64,000 nt of DNA. Source: Lampris incognitus. Its lineage: Eukaryota; Chordata; Actinopteri; Lampriformes; Lampridae. A program made the position numbers and the translations under genes. The notes under the pieces were generated by a model. That model ran no database searches. It was not told the origin of the DNA and worked only from the letters and a program-made list of their open reading frames with translations. The DNA is taken from NCBI RefSeq assembly GCF_029633865.1, contig NC_079224.1:19545395-19609394 (forward strand), given 5' to 3'. Shown here one piece after another: positions 1 through 64,000 of the stretch; within the stretch, counting starts at the first letter, position 1; every line of letters begins with the position of its first letter.

Positions 1-2
1 TG

Positions 3-3000
3 GCAAAAGACATTCCTGAGGGACAGATTCCAGCAATCTACTACCACAGAAAGTGTCGCAGTATCTTCACTATGAAGCAAATTCTTGATGGCCTCCTTGC
101 AAAAGAAAAGAAAAGTTGTGTCTCTGCTGAAGAGAAACAATCTAAGAGAGTAGCTCGACATGCTCCAAGTACATCTAGGACTTATGATGCAGAGTGCATA
201 TTTTGTCAGAAAAACAGCAAATATTCCAAGAGACAGAATACGAGAGAAGTACTGGTGCAGTGTCGAGAACTGCGAGCTGATGCAAAGATCAGGAGGGCAG
301 CCACAAAGAAAAGGGACAGCAGAATCCTTGCCATTGTGAGTAGAGACCTTGTAGCAGCTGAAGGGCACTACCACAGGTCATGCTATAGACTTTACACCAA
401 AGAAGAGGTTTCCAAAGGAGAGGTTGCCAGCAATGAAGATGATGATGCTGCAGCCCAGTATGAAGCTGCTGTGAATAAGGCATACAATGAGCTGTTCCTC
501 TTCATCAGGATGGAGCTTTTTGGCAATCCTCAAGTGATGACAATGACTGATCTCTCTTCTAGACTGGTAGCTTCAATGAACTCCCAAGGCATTGCCTAAG
601 TCAAGGAATCAACCAAGAAGCACATAAGGCGAAACCTGGAGAGTGAGTTTGCTGGAGCCTTGCAGATATTCCCTGATGAGAAAGGAAAATTCCTCCTCTA
701 TCCCGATAACTTGTCCATGAGGGAACTTGCCAAAGAAAATCAGTCTCTCAAAAGGGAGCTGCAGACCCTGAAAAGTGTCAGTGCACAAGATGTTATAGCC
801 AAAGCAGCCATCAAATTGAGAGCAGACATTAAAAGTCAAGATGTTCCTCAAACCTGGCCGCCTGAAGTCAAACCAGAAGCAGAATGTCCTACCATTCCAG
901 AGTCGCTCATTATCTTCCTGTACTCTCTACTCACAGGCTCAAATGATCCTGATCATGCATCCCAGAGAGTGCAGTGCCTTCTGCAGTCATTTGGCCATGA
1001 CATAGTATATGCAGTGACATGTGGAAATACCAAGCCTTCCAAGCACATTGTTCTGCCATTCAGTGTCAAATCGTTGACAGGAAATGTAGAGTTGATAAAC
1101 ATCCTCAACCGACTTGGTCACAGTGTGTCCTATTCACAGATGGAAGAGATCAACACTGCCCTGTGTCTCCAGAAACTCTCATCATCAGGGAGTGGCATTG
1201 CCCTTCCAGCTAACATCCATCCTGGCATATTCACAACTTTAGCCTGGGACAATATCGACCGTCTTGAAGAAACTGTCAGTGGTGAGGGAACATCTCACAG
1301 AGTCAATGGGATTGCTGTGCAAGCAAAGCCAGTCAACCCACTTCCTGTCCAACCCATGCCCACTGTTCCCAAAACAAAGAAGAGAAGCATTGATGGACCC
1401 CCACCAAAGTTACCAACTTACAATGCTGGACAACGGGTAGGGCCACCACAAAGCAAAAAGTCAGATGCCGATACTGCAGCCAATACTAAGCTTGCCAGAG
1501 AGAAAAACCTTCTTTGGGTCCTAGCACGCATGTCACAACAAGAAGAACAGTCAGTCAGCAGCTGGACAGGCTTCAACATCCTGACTCGAGGAGAGATGAC
1601 GGTCATCCCCGACAATATAGGCTATCTGCCTACCATCAATGCTACAGCGACACAAATGTCTACTGTCAACGAGGTGCTTAACCAGTCACTGAGCATCATG
1701 CAGTGCTTAGGCCTGAGGAAGATTGTCTGTGTCTTTGACCAAGCCCTGTATGCGAAGGCTGTCGAAATCACATGGAAACACCATGACAAGTTCCATGATA
1801 TCATCGTTAGGCTTGGGGTATTCCACACCATCTGCACACTGCTGGCAATAATAGGAAAGCGTTTCCAAGATGCTGGACTCAAAGACCTCTGCATTGAGTC
1901 TGGCATGATTGCAGAAGGCTCAATTGCTGGTGTTATGGATGGCCGCAAGTACAACAGGGCAGTGCGACTACACAAGCTCCTGTATGAGGCTCTCATGCGA
2001 CTGACCTTGAATGGTTTCCTGTCCTGGTTGGAAGAAACTCACAGGAATGACATGGTTCACCTGAATGAGACACTGAAGACCATTGACAGCCTTGGGAAAG
2101 AAGTCTCACAACATGCTTTGAACGAGGTCCTCGAGAACAGCTCTTGTACACGCATCATGGATCTATTTGAAGTCTACCGTGAGTTCCTTATAGGTGGAAA
2201 CGGCAGCCTCTCGAACTTCTGGATGTCCTATTTGGACATGGTTGAAATCTTGTTGGGGCTCATCCGAACATCCAGAGAGGGAGACTGGATGCTACACTTG
2301 GCTAGCATTCGAGCAATGATCCCATGGTGCTTTGCTAATGACAGGATGAATTATGCACGCTACCTCCCCTATTACTACGCCCAGATGTCTGAGCTGCCCA
2401 TCACACACCCAGATGTGTACACAGAATTCATGGAAGGAGGCTTCTCAGTCCAACTGGGCTCCACCAATCCCTTTGGCCGAATCCCTGTTGACCAAGCTAT
2501 AGAAGAAACGGTGAACAAAGACACCCAAACAGCTGGAGGGACAAAGGGATTCAGCTTGAAGCCAGGAGCTGTGACCAAATATTATCTCACAGCTGAGTAT
2601 AGAAGCATGTACCTCAGACAGCTGAGAGACCTGACAGGTCAAGGCAGGTGCAAATGGTCTCATCCAGATCTACAGAGTCCAAGGATCAAGAGAGATGAAG
2701 CAGATGTCCAGTCTCTCATGGACCTTATGGAGAATAACTGGCTCAATCCTATGTCCCCTGATGAGATAGAATTGGTTAGCCTCTCCACTGGCAACATGGC
2801 TCCACCTGATGTGACCATAGATCTCTTGAGAGCTCTTGAGAAAGGAGAAGAGGCCTACCAAGCATTCCAGCAAACAAGGTTAGATGCAGACCCACCACCT
2901 GTGAAATTCCACGACAAGATGACCAAGCAAAGTCTGAAAACATTCTCCAATGTCAGCACAAAACAAGCTCATGGAAAGAAAGCACAGGATGTGGTTCTGA

Positions 3001-4465
3001 AGGCAGATAGAAACCTTTTCAGTCACATGATCCTGGTGGCTGAAAGCAGGAAGGTGAATCTGAAGGATGTCCTTGCCTACCCATTGGGCCCACTACCATG
3101 GGCACTGGCAAATGCTGATGGGTCCTTACGAAAAACAAACAAGGCTGCACTTGCCAGAGAGCTTGAAAAGAATGTATCTCCTGCAGAAGACATCCCAATC
3201 CCATCTACTTCCATCATTGATGGGATGAGCCTGGTCCAAAAAATGAATGGCAACAACAAAACCTTTGCACAGGTGGCAGAGTCAGCCTTGACCCAGGTCC
3301 TCCATGAGGGAGCACAGAGTGGGAGGATTTATGTTGTTTTTGGTGTCTATCACCAGACTTCGATCAAAGATGCTGAACGACTGAACCGGGGTGGAGACAT
3401 CACTCTCCAGTACAAGAATCTTGCAGGGGGACACCACGTCCAGCAGTGGAGAAGATTTCTGTGCAGTTCCTCCAACAAGACCAGTCTCATCAAGTTTCTG
3501 GTGGAAGAGTGGAAACTCCCACGATACAGAGCTATTCTGCATGGCAAGGTGTTGTACATGACCTGTGAGGAAACCTGCTACAAGTTGACAGAAGATGGGT
3601 GTGAGGAAGCAGCAGAACTGCACTCCACACATGAAGAAGCTGACACCCGTCTGCTCCTGCATGAATTGCATGCAGCAAATGCGGGCTCAAAGTCAGTTAT
3701 CATCACAGCTGAGGACACTGATGTCATGGTGCTTTGTCTTGGCTTCCAGAAGGACATCACCTGTCCCATCTACCAGAAGTGTGGGACTCAGAACCGCACA
3801 CGGTTTGTCGACATCACCAAACTGGCAAGTTCACTTGGAGACAGCATCTGTGACAGCCTAATTGGCTTACATGCCTTCACAGGCTGCGACACTGTCAGTG
3901 CATTCGCTGGTCGAGGGAAGCTGAATGCCCTGAAGATAGTGAGAAAGCACACTTCCTGCCAAGAGACTTTTAGTCAACTGGGACAGACATGGAATGTGAG
4001 TGATGAGCTGTTCCAGAAAATTGAGCAGTTCACCTGTCGGATGTATGTTGCTAATAGCAGCACTGCTGAGGTGAACAAACTGCGTTACCAGCTCTTCTGC
4101 ACCAAAAGGGGAGAGGTTGAGTCCAGCCAGCTGCCACCATGTAGAGACTGTCTCTTTATGCATGTTCAACGAGCCTGCCTGTGGTGCCAAGCCCTACTGA
4201 GTATGGATGGACAGACGATGACGGCAAGCTGGCCATTTACTGGATGCGCTCCCCACCTGCACCAGATGTCGTCTTGGAAATGCTAACATGCAAGTGTGTG
4301 CATTCATGCAAAATGCCAAGCTGCATGTGCCTGTCAAATGGACTTCCATGCACAGACATGTGCAGGTTACAGACCTGCAGTAACCAAAAACAGCAGGATG
4401 GTCCAGAACTGGACTTTGAACTTGGGGAGTCAGATGATGAGAGAAACGAGCAGTTTGATGAATGA
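3..4465 (+). pseudogene. Broken copy of a multi-copy protein with zinc-finger, PIN-like and CXC-like regions
   Basis: A long, nearly continuous reading frame enters from the left edge. Near the N-terminus are Cys/His clusters (HRKC; CIFC followed by HYHRSC) that look zinc-binding. The middle is a long region I cannot name. Towards the C-terminus, HEEADTRLLLHE and ITAEDTDVMVL resemble the acidic strands of PIN/FEN-like nucleases, followed by GLHAFTGCDTVSAF, a motif I recall from uncharacterised fish and coral proteins. The end is a cysteine-rich stretch (CKC, CMC, GLPCTDMC) like a tesmin/TSO1 CXC domain. The frame has about two breaks, so this copy is probably dead. No introns are needed over more than 4 kb, which suits a retrocopy or a mobile-element gene, but I see no terminal repeats. 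Function unknown; the domain names are inference from motifs. Confidence 0.6.
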
Positions 4466-5254
4466 CAGTGTGATGATTCTGATGGTATTACTGTGGTAGT
4501 AGTCTATTGATGCACAGGATGTTGATTCTGGACTTGGTTACCCAGAGCTTGATAACAATAATGTGACCATATTCACATATACCCATTACCCTACCCATTA
4601 CCATTACATATACCCACTAATTATATGGGATTACATGTATCATTGACTAAGTATATGTAAATGTCAATGTTGTTTAAAATATTAAAATAGTTCATTACCT
4701 CACTATGGTATTCCTTTTTATCATGTATTTTGATTGTGTATTTAAACAAATGTATAGAGACCAGTTTGTGACCTAACTGGCTTTGGTCTAGTTCTCATTT
4801 AAGGCTCACAATCACCTCACACAATGAAATAGTATGGGTATATTATACATTTTCTGAATCTTTACAGTCCTGAGTATTCCAGTTTTTGTGTTTTGTGTCC
4901 CTGATATTCCTAGATGCCACAGGGCTAAAAGAAAGTATATAGTTTAGGCGAAAATTGCAGAAAGATGTGTGTTATTGACGGGTTGAAGAGCTCAAGTGAC
5001 CTCTATATTTGTGAGAAATATCCACAACAGGGCTTGAATGAAAGCTAAGAAGGTCCCCTTTAAAATGATACCAAAGACAATATTATAGAACATTGAAAAA
5101 TGTCCTGACCATGAGGCTAAACCAGGATATGCACCAGCGTCTAAAATGCAATTTAGTTTAGCGGGTGGTTAACTTCATGAGCTGATAACTGCGATACAGC
5201 TGCCACTCAGGAATGGTTATCATACCAAAATATCATCTACAGACATGGATCCTT
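4466..5254. other. AT-rich gene-free spacer
   Basis: AT-rich sequence with short degenerate ACCCATTA-type repeats near 4575-4615. I see no coding region, tRNA-like fold or terminal repeat. It may include the untranslated tail of the preceding multi-copy gene. Confidence 0.4.
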
Positions 5255-6904
5255 TCAAAAATTATAAGTAAGTTTTGCCACCTTGAGTGTACCGAAATAT
5301 CGTCTGGCCCATGGACTAATAGTCGAAAACTCCTCCCTGGCTATTGCGAGCTTGGCCGAGTCGAGGCGTCGGGCCCGGGCGTAAACTGGGGGGCCCACTG
5401 TGGTGATATGATGTTCCACGCCGTGCTTGGCCACCGCCGAGGAGAAGGTGGGTGTGGTGAGCTCGGGGAAATTTGCGAGCAGGCGTTGGTATGGATCCCC
5501 GGTGGAGAGTGTGTTAGCGAGGCACAGCGCTCCAGCGCCCCCAAGCGTGCAGGGGTATGACGCAAAAGAGACGGCATCAATCACGCGACAGTTTTTAACA
5601 TCCACCAGCAGGTTGAAAGCACGGAGGAAATCCGCACCTAGGAGCGGGGTGGATACAGCAGCCATCACAAAGTCCCAGCCGAAATGTCGGCCGCCAAAAC
5701 ACACGTCCACATGTCTGATACCGTACGTCCGAATGGACGTGCCGTTGGCGGCGTCCATCTGGGGGCCGTGACTGTCGGTCATCGTGTCCACAGCTTGTGC
5801 TGGTAGTATGCTGCGTTGAGCGCCAGAGTCAACCAGCAGCCGCCGGCCCGACAAGGAGTCTCTGATGAACAACAGCTTGCAGTCACGGCCGGCCCCCATA
5901 GCCGTTAACGAGCGCCGGCCTTGGCGTTTCCCTGAACCCTGTAACTGCAGGGTTTGCGACACCGTTTTTCTTTTGCTCCAAACCTGGCATGGTAATAACA
6001 GAGCCCGTCGTCAGGTTGGCGGCGGGCTGTCACCGCAGCCGCGGTGTCCATATAGTCGTACACAGGTGGTGGTGGGGCGGTCTGGTGGGGTAGCAGGGCA
6101 TGCACAAACTGTTGCCGGTTGGCCAGGAAAACCCTGTCTGCTTCAGCAGCCAGAGAACGGTAGTCCTTGGAGGCGGCGAGAGGAGAACTGACCAGTGCTG
6201 TGCGCACAGGTGCGGGGAGCTGCCTCAGAAAAATGTGTGTGAAAAGAAAGGCCGGATCAGCCGATCCCAGCACAGACAGCATTTTTTCCATTAACTCAGA
6301 CGGTTTGCCGTCGCCGAGGCCATTCGGGGACAATAAACGGTCTGCCTTCTCCAGCTCCGACAGTTCAAATAGCTTCAGGAGGAATGTCTTTATAGCATCG
6401 TACTTGCCAGCAGCTGGCGGAGCTTCCAACAGTGTCATTGCTCGCGCCGTTGTCGATGCGTCTAACGCCGCCACTACGTGGAAGTACTGCGTTGCATCCT
6501 GCGTTATCCCTCTCAGCTGGAACTGGGCTTCCACATGTTGAAACCACGGCCGTGGATTATGCTGCCAAAAGTCGGGTAGCTTCACAGTAGCGGTGTAAAT
6601 GCTAGCGTTAGCAATAGCCATGTTGTTAGCACCGGCGTCGTCGTTGTCAGACATACTCGTATTAGTAGTTCGATCACGTCGGGGTCACCAATGTGGAGTT
6701 AGAAAACAACGAGACAGGAGACGTGAGAGTAGACGTAGTCGAGGTAGTTTACTAGCTCCAACTTTGCATGTCATACGTTCGACAACGACACTGAACTGTG
6801 TACCGGAAGCGGAAGTGCATTATCTGACCCCCTCGCCTCGTCCCTTAAAGGTACACTGTCCTCTTTGGTGAATGTCTCTAGTTATATAGATGTGGGTCAC
6901 CACA
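5255..6904 (-). mobile_element. Fossil Ty3/gypsy LTR retrotransposon fragment (5' LTR, gag, protease)
   Basis: Read on the minus strand, a Gag-like frame (about 6654 down to 5905) ends in a short Cys/His region (LCYYHARFGAKEKRC). A retropepsin-like region follows with the active-site motif LLVDSGAQRS and the flap-side GADFLRAF. The fragment stops where the reverse transcriptase would begin. Upstream of gag, TTGGTGACCCCGACGTGA looks like a tRNA primer-binding site directly abutting a TG...CA segment (6692-6904). The element is a truncated, broken fossil with only its 5' third present. Confidence 0.75.
6692..6904 (-). repeat. Probable 5' LTR of the Ty3/gypsy fragment
   Basis: About 213 bp bounded by TG and CA (minus-strand ends TGTGGTGACCC and CTCCACA), directly followed by the candidate primer-binding site. 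A TATATAA-like box lies inside. The outer boundary is inferred from the TG/CA ends only, because no second LTR is present for comparison. Confidence 0.5.
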
Positions 6905-7083
6905 GGCTCCGTAATTTTGTTTGGTAAAAGAAGAAAAATAATTTCAGCTGCATTCACATTTGGAGGTGTGATGAGAACAAAATGGGAAAATCCAAGTGAG
7001 GGTGAATACTTGCTGAATGACGTATATCACATGTATGTCATACAAACCATACGGGGAATTATCAGCCACATAACACCACAGCC

Positions 7084-7297
7084 AACAGTGTGAATAGCGC
7101 GATCCTCCCACGCGTTACGTCCCCCTGGCGAAACTCCTCACCGTCAGGTGAAAAGGAGCGGCTGGCGACTCCACATGTATCAGAGGAAGCATGTGGTAGT
7201 CTGCAGCCCTCCCCAGCTCACGGCAGAGGGGCTGGATCAGCGACCGGGGTGGCTCAGAACAGTGGTGTAATTGGCCAAGTAGAATTGGGGAGGGGGT
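7084..7297 (+). repeat. SINE family 1, head-less copy
   Basis: Matches the body and tail of the tRNA-headed SINE seen complete at 20040-20463 and 22992-23440. Shared blocks include GATCCTCCCACGCG, CTCCACATGTATC and CTGCAGCCCTCCCC, and it ends in an AATTGGGGAG-type tail. The tRNA-like 5' head is missing. Confidence 0.7.
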
Positions 7298-8274
7298 ACT
7301 TGAATTTATTTCATACATGTCACACATGCATAATTTGGGAGCTGGCATGGGGACAGCGAAGTCAAATTCGGTTTATTTATATAGAGCACATTCAACACAT
7401 ACACTGTGCTTCACAGAACACAAGTAACTAAAACCTACTAGTAATACATGATAGACAAAAATAAGGTTACATAAAGCAGGAAGCAGCAATTGTTGCCGAG
7501 CAATTTCAGTCTTTATTACAAATAAACCTTTTTTTGTTTCTATTACTATTTCAATGATGACTATAATCGTGATGAGAAAGTGATTATCATTATTATTATA
7601 GTTGTTGTTGCTGTTGTTACTGTTGTTGTTAAAAGACTTTACTGCAAGAATAGCAACAGAAATGAGATGTTTCCTGAAACGGTTTTCATGTGACGTCAAG
7701 TCTGTCCTCATCTTCTGCCAGTGACAGCTGTCATTCAGTAGACAGAAAGAAAGAAGGAGTGAGCGCCCATGACAGCAGGTGGTCATTTTTTCTTTTTTTT
7801 TCTTTACAGACATGTGATGGTCAAACGCTTTTCCCAGCTAACCATGGGGCAAGACATAAAAGTTGAATGGCTGACTGCTTTTGATAATACCAAAATTTCA
7901 AGGAGGCCCCTCAAGATGGGTACGCCCGGGGCGATTTGTTTTACCGTTTGCTGTCTGATTTGAAACGCTTTGGTTTGTGTCAGATGGAAAAGCTATTGGG
8001 GGTTGGCAGCATGTTGTGTAACGTTCAAAACTCATTATTTGGTATGAGAGAGGAGGTTTTATGGATTGTTTCTTATAATAAGAAGGACGTTTCCGCCTCG
8101 TTATTATCGAAAGGTCAGCCAGGGCTCAATTTTATCCTTTCAGAACGCAAAAAAGGGAAGTGTCGCACACAGGAAATGTGTCAGCCATCAGGACTTTACA
8201 GTAACTACAGGGTGTCCTAAGAGTTCCCTGATACAATCTCTTATAATGAGGTGTCACAATCCAACTATTTTTGA

Positions 8275-8277
<3 letters not shown>
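7298..8277. other. Gene-free stretch upstream of the cytokine receptor gene
   Basis: Contains a short fish-type repeat tail near 7365-7425 (TTTATTTATATAGAGCACA), a low-complexity GTT/ATT-rich patch (7590-7635) and otherwise unremarkable sequence. Any promoter of the receptor gene should lie in or just after this stretch. I see no convincing TATA box. Confidence 0.35.
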
Positions 8278-8308
<31 letters not shown>

Positions 8309-8330
8309 CGTGCGCGCGCGCACGCTAGGG
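8278..8330. repeat. (TG)n/(CG)n microsatellite
   Basis: Uninterrupted TG repeats passing into TGCG and CG steps, about 85 bp upstream of the receptor's start codon. Confidence 0.9.
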
Positions 8331-8413
8331 GGCGGGGGTAGCATGTGTGTGTTTGTGTATATCTGCATGTCTCTCCATTTGAATGCAGTATATACTTGCC
8401 TCTTAGGCTGGTT

Positions 8414-16411
<7,998 letters not shown>

Positions 16412-17262
16412 ACAGTCCTCATCGCGGTGCTCGAAAAACTGGAGCTTCCAAATTTGTTGAATAAGACTGTTGCATACAACCTGCAAAACCAGTCCCTGAA
16501 ATCTTTCACTTCGCATACAAACATATTTGGTAAGAGCATATGCTGTCAGGGAAACTGATGTGGCAGATAGTGGTTTCATTATCAGTCAACGATGCTTTTT
16601 TTTTTTACGGAGTCCTCGTGAAGTGCAATGCTGGTAATTTTCCAACCATTAACTTTCAGGTTGAAGCTCGGTCTGAACCTTGCTGTGTTTTGCCATGGCT
16701 GAACCCCTGCTGTTTATTGAATGCAAATAATTTTAGTTATAGATATATGCAAAAGACATAATGTATGGATAGTTTTTCTGTGATCAACTCAACTGGACTC
16801 GGTCATTGTCCTTTTCTATGGAAGGTTTGATGCATAACCAGCCCCAGCATGTGTACTAATGATGATGACATCAGCAACTGTGTGTTTTACCTATGAGTGT
16901 TACTGGTCTGTACACAAAATGCAACCCTTTATGAAGTTGTTTTTTTCTCTGTTCTGTTCTTGTCTTTTCAATCCTGCATAATCCTGTATTGCTGACATAT
17001 AAATGACCTTTTATATGGACCTCCGTTCAGCTTGTTCTTCTTTTTGGGATTTCCTATAAAGCTGAACTCTGGAATTTCCCTGACTTGTCCATCCCTCCTT
17101 ACAGCTAGTGCTACAAACCATGTGTAACATCAGGTCCCATCAGCTCAAACAGTCCCCACCCATGTAAAAATGGGTGGGGACCCATTAGACAAAATAGTCA
17201 AATTTTCAAGTTAAGCTTTTAGTTAAGAATAACCATGTTTATATATATATATGTATTATTTT
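16412..17262 (+). other. Probable 3' UTR and downstream flank of the receptor gene
   Basis: Follows the receptor stop codon. It is AT-rich with a few T-runs. No second coding exon and no clear canonical AATAAA was seen, so the 3' end is undefined. Confidence 0.35.
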
Positions 17263-17455
17263 CCTTTTTTTTGGGATTTCCCCCCCTTTTCTCCCCAATT
17301 GTACTTAGCCAATTACCCCACTCTTCCGAGCCGTCCCGGTCGCTGCTCCATCCCCTCTGCCATTCCAGGGAGGGCTGCAGACTACCACATGCCTTCTCTG
17401 AAACACACACCGAACAGGCGCCCCGACCAACCAGAGGAGGCGCTGGTGTAGCGAC
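17263..17455 (-). repeat. SINE family 1, partial copy
   Basis: Reverse-oriented tail and body of SINE family 1 (AATTACCCCACTCTTCCGAG, CTGCAGACTACCACATG, AGGAGGCGCTGGTG). The tRNA-like head is missing. Confidence 0.7.
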
Positions 17456-17559
17456 CGGGAAAATTAAAAAGTTTAAAAAGTTTTTAAAAAAAAGGAAGTA
17501 AAAAAACATTTTCATATCTTTTGAGTCATTGCAAACAATGCAGTTATGTGTCTTGATGC

Positions 17560-17830
17560 ATGCTCAGTAATCCGGGTAAGGGAATCACAGCAAGTTGAAT
17601 CAGTTCATCTGGACACAACGTTTATTGAGAGAGAAAGGTTTCATCACTCGTCTAAGTGACCTCTTCAGTCTCAACTGACTGCAAGTATCCCCACCCTTAT
17701 AAACAATACAGGGGCGTAACGACCGAAACAACGATCAGTTTCATGTGCAAATTGCCGTGACCATTAACAACATTTACAATGAAACTTTTTTTTCCCCAAT
17801 AAACTTTGTGTTCCGATGAACTGATTCAGT
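17560..17830 (-). repeat. Penelope-like terminal repeat fragment
   Basis: Shares long blocks with the ends of the element at 34640-36430, including TTTCATCACTCGTCTAAGTG, AAACTGATTCAG-like ends and AACAATACAGGGGC. It is therefore a solitary terminal repeat of the same family. Confidence 0.6.
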
Positions 17831-18185
17831 TTTCTATGAATGCGATGATTTCATTATATTCTAAAGTATCACTAAAATAATGTTTAATGTCGACATGCCT
17901 TGTCTGTTTCCACTGGTGATTAGCATGACCATGACTGAAGACTCAAAAGGGGAATACTGCATTGAGGAACAATACAGAGAGGATTGTTAATTATCTCGCT
18001 TCTTGACAAGTAATGACAACTTATTACTTATTTTATTGCACAAAATATCTGGTGGGTCCCGGGCCAAAAAGTATCTGCACAGTTGGGTCAAGACGTGGAA
18101 TAGATTGGGAAACCCCCTGGCTTATACAATCGATCTATTTAGCGACATAGGGTAGGTATAGCTAATGTCTACCTCGTTTGATAGA

Positions 18186-18276
18186 GAATATCCACCCATT
18201 ATCTGTACCCGCCTCATCCAATTCAGGGCTGGGGGGTGGGGGTGGGGGGGTTGGAGTCAGAAGCACTGGTCAGAAG

Positions 18277-18349
<73 letters not shown>

Positions 18350-18500
18350 ATTCAAGCATACTGGTAATTTTGAAACTCCGCATCACCTAATATGCATTTC
18401 TTCAGACTGGGGGGGAACCAGATTACCCAGAGGAAACCCACCCAAAGCACAAGGGAGGACATGCAAATTCCACACAGAGGAGCCGAGCAGCCACAAAAAC
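18186..18500 (-). repeat. Degenerate SINE of the ATGG-tail type with a (CA)n core
   Basis: Opens with a CCACCCATTATCTGTACC tail, contains a (CA)n tract (18279-18348), and continues into AGGAAACCCACCCAAAG and ATGCAAATTCCACACAG. These blocks recall SINE family 2, but the copy is diverged. Confidence 0.5.
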
Positions 18501-19338
18501 GTACAATCAGGGTAAATTCACACAACACATGTTCTTCTAAAATAACCCAACAATCACAGATGACATTGTTTACATGCCTGTTTGATCACATTGTGCCCTC
18601 CAGGCTGCAGACACACAGCTGCTGGTGCTGCTGAATGTGTTGTGTTCAGTCAAGCAACCAGCCAACCTATGTGCACCTGGGGGATCTCTGCATGACTCGT
18701 TAGATTCCTGCACACGCAGGGAGGAGTTTGTCCCCTGTCCCAAGTGATTTGCTCATTTTAAGACACATGCTGAAATAGTAAAAGGAACTGAAACCTTTAT
18801 TTGTTACAAAGAAATCCCCCATCTGAGACCAAGGTCTCATTTGCAGTGGTACACTGCAGCAGAAATTGAAAAGAGAAATTAAACAATACGATAAAGCAAA
18901 AACAATAAATAGAAAACATGGATATAAAAAGCCTTTTGCACATTTTGGAAAGGAAAGTATATGAAGTGCAAGTGGGGTCAACAAGTCCGAGTCAACTCCA
19001 AAGATCTGTTTTCAGCATTCATCCAAAAGTAACACTATCCATTACACAGCTGATATATCTGAAATAACATTACATCATTTTTGATAAGACACGTCAAAAC
19101 GTTTTGCTAATATGAACAGAAAACCCAACATTTCTCAATATTTAGTGTCCACAATTTGTCTTAATTACAGGCCAAACTGTAGCCTGTACTGTAGTCTGTT
19201 TTGCCGTCATTCTGCAAGTTTGTACAGGATCTAAATTATTCAAATTATTCCAGCACTCTTTGAGAGCATTGCAAAAGTTGTGTCATAATGTTACAGCGCG
19301 TTTAACTTTTTCCTTTTTTCAAATGCTTCCTCCGACCA

Positions 19339-19659
19339 CTAGTGAGGTTGAGGGCTGGTGACTGTGGAAGAAAAGCCATACCAGTCAACACTCGTTGCTT
19401 TTCTTTGGAAAAATAGTTCTGGCGAAGCCTTGATGTGTTTCGTATAATTGTCTCGCTGCAGAACGACTCCTCTTCCATGCACCTTTAAGCCAGACGAGGT
19501 GGCATGCCAGTGTTGAATGTAGAAATACTTCCCTTTGGTCAGTGTGTAGTGCAAATCCTGTGCAAGTAACTGACTCTGGAAAAGGCTAAACCCAGACCCA
19601 AACCTCCCTGTTGCCACTACATTTCGATTTATGCATGGTTGCAATAAATGGCTACACAA
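19339..19659 (-). CDS. Unrecognised short open reading frame, possible terminal exon
   Basis: A 106-codon frame with ordinary, non-repetitive composition (FYIQHWHATSSGLKVHGRG). A plausible acceptor (TTTTCCAG) falls inside it, so the part from 19575 down could be a last exon. I find no partner exon and do not recognise the family. It may be chance or a fragment of a lost gene. Confidence 0.2.
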   Translation of the reverse strand: MCSHLLQPCINRNVVATGRFGSGFSLFQSQLLAQDLHYTLTKGKYFYIQHWHATSSGLKVHGRGVVLQRDNYTKHIKASPELFFQRKATSVDWYGFSSTVTSPQPH

Positions 19660-20039
19660 GCCCTATGATTACAGACAAAATCTTCCCATTTTGATTGACC
19701 CAGAAACAAGAATTTCTTCCTGTCTTCGTATCCATGCTAACTGTTTCAGATTATTTTGAGATCAAGGATGTGGTGGAGATGTGCTGCTCTTTTTAAAAAA
19801 ATTTTTTTTATTAAAGCTGTGAGTCCTGTTTGCAGATGCTGTCCTGTCTTGTTAACGTGTTAGCTTACGTTTGGCTTCAGATGGTCTGGTTGCTTTGGGC
19901 CCCGCTTGATTTTGCTTCGGTTTGAGAGTGAATTGATTTCTGGAAATCAGGAAATCAGACATGTGCTGCCCCTTCAGAAACCTTCGAATACTAGCATGCA
20001 GTTTGGCGACGAGACAAACCTTCAACACTCAATTTCTTT

Positions 20040-20463
20040 TGGGGGGGGGATCCCCCCCCTTTTTCTCTTCATTTGTATCCGGCCAATTACCCCACTCTTC
20101 CGAGCCATCCCGGTCACTGCTCCACCCCCTCTGCCTATCCAGGGAGGACTGCAGACTACCACGTCTCCTCCGATACATGTGGAGTCGCCAGCCACTTCTT
20201 TTCACCTGACAGTGAGGAGTTTCCCCAGGGTGACATAGCGCATGGGAGGATCACGCTAATCCCCCCCCCCTCAAACAGGTGCCCCAACCGACCAGAGGAG
20301 GCACTAGTGCAGCAACCAGGACACATACCCACATCCGGCTTCCCACCTGCAGACAAGGCCAATTGTGTCTGTAGGGACGCCCGACCAAGCCAGAGGTAAC
20401 ACGGGGACCGCTGATTCGAATCCCTGTGGCAACGGAATAGACCGTTACGCTACCCAGACGCCC
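20040..20463 (-). repeat. SINE family 1, full-length copy
   Basis: Read on the minus strand it starts with a tRNA-like head. There is an A-box-like GTAGCGTAACGGTC and a degenerate B-box-like GGATTCGAATC. A body of about 330 bp follows, ending in an AATTGG...GAGAAAAAGGGG tail. It is complete with its head. tRNA-derived SINEs are transcribed by RNA polymerase III and mobilised by a partner LINE. Confidence 0.8.
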
Positions 20464-21006
20464 CTTTCAACACTCAAGTTAACAAAGTGACATACTTCTG
20501 CACAAGTCCGCACAGAGGAAGTGTCCCTTCTCAAAGTTAGAGCGTCTGCAGTACCAACAATAATGCGAGGGACCACATGGATGATGACAGCGTCTGGCGT
20601 CAGTCACAGCCCACAGCTTTGTTGTACCAGTGTCTACGTATTGAAACATAAACTAACTACAAGTGCTCATAGTGTTTTGAGGAAATGAAAAGTGGTGTGC
20701 AAACAAAACATTGATGAGATTTCAATTTTCATCCCATCCTTTCATAAACAAACACATATTCTTTGATTTGACACATGTTTAATCAGTGTTTCATGACATA
20801 ATAACAAACACCACATAGATAATAATGTTGGATAGTTTTGAGTGAATGATGAAGAAAGACAGCTCTTGGTAGCAGACACAAACTTTTTCAGCCTTACTGT
20901 TTATAGTGTACAACAACTACACAATACATAAAGCTTTACATTTCCCAGGCTCTGCACAGATCACAAGGAGATATGAGATCTTCCAAAAGAAAGATCCCTC
21001 ACAGAT

Positions 21007-21138
21007 CCAAATCCATCCATCCACCCATTATCCAAACCACTTATCCAACTTAGGGTCATGGGGATACTGGAGCCTATCCCAGCAGTCATGGGGCGGCAGG
21101 TGGGGAGACACCCTGGACAGGCTGCCAGGCCATCACAG

Positions 21139-21177
<39 letters not shown>

Positions 21178-21416
21178 TCACACCTAGGGACAATTTAGTA
21201 CAGCCGATTTACCTGACCTACAGGTCTTTGGACTGTGGGAGGAAACCGGAGCACCCGGAGGAAACCCACGCAGACATGGGGAGACCATGCAAACGCCACA
21301 CAGAGGACGACCTGGGATGACCCCCCCCCCCAGGTTGAACAACTCCAGGGTTCGAACCCCAAGACCTTCTTGCTGTGAGGTGACTGCACTAACCACTGCA
21401 CCACCATGCCGCCCCA
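21007..21416 (-). repeat. SINE family 2 (tRNA head, ATGG tail)
   Basis: On the minus strand: a head with GCAGTGGTTAGTGCAGTCAC and GGGGTTCGAACCC, a conserved body (ACAGTCCAAAGACCTGTAGG), an internal (GT)n tract, and an end in GGATAAGTGGTTTGGATAAT followed by GGATGG repeats. The B-box-like element supports a tRNA origin. Confidence 0.8.
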
Positions 21417-21449
21417 AATCAGTGCAATGTGTGTATATATATATAATTT

Positions 21450-21927
21450 AAATATTTGGTAACACTTTAGTATGGGGAACATAAAAAAAACTTAATTACT
21501 AGTGAATTAGTAATGATCAAGATGTCACTTTAGTATGGGGAACATATTCTAAGTAACAAAAACTTAATTTACAGTAATTTAACACTATTAACACTTGTAG
21601 TTTTGTGTTTTGTTATGTAAGAACAGACCATATTCATTAAGTGTTAGTAAGGGAGAATAACTCTTCTTGTGGTACTACCACCTTATAAAGTCCATACTAA
21701 GCAAAACATATTGAGATGGTACTACTAATAAGCAATAATTCTGAGGTTATAGAGGGAAAACTCATAGTTAATGGCTTACTGGTTGTATAATAAGGCCATG
21801 CAGAATAAGGCATTAATGAGTACGTAATAATGACCAATTAAGAGCCAATATGTTGCTAATTTGCATGCTAATAAGCACCTAATTAATGGTGACTACATTC
21901 CCCATACTAAAGTGTTACCAAATATTT
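21450..21927. mobile_element. MITE with 30-bp perfect terminal inverted repeats
   Basis: The ends 21450-21479 and 21898-21927 are exact inverted complements (core TTTGGTAACACTTTAGTATG). The interior is AT-rich, has no coding frame and contains a second copy of the end motif near 21524. This is a non-autonomous DNA transposon. The outermost bases may belong to an AT-rich target site, so the true ends may lie slightly inside. Confidence 0.8.
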
Positions 21928-22106
21928 TGTTTTTGCAAATATCATTTCAACCGCCCAAAGCCTCCAAATCTTATCCTCCTTGTAAACAAGGCCACAGTCC
22001 TGAATTTGACTTCTTTTATTCCAGGCCGAACCACTGCTTTTTCCAACACACACAGAGACGCATTACAGCGCTGCCAATGACTGCTGCTTCATCAAGTCCA
22101 GCCATA

Positions 22107-22205
22107 GTTGGATCTGACGAGACCGGGGCGCGAACCCCGATCCCCAGTGGGCAACTGCATCGACACAAAGCCGATGCTTAGACCGCTACACCACCGCGGA
22201 GCCGT
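22107..22205 (-). repeat. tRNA-like SINE head
   Basis: On the minus strand GGTGTAGCGGTCTAAGC and GGGGTTCGCGCCCC resemble pol III A and B boxes at tRNA spacing. It lacks an acceptor stem fit for a working tRNA, so I call it a SINE head rather than a tRNA gene. It differs from families 1 and 2. Confidence 0.5.
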
Positions 22206-22412
22206 CACACAAAATATTTTTGGCGTAAAGTATGTTTGAGATTTCAATTTCATACCATCCTTTCTTAAACATACACATAATTTTTTAATTCAACACGTGC
22301 ATTTGTATCACTGTTTTATGACATATTCTTGAATAACAATCACCACAGGTAAAAATGTTGCTAGTTTAAATGAATGATCAATGGATGAATTTTGATGAAA
22401 TCAAAATACAAC

Positions 22413-22423
22413 AACTACTACTA

Positions 22424-22464
<41 letters not shown>

Positions 22465-22465
22465 G
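22413..22465. repeat. (ACT)n microsatellite
   Basis: ACT/CTA triplet repeats with a few interruptions. Confidence 0.9.
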
Positions 22466-22764
22466 CTATAACAATAAAACTACATCAGACCGTGGGGAGT
22501 ACAAATGCCACTGAGCAAACATCTCATAGGTCAGTGACAGAGGTTTTGGGTCTTCCTCTGAACTTCCTCCACCATCCTCCTTACACTTCTTCCCCTTCCT
22601 GTCAATGTACAGCAAAACACAGCAATGACCCGCAAGTCCACAAAGAAATGTATTGACAAAGAGAAACTGCAGACAGAAAATGTCCATGAGAGGATATTGG
22701 GACTTTGTATGTATGGGGGGAGTGGGGAGGTCGATGGGTGAGTGAGCGAATGAGGTACGAACCA

Positions 22765-24259
22765 TTAGTGTCCCGCCGCGGGGGCAGATCTGTCTGTGGT
22801 CGTGTACTGTGGCAGATCACCAAACTTGTGTAGGGCTACCAGCTCCTGAAGCCGTCCTTTGTAGTTTTCCTCTGGGATAAGAGACCATGTTGCATTTAAA
22901 AACAGGGACAAGGTAGGGAAAACCTGCCTAGTGACAACTGTAGGCAGTTGTTGGTTTCAAGGAGCAATCTGTATCACAGTACCGCAAATTCTATCCCCCC
23001 CCCTTTTTCTCCCCAGTTGCACTTTTGGCCAATTACCCCACTCTTCCAAGCTGTCCCAGTCACTGCTCTACCCCCCCCCCCCCCGCCGCGTTGATCCGGG
23101 GAGGGTTGCAGACTACCACGTCTCCTCCGATACATGTGGAGTCGCCAGCTGCTTCTTTTCACCTGACAGTGAGGGGTTTCGCCAGGAGGACGTAGCGCGT
23201 GGGAGGATCACGCTATTCCCACCAGTTCCCCCTCCCCCCAAACAGGTGCCCCAACTGACTGACCAGAGGAGGCGCTAGTGCAGCAAACAGGACACATACC
23301 CATATCCGGCTTCCCACCCGCAGACACGGGTGGGAAGCCGTGCAGGGATGCTCGACCAAGCCGGAGGTAACACAGGGATCGAACCAGCAATCCCCGTGTT
23401 GGTAAACAACGGAATAGACCGCTGCACTATCCGGACGCCCAATACCGCAAATTCAAGGAGATTGTTTAGATTAATTGGATGAAGTGATTGTCAGGGTTAT
23501 TGATACGGCAACTGTTCAGGGGCAACAGAGGTAAAACACTTGATTTGTATGGTGGCGCCGTAAGAAGTGTGTTTTTGGTAGTGTTTGTGGTAAGGCAGGT
23601 GTCTATCTTGGGTTAAGTGGATTAAACAACACCAAAAACCTATTTTACATCCAATTTATGTGAGTACATTTTATATTTGTCTTGTCAAAAACATATAAAT
23701 AAGTAAAAAAAACAAGGTTGCATTGCTGTTTTATTGAATGCTTGCTTCCAGTTAGCTGTGTTGCAGCCTGTACACGCCATATTGACCCTCGACATAAACC
23801 AGTGATGAAGATGTTAGACAGTAGGTCCTGACTGTGGCCCAAAACTTTTACTATGCAATGCATTTCACCAGATGTTTATTTCACTCCTTCTGAGGAAGGG
23901 GTTGAATGTGTCTTTCTGGAGTGGGTGCTACCCAGTAAAGAAACCTTCCTGACCTGGAAGCTTGGTGCTCATTCCTCCCAGGAGCCCTTCCAGATGCTTC
24001 AGGGCCTCCTTGGCTGCCAGCTGTTCTGCTGTCTGCTTCCTCAGTGCCCCCACTCAAAAAGACAGGGTTGTGGTGTTATTGCTATGTTGTGTTTTGTCCT
24101 GCTATAACACTTGTTGAGAATGCCATTATATTTGCCATTTCATTTGATATGCTGAATTTCTGAATCAAATGTTTTGTCCTGCTATAACACTTGTTGAGAA
24201 TGCCATTATATTTTCCATTTCATTTGATATGCTGAATTTCTGAATCAAATTGAATCAAA

Positions 24260-24332
<73 letters not shown>

Positions 24333-24427
24333 TACGAGACAGACGGATAGACAGAACGATAGATAGAACGATAGATAGATAGATAGAATGATAGATAGGT
24401 AGATAAAATGATAGAACAATAGAACGC

Positions 24428-24523
<96 letters not shown>

Positions 24524-24819
24524 AACAGACTAAAAGACAACGGAGATACGAAAACTGCCTACCTGGACTGTAGAAGGTGAATTTTCCATCAATTTTTAGA
24601 GTGCATTGGTGTTCGCCATTAGTTGTAATTCTCTCTTCTTCCTCAGGGGCTTGACATGTTGTCCGTGTGAAAAACTCAAGAACTAACTGCTTCTCTTCAG
24701 CTAGGCCCACAAGACAAGATCAAATCAAATCAAATCAATTTTATTTGTATAGCCCAATATCACAAATTACAAATTTGCAAGATCCTTTACAACAGAATTC
24801 TGTGTTGTGTGCATATGTA

Positions 24820-24857
<38 letters not shown>

Positions 24858-25008
24858 CACCTACCTGTTGTAGCTGTAGGACCAAGGGACAAGTCCTTTA
24901 GTAAACTACAGTAGGCAACTTGTAGCGCCTCCTTCTGGCTGGAGGCCTCATGAGTTTTGAGCTGTTTCTTTACAGTCACCGTCACACACCCTAGGAACTG
25001 CCCATCAT
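22765..25008 (-). CDS. Gene B terminal dsRBD exons V, U, T and S
   Basis: V 24865-25008 is X-type ([34 protein letters not shown]). U 24563-24700 is Y-type ([27 protein letters not shown]). T 23954-24052 is the front of a Z-type exon ([20 protein letters not shown]). S 22765-22871 opens another dsRBD ([17 protein letters not shown]) and then stops after DRSAPAAGH. All join in phase 1. These are diverged relatives of the cassette and probably show its ancestral, unamplified form. The protein ends with half a dsRBD, unless a further exon is spliced upstream of this stop. Confidence 0.68.
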
Positions 25009-28000
25009 CTGAAAGGAAGGATTTGAAGATCCATTCCAATGATTTTAATTCAAGTTTACTGGGGGATATTAATGAAGGAGTGCAATTTTTGTTTAAACTT
25101 TTGAAGTGTCATTTGATTTGTTATAACTGTTTTAGTACAGCCTGGTAAATGGACTGCATTTATATAGCGCTTTTCAAGTCTACCGACCTCTTAAAGCGCT
25201 TTACAGTGTATGCCTCACATTCAGACACACATTCATACACTGATGCTGGAGGCTGCCATGCAAGGCGCCAACCTGTTCATCAGGAACAGTTAGGAGCTCA
25301 GGGTCTTGCTCAAGGACACTTCGATATGCTCTCTAGAGGAGCTGGGGAACGAACCGGCGAGTTCCGATTACTGGATGACCCGCTCTACCTCCTGAGCCAT
25401 GCCACTTCTCAGGTAACTATGTTCACAAACCATCTGTTAAAAATACAACAAAACTGGTAAATGTAATTTTCATTGGACTTGATCTTTAACACTTGGTAAA
25501 AGTAAAAAAAAAAATTGACTCCCCTGTATGATGTAATTCATTAAACCTTTAAGGCTTTCCATGATGTAATTGCTTAGAACTCAGTAGACGATTTGACTGC
25601 AGACCAGTTTACTTGGGAAAAAAATCTATTAATTTCCATCCATCCATCCATTATCCGAACCACTTATCCTGCTCTCAGGGTCGTGGGGATGCTGGAGCCT
25701 ATCCCAGCAGCCATTCAGTGGCAGGCGGGGAGACACCCTGGACAGGCCACCAGGCCATCACACAGGGCTGACACACACACACCTAGGGGCAATTCATACC
25801 TAGGGGCAATTTAGTATGGCCAGTTCACCTGACTTACATGTCTTTGGACTGTGGGAGGAAACCGGAGCACCCAGAGGAAATCCACGCAGACATGGGGAGA
25901 ACGTACAAACTCCACACAAAGGATGACCCGAGACGACCCACAAGGTTGGACTACCCCGGGGCTCGAACCCAGGACCTTCTTGCTGTGAGGCGACTGTGCT
26001 AACCACTGTGCCGGCGCGCAGCCCTATCCATTGTGATATACATTATATATTATATTTTTACCGTGGACCACATAACGCCCAGCAACAGTTTCTTACCCTC
26101 TGGTATGGTAGGTGTGGCTTTGGTCTCCATGGTAACAGGGATATCAGCACATGATGGATGGGACACCTGAGTGTTTAGAAGTTGACTATTTTGCGAAATG
26201 CCAATGACTGACACCTTACTGGGGCGGTCAGTCTCATTCTCCATCTTATCCTTCTCTGATAGTGTATCCAGCACACACCCTGGCCCCTCTTTCTCTACTC
26301 CATCCCCGCTCTTATGTCTGATCCTACTTTGCGAAAGGTCAATTGTGTCTGTAAGGATGTCCGACCAAGGCGGAGGTAAAAGGGGAAACTAACCGGCGAT
26401 CCCGTGTTGGAAGGCAACGGAATAGACAGCCATGCTACCCAGATTTCCCTAATCAATGTCATTTCTGTTGTGATTGTTGCTGCTCTGTTCTGTACCCTAT
26501 AGGGGGTCTTTACTGCTGCTCTCCCTGCCTTAGGCTTTCCACGTATGCACGTGGAAGGGCAGAGAGGTCCCAGATCAGAGCCATACCACCAAATACAACT
26601 TACTGCAGATGGCAATAAAAGTTTCTTTTAACTAAAGTGGTCCTGACTGAACTATACAACAGGATATTTGTAATCTAATTTACAAAATCTGTGCAGTATT
26701 ATTTACTACTGCACTTGTACTTTCATACATTTCTACTTATAGTTTTTTATTTGTATTCTTTTTTTTGCAATTTTAGTTTTTATACTAATTTCTGATATTT
26801 GCCTTTGATATGTAACCCTATACTTAATATCAATTTTATCTTGCTGTGCACATATGCAACATACCAAGTCAAATTCCTTGACTTGTGTTAATTGTGAAAC
26901 GTAAAAGTTTACAACATATGATTTGCAACATGACTCAGTGAACAAGAGCTTTGCTTGAATGTAGACCAGGTTACCCTCACCATCTTTTCTTTCTTCCCCG
27001 CTCTGATGTTTGATCCTCTGCCTGATTTGTGTTTCTTCGCCTCTGTCCTGGTTCGCCACCCATCTTGCTCTTTCCCCTGAACTCTCCGGTGTGTCGCTGC
27101 AGTCATAACGCTCTCTCCCCAGCTTCCAGGCGTCCACAAGTTCCTTCAGGGCTCCGACATAATTTTCACCCAAAACTCTCTTTTCCTCCAGGACCCCGCC
27201 CAGCCCCTGCAGGGCTGCTGTGGCTGCCTGTTGCTGCGCCTGCTTCTTCTTCTTAGAGCCCTCTGGTGGGAGAAAAACACTAAACTGTTTCAAAGAACAT
27301 TTCAAACCACCACATATATCACCATTATTCAAATAATGTATATTGAATTGCACTGTATTCTGTATTTCCATCAGTATAATCTTGGTTGGTGTTATTTCTA
27401 CTCTTTGTAATCAAATCATGTGCTGGAATTGGATGCATCTATGCATCTACGCGACATTTACAGCCATTTTACGTAAAACATTTCGGTCAACACTGAATCG
27501 ACCTACTGCAATGTTGTTTGTGAGATTGTTGCCGTACATACTATTAAACCAGTCAACAAAACAGTAAGTAAAGTTTTTGTGACATGACGTGGCACAACAG
27601 GGGTAAAATTTTGTAATGACGATTGTTTGAGTTTTTACCCAAATCATAAAAGGTGATTTCTCCCTTGAGATGAAGGCTGAAGAGACCACATGTATTGATT
27701 TCCTCTGGAGGTGGGACACCATGTCTCTGACAGTACTGCAGAACCTGCTCCTTATAGGAAGAACCTGGAATGATAAATGGTGGTGATACTGAGGAAAATG
27801 GTCAGAGGGGATTTCTTTAACAATATTATGAAGAGCAGCACAAGGAGCTCAGTCTCCAACCTGACGCTGAGCCGTCCAGTCCAAATACAGAGGCTATTTT
27901 CTTATAGACAGACTCTGCAGCCTTCATCGTGTCACATCCGCGGTCAGAAGACACCTTGGTGTCAAGGGCCACAGTGACACTGTAAAAGAAACAGGGGCCT

Positions 28001-31000
28001 GAAGAAAGCGGTGAAATCTAAGGTTAGATCACTTTGGCTTTAATTTGGAGTAAAGTGTGTGCAACCTCTTTTGTCACCGTCAACGTCAAAACACCATAAA
28101 CTGTCCCCACCTTCTAAAACATCACATAAGACACTCTTTAATATCAATATCAGGAACTAACTTGTGCAATAGTATTGAGCATTGCGTGAGTTCAGGCAGG
28201 CCACAAAGACAAGCTCAGTTTACAATCCCACCGACATCAGCTGATCTCAAAGCCAGCCCAAATCAGCTGATTCCCTCCTATGCGTCCAAATGTCAAATCT
28301 TAGGCTTTCCACGTATGCACGTGGAAGGGCAGAGAGGTCCCAGATCAGAGCCATACCACCAAATACAACTTACTGCAGATGGCAAAAAAAGACTCCTTTG
28401 ACTAAAGTGGTCCTGACTGAACTATACAACAGGATATTTACAATTCAATTTAAAAAAAATCAGTGTAGTATTGTTTACTACTGTACTTGTACTTTCATAC
28501 ATTTCTACTCATAGTTTTTTATTTGTATTTCTTTTTGAACTTTTAGTTTTATACCAATTTCTGATATTTGCCTTTGATATGTAACCCTATACTTAATTTC
28601 CACTTTTATCTTGCTGTGTACATATGCAACATACCAAGTCAAATTCCTTGTATGTGATGACACTTGGCCTATAAAAACTGGCTGTGCTTGTGTTAATTGT
28701 GAAATGTAAAAGTTTACAACATATGATTTGCAACATGACTCAGTGAACAAGAGCTTTGCTTGAATGTAGACCAGGTTACCCTCACCATCTTTTCTTTCTT
28801 CCCCGCTCTGATGTTTGATCCTCTGCCCGACTTGTGTTTCTTCGCCTCTCTCCTGGTTCGCCACCCATCTTACTTTTTCCGCTGAAGTCGCCAGTGTGTC
28901 GCTGCAGTCATAATGCTCTCTCCCCAGCTTCCAGGTGTCCACAAGTTCCTTTAGGGCTCCGACATAATTTTCACCCAAAACTTTCTTTTCCTCCAGGACC
29001 CCACTCAGCCCCTGCAGGGCTGCTTTGGCTGCCTGTTGCTGCGCCTGTTTCTTCTTCTTAGAGCCCTCTGGTGGGGAAAAAAAAACACTAAACTGTTTCG
29101 AAGAACATTTCAAACCTCCACATATCATCAGTATTCAAATAATGTATATTGCATTGCATTGCATTCTATATTTCCATCAGTATAATCTTGGTTGATGTTA
29201 TTGCTACTCTTTGCACTCAAATTATGTGCTGGAATTGCATGCATCTATGCAACATTTACAGTCATTTTACGTAAAACATTTCGGTCAACACTGGCATGAT
29301 CTACTGCAATGTTGAGATCTACATATTGTGTTGTTTTATATGTATTCAGGAAATGTAAACCATAATGTGCTCTGCCGTGAGTCAGTTTCTCCACAGAGAT
29401 TGTTTAGCTTTCCTCTATTCTGAACACTTACAGCCAATAAACTTAACAACGAAGCATAATAGATACTCCTTTTGAAATAGGTCAAAATACGTCATAGGCT
29501 TTGCAAATAATTAAACCTCAAAATGCCATACATACTGTCAACCCAGACAACAAAACAGTGAGTAAAGTCTTAGTGACATGACGTGGCACAACAGGGGTAA
29601 AATTTTGTAATGACGATTGTTTGAGTTTTTACCCAAATCATAAAAGGTGATTTCTCCATTGAGATGAAGGCTAAAGGGATCAGATGTACTGATTTCCTCT
29701 CGAGGTGGGACACCATGTCTCTGACAGTACTGCAGAACCTGCTCCTTATAGGGAGAACCTGGAATGATAAATGGTGGCGATACTGAGGAAAATGGTCAGA
29801 GGGGATTTCTTTAACAATATTATGAAGAGCAGCACAAGGAGCTCAGTCTCCAACCTGACGCTGAGCCGTCCAGTCCAAATACAGAGGCTATTTTCTTATA
29901 GACAGACTCTGCAGCCTTCATCGTGTCACATCCGCGGTCAGAAGACACCTTGGTGTCAAGGGCCACAGTGACACTGTAAAAGAAACAGGGGCCTGAAGAA
30001 AGGGGTGAAATCTAAGGTTAGATCACTTTGGCTTTAATTTGGAGTAAAGTGTGTGCAACCTCTTTTGTCACCGTCAATGTCAAAACACCATAAACTGCCC
30101 CCACCTTCTAAAACATCACATAAGACACTCTTTAATATCAACATCAGGAACTAACTTGTGCAAAGTATTGAGCATAGCGTGAGTTCAGGCAGGCCACGAA
30201 AACAAGCTCAGTTTACAATCCCACCGACATCAGCTTTTAGCAGCTGATCTCAAAGCCAGCCCAAATCAGCTGATTCCCTCCTATGCGTCCAAATGTCAAA
30301 TCTCATACAGGGCACCTTATTTAAGCTGCTTTAGCCTGCCTACCCTTCTTGCTGCCCTGCAAGCTGGTTTGCAACCCGCCTCCACCCCAACTCCTCCTTT
30401 TCATGCTGGGTCGGACTCAGACCTGACTTAATCAATGTCATTTCTGTTGTGATGGTTGCTGCTCTGTTCTGTACCCTATAGGGGGTCTTTACTGCTGCTC
30501 TCCCTGCCATAGGCTTTCCACGTATGCACGTGGAAGGGCAGAGAGGTCCCAGATCAGAGCCATACCACCAAATACAACTTACTGCAGATGGCAAAAAAAG
30601 ACTCCTTTGACTAAAGTGGTCCTGACTGAACTATACAACAGGATATTTATAATTCAATTTAAAAAAAAATCAGTGTAGTATTGTTTACTACTGTACTTGT
30701 ACTTTCATACATTTCTACTTATAGTTTTTTATTTGTATTCTTTTTTGAACTTTTAGTTTTATACCAATTTCTGATATTTGCCTTTGATATGTAACCCTAT
30801 ACTTAATTTCCACTTTTATCTTGCTGTGTACATATGCAACATACCAAGTCCAATTCCTTGTATGTGATGACACTTGGCCTATAAAAACTGGCTTGACTTG
30901 TGTTAATTGTGAAATGTAAAAGTTTACAACATATGATTTGTAACATGACTCAGTGAACAAGAGCTTTGCTTGAATGTAGACCTGGTTACCCTCACCATCT

Positions 31001-34000
31001 TTTCTTTCTTCCCCGCTCTGATGTTTGATCCTCTGCCTGACTTGTGTTTCTTCGCCTCTCTCCTGGTTCGCCACCCATCTTGCTCTTTCCCCTGAAGTCG
31101 CCAGTGTGTCGCTGCAGTCATAATGCTCTCTCCCCAGCTTCCAGGTGTCCACAAGTTCCTTTAGGGCTCCGACATAATTTTCACCCAAAACTTTCTTTTC
31201 CTCCAGGACCCCACTCAGCCCCTGCAGGGCTGCTTTGGCTGCCTGTTGCTGCGCCTGTTTCTTCTTCTTAGAGCCCTCTCGTGGGGAAAAAAAAACACTA
31301 AACTGTTTCGAAGAACATTTCAAACCTCCACATATCATCAGTATTCAAATAATGTATATTGCATTGCATTGCATTCTATATTTCCATCAGTATAATCTTG
31401 GTTGATGTTATTGCTACTCTTTGCACTCAAATTATGTGCTGGAATTGCATGCATCTATGCAACATTTACAGTCATTTTACGTAAAACATTTCGGTCAACA
31501 CTGACATGATCTCCTGCAATGCTGAGATCTACATATTGTGTTGTTTTATATGTTTTCAGAAAATGTAAACCATAATGTGCTCCTGCCGTGAGTCAGTTTC
31601 CCTACAGAGATTGTTTAGCTTTCCTCTATTCTGAACACTTACAGCCAATAAACTTAACAATGAAGCATCATAGATACTCCTTTTGAAATAGGTCAAAATA
31701 CGCCATAGGCTTTGCAAATAATTAAACCTTAAAGTGCCGTACATACTGTCAACCCAGACAACAAAACAGTGAGTAAAGTCTTAGTGACATGACGTGGCAC
31801 AACAGGGGTACAATTTTGTAATGACGATTGTTTGAGTTTTTACCCAAATCATAAAAGGTGATTTCTCCATTGAGATGAAGGCTAAAGGGATCAGATGTAC
31901 TGATTTCCTCTGGAGGTGGGACACCATGTCTCTGACAGTACTGCAGAACCTGCTCCTTATAGGAAGAACCTGGAATGATAAATGGTGGTGATACTGAGGA
32001 AAATGGTCAGAGGGGATTTCTTTAACAATATTATGAAGAGCAGCACAAGGAGCTCAGTCTCCAACCTGACGCTGAGCCGTCCAGTCCAAATACAGAGGCT
32101 ATTTTCTTATAGACAGACTCTGCAGCCTTCATCGTGTCGCATCCGTGGTCAGAAGACACCTTGGTGTCAAGGGCCACAGTGACACTGTAAAAGAAACAGG
32201 GGCCTGAAGAAAGGGGTGAAATCTAAGGTTAGATCACTTTGGCTTTAATTTGGAGTAAAGTGTGTGCAACCTCTTTTGTCACCGTCAACGTCAAAACACC
32301 ATAAACTGCTCCCACCTTCTAAAACATCACATAAGACACACTTTAATAAAAATATCAGGAACTAACTTGTGCAACAGTATTGAGCATAATGTGTGTTCAG
32401 GCAGGCCACGAAGACAAGCTCAGTTTACAACCCCACCGACATCAGCTGATAGCAGTTGATCTCAAAGCCAGCCCAAATCAGCTGATTCCCTCCTATGCGT
32501 CCAATTGTCAAATCTCATACAGGGCACCTTATTTAAGCTGCTTTAGCCTGCCTACCCTTCCTGCTGCCCTGCAAGCCAGTTTGCAATCTGCCTCCACCCC
32601 AACTCCTCCTTTTCATGCTGGATCAGACTCAGACCTGACTACTCACTGTCATTTCTTTTTTTTAATTTTGGGATTTTTCCTCACCTTTCTCCCTCCAATT
32701 GTATCCAACCAATTACCCCTCTTTCGAGCCATGCTGGTCTCTGCTTCACCCCCTCTACTGAGCTGGGGAGGGCTGCAGACTACCACATGCTTCCTCCGAT
32801 ACACATGGAGTCGCCAGCTGCTTCGTTTCACCTGACAGTGAGGAGTTGCGCCAGGGGGATGTAGTGTGTGGGAGGATCATGCTATTCCCCCCAGTTCCCC
32901 CTCCACCCTGAACAGGCACCCTGACTGACCAGAGGAGGTGCTAGTGCAGCAACTAGGACACATACTCAAACACACAGCCAATTGACCTTTCGCAAAGTCC
33001 CGCCCCCCTTTGTTACTGTTGCTATGCCCATCAAGCATTTCAGAACTATCCAGGAAGTAGCCGGAAAACACCAAAACATGAATGAAGAAATCAGCGCATT
33101 GTGTGGGTAAAAGTAACAGTAATAATACGTTAGCTGTATTAGCTATCAATAATAGCTAGTAGCAAGCTTAGCTTGGAGCAGACAGGTATTTTTGTTGATT
33201 TTGGATGGATTAAGCTGGCCATGGGGTCTGCTATACTGCGAAATCTATTGCCGACATTGCACTTCTTGCGTTCTGGGTTTCGGGAAGGGAAAGAAAATTA
33301 CACCCTCTCCGAACTTTTCAGATATCTAGTATCCGATTTGCAGATCCCATAGGCACACCGTTTCAGCATTTTGCTGTCTGTTTGAAAGCTTGACGGACCA
33401 TTGCTAAGGTAGGATTGGACAAGCACCGTTCTGGGGCGGTACTTTGCGAAAGGTCAATTGTGTCTGTAAGGATGTCCGACCAAGCCGGAGGTAAAAGGGG
33501 AATCTAACCGGCGATCCCGTGTTGGAAGGCAACGGAATAGACAGCCATGCTACCCAGATTTCCCTAATCAATGTCATTTCTGTTGTGATGGTTGCTGCTC
33601 TGTTCTGTACCCTATAGGGGGTCTTTACTGCTGCTCTCCCTGCCTTAGGCTTTCCACGTATGCACGTGGAAGGGCAGAGAGGTCCCAGATCAGAGCCATA
33701 CCACCAAATACAACTTACTTCAGATGGCAATAAAAGTTTCTTTTAACTAAAGTGGTCCTGACTGAACTATACAACAGGAACTTTGTAATCTAATTTACAA
33801 AATCTGTCCAGTATTGTTTACTACTGCACATGTACTTTCATACATTTCTACTTATAGTTTTTTATTTGCATTCTTTTTTTGCAATTTTAGTTTTATACTA
33901 ATTTCTGATATTTGCCTTTGATATGTAACCCTATACTTAATTTCACTTTTATCTTGCTGTGCACATATGCAACATACCAATTCAAATTCTTTGACTTGTG

Positions 34001-37000
34001 TTAATTGTGAAATGTAAAAGTTTACAACATATGATTTGCAACATGACTCAGTGAACAAGAGCTTTGCTTGAATGTAGACCAGGTTACCCTCACCATCTTT
34101 TCTTTCTTCCCCGCTCTGATGTTTGATCCTCTTCCTGGCTTCTGTTTCTTCATCTCTCTCCTGATTCGCCACCCATCTTGATCTTTCCCCTGAACTCTCC
34201 GGTGTGTCGCTGCAGTCATAACACTCTCTCCCCAGCTTCCAGGTGTCCACAAGTTCCTTTAGGGCTCCGACATAATTTTCACCCAAAACTCTCTTTTCCT
34301 CCAGGACCCCGCTCAGCCCCTGCAGGGCTGCTTTGGCTGCCTGTTGCTGCGCCTGCTTCTTCCTTTTAGAGCCCTCTGGTGGGGGAAAAAAAACTGAACT
34401 GTTTCTAAGAACATTTCAAACCACCAAATACAACCAGTATTCAAATAATGTATATTGAATTGTATTATATTGTATATTTCCATCAGTACAATCTTAGATG
34501 ATGTTATTTCTACTCTTTGCACTCAAATGATGTGCTGGAATTGTATGCATCTATGCAACATTCACAGCCATTTTAGGTAAAACATTTTGGTCAATACTGG
34601 CTATGTCTACTGCAATGTTGAGATCTACGTGTTGTGTTGTTTTGTCTTCATGCATGCTCAATAATTTAGGTAGGATAATCAAAGAAGGTTGAATCAGCTC
34701 ATGTGGATACAATGTTTATTGACAGATACATTTCATCACTCATCTAAGTGACCTCTCCAGTCTAAACTGACTGCAGATACCCCCACCCCTTGTAAACAAT
34801 ACAGGGGCATAACGAGTGAAACCAAGGATCGGTTTCATTCGTAAATATGGGTGTGACCATTAACTAGAGTTTCAGTGGCCATGTGTACTATTCAGAGAGA
34901 ATGTGGGAATGTTTGCAATCACAGCAAGTTGAAATATTTTCTAAGAAAATAAATGAATAGAAGAAAAACTATATATAGGAAAGCAATAACAGATGATAAT
35001 AATAATTTTTTCCTTTTATTTACATTCTTAATGTAAATTTCATTTGCGTTCTTACTGTAAAGTAAGTAAAGTATGTCGCAAAGTGTGTTGGGACACCTTG
35101 GTGTGATAATGCACTTTAAATGAACTCAGAATTGACAGCATTGTAAGATGGCGACAGATGTACTCTTAGCCCCCGGTTCAGGGATGGTTGTTCCCTCTTA
35201 ACACGGGTGGCCTCTTTGACCCCCCCCCCCCGTTCAAACTAGCGTTCCTCCCTATCAAGGATGCACATCCTCATCTTGAAAGACTGGCCACTGTGGGGCG
35301 TCTGGGTGGCATGGCGGTCTATTGCTTTGCCTACGGCTTGGTCGGGCATCCCTACAGACACAATTGGCCTGTCTGCGGGTAGGAAGCCGGATGTGGGTAT
35401 GTGTCCTGGTCGCTACACTAGTGCCTTCTCTGATAGGTCGGGGTGCCTGTTCGGGGGGGGGGGCTGGGGGGGCTGGGGGGAATAGCATGATCCTCCCACG
35501 CGCTGTCCCCCTAGCGAAACTCCTCACTGTCAGGTGAAAAGAAGCGGCTGGCAACGCCACATGTTTCGGTGGAGACATGTGGCAGTCCGCACCCTTTCCT
35601 GGAAGGACAGAGGGGGTGGAGCAGTGACAGCTTGGAAGAGTGGGGTAATTTGCCGGATACAATTGGGGAGAAAAAGTGGGAAAAAATCCACAAAAAAAAA
35701 GTTAAAAAAAAAGTGACCACTGGCCTGTAGATGGCTGTAGACTGTGGAGTCCTGGCCTGACATGTTAGCTCGTCCGTGTTGTGCCATCCTCTTGGCCAGT
35801 GTCTGTTTGGTTTCCCCAATGTACAAGTCACGGCAATCCCCTTGCACTTAACAGCGTACACTATATTGCTGTGATTGTGCCGCGGGACCCGATCCTTGTA
35901 CACTGTTAAGTGCCAGGAAGATTTCTGTGACTTGTACATTGGGGAAACCAAACAGACACTGGCCAAGAGGATGGCGCAACACAAAGAGCTAACGCATCAG
36001 GCCAGGACTCCGCAGTCTACAGCCATCTACAGGCCAGTGGCCATTCTTTAAAGGATGAGGATGTGCACATCCTTGATAAGGAGGAACGCTGGCTTGAATG
36101 GGGAGTCAAAGAGGTCATCTATGTGAAGAGGGAATGATCATCCCTGAACCGGGGGGGGCTAAGGGTATATTTGTCACCACTTTACAATGCTGTGATTGCA
36201 AACATTTCCAAGTCCTCTGTGAATAGCACACATGGCCATTGCAACTTTAATTAATGGCCACGCCCATATTTGCATATGAAACTAGTCGTTGGTTTCGGTG
36301 TTTATGCAACTGTATTGTTTATGAGTGCGGATACCTGCAGTTAGTTTAGGCTGAAGAGGTCATTTAGATGAGTGATGAAATGTATCTGTCAATAAACAAT
36401 GTTTCCAGATGAACTGATTCGACTTTCTTTGATATTGTTGCTGTATTGTTTTCAGAAAATATAAACCATAATGTCCTCCTGCCATGAGTCAGTTTCCCCA
36501 CAGAGACTGTTTAGGGTTCCTCTATTCTGAACTTACAGCCAATAAACTTAACAACAAAGCATAGACTTTGCAAATAATTAAACTTCAAAATGCCGTACAT
36601 ACTGTCAACCCAGTCAACAAACAGTGAATAAAGTTTCTGTGACATGACGTGACATGACATGGTTAATATTTTGTAATGACGACTGTTTGAGCTTTTACCC
36701 AAATCATAAAAGGTGATTTCTCCGTTGAGATGAAGGCTGAAGACACCACGTCTATTGATTTTCTCTGGAGGTGGGACGCCATGTCTCTGACAGTACTGCA
36801 GAACCTGCTCCTTATAGGAAGAACCTGGAATGATAAATGGCGGTGATACTGAGGAAAATGGTCAGAGGAGATTTCTTTAACAATATTATGAAGAGCAGCA
36901 CATGGAGCTCAGTCTCCAACCTGACGCTGAGCCGTCCAGTCCAAATACAGAGGCTATTTTCTTATAGACAGACTCCACAGCCTCCACCTTGTCACATCCA

Positions 37001-40000
37001 CGGTCAGAGGACACCTCGGTGTGAAGGGCCACAGTGACACTGTAAAAGAAACAGGGGCCTGAAGAAAGGGGTGAAATCTAAGGTTAGACCACCTGCTGTA
37101 TTTTTGAGTAAGTTGTAGTGTGATGTAAAGGTACCATTGGAGCTGGTGAAGTGGTACCTGCTTCTGTAGCACTTTGTGACTGGGCAATATTGTCCTCTCC
37201 ATCCCCTTGATCACTGGTTATCTCTGCAGACAGCTGCTGAAGGGCTTCTTTTGCAACGTCTTGGTGAGCTAGTATTTTAGATCTACAAATCTGATGCCCT
37301 GTGAATATCTGATTATTAACTCTCACCTTGCCCCGGAACCCTGGTGAACACACATATGCAGGGGTCAGAGGTCATTTGATTAACATTCACATCCTACGGC
37401 TTGTTGCAAAACATTTTGACAAATTTCTATTTTAGTCCATCCTGTATTTCGTCACGGGACTTAAAGTGACATTTACTTCTTAAATCATATAGTGGGTTAT
37501 AATTTGAGTACCACCTCATGGACCCACCACACGCAGGGATGAGCATTGGGGTAGGGTGTAATGCAGGCCGGGCGGCAGGCAAAGGCAGGGACTGGGGCGT
37601 GCTGCCTTCCAGCATCGCACATTGGTCCTCGGGATGTGGAATGTCACCACTCTGGCAGTGAAGGAGCCTGAGCTGGTGCGGGAGGTGGAGCGGTACCAAC
37701 TAGATTATAGTTGGGCTCACCTCCACACATAGCATGGGCTCTGGTTCCAAACTCCTGGAGAGGGGCTGGACTCATTACTTTTCTGGAGTTGGCCAAGGTG
37801 ACAGGTGCTGGGCGGGTGTGGGGATACCCACAAGTCCCCGGTTGAGTGTTGCCATGTTGGAGTTCTCCCCGGGGGATGAGAGTGTCGCCTCTATATGACT
37901 GCGAGTCGCTGGGGAGAAGGCTCTGACTGTTGTGTGTGTTTATGCACCGAATAGCAGTTTGGAGTATCCGGCCTTCTTGGAGTCTCTGTGGTGGTGTCCT
38001 GGATAGGGCCCTGCCTCGGGACTCTGTAGTTCTGTTGGGGGACTTCAACACTCATGTGGGCAACGATGGAGAAACCTGGAGTGGCATGATTGGGAGGAAT
38101 GGCCTCCCTGAGCTGAACCCAGACGGTGCCTTGTTATTGGACTTCTGTGTGAGTCATGGATTGGTCATAATAAACATCATGTTCAAACATGATGTTTACA
38201 TGTACTTGGTACCAGAACACCTTAGGCCGAAGCTCGATGATAGACTTTGTGGTCGTATCATCGGATCTGCGGCCATATGTTTTAGACACTTGGGTGAAGA
38301 GAGGAGCAGAGCTGTCAACTGATCACCACCTGGTGGTAAGTTGGATCAGATGGCGGGGAAGGCTACCGGACAGTCCTGGCAAACCCAAATGTGTAGTGAG
38401 GGTGAACTGGGAACGTCTGGCAGAGGCCCCTGTCCGTGAGGTCTTCAACTCCCACCCCCGGAAGAAGTTCTCATGTTTCCTGAGGGAGGCTGGGGACATG
38501 GGGTCTGAGTGGGCCATGTTAAAAGCCTCTATTGCAGATGCGGCAGGCATGAGCTGTGGTCATAAGGTCATCGGTGCCTGTTGAGGCGGCAACCCAAGAC
38601 CCAGCTGGTGGACACTGGTGGTGAAGGAAGCTGTCAGGCTGAAGAAGGAGGCCTTTTGGGCTTGGTTGGCCCAGGGGTCTCCTGAAGTAGCAGACAGGTA
38701 CTGGGAGGTCAGAAGGGCTGCGGCTTTGGCGGTCGTGGAAGCAAAAACTCGGGTGTGGGAGTAGTTCAGCAAGGCTATGGAGGAGGACTTTCAGTTGGCC
38801 TCAAGGAAGTTCTGGCAAACCATCCGGCGACTCAGGAAGGGGAAGCAGGGCTTGACTCAGGCTGTTCAGCAGGGGAGGGGAACTGTGAACCTGGACTGGG
38901 GATGTTGTTGAGCGGTGGAAAGAACACTTTGAGGAGCTCCTGAACTCGGGTAACACATCCTCAGTGGAGGAGGTAGAGTCTGAAGACTCAGGGGAAGCCC
39001 CACCCATATCCCTGGCAGAGGTCTCTGAGGTAGTTAAGAAGCTCCTCGGTGGCAAGGCACCGGGTGTGGATGAGATTTGCCCTGAGATGCTGAAGGCTCT
39101 TTACATTGTTGGGCTGTCTTGGTTGACACACCTCTTCAGTGTCGTGTGGAGGTTGGTGACAGTACCTGTGGAATGGCAGACTGGGGTGGTGGTTCCAATA
39201 TTTAAAAAAGGGGACCAGAGGGTGTGTTCTAATTATCGGGGCATCACATTGCTCAGCCTCCCTTAGAAATTCTACCCTAGGGTCCTGGAAAAGGAGGCTC
39301 TGACCGATTGTCGAACCTTGGATCCAGGAGAAACAATAAGGATTCCATCCTGGCCGTGGAACAACGGACCAACTCTTTACCTTTGCGGAAGTGCTGAGGG
39401 GGACATGGGAGTTTGACCAGCCAGTCTACATGTGCTTTGTGGACTTGGAGAAGGTTTACGACCATGTACCCCGGGACATTCTGTGGGGGGTACAGTGAGA
39501 GTATGGGGTACCGGGGCAGTTGCTACAAGCCATCTGGTCCTTGTATAACCAAAGTGAGAGTTGTGTCCGCATTCTCAGCACAAAGTCAAACACGTTTTCG
39601 GTGGGTGTCAGACTCTGCCAAGGTTGTCCCTTGTCTCTGATTCTGTTTGGGATATTCATGGACAGGATCTCAAGGCGCAGCCAAGGTGAGGAGTGTGTCC
39701 ATTTTGGGAACCTCAGAACTGCATCTTTGCTTTTCGCAGATGATGTAGTTTTGTTGGCTTCATCAGAACGTGACCTCCAGCATGCACTGGGGTGGTTTGC
39801 AGCTGAGTGTGAAATGGCTGGGATGAGAGTCAGCACCCCCAAGTCTGAGGTCATGGTTCTCTATCGGAAAATGGTGGATTGCTCCCTCTGGGTTGGGGAT
39901 GAGTTGTTGCCTCAAGTGAAGGAGTTCAAGTATCTCAGGGTCTTGTTCACGAGTGAGAGTAGGACGGAGCAGGAGATTGACAGGTGGATTGGTGCAGCAT

Positions 40001-41715
40001 CAGCAGTAATGTGGACATTGTACCGGACCGTTGTGGTGAAGAGGGAGCTGAGCCGGATGGCAAAGCTCTCAATTTACCAGTCAATCTTTGTTCCAATCCT
40101 CACCTATGGTCATGAGCTTTGGGTAGTGACCGAAAGGGTGAGATCGTGGATACAAGCAGCTGAAATGAGTTTCCTCCATAGGGTGTCTGGGCTCAGCCTT
40201 AGAGATAGGGTGAGGAGCTCAGACATCCGCAGGGAGCTCGGAGTAGAGCCGCTGCTCCTTCACGTCAAAAGGAGCTAGTTGAGGTGGTTTGGGCATCTGA
40301 TCAGGATACCTCCTGGGCACCTTCCTTTGGAGGTTTTCCGGGCACGGCCAACTGGGGGGAGATCCCGGGGTAGACCCAGAACTCGCTGGAGGGACTACAT
40401 GTCCAGTCTGGCCTGGGAACGCCCTGTGATCCCCCAGGAGTAGCTGGAGGGTGTTGCTGGGGAGAGGGACAGCTGGAGTGCCCTACTTAGCTTACTGCCA
40501 CCACGACCCTACCCCGTAGAAGCAGCTGAAGATGAATGAATAAATGAATGAATAATTTGAATCCTTTGATAGTCTGTAGTAACTGCAGTCCTTGTCATTT
40601 TGATAGTGAAGGGGTTTTAATTCTGGAAAATGCAATGACTGTACAGAAACATTAGCCCTGCATCTTTTTTGCAGGGAACCCTGGTATATTGTCAGAGGCT
40701 AATACACAAGATGATGTTATCCTCTGTATCTAATACAATGACAATGATGCCCTATCTTTAGTACAGTGATATGGAAGCTATGTTCCACGAAGATACGATG
40801 AACTGAGTTAATTTGACATATTTGCATTGATTGAAAACACAAAATACTCTCATACTTGCTTCTCTGTGCATGTGTAATAGTCACCTGTAGGCTCACGGAT
40901 CTCTGAGAAGGAAGGTTCAGGCCATCCCCATTTCCTGGCTTCCTCCAAAAGATGATTTTTATGCATTTTGGTGCTCATGTAGTCCGAATCTGAAAAACAC
41001 AGAAAAAGACTAGTACTACCAGCTCTCAGTTTTTCCACCCACAACCTTCTACAACAGTCTGTGGAAGCAAGGTCGCCCACCACATGAGTCACACACAACT
41101 CCAATTCATCAATCATTTAGTATTTCTTTGAATAGGCTCCATTCTGCTATTGCTGTAGTGTAAAGTTTCTTTAAAAGTTTTGCTATTGCACCAATACTGG
41201 TTCTTAGCCAGTTTGGTCTATTGTGGTTACAACACCATACCAACATCCAATGTTTTTTCAACTGAATGCTCTGTAGGTGTAGGTGTGCCTCAATAAAATG
41301 CAAGTGCGCACAAACACCAGCATACTGCAAACTGCTGCCAGCACCCTTTCAAAGTTGGCCAAATACAGGTACTGGTCCGCTGCTATCATCTGCGCACCAA
41401 ACTGATCTGTAAACGAACAATCCGAAATAACACACCATACTTTGGCAGTAATGGGGGAGAAATGCTCTTCTCTTACCCAGGTTGGGGGTCTGTTTTTCTA
41501 GTTCTTCCACTCTGCCCGTCAGTGAGTTGATCTGCTGTCCCTGCTGCTCCTGCACCTCCATCAGCCTCTCCCATTGGGGCAGGAGCCTCTCACGCAGGTC
41601 CTTGTTCCTTTCTAGGAACACCCTCACACATTGCAGCTCCTCCAACTAAAGACGAGTGTGCACGCACGCACGCACGCACACACAGACACACACAGACACA
41701 CACAGACACACACAG

Positions 41716-41748
<33 letters not shown>

Positions 41749-43798
41749 ACAGGTGGTTTAGTTTCTCATCATCCAACTGATCAAGCCACATATAGGCTTG
41801 TTTGTCTTCATCCACACACACAAAAAACACACAAACAAAATCAGGATGATCAAAAAATATGAATCTGCACAGGCTCTGTACCCTGTTGAATACATTAAGT
41901 TGTGTCTTACGGTAAGCCTGTTTTCACTGCTCGCTTCATGGAGTTCAAACAGGAACTCCATCTTTTCCTTCATTATCTGCAACTCCATGTCGAGTAAGTG
42001 GTTGGCATCGCGAGGTTTGATGGGGTGGGTCGAAGCAGAGTGTAATACAAGTCCAACTTCATCACTTAAAATCAGGCTGAAGTCTAGATTCTGGAGCTGA
42101 GGATTGACAAAGTCTTAAACAAAAAATCCTTTTGTTTCATCCCATAACTCAAAATCACACACTCTTTGGGCCATTTAGAAACTGTTTTCCAACATGGCCT
42201 TAAAGCTACAGTAATTAAGTTTGTCTCTTTGTCCAATTTATTGACACCAGTGATGATTAGAGGTAACAGCAGTGGCGTTTTTGCGATCAGAGTCCCACAG
42301 ATCCATTCAAAATGTGACTCTGGTGGGCAGCACCTTCTCAACGGCAAAAAAACAAAAACAAAACATGATTGACACCTGAATTTTAGCTTTTTTTTTTTTT
42401 ATAATCTGTTGGTAACGTTCTTCCAGGAACATGGTCTGCCGCATCAGCTTTTTAGCTATAGCAATTGAGCTTTTCGTTCAATTGCGCTGCTTTCCTCTTT
42501 CACATTTGGTTGCTGTAGTGATTTACCAAATCATTTTTTTTCCCAGGAGAGTATGAAAGTATTCATCAAAATGATCGAGTGTATTAGCTATTGTCTTATA
42601 TGCGAGTATCAAAATGGACATTTGTTTGCATGTAAATCATCAGGATTTTAGCTTTAAAGACCTGGACTCAGTTTGGGTAAATTAGGCATCAACATAGTGT
42701 ATAACATTGTATGATATACAACAAAAAAAGATTTATAACATGCTATTTCCACACCAAAATATCAAACTGATGATAATAATAAATGAATGACATTCACTAT
42801 ATTGTAGTGCAAACAATATGTTTGGCACTGTGTCTGATTCTTCTCCTGCAAAAATACACCAAGTGCAATGCACAACAAAGTACAGGAGTTTACTCATGAA
42901 GAGCAACGCAGAGACACACACCTCCTCGATCCTCATGGACAGGTTATTGAACTCTGGGGAGTGTCTTTCGAGTGCTCTACCCAGATTTTTAATCTGTTGC
43001 AGGAACTCCTCTAACTGCTCCAGACTCACGCTGAAGTCTGCAGAATGCATGACCTGGTTCCTGACAAAGGTCACCTACAGGCACAGGGGGAACGACATAA
43101 AAGTCAGGACACACACCATACAGCAGGACACACTCATCTATTTCTTCACTCATCTCTTGAAAAATGAAACTCTTCACTCTTGAGCTGAATCCCCTGAACA
43201 GCAGTGGTGGGCTGTCAGGGCCATCTCTGCTGGCCCTGTCAAAATCAAAATCCTAATGTAGTTTTCATAGCCAAATTGAAGTGTGCCTGAAATGTGTCTG
43301 AATTCATTTACTTGTTTTCTCATGGGGCTGAGCAGGGATTCCCATACCAGAATGTCATCTAAATGCATCCCAGCTCTTTGAGCCAGCACTACTGGTATTG
43401 CTAGCCTTTCCTTGAAGCTGAAAACTGATTACAACTTTGAGTGGCCGTGTCATCACCCAATCAAATGTCGATGTGTGGTGAAGAACGCCCCAGGGGCCCT
43501 GCGATGTAATGGTGCTAGCCCCCGGTGTCATGATCAACTTTCAGCTTGAGCCTTCGGTGGGTTGTGAGCAAACTAAAACTGCTTTCACATTGGCCAAAAA
43601 ACCCTGCTAACATCCGCCTTTTCACATTGACCAAAGGCAGACATTAGCAGGGTTTTTGTGGGGTTTTTTGGCCAGTGTGAAAGGGGTATAAGCTACGTGC
43701 TGATGGAAAACACAATGACTGCCACATTCACAGCTACTAACGATCTTGTTGTCAATCTTCTTCATGTTTTTTTGTGAATCTGGGAGGATTGTCTGCAT

Positions 43799-43875
<77 letters not shown>

Positions 43876-46800
43876 AGTTTTTTCTCTCTTCTCTCCAGTG
43901 GTATCTGGCCAATTACCCCATTCTTCCGAGTTGTCCCGGTCACTGCTCCACCCCCTCTGCTGTTCCGGGGGGGGGGGGCTGTAGACTATCACATGCCTCC
44001 TCCGATACATGTGGAGTCGCTAGCCACTTCTTTCCACCTGACAGTGAGGAGTTTCACCAGGAGGACGTAGCAAGTGGGAGGATCACGCTATTCCTCCCAG
44101 TCCCCCCCCCAAACAGGTGCAGAGGAGGCGCTAGTGCAGCGACCAGGACACATCCCCCATCCGGCTTCCCACCTGCTGTCACGGCCAAGTTTGTCTGTAG
44201 GGACACCCGACCAAGCCGGCGGTAACACAGGGACTCGATCCAGCGATCTCCATGCTGGTAGGCATGTCTGCATTTTTTACACATTCTCCCCAACGGACTA
44301 AATTGCTGGATGAATTTCATTAGAGAAAGCTGTCATGAGTCTCTCAACTTTAACTCAAGGTGGGTGTGCACATTTTTCGTGTTGAATCGAAGGCAGTGCC
44401 CTGATAATATTGTGGCTACACTTCATTGAATTTGTTGAGGTTGCGTGAGTGAACACTAAATCAACCGTGGAAACTTGCTGTTTTTGTGCCTTGAGCTGTA
44501 CGGGTGCAATCCGGTTGCTGAGTGACATAATAAAAGATCTTCTAATGGTGAAGCTGCAATAGCTGCTATAGTGCACAATGGTTTGCGTGTGCGTTGTGGT
44601 TGTTGAAGATCAGCTGTCTTGTTGGTGATGATGCAGAAATACATATAGTGCATGATAATGTATTTTGTATATGGCTGTGTTGGCTGTATCGGCATCCATA
44701 TGAGAAATTTGTGTGTGTGTGTGTGTGGGGGGGGGGTGCAGTTTGTCACTGAAGGCCCTGACTGAAACAACATGGTACGCCACTGCTGAACGGATAACAT
44801 CATCTCTCAGTTTACCATGCAAGGCTTAACTGTATGGATTGTTAAACACAAAACTTTTACCTTTGTAAGAAGATTCATCTGCACGTATTGCTCAAAATGT
44901 TTGCAAAATGACATAAGATTGAGGAAGGCGGAGATATCAAAGTCCTTTCCTAACCGTTGTGTCTTCTTGCCTTTGGGCATGTACACCTGAAATGAAAGCA
45001 GTTCTCAATGGATTATTATGATTAATAAAGGTCTAGAGAAAAAAACAACAACAACAACATGTGATGCATATCAATAATGCAGCTCGGAGGCTGTGGTCAA
45101 ATACCTTAGCCACTTCCCATTTCTCTTTGGGCCACAGCTTAGGTGTACAGTTATTCCAATACACCAGCGCACCTTTAGAGGTGTGGTTAGCCCAGATCTC
45201 ATCTCTCCAAGGAGCACACACTTTACACTGAAGAGGGGGAATCTGAAATCAGCCACAAAATAAAAGAATCAAACTAGGTCCAAAAAGGTTTGGGTCTTTT
45301 CTGCTATAGAGCCTCAAAACATGTAATGAATACTCAGAGCTTTTTCAGTTTGCTTTGCACGTGGTGCATTTAAGCCACAACATTATTAAAATTGAAAATA
45401 GATATATAGAAAGGATTCAATCAGAACATAAAATTCAAAGGATTCAACCAGGAGTTGTGGTTAGAAAATGAGAGTGAAGTCTAATTTAATGATGGAATCA
45501 TTAGATTACAAAGTTTAGAAAATAGAGCATGAATAATAATCCGTGAATGACATGCTCTTCTCTAGCATGTCACAGCATACATTTTTCCTTCTACTATGAG
45601 CTACTTGCACCCACTGTTCCCAATTAGACAGTTTTGTCACCGCATTTAGTGTCTTTTCAGAAGCCCTTGTCAACGTACCTCCTCAAAAGTGACTGGTGGC
45701 AGAGCTAGCATCTATTTCTGATCTTTAGGAGACTGTTTGGGTTGACACCAATACATTCAGCAACAAAAGTGAAGTTGACGCATGTAACACAGGCCTATCC
45801 TGTTCTGCTCTTCTGCTCTCCACCTGTTCTAATGAGAGTCAAATCTAAGAGGGGGCTGCTGTGAGCAGGGCTGTGGGCAGAGCAACTTTCCACACCGCTG
45901 CATAGATTGAAAAAGTGAAATATTATTATGTGGTGAAAAATAAGGTGGGCAGGGATAAGACAAAAAAAGTTTTTAAAATGCTTGATTCAATTTATGTTAA
46001 GATAATATGTTAGACTGGCTTCTGGAGTTTCTTTAAAATACACTGGCTAATGGTTTTGGTCTCACTCCCTCCGATGCCTGGCTGGATATGCTTCCGGTAA
46101 AAACGTAAATAGTTGTTTATCATGATGGCGTCTAATTTTTGTAAACACTTTCGTCATCCGATTTTTCTCTCTGCCAATGTAGCACTTAGTAACGGCATAT
46201 GCAAATTGCTACGCCCATAAGAAATGACGTCATCTAGCAGGTAGCGGTGTGGTGGCGAACTCTGTTTCCCCGTCGAGATCTGTTTCCCCCTAGCCAGAGT
46301 TCGACACAACACCGGGACGCTTGATTTAACCTCAACCTAACCTCAACCTCAACCTAACCCTAACCTAACGTTTACCTTTACCCAATCATAACCGATAGCG
46401 GACCCGTTTCCGTGTAACGCCTTCGCCCGGCTAGGGGGTAAGTCTTGATGGGGAAACAGTTTTTGATACCACACGCCCGAGTCCTTTGAGACAGCATTCT
46501 GGCTTCATTTTGTGGTTCTTGCTCTATTCAAGTCTATGAATGGCTGTGTCTTAAATAGTTGTGTGCTCACGATACAGTTTCAACCGGAATAAATGCCTCT
46601 GGCTGGAAGGCAATTCTGTGGTTCTGTGTTGATACAGTTAAATTACATTCAGTATCGTCTTACCGACAAACAACTGATTAAAAGTGTGGTTTCAGCAAAG
46701 GAAACCATTTTCAACCGCTGACTAGAAAACAAGTATACTTAAATGTGAGAAAAAAATTCAATATACAAATAATATCAAAATGGATGCTCATCTACTCATT

Positions 46801-47522
46801 TCTCATCAAATGCTATCTCTTTAAATGTCACTTGTACTAACAAATTGAAAAACTACAAAAAAAAAACTCATCGCTTTTTGTTGTTGTTGTTAACCAGCCA
46901 GGTTGCCAGAACTCAGAAAACATTTGTTGACAAGAAAAAATACGGTTAAAAAATATGGAATCTTTTCTTTGAATAGCTATCAATAACTCCCATAATGGAA
47001 CCCCCCCCCCCCAGGAAAATGATACATTTTCTTTGCCATAAAAAGATTTCGGTGGAGACGGACCCAGCGGGTTTATATTATTTTTTTCCTATTGCAATTT
47101 TACCCTTTAGAATGCTTTTCTATTGGAATCAGAAGAGAACTACAAGGAATGGATGGCTGTTTTGACAAAGCAGATCTAGGTTTCGTTTCCTCCCCTGCCC
47201 CTTAAATTAGTTGCACAGGAACTGACGGTGTGCGCTGTGCACCCCCGGATTTCACCAACGCAGCCGTGGTCATCAAACCGACTCCAATCACCTGATTACG
47301 CCTGGGTGCCCACTTTCCAAAGTTGCAGTTATTGGAACACTCTTGTCCCTTCAGTTGGATTTTATCGCGCAGAGCCCGGTGGAAAGTTTCGGTTTCGTTT
47401 TCCAGGAAGCTTCCCAGGCGTGTCTTCAGGTGGGCTAGAGCCAAGGTGGTTTTGATCCAGTTCTTATAACCGTCATCCTGAAACCTCCGAAAGGGATCCG
47501 TGGCGATGATAGTACTATCCAT
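22765..47522 (-). CDS. Gene B: CXorf38/HEPN-like domain fused to a long series of dsRNA-binding-like domains
   Basis: Twenty-five exons join to 4161 nt, 1386 residues, with GT-AG ends and matching phases. Exons: 47292-47522, 45105-45242, 44861-44986, 42922-43074, 41911-42096, 41477-41645, 40885-40989, 37158-37340, twelve cassette exons (listed separately), 26097-26294, 24865-25008, 24563-24700, 23954-24052, 22765-22871. Residues 1-278 align exon by exon with gene A and keep C-x2-C (CKVC) and RNQVMH (170-175). Residues about 279-334 form a glutamine-rich coiled coil. From 335 on, about ten dsRBD-like domains follow, with helix-1 ([11 protein letters not shown]) and helix-2 ([17 protein letters not shown]) signatures. 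The introns carry a LINE, a Penelope pair, SINEs and MITEs. Role inferred: dsRNA recognition coupled to an RNase-like module. Two shorter genes are possible, but phases 1/1 across 40885/37340 and one split dsRBD argue for one. Confidence 0.78.
22992..23440 (-). repeat. SINE family 1, full-length copy
   Basis: Reverse-oriented complete copy with head (minus-strand AGTGCAGCGGTCTATTCCGT), body and AATTGG tail. A C-run near 23072-23084 has expanded. It lies in the gene B intron between exons T and S. Confidence 0.8.
24091..24250. repeat. Two tandem copies of an 80-bp unit
   Basis: 24091-24170 and 24171-24250 are almost identical. They lie in the gene B intron just upstream (in gene orientation) of exon T. 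Confidence 0.9.
24262..24525. repeat. (GT)n followed by (GATA)n microsatellite
   Basis: GT repeats 24262-24330, then GATA/GAACGATA repeats to 24525, inside a gene B intron. Confidence 0.95.
24716..24856. repeat. Fish repeat tail and (GT)n tract
   Basis: AATTTTATTTGTATAGCCCA near 24737 is a repeat end common in fish genomes. It is followed by (GT)n at 24823-24856, just past the donor of exon V. Confidence 0.6.
25145..25410 (-). repeat. SINE family 3
   Basis: On the minus strand a tRNA-like head (TGGCTCAGGAGGTAGAGCGG, CCGGTTCGTTCCCC) leads into a body that ends in AAGCGCTATATAAATGCAGT. It lies in a gene B intron. Confidence 0.75.
25635..26023 (-). repeat. SINE family 2, full-length copy
   Basis: Same organisation as 21007-21416: head with GTGGTTAGCACAGTCGCC and GGGTTCGAGCCCC, body, and a GGATGGATGG tail. 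It lies in a gene B intron. Confidence 0.8.
26097..26294 (-). CDS. Gene B linker exon W
   Basis: A 198-nt exon, phase 1 in and out, encodes an acidic, serine/threonine-rich linker ([34 protein letters not shown]). Just upstream of its predicted acceptor the sequence still resembles the last codons of a Z exon (a KSGD counterpart of HQSGEE). It then meets the end of a transposon. W is probably the tail of an older Z exon whose front was lost. The acceptor choice (GGAGTAG) rests on phase alone. Confidence 0.5.
26338..26450 (-). repeat. SINE family 1 head adjoining a MITE end
   Basis: Carries the SINE head (GGTAGCATGGCTGTCTATTC on the minus strand) joined to the transposon end ACTTTGCGAAAGGTCAA. 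The same junction occurs at 33440-33567, so the two are copies of one duplicated segment. Confidence 0.7.
26981..27998 (-). CDS. Gene B dsRBD cassette 4 (X-Y-Z exons)
   Basis: Exons X 27861-27998, Y 27639-27764 and Z 26981-27262 keep the same lengths and phases. The introns are shorter than in cassettes 2 and 3 (Y-Z intron 376 bp against about 565 bp). Y reads [18 protein letters not shown] and differs slightly from the others, so this copy is older or escaped conversion. Confidence 0.78.
28786..29992 (-). CDS. Gene B dsRBD cassette 3 (X-Y-Z exons)
   Basis: Exons X 29855-29992, Y 29633-29758 and Z 28786-29067 keep 138, 126 and 282 nt, all phase 1. The repeat period to cassette 2 is 2210-2211 bp, including intron sequence, which shows a recent tandem duplication or gene conversion. 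Confidence 0.78.
30996..32203 (-). CDS. Gene B dsRBD cassette 2 (X-Y-Z exons)
   Basis: Exons X 32066-32203, Y 31844-31969 and Z 30996-31277 have the same lengths and phases as cassette 1. Y plus Z makes a canonical dsRBD with the lysine-rich [12 protein letters not shown] helix. The acceptor of Z reads CGAG instead of CCAG but keeps AG. Introns and exons are nearly identical to cassette 3 over about 2.2 kb. Confidence 0.78.
32656..33567 (-). repeat. SINE family 1 copy split by a MITE
   Basis: Tail and body at 32656-32991 and head at 33457-33567 are one SINE interrupted by the DNA transposon at 32992-33456. It lies in the gene B intron between cassettes 1 and 2. Confidence 0.8.
32992..33456. 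mobile_element. MITE inserted in a SINE
   Basis: The ends TTGACCTTTCGCAAAGT and ACTTTGCGAAAGGTCAA are exact inverted complements, each followed inward by a CCGCCCC/GGGGCGG block. The 465-bp interior has no transposase frame. CAATT flanks both sides and may be the target duplication. This is a non-autonomous DNA transposon of uncertain superfamily. Confidence 0.75.
34094..37058 (-). CDS. Gene B dsRBD cassette 1 (X-Y-Z exons)
   Basis: Exons X 36921-37058, Y 36699-36824 and Z 34094-34375 have lengths 138, 126 and 282 nt and are all phase 1 to phase 1. X gives the second half of a degenerate dsRBD (FFYSVTVAL). Y opens a new one ([30 protein letters not shown]). Z closes it ([18 protein letters not shown]) and opens the next ([17 protein letters not shown]). 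This is the most diverged cassette. The Y-Z intron is enlarged by two Penelope-like fragments and a SINE. Confidence 0.75.
34640..36430. mobile_element. Two Penelope-like element fragments, head to head
   Basis: On the plus strand from about 35885 to 36430 a GIY-YIG-type endonuclease region is visible ([34 protein letters not shown]), then a terminal repeat. On the minus strand from about 35885 to 34640 lies a second copy of the same parts ([20 protein letters not shown]), interrupted by a SINE. The two face outward and form an imperfect palindrome centred near 35885. Inverted or tandem terminal repeats are typical of Penelope-like retroelements. Both fragments lack most of the reverse transcriptase and are old. 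They sit in a gene B intron. Confidence 0.7.
35295..35690 (+). repeat. SINE family 1 inserted in a Penelope fragment
   Basis: Full-length plus-strand copy with head (GTGGCATGGCGGTCTATTGC) and AATTGGGGAGAAAAAG tail. CCACTG flanks both sides as a possible target duplication, and the host Penelope sequence continues across the insertion. Confidence 0.8.
37158..40989 (-). CDS. Gene B exons 7-8: first dsRNA-binding-like domain
   Basis: Exon 7 (40885-40989) encodes the first helix and strand ([26 protein letters not shown]). Exon 8 (37158-37340) supplies the rest ([31 protein letters not shown]). The split codon is G plus GG, so the phases agree. A complete RTE/Rex-like LINE (37500-40545) sits antisense in the intron between them. 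The donor at 37158 (GCAG/GTACCA) is chosen because it alone keeps phase 1 into the next exon. Confidence 0.75.
37500..40545 (+). mobile_element. Non-LTR retrotransposon (LINE), RTE/Rex-like, about full length
   Basis: On the plus strand an apurinic-type endonuclease region begins near 37625 ([16 protein letters not shown]) and continues ([24 protein letters not shown]). The reverse transcriptase follows ([51 protein letters not shown]). The end has a [17 protein letters not shown]-type C-terminus and a (GAAT)n tail at about 40530-40545. Several stops and frameshifts show it is inactive. The short simple-repeat tail suits the RTE/Rex3 group. It is antisense in gene B intron 7. Confidence 0.8.
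41477..47522 (-). CDS. Gene B exons 1-6: CXorf38-type (DUF4559) module and coiled coil
   Basis: Exons 1-5 begin and end in phase 0 as in gene A and give residues 1-278. Recognisable blocks are [18 protein letters not shown] (exon 1), [14 protein letters not shown] and [11 protein letters not shown] (exon 2), [10 protein letters not shown] (exon 3), [13 protein letters not shown] (exon 4) and [17 protein letters not shown] (exon 5). Exon 6 starts like gene A's last exon ([14 protein letters not shown] matches AFLQANRDLGELF). It then continues as a coiled coil ([15 protein letters not shown]) to a phase-1 donor instead of stopping. Confidence 0.85.
41660..41745. repeat. (CA)n microsatellite with CAGACA variants
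   Basis: CACG, CAGACA and CA repeats directly upstream (minus strand) of the acceptor of gene B exon 6. Confidence 0.9.
43581..43690. repeat. Imperfect hairpin element
   Basis: CTTTCACATTGGCCAAAAAA and the later TTTTTTGGCCAGTGTGAAAG are inverted complements with one mismatch. Inner blocks (CCCTGCTAACATCCGCC and GGCAGACATTAGCAGGG) also pair. It looks like a small fold-back MITE in a gene B intron. Confidence 0.65.
43803..43874. repeat. (GT)n microsatellite
   Basis: Thirty-six GT units, abutting a reverse SINE family 1 copy. Confidence 0.95.
43877..44263 (-). repeat. SINE family 1 copy
   Basis: Reverse-oriented body and head with the usual blocks (CCAATTACCCCATTCTTCCG, GATACATGTGGAGTCGC, GACCAAGCCGGCGGTAACAC). 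It lies in the gene B intron between exons 3 and 4. Confidence 0.75.
45243..47291 (-). other. Gene B intron 1
   Basis: Mostly AT-rich with no coding exon recognised. It includes CCTAAC-rich sequence (46330-46380) between ends reading CTGTTTCCCC (46259) and GGGGAAACAG (46450), perhaps a small MITE, and a C-run near 47000-47011. Confidence 0.5.
47385..47396 (-). promoter_or_regulatory. ISRE-like motif inside gene B exon 1
   Basis: On the minus strand GAAACCGAAACT matches the interferon-stimulated response element core GAAANNGAAACT exactly, and another GAAAAC lies directly before it. It falls in coding sequence about 130 bp after the start codon, so it may be chance or a downstream promoter element. 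Confidence 0.25.
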
Positions 47523-47818
47523 CTTTCCAGAGCGTGAATGGATTTCTGTTATTTCGCCGAGTGACCGATGACGACTTCACACAACACTGTAAACACCGCC
47601 GAAGAGCCGCTGCGGCGTCTGACTTGCCGGGGCAAAACTCTCTCCGGTACATCAGAAAGGGCAATACGTATCCATCCTAACATCCACCCACCCCGAAATC
47701 GACACTCCCAAATTTATTAAGGATACCGTCGCAACAACAGTATACTCCAAATCTGGTGCAAATGCAGCACTCCACTCCACACGTTCAAGCGTCACAAGCC
47801 CATGACGACACAGGATTC
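47523..47818. other. Gene B upstream flank
   Basis: Probable 5' UTR and promoter region of gene B. It is moderately GC-rich just before the start codon, with no clear TATA box. Confidence 0.3.
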
Positions 47819-48597
47819 ACAGGCGGCGCCAAGGAGGGGTTTAGGGGTGCTGTAGGGGTGCCCCAGATACCCATAGCACCCCCCTAAGCTAGCAGCCCCA
47901 AGAAATTTCTGTGGTGTATTTTTAATTCTTAATGTGGGAATACTATAATTTATAATATGAAAAATGAATAAACACATTAATAAAACAGACCGATTATTTT
48001 TAGACCAAAAAAAACAACATAAAAGCCAACACAGGGGATCTGATTTGGCCAATGGACGCAATACGCATTGAAATTTTAACCTTATTTCCACTTCCTGTTA
48101 GCCAGAGCACAATTTTTTGGCAATTTGTTTTGTTATGAAGATATCGAATAGTAGCTACGTGCATGATTTTTTGCCCCCTCCTCTGTTGCCTATTATACAT
48201 TTGGTACATTTGGTGGTTGAGGCACAAATTCTGACTCCTTATAGTTATCTCTATGCGACGCTCATTCATATATAACATTAGGTCGATGGAACAGAATACT
48301 GTAGCTTCATTAGTCGAGGTGTTGGTAACTGGCAGCATGTGTTTGTGATCTTAGAACGCAGGCAGGCTTGTGAGCCTTACTTCTACGTATATCCCCTGAG
48401 CTGAATATCTCGCCTTGAATGACATTGTAACTGTGGAGGAGCGGGTACTGCGTATGTAATTGTGTCGCGGGTGCTGCAGTATTGAACTGTGGCGACTGGC
48501 ATATTATTGGGAAACCCTGAATTTCTGAGCACCCTCACTGAAAAGTCGAGCAACTCCATAGCACCAGCAAAAGGAAAAACTCTGGCGCCACCAGTGC
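47819..48597. mobile_element. Probable non-autonomous hAT-like element
   Basis: The left end CAGGCGGCGCCA and the right end TGGCGCCACCAGTG are inverted counterparts of the CAG-rich ends common in fish hAT elements, followed inside by GGGGTGCTGTAGGGGTGC. The interior is AT-rich without a recognisable transposase. Confidence 0.4.
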
Positions 48598-48624
48598 GAG
48601 GTGTTATAACACTACTTTGATTTT

Positions 48625-48629
<5 letters not shown>

Positions 48630-48662
<33 letters not shown>
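48630..48662. repeat. (TA)n microsatellite
   Basis: About sixteen TA units followed by a T-run. Confidence 0.9.
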
Positions 48663-48667
<5 letters not shown>

Positions 48668-48671
48668 TTTT

Positions 48672-48712
48672 TGTAACGACCATGGATGACTAGACTCGCA
48701 AGCCCTTGGCCA
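48672..48712 (+). repeat. Fragment of the TRIM-like LTR
   Basis: TGTAACGACCATGGATGACT and the following ACTCGCAAGCCCTTGGC match the start of the LTR at 50266. The rest is missing here. Confidence 0.65.
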
Positions 48713-48838
48713 GTGTTACTCTTTACGCGGCTCGCGAGACTTTGTTTTGCACCTCATATAGATCCACTGATAACAATAAGAACATAGCTATAACTTACTT
48801 CTACAGGTTCCGTTTGTGTCCTGTTTTAGCACATTGAA

Positions 48839-49444
48839 ATGAATTATCCAGCAGATGGCAGCATACTGAGGAAGCTTGAGGACCCACACTGGATATTACA
48901 GCTGACACTCCTCACTGACATAACATCCCAGCTGAATTCCCTTAACCTCCAACTCCAAAGAAAAGGGAAGCACCCAGGTAATATGCTAAGAGCAGTCACT
49001 GCTTTCCAGCACAAGATCACCACTGTCTTCATGCCCGACAGAGAATTTCTTCACTCTCCCAATCTAAGAGCCTGCACAACTGCTAACCCTGATCTACTGC
49101 AACATTTTGACTGTGATGAATTTGAAGGCATATGGGAGGAAATAAGAAATGGATTTGAAAGGAGATTTCGAGATGTTGTGGGGTATAGGGAGCTTTTCAA
49201 TTTCATTGAGAACCCTTTTAATGTGTCATTGTCAAGCCTTACACCTGCACTGAAAAACCTTTGTCCAGACCTGGCTGTAATACAGAGTGAGATTACTGAG
49301 CTGCAGGTCAACGATGTACTGAAAACTGAGCTCAGATCAGGCGTTGCTTATTTCTGGAGCATGGTCCCAGCCTCGGATTATCCACATTTAAAGCTTTGTG
49401 TGCAGAAGGTAATGAGCTTTTTTTGTGAGCACTTACTCATATGA
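48839..49444 (+). pseudogene. hAT transposase fragment (GTF2IRD2/ZBED-like C-terminal region)
   Basis: A 201-codon frame contains WILQLTLLTDITSQLNSLNL, LRAVTAFQHKITTVF and later a conserved-looking acidic stretch (FIENPFNV). The DIT-x-LN-x-LN pattern is typical of the helical part of hAT transposases and of the host genes derived from them. Only this C-terminal block is present. There is no BED finger and the end of the dimerisation domain is missing, so it is a remnant. Confidence 0.7.
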
Positions 49445-50052
49445 GGCAACGTTTTCTATAATGAGCATTGTCAAAAGAAAACATAGAAGTAGGCTTACAC
49501 ACGTGCATCTTGATTGTTTGACTAGCATTGCAACCACTAACTACAAGTTTTGCATGGAGAAAGTCAAGGGACAGCTAAAACATATGAGAGCCTCAACATA
49601 TTGATGTTATGTATTTTGCATGGAGAAAGTCAAGGGACAGTTAAAACACATGAGAGCCTCAACACATTGATACAAATATAACAGAGAAAAATACTTTTTT
49701 CATCTCTATTGTTAGCCAATATATACATTTTTGTGAAATTTTTTTTCATGTTAATAATGCTTATGTATAATTGTATATGTACGTGCATACATAAGATGGG
49801 TTCCACTCCCAGCCTTGCAAACAAGTATACATTTTAGTAATGCAATGTAATTACTAATTGAGAATAAAAAGAGATGTAAGGATGGAAAGCATGGTACTAT
49901 ATATTTTTTAAACATACACAAAGATGGTAAATATCTTGAGAGTGATGATTAAAAAAAAAACACCCGAGTTATATCTGCAATCTCTTGCTCTTTGAGGAAT
50001 GGTCTTACTCATAAGTGGCTCTCCTAAGAAAATTAGTGAGTACCACTGTGGT
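49445..50052. other. Gene-free AT-rich stretch with a 66-bp tandem duplication
   Basis: 49551-49616 and 49617-49682 are near-identical tandem copies beginning TGCATGGAGAAAGTCAAGGG. The remainder is AT-rich with nothing recognised. Confidence 0.6.
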
Positions 50053-50668
50053 CTTGGCTAACGGGTCAGACCCTTTAGTTGACTGGTTAGCACAGACCAA
50101 GGGCGACCCGGGTTCGCTTCCCGGCTGCGGCGGAATCCCAGCTGGCCCCCGAATTCACTACATTGGTGTCACAAGTGGGATAGTGAGACTGTGAGGCCAT
50201 CTGAAGTGCGTGCGCCCAGAGGCATGAGGGAGCTGATCTCCGTGCTTCCCAAAAGAGGGGGGTAGTGTAACGACCATGGATGACTAGACTCGCTAGCCCT
50301 TAGCTAACGGCTCAGACCCTTTAGTCGACTGGTTAACATAGTCTCCCGTGGTGCGGGAGACACGGGTTCACGTCTCAGTTGTGGCGGTTCCCGGGCTAAC
50401 CCCCGAATTCGCTACATTGGTATCAAAAGTGGGACGGTGAGACCGTAAGGCCATCGGGAGCGTGAGCACCCAGAGGTGTGAGGGAGCTGATATGCTGAAG
50501 TGCAGGGACACGCATGCCGAAAGAGGGAGGTAGTGTAACGAACATGGATGACTAGACTCGCTAGCCCTTGGCTAACGGGTAGGACCCTTTAGTTGACTGA
50601 TTAGCACAGTCGCTCCGGGTTCGCTTCCCGGCTGCAGCGGAATCCCGGCTGCCCCCTGAATTCGCTAA
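50053..50668 (+). mobile_element. Fossil TRIM-like element: three LTRs and two internal segments in tandem
   Basis: Order: LTR (50053-50162, front missing), internal segment (50163-50265), LTR (50266-50416), internal segment (50417-50533), LTR (50534-50668, end damaged). The intact LTR is 151 bp, starts TGTAACGACC and ends GAATTCGCTACA. Each internal segment opens with a primer-binding-like TTGGTGTCACAAGTGGGA or TTGGTATCAAAAGTGGGA. Each closes with a purine tract (AAAAGAGGGGGG, AAAGAGGGAGG) directly before the next LTR. It has no coding capacity, as in terminal-repeat retrotransposons in miniature. Tandem LTR-internal-LTR arrays arise by recombination between LTRs. It is moderately diverged. 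Confidence 0.6.
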
Positions 50669-51074
50669 CGACCCTTAAAAACATGAGTATTCAGTATTAC
50701 AGAAGATTTGGAAAAAGTAATGAATGAAATGGGCCATGATAACCTTTCAATATCGGTTCAGCTCCTGTCCGAGTACAGACATGTTCACAGTCATATCACC
50801 ATGAAAGAGAGTCGTGTGGGGTCATTTAGATAGGGCCAGGTGGAACCCACTTGAATTGTGGCCTTCCTCTTGGCAATACATTAATCAGGTCGATAGGTCA
50901 GCAGTCTGACAACATTTGCCATGTTATATGAAACCCGTCATCATTACCTTTTACTGAATATTTCCACAGTAAGGGTTCTTTTTGTTTCTTATTTAATTTA
51001 AGAAAACTATTCACCAACATTAAACAGATCCATTTTCTGATAAACGTCTAAGTAATGTCCACTGTATTGTCCAT

Positions 51075-51181
<107 letters not shown>

Positions 51182-51457
51182 CAAAATGCATTTCCGGCCC
51201 TATAGCCCCAGCTTATCTGCTTGGTATGGACTATACATTATTATATGTACCATTCTCTGCACGCTTAATAAAACAGAGTGAAGAAAGTTGTGGTCATCAA
51301 AACAATTCTATCAAATCCATTTACATGCCCTACACATACCAATGCAGAAAATTTCAGCCCGTCTCTTATCCCGTCCTTTCCCTTACTCTTCATTCCTCCC
51401 CCTCACATTTTGTAGAGGGAAACTATCAACATTTAAACAAAAAGTTTCTGAGGAAAT

Positions 51458-52142
51458 AAACCCTTCAAACCTGCCTATTCAGTTTGTGTTGGAATGTGAA
51501 GGGTTAAATGAAACAAGCCCCTTTGTCTCCCTATCAGAATTTTTGTGCCCCTGCAGTTCCTGGGGGGGGGGGTGCTATGCTTTCACCTCTGTGATTGGTG
51601 GTCCAGCTATAATTTTACAGAGGTCCAAGCAATTTTCAAATGACAGCCAAAGTAATCAATGATATTTTCCCTCTAAATGGGTGGGCTTTGTTATTGCTAA
51701 CTTCATCACAAGTTCTGCCTGCTGCGGGGAAACACAAATCACAAGCTAGTGGAAAAAAAACCATAGATAAAATAGCTAGCTAGCCTGTTGGTTCACCCTT
51801 CAAACATGCCTATTCAGTTTGTGTTGGAATGTAAAGGATTAAATGAAACAAGCCCTTTTTGTCTCCCTATCAGAGTTTTTGTGCCTCTGCAGTTGCTGGG
51901 AAAAAATGCTATGCTTTCTGCTCTGTGATTGGTGGTCCAGCTATAATTTTACAGAGGTCCAAGCAATGAGAGTATTTTCAAATGACAACAAAATTAATCA
52001 ATCATATCTTCCCTCTAAATGGGTGGGCTTTGTTATTGCTAACTTTATGACAAGTGCTGCCCGTTGGCCGGAAACACAAATCACAAGCTAGCGGAAAAAA
52101 ACAACACAGATAAAACAGCATCTAGCTAGCTTGTTGGTTCAC
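51458..52142. repeat. Tandem duplication of a ~340-bp unit
   Basis: 51458-51797 and 51798-52142 share most of their sequence in the same order (CTATTCAGTTTGTGTTGGAA, TGATTGGTGGTCCAGC, AATGGGTGGGCTTTG, CTAGCTAG near the end). The second copy runs straight into a short coding exon at 52144. Confidence 0.85.
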
Positions 52143-52143
52143 G

Positions 52144-52268
52144 ATGGAAGCTGCGAGTAACGTTACCGCTAGTGAGAACATTGTTGCGAATTTGTTATCT
52201 ATGCCGTTTTCAAGATTAACTTTGAATAAAAAGTTGGGAGTTAATTGGCAAAAGAAGGGCTTAACTTG
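52144..52268 (+). pseudogene. Possible first exon of a TTF/ZMYM-type hAT-like transposase gene
   Basis: ATG opens MEAASNVTASENIVANLL, then FSRLTLNKKLGVN, ending at a good donor (TTG/GTAAGTC). The LNxKL pattern recalls the start of ZMYM1-like hAT-derived proteins. No following exon is found before gene A, so it is a stranded 5' fragment. Identity is tentative. Confidence 0.35.
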
Positions 52269-53088
52269 GTAAGTCATTTAAAATCTAACAGGCCGCCGTG
52301 CCAACTGATTTTATTCTGGCCACTGCTGACAGTTTTGTATATGTTAAGGTTTATTTGGGAAAACGGTCATTATAAAGAATTACCGGTCAATCTGTAAATT
52401 TACCAACTCAGCAGTCATTATGCACATTTACCATAACATATATTTAATAGGCTGCTGTGCAAATCAAATAATGTTATTTATTAATAATATTGCTTGTTTG
52501 TGGTGATGGGTTCCCAAAATGCCATGATCACGGTTCACTGTCCATGGTTCTGAAGTGGCTGTCACTAATGGTTGCTTGGTTGTGTGTGCACTGTCTTGAT
52601 GTGTAAGCTAACATGGAATGTTGTTGGTTTTGTGTGGTAGGAAGGAGTGGCTGTCATGCGTTTTGTACCCTGGCCAATTGTCACCATGTTCTGCTGAAGT
52701 GCACACACAGCTTGGGTGATGATGCGATTATCTCTAAAGAGGATTTATTTTTTGCTTTAGAAATTAGCTGTTTTTTGTTTCGGTGATAACTCTCAATCTC
52801 TCCATGCTGTTTGCTCACTGCATATAGCTAAGGCTGGAATAGTGCCTCAATTTTTGTTTCAGAGCTGGGACTGTCATAGGTAACTTTTGTAGTATTATAG
52901 GAGAGGACACAGTAAGCCAGGCTGGTAGTTTGTTTTTCTCCCTGATGAGGGAAGGCGGGGGGGGGGGGGGGGTCAGAGGGCCAAGGTGTAAGAGTCATGG
53001 TTTGGGCTAAAGGCCCCCAAGCCACAGGGATACACAGCTGTCAAACATTTCTCTCCTACTTCTCCTCAACCCTTTCTTCCGCTTCTCC
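52269..53088 (-). other. 3' flank of gene A
   Basis: No coding sequence. A minus-strand AATAAA at 52744-52749, about 340 nt past the gene A stop codon, is a candidate polyadenylation signal. A G-run lies at 52959-52972. Confidence 0.4.
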
Positions 53089-54834
53089 TCATAGTCTGGT
53101 CTCCGCTGAGCTGATGGCTTGAAGCTCTGTAGAGAACAGCTCCCCCAGGTCTCTGTTGGCCTGCAGGAAAGCACTCAGCCTCAGTAACTGCTCTGTGTCC
53201 TGAGAGAGGAAAAAGAGACAGCGGCAAAGAGGAAAATTCAATGGAAGTCATATAACATGGCTCTTGTTTTGTAAGTCAATATGTGTGTGTGTATTTAGAT
53301 ATGTTTCAGTTCTTCACACCCGTGTCTCTGTATCATCCAGCAGCTCATCCAGCTTCTCTCTTAGCAACTCAACTTCCCATTGGCTGATTGAGTTGGCACT
53401 GGCCTCCCAATCTCTGACAGAGTCTGATTCAAATCCGTCCAGGGGGGTTGCGTCGACGCGGTCCAACCCAGAGATACATATTGACCAATCAGCTGTCAGC
53501 ATCTGTAGAAACACGTGCGAGCACATGCACACAACACGCACACAAGAGTGAATTCACTTAACGTGAAAATAAGTCTGATAAATGCCACATGTTCACCTCA
53601 GGTTCAAGTTGTTGGCCACATTCTCAGGCTAGCATCACACCTCGTTTTGTTTTATGTTTCTGTAGTACAGAGATGTTGCCTCATAGCATTATAGATTTCA
53701 GCAGTCATCATAGCCTGGCAAGGGTATGAATCCTTTTTTGGATGGGATGAAATCATATTCATACCAAATAGCCGCAAATAATAAACATGTCTTGTTACCG
53801 AGAGAAAAGTATGAAATAACTGATTTTTGATGGGAATGTAATAAACTAAGCTTTGTGTGGTCATGTTGTGATTACAAGCTGCTTCGGCTACTTCTTGACA
53901 TTGGGCCTTCATCATATCCGCTCACTTAAATGTTCGCTGGTGCGGGTGGCAATAAACAATGTTTTAATGGAGCGTTTTGGATGTTTTTTTCCTTCAGTCT
54001 GAGCCAAATTGAGAAGGACTGTATTCAGAAATAGGTAGACATTACTACTTGTTCACTCAGTCACTAACAGTGCTGTTTTCAGCTGGTCTGCCCACCCCTT
54101 GGACCTCCACATCTGACGGAGACTGGGGAGGCATCAGAAGAGCTGCGACTGCAGCAAGTGGTGCGTGTACTCCTTGGCAAATTCTTCAGTTTTATTTCTG
54201 CTTCAAGTTGGTTTTGCTTATCTCCCCCCAACCAGCCACGATTAAATAATATTGATTCCATTCTCTACATAAACCTTACATAAAACTTTTATTTACATGG
54301 AGCCAGAACCAGATTTGTTGGAGATATTTGGTTATAGGACACGATTGCCTAAAGCCTAGGTCTAAAAGGCAATTTAAGCCTAGCTTTGATATAAATTCCT
54401 GTGTAAGACAAAATTATTTAGCAGTTTAAAAACACATTTCCCCTTCATGGGTATCTTCTTCATTAGTATTCTTGGTATTAGGGATATTTTAGACATAATC
54501 ATATATTCACATTGAGGCATAGCCAACTTACCCACGGGGATAATTAAATTTTTATCTAATCTAACGTTAATCAAATAGCCCAGTACACACTCTTATGCTT
54601 CATCGGAGAACCCCTTGTTTCTATTAATTTCTATGAACTCAAAAGCAATCTCGTGGATCTCCTCCTTGTTCATAAGGAAACCCCTCCATGCTGGAGAAGT
54701 GATGGTTTCAGAGAGCTCTGTCTAGTCCTTCTACCCCTCCCTGTCAAAATCCTTCATTTTGGGAAGGTGAGTGTCTTTGGTTTCTTCCCGGTATCCACCA
54801 ACACTCCCATATGTATGTGTGTGTGTATATATAT

Positions 54835-54930
<96 letters not shown>

Positions 54931-55148
54931 GTAGTGTTTTTTTTTCTAAAACCGTCAATGGTGTTTTATATATATAGACAGATAGATAGATAGATGATAG
55001 ATATATAGAGATATATAGAGACGTATATAGATGTTTATAGGCTCCAGCGTCCCGCGACCCTGAGAGCAGGATAAGCGGTTTAGATAATGGATGGATGGAT
55101 ATGTATATGAAAATAAATAAATAAACAAATAAATAAACAAATAAATAA

Positions 55149-55192
<44 letters not shown>

Positions 55193-55944
55193 TGCACTCT
55201 GACCACTTTTTCCTAGTCGGTAAACTTCCTTCCTGTGTCTCCTGTTCTAAAGCTTTCTCATTCTCCCTCAGATTAAACATAGCCAGGTTAAAAAAAAAAA
55301 CTGCATGTATTTCCATTTTCATATGCAAACCTAAACTGACCACCAACAGCACCACTCTCTCAGTAATATTAATAACGACACCCATGGGTGGCACTAGGGG
55401 GCATGAGCAATGGGGAAGCTAATTTCCTAGGATGGTCACAAGACAATATTAGCTTAACCCAACAACTAGACTGGCACTCACAAATAAGAAAGTCCTCTTC
55501 TTGCTAAAATATGACTCAATGAACCTTACTCAACTGTGAGCATTTGACTCACAATTAAAATCACATTTCCTCTTGCGCCTACAAGTTTTTATCACTGGTG
55601 TCATCAAAATGATGCCTAGTCCACATGTCCACGGGTATTTTTGAAAACATAGCTGTTTCTATGCATTTTGGTGTTTCGTCCGTACACAAATGGCATTTTA
55701 GGGCACTAAAATGGAGATTTATTCACAACACCTTCTAAAGTGCAGATTTTTAAAAACGCCGGTTTCTGTGTTTCCGTGTGTACATGTAATGAGATGGGGC
55801 TGCAGAACAATTCCATTCACACAGATCAACATCCATTCATCCTGAGATCAACTTGCCTTTACCAGTCATAAATGTTTGTTTTGTTATTGTGTTATTTCAT
55901 TCCTAAACAGGATCCTCTTCTGCTGGTCACCCCCCCCCCCTGAT

Positions 55945-56010
<66 letters not shown>

Positions 56011-57721
56011 CGGTTATTTCTTGGGCAGCTGTTGCCAGCTCCGACACATGGCACAGCTGCTGCAGCAGGTTCTTCAGGCTGTTCTGGTAACGTCTCATCC
56101 ACTCGTTGTCCACATGCAAATCACAAGAATGCATCAACTCATTCCTACACCGGATCACCTAAAGTATAAGCGCACACACAAAGATTAGATTGATGATTAA
56201 AATTATAAAAATAGCTATCATGTATTTTGAGTCTTTATGTTAAGACACCAGTTTTTGCAACAATTCAAAACTGAAACCTTTTTAGTAGTAGAGTGCTGGT
56301 TGTAGAACAGTAAAGGGTTGAAAACTCTGAACTGTTGGTATGGGTTGACACTTGTTTGTCATTTTGGTGTTTGTGCGTTACCTCTCTAACCAGCCTGGGA
56401 TCTGTGGCGTTAAAGTGATCACAGTAGTTCATCAGGTTGAGTAGGGCTGAAGCATCGCACTGAGCAAAGCCCTTCACCTTCATCAGACCCCGAGGCATAT
56501 AGGCCTGTGGAGAGGGAGCAAGAGAGAAAGAAAGGGATGGAGGCGAGGGAGAGAGAGAGAGAAAGAGAGAGACTAGAGCTGAGCAAAGATAAGAACTCTC
56601 CTACCAACCATCCTGTTCCACTAACACATACTAACCACTTTAGAGGCACAAGACCAGGTCCAAACTACACAACATTCGGCTTCAACAAATTCCCTCAAAC
56701 CTTAGAGCAGGGAGAGGAAGGTGAGCGCGGGCGTTAGCATGAACGAGGTGGATGATTTACTTTGCCATGATGATTTTACTTTTGTCAATATTCTTTGATG
56801 TCTTTGGAGGAAAAATTAGAAGTGAAGAGATGGGGGACCCACAGTCGAAACAATGTTCAAATAACACAAAAGGACAAATGATAAAATCGCAAGTTTGTGT
56901 TACTTTTTTTCAACGAAAGGACTGGCTGACGGCAAGTGTAGCTAAGAAGTCGCTTTTCCGCTTCCTCATGCTTGGAGGAGACACGGCTTGGACCCAACAA
57001 GAAATCATGGATTTGACACATTTAGCCAATAAAATTAGGAAATGTGTGAGTGTATTTGGGGGAGAGAGAGAGATACAGAGTTTTTTTTGGCATCAGGCCA
57101 TTCTTGTGGGTACTTCTCTATAGTGCAGCTGCACTTGTTATATATCCGTGAAGACATTTCGCCTCTCATCCAGCTTGGTCTAGTCAGTTCCCAAGCTAGT
57201 CTAGCTTGGTCTAGTCAGAAAGGCACGAACTGATGAATCCTCTTGGATGAGAGGCAAAACGTCTTCATGGATATATATACCAAGTCCAGTTGCACTCGAT
57301 TCAATTCCTTTGGATAACCATGACCTGGATGAATGAGAACATTCACAGACACTTCTCTATAGTGTTGTTATGGAGCACTTGCAAGGCATAGTGTTGTTGC
57401 TGTAACTTGGTATCTCAGATATGATGCTGCTGTTGCTGAACTATTGATGGATATAATGCATTTATTAGCCCACCCACCCAAAATCTCCACCAGCCATCAC
57501 TGCTGGTGATACTATGGTTTAGGAAAGTCGAAATGCTTCATACGGCGTTATAACATTCAGCCCGGCTGTTATAAACAGGTTACCTTAGCGAGTTCCCAGT
57601 GGTTGTGACTCCAGGAAGGGGGGATGCAGTTTCCCCAGTTCACAGTAGCATCAGGCTGTCTGTGGTGTCTTAATATCACTCTGCTCCACTCAGAGCAGAT
57701 AGGACATAACGAAGTCAGCTG

Positions 57722-57813
<92 letters not shown>

Positions 57814-58189
57814 AATGAGGGCAACAATCTAAAAAGCCAAAACCAGTTGTTTGTTAGACCTACCAACCTACAAACCAAAGTATGACAAGCATCAGAGACA
57901 GTTCTCTCTCTTAACTTAAACAATCAATCGCAATCTGATTTCAGAAACCAAACTCCTTCGAGACGGAGCATTTGATCGATCTTACTCTGTCCCCTTTCGA
58001 AGAGCAAAAGCGTTGACACGGTTGTCGCAGACGCCTGTTGTGATTGACCACGTCTCTGTGAAAAGACCTCATCTCCACATCGGTGTAAGGATGCAGGCCA
58101 TCCTTCAGTAGGCGGAGGCAATGACCGGCTTTCACCCAGTTCACATATCCGCCGTCCCTCAGACGGACCCTCAACTCATCGTGAACCAT
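53089..58189 (-). CDS. cxorf38: Gene A: CXorf38 homologue (DUF4559 family), HEPN-like motif
   Basis: Six exons, all phase 0 with GT-AG ends, give 301 residues: 57986-58189, 57584-57718, 56382-56504, 56009-56158, 53320-53502, 53089-53199. I recognise human CXorf38 (319 aa as I recall) through GGYVNWVKAGHCLRLLKDGL, LCPICSEWSRVILRHH, NWGNCIPPSW, HWELAK, AYMPRGL, CDASALLNLMNYCDHF and RCRNELMHS. CPIC and GNC may bind zinc. R159-x4-H164 matches the catalytic motif of HEPN RNases. The end (FLQANRDLGELF) is helical, with no membrane segment or signal peptide. Human CXorf38 has no established function that I know of. The start is chosen because the family begins just before the NWVKAG block. Confidence 0.9.
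54835..54930. repeat. (GATA)n microsatellite
   Basis: About twenty-three GATA units in gene A intron 4. Confidence 0.95.
55033..55100 (+). repeat. SINE family 2, 3' fragment
   Basis: Ends in CCTGAGAGCAGGATAAGCGG and GATGGATGGATATG, the family 2 tail. Only the last ~70 bp remain. Confidence 0.75.
55151..55186. repeat. (GT)n microsatellite
   Basis: GT repeats in gene A intron 4, preceded by AAAT-rich repeats (55110-55150). Confidence 0.9.
55945..56008. repeat. (CA)n microsatellite forming a splice donor
   Basis: On the minus strand the intron after gene A exon 4 begins with the first GT of this (GT)n tract, so the repeat itself supplies the 5' splice site. Confidence 0.9.
57120..57330. repeat. 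Inverted-repeat fish element fragment, Penelope-terminal type
   Basis: GTGAAGACATTTCGCCTCTC and GAGAGGCAAAACGTCTTCAT are inverted partners (57149 and 57249). They are followed by TCCTTTGGATAACCATGACC, a block I recall beside Penelope-like ends in fish. It lies in gene A intron 2. Confidence 0.5.
57721..57809. repeat. (CA)n microsatellite at a splice acceptor
   Basis: On the minus strand about 44 TG units run directly into TTCAG, the acceptor of gene A exon 2. Confidence 0.95.
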
Positions 58190-58542
58190 CTCGATTTGTC
58201 AACCTTAAAATGTCCACGGGTCAAGTCCCCAGAGTTTCCGCATTTGTTTTCGAGTTTAGCTCCACCCGCAAAGTGATAGGAAGAAACGTCTTCTCGTCTT
58301 TGGTTGGTTATTTTTTTTCCCCTCACCCGCACTCCGGGAAGACCTGCCCATACTCTGCGTCTGATTGGCTAACCCTTACCCAGTACTAGCCAATCAGATG
58401 CAGAATAAGGCGGGTCTTCGCGGTTGCGGGAAAAATAAGGCGTCTTTGGTGCAGCTTAATGGCCACACGATAGCGCCATCAGCACAGAGAATGAATTGGA
58501 TGGTTTGTTTAATGCCATCTCAACGCCTCTATTTCTCTCGCG
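58190..58542 (-). other. Upstream flank of gene A
   Basis: Probable promoter and 5' UTR of gene A. Two CTGATTGGCTA / TAGCCAATCAG blocks (58362-58372, 58388-58398) are inverted partners and each contains a CCAAT box. No TATA box is seen. Confidence 0.4.
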
Positions 58543-58767
58543 AATTCAAATTCAGATTCAACAGGGCTTTATTGGCATGGGAAACATACGTTTACATTGC
58601 CAAAGCAAGTGTGAAATAAAACAACTAGTCTACTTACAATAAGTAGAGAGCTACTAGATAAAGAAATGTGTAAACATTGCAACATAGTAGTCAAGTATAT
58701 AAATGAAAATAGGCAAATTCAACTTAAAAATACTAACAAAAGAATTGTGAATTTGCTGTTAAAAAGT

Positions 58768-58768
<1 letters not shown>

Positions 58769-58840
<72 letters not shown>
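58769..58840. repeat. (GT)n microsatellite
   Basis: Thirty-six GT units inside the LINE remnant. Confidence 0.95.
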
Positions 58841-58841
<1 letters not shown>

Positions 58842-58950
58842 TACAGATAAAATTAGAAAAACGTGGACATTGTGGTTAAAAAATATAAATACGAAGAACT
58901 GTGTAAACACTGCCATTTTTTAAAGAAATGTATTTAAAGGAATCTATGTG

Positions 58951-59056
58951 TCCAGGGTGTCTCCCTGCCTGCCGCCCAATGACTGCTGGGACAGGCTCCA
59001 GCATCCCCGCGACCCCCAAGAGCAGGATAAGCAGTCCGGCTGATGGATGGTTGGAT
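58951..59056 (+). repeat. SINE family 2, 3' fragment
   Basis: CAGGGTGTCTCCCTGCCTGC, AGCAGGATAAGCAGT and GATGGATGGTTGGATG match the family 2 end. Confidence 0.75.
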
Positions 59057-59861
59057 GTTCTGTGTGTACAGTATGTCTATGTACAGAGATCGGTACAGTG
59101 CAAATGGTCAGTGCAGGAATGCACTGATGATTGACAGTCTTCACAGTGGTTGTATTCCATCGGCCGACCTTTTGTGGTCACGGCAGCTCATTGCATTTTG
59201 CTGCTGTGTCTGCACATTGTTATATTTCACCTAGCAAATATGGAAGTTCTTTGTTATTAGTTATGTTTTCAAAATATGTTTGGGTGTCTGTAACCCTGTG
59301 GGTTGTGCAACTTGGTTTCCACCGCCTGCTGTGTGCAGTGGGTGCACAGCCTGTCTTGTCTGGGGAGCCAGGCCTGCCTGTGGCGGCCTGCCTGTGGCGG
59401 CCTGGCTCCACGGCGAGCACATGCTCACTGAGTCTGTACATGGTGACAGATCGCCTTCATTCTGGATCGGTCCTCAGTGCTCAGGTATTCTTTTGGGGGC
59501 TGAATAGTGTTCCAGTTTGCTCTGGTTTTTGATTGATTCTTTCAAATGTGTCAAATGGTTTTTCTTTTTGCTTTTATTATAATTTGGTTTAGTCTAATGG
59601 GGTTTGTCTCTGGGGGCTCTGCTTGTGTTTGTGAGTCCCAGAGCGTTCTGTAGGTGAGGGCTTTGATATGGTGCATGTCAGGGGTCACTTACTTTCAGCT
59701 GATTATAGAATGTAAATGCTCTGTTTTGAATGTTGATAATTAGTGGGTATCGTCCTAGTTCTGCTCTGCATGCATTATTTGGTGTTTTCCGTTAGACGCG
59801 GAGAATGGATTTGCAGAATACCACATGCAGGGTCTCAATTTGGTGTTTGTCCCATTTTGCC

Positions 59862-60063
<202 letters not shown>

Positions 60064-60217
60064 GCAGGGAAACACAGGTGAGAAGGTGAGTGTGAATGCT
60101 CTTTGTGACTAACTTAACCCCTGAACAGGACAAAGTGTTTAAAAATGGGTCTGAAGAAACAAGTCTGGAACAGTCAAAGGATTCAAATTGTAATATATCA
60201 CACAACCAAGAGCAATT

Positions 60218-60417
60218 NNNNNNNNNNNNNNNNNNNNNNNNNNNNNNNNNNNNNNNNNNNNNNNNNNNNNNNNNNNNNNNNNNNNNNNNNNNNNNNNNNN
60301 NNNNNNNNNNNNNNNNNNNNNNNNNNNNNNNNNNNNNNNNNNNNNNNNNNNNNNNNNNNNNNNNNNNNNNNNNNNNNNNNNNNNNNNNNNNNNNNNNNNN
60401 NNNNNNNNNNNNNNNNN
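60218..60417. other. Assembly gap (200 N)
   Basis: A run of exactly 200 N, a placeholder rather than a measured length. Confidence 0.99.
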
Positions 60418-61247
<830 letters not shown>

Positions 61248-61789
61248 AATGCCGAGCAGTATTAGGACGCCATTAGGATTCCGTCAATTTGAAACCTATA
61301 CAGAATCAAGACCAAACAGAAAGAGCGTCTCGCAGCGGAACAAAACCACCGGCAGTGAGGAGACCGGGGCTTGAATAGACCCTCGGCGTTCAGTTTACAC
61401 AGGAAAGGTTTTGTGGGACACTTTTCCAGTTAATGAAGAGCAGTAGTAACTTCATTAGTGTCCGCCGCAGAAATCCAGTCCTCTGAGTCCTTGTGCTCCA
61501 TCCCTCTAACGTGCATGACAATATCCAGTTGACTGGATATTGTCCATTCAAGGTGGCTTTTACAATTTGACTTATGTGGCAGATGGGTCCTTTATAGGAC
61601 ACGCCAACTGATATTAGCTTCTCTGCAAGGCAAGTGTTGCTCCTGAAAAAGCTGCAAACCGTGGGTCTATATGTCTGTGTGTGAAAGAGGGGAGGGGGAG
61701 GAGGAGGGAGACAGAAAGAGAGTGAGTCCGGGGACAGAAAGAGAAAATCTCTTAGAGCCGTGACGGGGCCCCGGCCGTTCTCTAAATGT

Positions 61790-62100
61790 ATTTTAATAAG
61801 GGGTACCCTCATGTCCTGGCCAATTCATCTCCCATCTCCCGCCGTATGAAGGAGCCCTGGCCGGGATCGGGCAGGTCTAAGGGGGACAAAGGCTGCATGT
61901 GGCTTTGCCTCATTATGCCCGCTGTTAGGCGGAGGGCTTGCATGCAGGCATCAGGGGTTATGGTCCCCGTAGGCTGGCTCAGAGGCACAATGTAGCCGTG
62001 GACGGCTGCAAAGGGAGACCCTGCCACGCCATTATACCGCCGCTGCTAACGAGGGCTTCATTAGTCTTTGATATAATCTAACTATTGAAACCCCGATAAA
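61790..62100. other. Possible conserved non-coding stretch upstream of the protocadherin gene
   Basis: A repeat-free, balanced-composition block with no long reading frame, set among microsatellites about 1.5 kb upstream of a developmental gene. It includes CTTTGATATAATC and GGCTTCATTAGTCTTTGA, which contain TAAT- and CTTTGA-type factor sites. The call rests on context only. Confidence 0.25.
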
Positions 62101-63073
62101 TCCCCCCTGCGTTTACAGCCAAATCCCATTTGTAACGGGTACGTCAAAGCCTGTGCGTGTGCGTGTGCGTGCGTGCATGCATGCGTGCGTGTCTCTCTCT
62201 CTGTGATATGCGTGTCTTCACCTGCGCCACTCTGGCAGGCGAGGCCACGCAGGGAGAGCGGCTTTTAAAGTGGGCCGTTACACCGGCTTTAATTAAAAAC
62301 GGTCCCCTCGCTCGCGCACGCGACGTCCGTGAGCCGAGCTGAAATTAGAGTTCGAAATGAGAATGACGCCGATTTTCAGGCGGATAGACGGGATATGGTA
62401 TTTTCATTCACCCCAATATGACCCGATGAGCAGACAATTAGTAGATTACGACACACAGAGGATTAATGTATATATGGACGTATGATGAGCCATGACACGA
62501 CTCCGTGGCTTCTGCATCAGTCGGCATGTTACAGTACAGCTGGAACGTGCCCTGTAAGGACGAATGGATGAAATAAAGAGCTGTCGGTCTCGATCAGTGG
62601 TTGAGGACACGCAGGTCACTACTCCACTGCATGCGTGGAGGTATCATCCGAGGTAGGGGTCGCGTGGGGACCACTTCACTTTGCACTAATAATAGACAGC
62701 CTTTATACAAGCGGACCACGCACACGACACGTGGGTGAGCAGTTTAAGCATGCTTCCCTTTGTAGTGAATATGGGCAGGACCGTCTTCAACGGACACTCC
62801 TATTCACACGCTTTGTCCTCTAGCTCAGGGACACTGCGCATCCCCCGCCCCCCCCCCCCCCCCGCCCCGCCCGTGCCGTGCGTGCCGGTGCGCAGACTCA
62901 TTTAACAGCCCCACGGAACATAAACAACTAACGGAAACTATATGGCCGTATTAAATCAAGCCCCGCGTTTGGCCCACGTAGCGTTGCCAAGTTTCTCCGC
63001 ACAGTCTAGGAATCTCTAAACAGGCTTAGAGAGGGTCTTCAGAAGTCCCCCCTTTTCCCTTTTCAAAGCGCGG

Positions 63074-63115
63074 ATTGGGCACAGCGCAGCTCATTTGCAT
63101 GCCGCGCCGTATAAA
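63074..63115 (+). promoter_or_regulatory. Core promoter of the protocadherin-8-like gene: inverted CCAAT, octamer, TATA
   Basis: ATTGG (63074-63078, CCAAT on the minus strand), the POU octamer ATTTGCAT (63093-63100) and TATAAA (63110-63115) stand in order, about 360 bp before the start codon. The order and spacing suit a TATA promoter controlled by POU factors. Confidence 0.55.
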
Positions 63116-63167
63116 CCCTCCCGCCACTGCAGCCCCCCCTCCTCACACTGCGAGAGAGGAGAGCCAG

Positions 63168-63300
<133 letters not shown>

Positions 63301-63477
63301 ACGGGGTATTTAATGTAGGCTTTGTATTGGGAGCCTGTCAAGAGCCCGCCGAAAAGAGGAGGGGGGAAAAAGGTGGGAACTGCGTTTGGCTCTCGCGTTT
63401 AGTTTTAACCCGAAAGTTTAGTGCGCTGCGGACACTTTTTGGTGAATCTCCCGACTGTTTGGGGCGCCGGTGTGAGC

Positions 63478-64000
63478 ATGGGTGAACCAGGGTGGAACGG
63501 GCTGGCGCTTCTGTGCATCTCTCTAGCGAGCCTGACCGCCCTCTCGCAGGGCAAGGACGGTGAAATATCAGACATTTGAGGAGGACGCACCGGGAACTGT
63601 AATCGGAAACTTGGCCAAGGACGTCTCCTCCGCGCCCTCCGCGGGCTCCAAGACACAATTTCAGAAATGATGAAGCAGTTCAACTCATCCTTCATCAGCC
63701 TGAGAGAGAGCGACGGGCAGCTGAGCATAGGGGGAGAGGATAGACCAGGGAGAGGATCTGCAAACACACCCTGCACTGCATCAATCGCCTTCGACGTGGT
63801 CAGCTTTCTCCAAAGAGCAGTTCAAACATACAATCCACGTTGAGGTGGAGGTCAAGGACATCAACGACAATCCCCCCGAGTTTCCGCGGAAAGAGTCGAG
63901 TCTGGAGATCTCGGAGAACCACAGCGGTGGGCACAAGGATCCCGTTAGACTTCGCCGTGGACGAAGACGTGGGGGCGAACCTACATCCAAAGCTACCAAA
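63478..64000 (+). CDS. pcdh8: Protocadherin 8-like gene, 5' end (runs off the window)
   Basis: ATG at 63478 opens a signal peptide ([20 protein letters not shown]). Cadherin-repeat sequence follows as I remember it for protocadherin 8/[68 protein letters not shown] (with the calcium-binding DINDNPPEF), and [17 protein letters not shown]. The product is a membrane cell-adhesion protein used in morphogenesis. The frame slips repeatedly. Each slip looks like one extra base in a short homopolymer (GG for G, TTT for TT, AAA for AA, CC for C). I take these as sequence errors, not a pseudogene, but cannot exclude decay. The large first exon typical of protocadherins continues beyond the edge. Confidence 0.78.

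Follow-up and report, generated by a model that had tools for sequence, protein, structure and literature searches.

Can one fish gene couple the sensing of double-stranded RNA to an RNA-cutting HEPN domain, and how did its array of dsRNA-binding domains (dsRBDs) reach its present size? These questions are raised by gene B of the opah, Lampris incognitus, a lampriform fish. We analysed this gene in a window of 64,000 nucleotides (contig NC_079224.1, positions 19,545,395 to 19,609,394), whose own numbering is used throughout.

Gene B, its neighbour gene A and the HEPN half

Manual rebuilding followed by a script check gave 25 readable exons on the minus strand, running from 47522 to 22765, with GT-AG splice borders, consistent phases and a single terminal stop. 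With exon 21 taken as 26270..26097, the total of 4161 nt (1387 codons) given in a preliminary description of this DNA was reproduced; begun at 26348, exon 21 is also open and the model grows to 4239 nt and 1412 aa. Isoform X2 of LOC130123766 from L. incognitus (1274 aa; P0011) is letter for letter the product of exons 1-17, 19, 20 and 22-25, and lacks exons 18 and 21. This identity requires that the donors of exons 11, 14, 17 and 20 be shifted 6 nt upstream (exon 11 then ends at 34094). Similarity to linkers of Centroberyx gerrardi (14 of 25 residues; E 0.017 in a database of 72 proteins) was found for the 3' part of exon 21, and salmonid linkers gave a weaker match. Given this resemblance, exon 21 may be coding in another isoform. 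The acceptor of exon 14 (31278-31280) reads GAG, compared with CAG at the corresponding exons of the other three repeat units described below, and is used by the NCBI model regardless.

Intron phase changes from 0 to 1 behind exon 6, and the intron that follows exon 7, 3.5 kb long, bears a LINE. Both features would fit the erroneous joining of two neighbouring genes, a second CXorf38-like one made of exons 1-6 and an independent dsRBD gene made of exons 7-25. However, the identical join occurs in the NCBI model and in relatives from sturgeon to cod, and both junctions on which the preliminary description had hinged (41477/40989 and 40885/37340) are present in the model of isoform X2. We consider a mis-join highly improbable.

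Upstream of gene B on the same strand lies gene A, CXorf38 proper (53089..58189, minus strand), with six exons (58189-57986, 57718-57584, 56504-56382, 56158-56009, 53502-53320 and 53199-53089) and a DUF4559 match of E 5.7e-66. The two genes have the same HEPN domain, with 93 of 295 aligned residues identical, and their inner exon borders are alike: four of five coincide and the fifth is off by two alignment columns. The exon-by-exon parallel previously drawn for residues 1-278 thus holds and extends through exon 6 (residue 334). The shared DUF4559 domain, the sequence identity and the exon borders therefore indicate that genes A and B are old tandem duplicates, of which gene B alone carries dsRBDs and gene A has none. 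In the NCBI model P0052 from Sebastes umbrosus, three DUF4559 stretches were found, the first resembling gene A and the later ones gene B by eye; a caspase domain stands at its C-terminus where dsRBDs would be, either as a HEPN-caspase fusion or through annotation-merged neighbour genes. The layout of P0052 suggests that the A-B neighbourhood persists in percomorphs.

The first six exons encode the domain shared with gene A. It starts in exon 1 (47292..47522; Met1, E43, C62 and C66) and continues through exon 2 (45105..45242), with C83 and C86 as the second cysteine pair of an inserted zinc-ribbon-like part, exon 3 (44861..44986) and exon 4 (42922..43074) to a helical part in exon 5 (41911..42096) and a helical or coiled end in exon 6 (41477..41645). 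The CXorf38/HEPN-like domain named in the preliminary description was recovered by profile search as a full-length match of residues 13-327 to DUF4559/CXorf38 (PF15112; E 2.3e-79, 267.5 bits with a cut-off of 27, profile positions 1-305 of 305). Exon 4 carries R170-N171-x3-H175, the motif of active HEPN RNases; it conforms to Rx4-6H, in which a polar residue follows the arginine. In alignment A3, which comprises 43 of the 72 retrieved proteins, R, N and H of the motif were invariant (43/43), and each member of the cysteine quartet was kept in 40 or 41 rows. A strict motif pattern matched 63 of the 72 proteins. Among the nine others, the site reads RNRVMH in P0051 and RNKVMY, without the histidine, in P0058; no such motif was seen at the site in P0015, P0041, P0050, P0056, P0070, P0071 and P0072, whose models may be short or skipped there (P0070 has a gap at this position).

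In the predicted model of an Alosa relative (P0007; pLDDT 89.9, pTM 0.89), the motif spans the last part of a helix and the opening of the loop behind it, matching the position described for HEPN domains, at helix 3, in passages of PMC3710099. The HEPN_Swt1 profile scored above cut-off in the relatives P0007 and P0052 and reached E ≤ 0.01 in 13 of 43 proteins; it was not seen in the opah gene B protein in Pfam profile searches. Gene A reached 21 bits with a HEPN profile other than DUF4559, below the cut-off of 27.5. A structure search with the HEPN part returned mostly armadillo/HEAT-like and other helical rows and no confident solved HEPN match, and a sequence search of this part for solved relatives gave none at a meaningful E-value (best 0.27, Lamin-B1). 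We use the HEPN label because of the motif, its position, the weak profiles and the published assignment.

The HEPN domain might nevertheless be no working nuclease but an RNA or protein contact, and the whole protein a dsRNA-binding scaffold or decoy that regulates, for example, PKR, Dicer or RNA editing. Staufen and other long multi-dsRBD proteins are scaffolds, and the structure search without a HEPN match would agree with such a role. Some HEPN domains are also thought to act without catalysis, according to passages of the 2013 HEPN survey (PMC3710099). Against the scaffold, the survey classes this family as active, and invariance of R, N and H in every row of A3 suggests selection on the active site; we regard the scaffold as unlikely. 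Viral capture of the domain was considered separately: viral contigs were scanned with a single HEPN sequence, which finds close relatives only, and none of the eight matching stretches was confirmed.

Composition of the dsRBD array

The array begins with dsRBD 1, of which exon 7 (40885..40989) encodes helix 1 and strand 1 and exon 8 (37158..37340) encodes strands 2-3 and helix 2, followed by an acidic linker. At its core a three-exon, phase 1-1 unit occurs four times: unit 1 with exons 9 (36921..37058), 10 (36699..36824) and 11 (34088..34375), unit 2 with exons 12 (32066..32203), 13 (31844..31969) and 14 (30990..31277), unit 3 with exons 15 (29855..29992), 16 (29633..29758) and 17 (28780..29067), and unit 4 with exons 18 (27861..27998, the exon skipped in X2), 19 (27639..27764) and 20 (26975..27262). 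The middle exon of each unit encodes the first part of a B-type dsRBD. Exon 11 adds helix 2 of that domain and, behind it, the first two elements of the A-type domain that follows (helix 1 and strand 1) together with a linker; exons 14, 17 and 20 have a like composition. The first exon of units 2-4 supplies the other A-type half, and exon 9 encodes strands 2-3 and helix 2 of an orphan half-domain. Downstream of the linker exon 21 (26097..26348), a second kind of unit provides an A-type half (exon 22, 24865..25008), the first part of a second-kind B-type dsRBD (exon 23, 24563..24700) and its helix 2 (exon 24, 23954..24052). Exon 25 (22765..22871) encodes an orphan helix 1 and strand 1 and then the stop.

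About ten dsRBDs had been proposed. By element order there are indeed ten complete dsRBD-like domains (1 + 5 + 4), of which six are recognisable by profile and four are divergent; two further half-domains are unpaired. Our own dsRBD profile found six domains in the 1412-aa model, and in P0011 the Pfam dsrm profile matched six stretches (E 1.2e-32). Submitted individually, four of the five B-type domains matched PF00035 with 28.2, 28.3, 25.2 and 30.9 bits (cut-off 23), the last value belonging to exons 23 + 24, and the fifth was detected by our own profile. For dsRBD 1 the PF00035 score was 22.3 bits, just under the same cut-off of 23, and 18.6 bits in another search. A dsRBD fold was found in the predicted model of a relative; a sequence search with one stretch of the array gave no solved relative at a meaningful E-value (best 0.14).

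The divergent A-type domains comprise exons 11b+12, 14b+15, 17b+18 and 20b+22. Three of the four were submitted to Pfam and none of these three matched any family. Their element order is dsRBD-like in the predicted model of a relative, basic residues that would form a patch where the last helix starts are absent by eye, and profile comparison was weak (probability 6-8%, against 81% for the control comparison of dsRBD 1 with B-type). We also considered whether the A-type is a circular permutant around an inserted B-type domain, with exons 9-11 as a closed unit. Linear order was favoured (69-71 columns versus 33-44 for reversed order) in a comparison of profiles from 20 of the 72 proteins, in which all scores were weak (probability 3-8%, control 81%). 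The half preceding the B-type domain, taken alone, scored against B-type as well as the whole A-type did.

Behind dsRBD 1, the opah repeats begin with the half-domain of exon 9, and the last exon, 25, encodes its complement; the retention of orphan half-domains at both ends of the array is a new observation. Among 25 proteins examined, 10 end 30-46 residues past the last helix 1, just beyond strand 1. All 10 are acanthomorph proteins, without the C-terminal part present in gar and salmon; of the remaining two acanthomorph proteins, P0025 from Merluccius polli lacks this half at its end, and P0004 from Lota, a record labelled partial, stops elsewhere. A first half of the exon 9 type was recognisable by eye in 12 of the 12 proteins listed. 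Both orphan halves have fair to high confidence in a relative's predicted model (block means 88-96 and 80-92). If the two halves closed a loop, whole three-exon units could be gained or lost without breaking a domain. One may therefore imagine a self-closing, extensible dsRNA ruler in which the orphan halves pair into a last dsRBD and the chain loops; lineages would repeatedly resize the loop and so retune a dsRNA-fired RNase, with the RNA-facing loop of the B-type domain varying between copies. This picture is speculative and we think it quite unlikely.

Growth of the array in fishes

Relatives that combine DUF4559 with dsrm were found in sturgeon, gar, bowfin, eels, tarpons, a bonytongue, characins, a loach, salmonids, pikes, gadids and early acanthomorphs, so that the fusion for which the preliminary description had proposed a search in other fishes extends from sturgeon, gar and bowfin to cod. 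CXorf38 proper also occurs in sharks and amphibians among the matches listed. The number of dsRBD profile matches was four each in gar, bowfin and sturgeon, six in opah, five or six in Centroberyx, seven in Gadus macrocephalus and six in Gadus morhua (five in its isoform X5). These higher counts show that arrays did grow, and two different modules were repeated, with the number and timing of growths blurred. In the gadid proteins P0016-P0020 the repeated module is of the exon 22-24 type and not of the exon 9-11 type, and three segments are identical in Gadus macrocephalus.

A tree was built from 68 segments around B-type domains of 23 proteins, hits of 64 bits or less having been dropped. Support of 100/99 was obtained for the grouping of opah units 1-4, of the six units from two Centroberyx species and of ten cod copies of the other module; one Polymixia pair also reached 100/99, and a second Polymixia pair and a set of three Conger units 100/98. 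At its deepest forks the tree is weak, and one Megalops row sits on a very long branch. The two ordinary copies of Astyanax, of Paramisgurnus and of Anguilla likewise group by species, so gene conversion is likely in this family. The array appears to have grown separately in several fish lineages. What is new here is the opah array of four units built from a three-exon module, together with the larger arrays of Centroberyx, Polymixia, cods, Conger and Synaphobranchus, in which copies of one lineage cluster with each other, either through independent growth or through gene conversion.

No dsRBD-fused DUF4559 protein from percomorphs was found by species name among the 70 matches listed, for which scoring covered the candidates with the most shared words; a loss of the fusion in percomorphs is possible. 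In P0059 and P0060 from Scatophagus argus, DUF4559 lies within proteins named ZBED1-like.

Between the opah units, 51 of 549 sites are variable, with 34 replacement and 8 silent variable codons, and dN/dS ranges from 0.66 to 2.13; purifying selection between the units, looked for by dN/dS and codon counts, was not seen. Identity between units in the 96-nt intron is 95.8-100%, at least that of the exons; the longer introns, which bear insertions, align at 66-98%. These values, together with the skipping of exon 18 in X2, would fit extra units that arose by recent, mostly neutral duplication or through the assembly, in which case the working protein would be an ancestral one with fewer dsRBDs. 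On the other hand, all four units are open with usable splice sites, which has a probability under random substitution of 0.065, an underestimate because 12 changes common to units 2 and 3 were counted twice; four open frames are thus mildly unexpected under random change. Moreover, a single assembly error would not explain larger arrays in several lineages. We judge the neutral-duplicate explanation possible, if on balance rather unlikely.

In the B-type domain, 10 variable sites fall within 30 nt of the loop joining strands 1 and 2 (codons 65-74), a density reached in 36 of 2000 shuffles (30 and 35 of 2000 for 18- and 24-nt windows). This clustering is suggestive only, and gene conversion could produce it likewise. 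In the exon 10-type exons (36699-36824, 31844-31969, 29633-29758 and 27639-27764), this loop differs between otherwise near-identical units, mostly by replacement codons.

Proposed function and known systems

The preliminary description suggested that gene B couples dsRNA sensing to an RNase-like HEPN module, and called the layout undescribed. The first part stood as the most natural reading of one gene with an intact motif and a dsRBD array, the function itself being deduced from these features. The second part did not stand: Anantharaman et al. (2013) named the CXorf38 family as HEPN, reported vertebrate dsRBD fusions and proposed action on viral dsRNA in their passages on this family (PMC3710099), and the layout is therefore not new. 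The opah protein is itself in NCBI/UniRef, along with many relatives from fishes, among them records named 'DRBM domain-containing' or si:ch211-91p5.3. Judged by title and the start of the abstract, no functional study of the fusion was found within the open-licence PMC literature.

We lean towards the reading that the gene B product is a dsRNA-sensing, HEPN-type antiviral RNA cutter, in which binding, pairing, cutting and antiviral role alike are deduced from sequence. In this mechanism the B-type dsRBDs would bind dsRNA, and the divergent A-type domains would serve as spacers or protein contacts. Several molecules would gather on one dsRNA and thereby bring their HEPN domains together in pairs, and this pairing would switch on metal-independent RNA cleavage. 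Pairing of RNase L is driven by 2-5A and that of PKR by dsRNA. The number of dsRBDs would set the length or avidity of the triggering dsRNA, and may be what evolution changes fastest. Since the sequence holds nothing that separates viral from cellular dsRNA, the target might instead be dsRNA made by the cell itself, for example transposon transcripts or RNA of maternal origin. Against this stand the ties of the family to the immune domains NACHT and DEATH in other animals (PMC3710099), and the caspase domain of P0052, which possibly stems from a merged annotation; we consider a cellular target improbable and keep the antiviral one.

Other CXorf38-family HEPN-dsRBD fusions (si:ch211-91p5.3 and those in the family passages of PMC3710099) have DUF4559, R-N-x3-H, the inserted Cys4 and dsRBDs behind it in common with gene B. 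The opah protein differs from them by the enlargement of its array to four copies of a three-exon unit, and from those of gar, bowfin and salmonids by lacking their C-terminal dsRBD-like part; array size and half-domains go unmentioned in the survey's passages on CXorf38 fusions (PMC3710099). Cyanobacterial HEPN-RNase III-dsRBD proteins, as outlined there, also join HEPN and dsRBD in one chain but, unlike gene B, include RNase III as a second nuclease domain (PMC3710099). Fish PKR likewise joins dsRBDs to an effector, and their number varies between fishes; it differs in having a kinase effector and one to three dsRBDs. As an antiviral protein in which the number of dsRBDs has changed, fish PKR provides a precedent (PMC2291453). 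No protein kinase domain, ankyrin repeats or kinase-like domain was found among the Pfam matches of gene B. RNase L resembles the gene B family as a vertebrate antiviral effector with a HEPN-superfamily (KEN) RNase. Unlike gene B, it senses 2-5A through ankyrin repeats and has no dsRBD.

The human gene CXorf38 has received little study. If the sister of this gene in fishes were a dsRNA-triggered RNase, vertebrates would have one more direct defence leading from dsRNA to RNA decay beside PKR and OAS/RNase L, and CXorf38 would gain a testable activity. The variable number of dsRBDs in opah, Centroberyx, Polymixia, cods and eels would then offer a natural series for relating array length to trigger threshold.

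Elsewhere in the window, a 1208-aa ORF (660-4286, plus strand) and a 201-aa ORF between genes A and B (48839-49444, plus strand) matched no Pfam family at E 0.01. A run of unread bases at about 60200-60460 is probably an assembly gap. Intron 7 of gene B (37341-40884) contains a plus-strand ORF (39520-40278) with an RVT_1 match (E 8.4e-12), by its look a LINE-type reverse transcriptase. Retroelement-like pieces also lie at 5255-6654 on the minus strand, where DUF7041 (E 5e-18) and, weakly, a gag aspartyl protease were matched.
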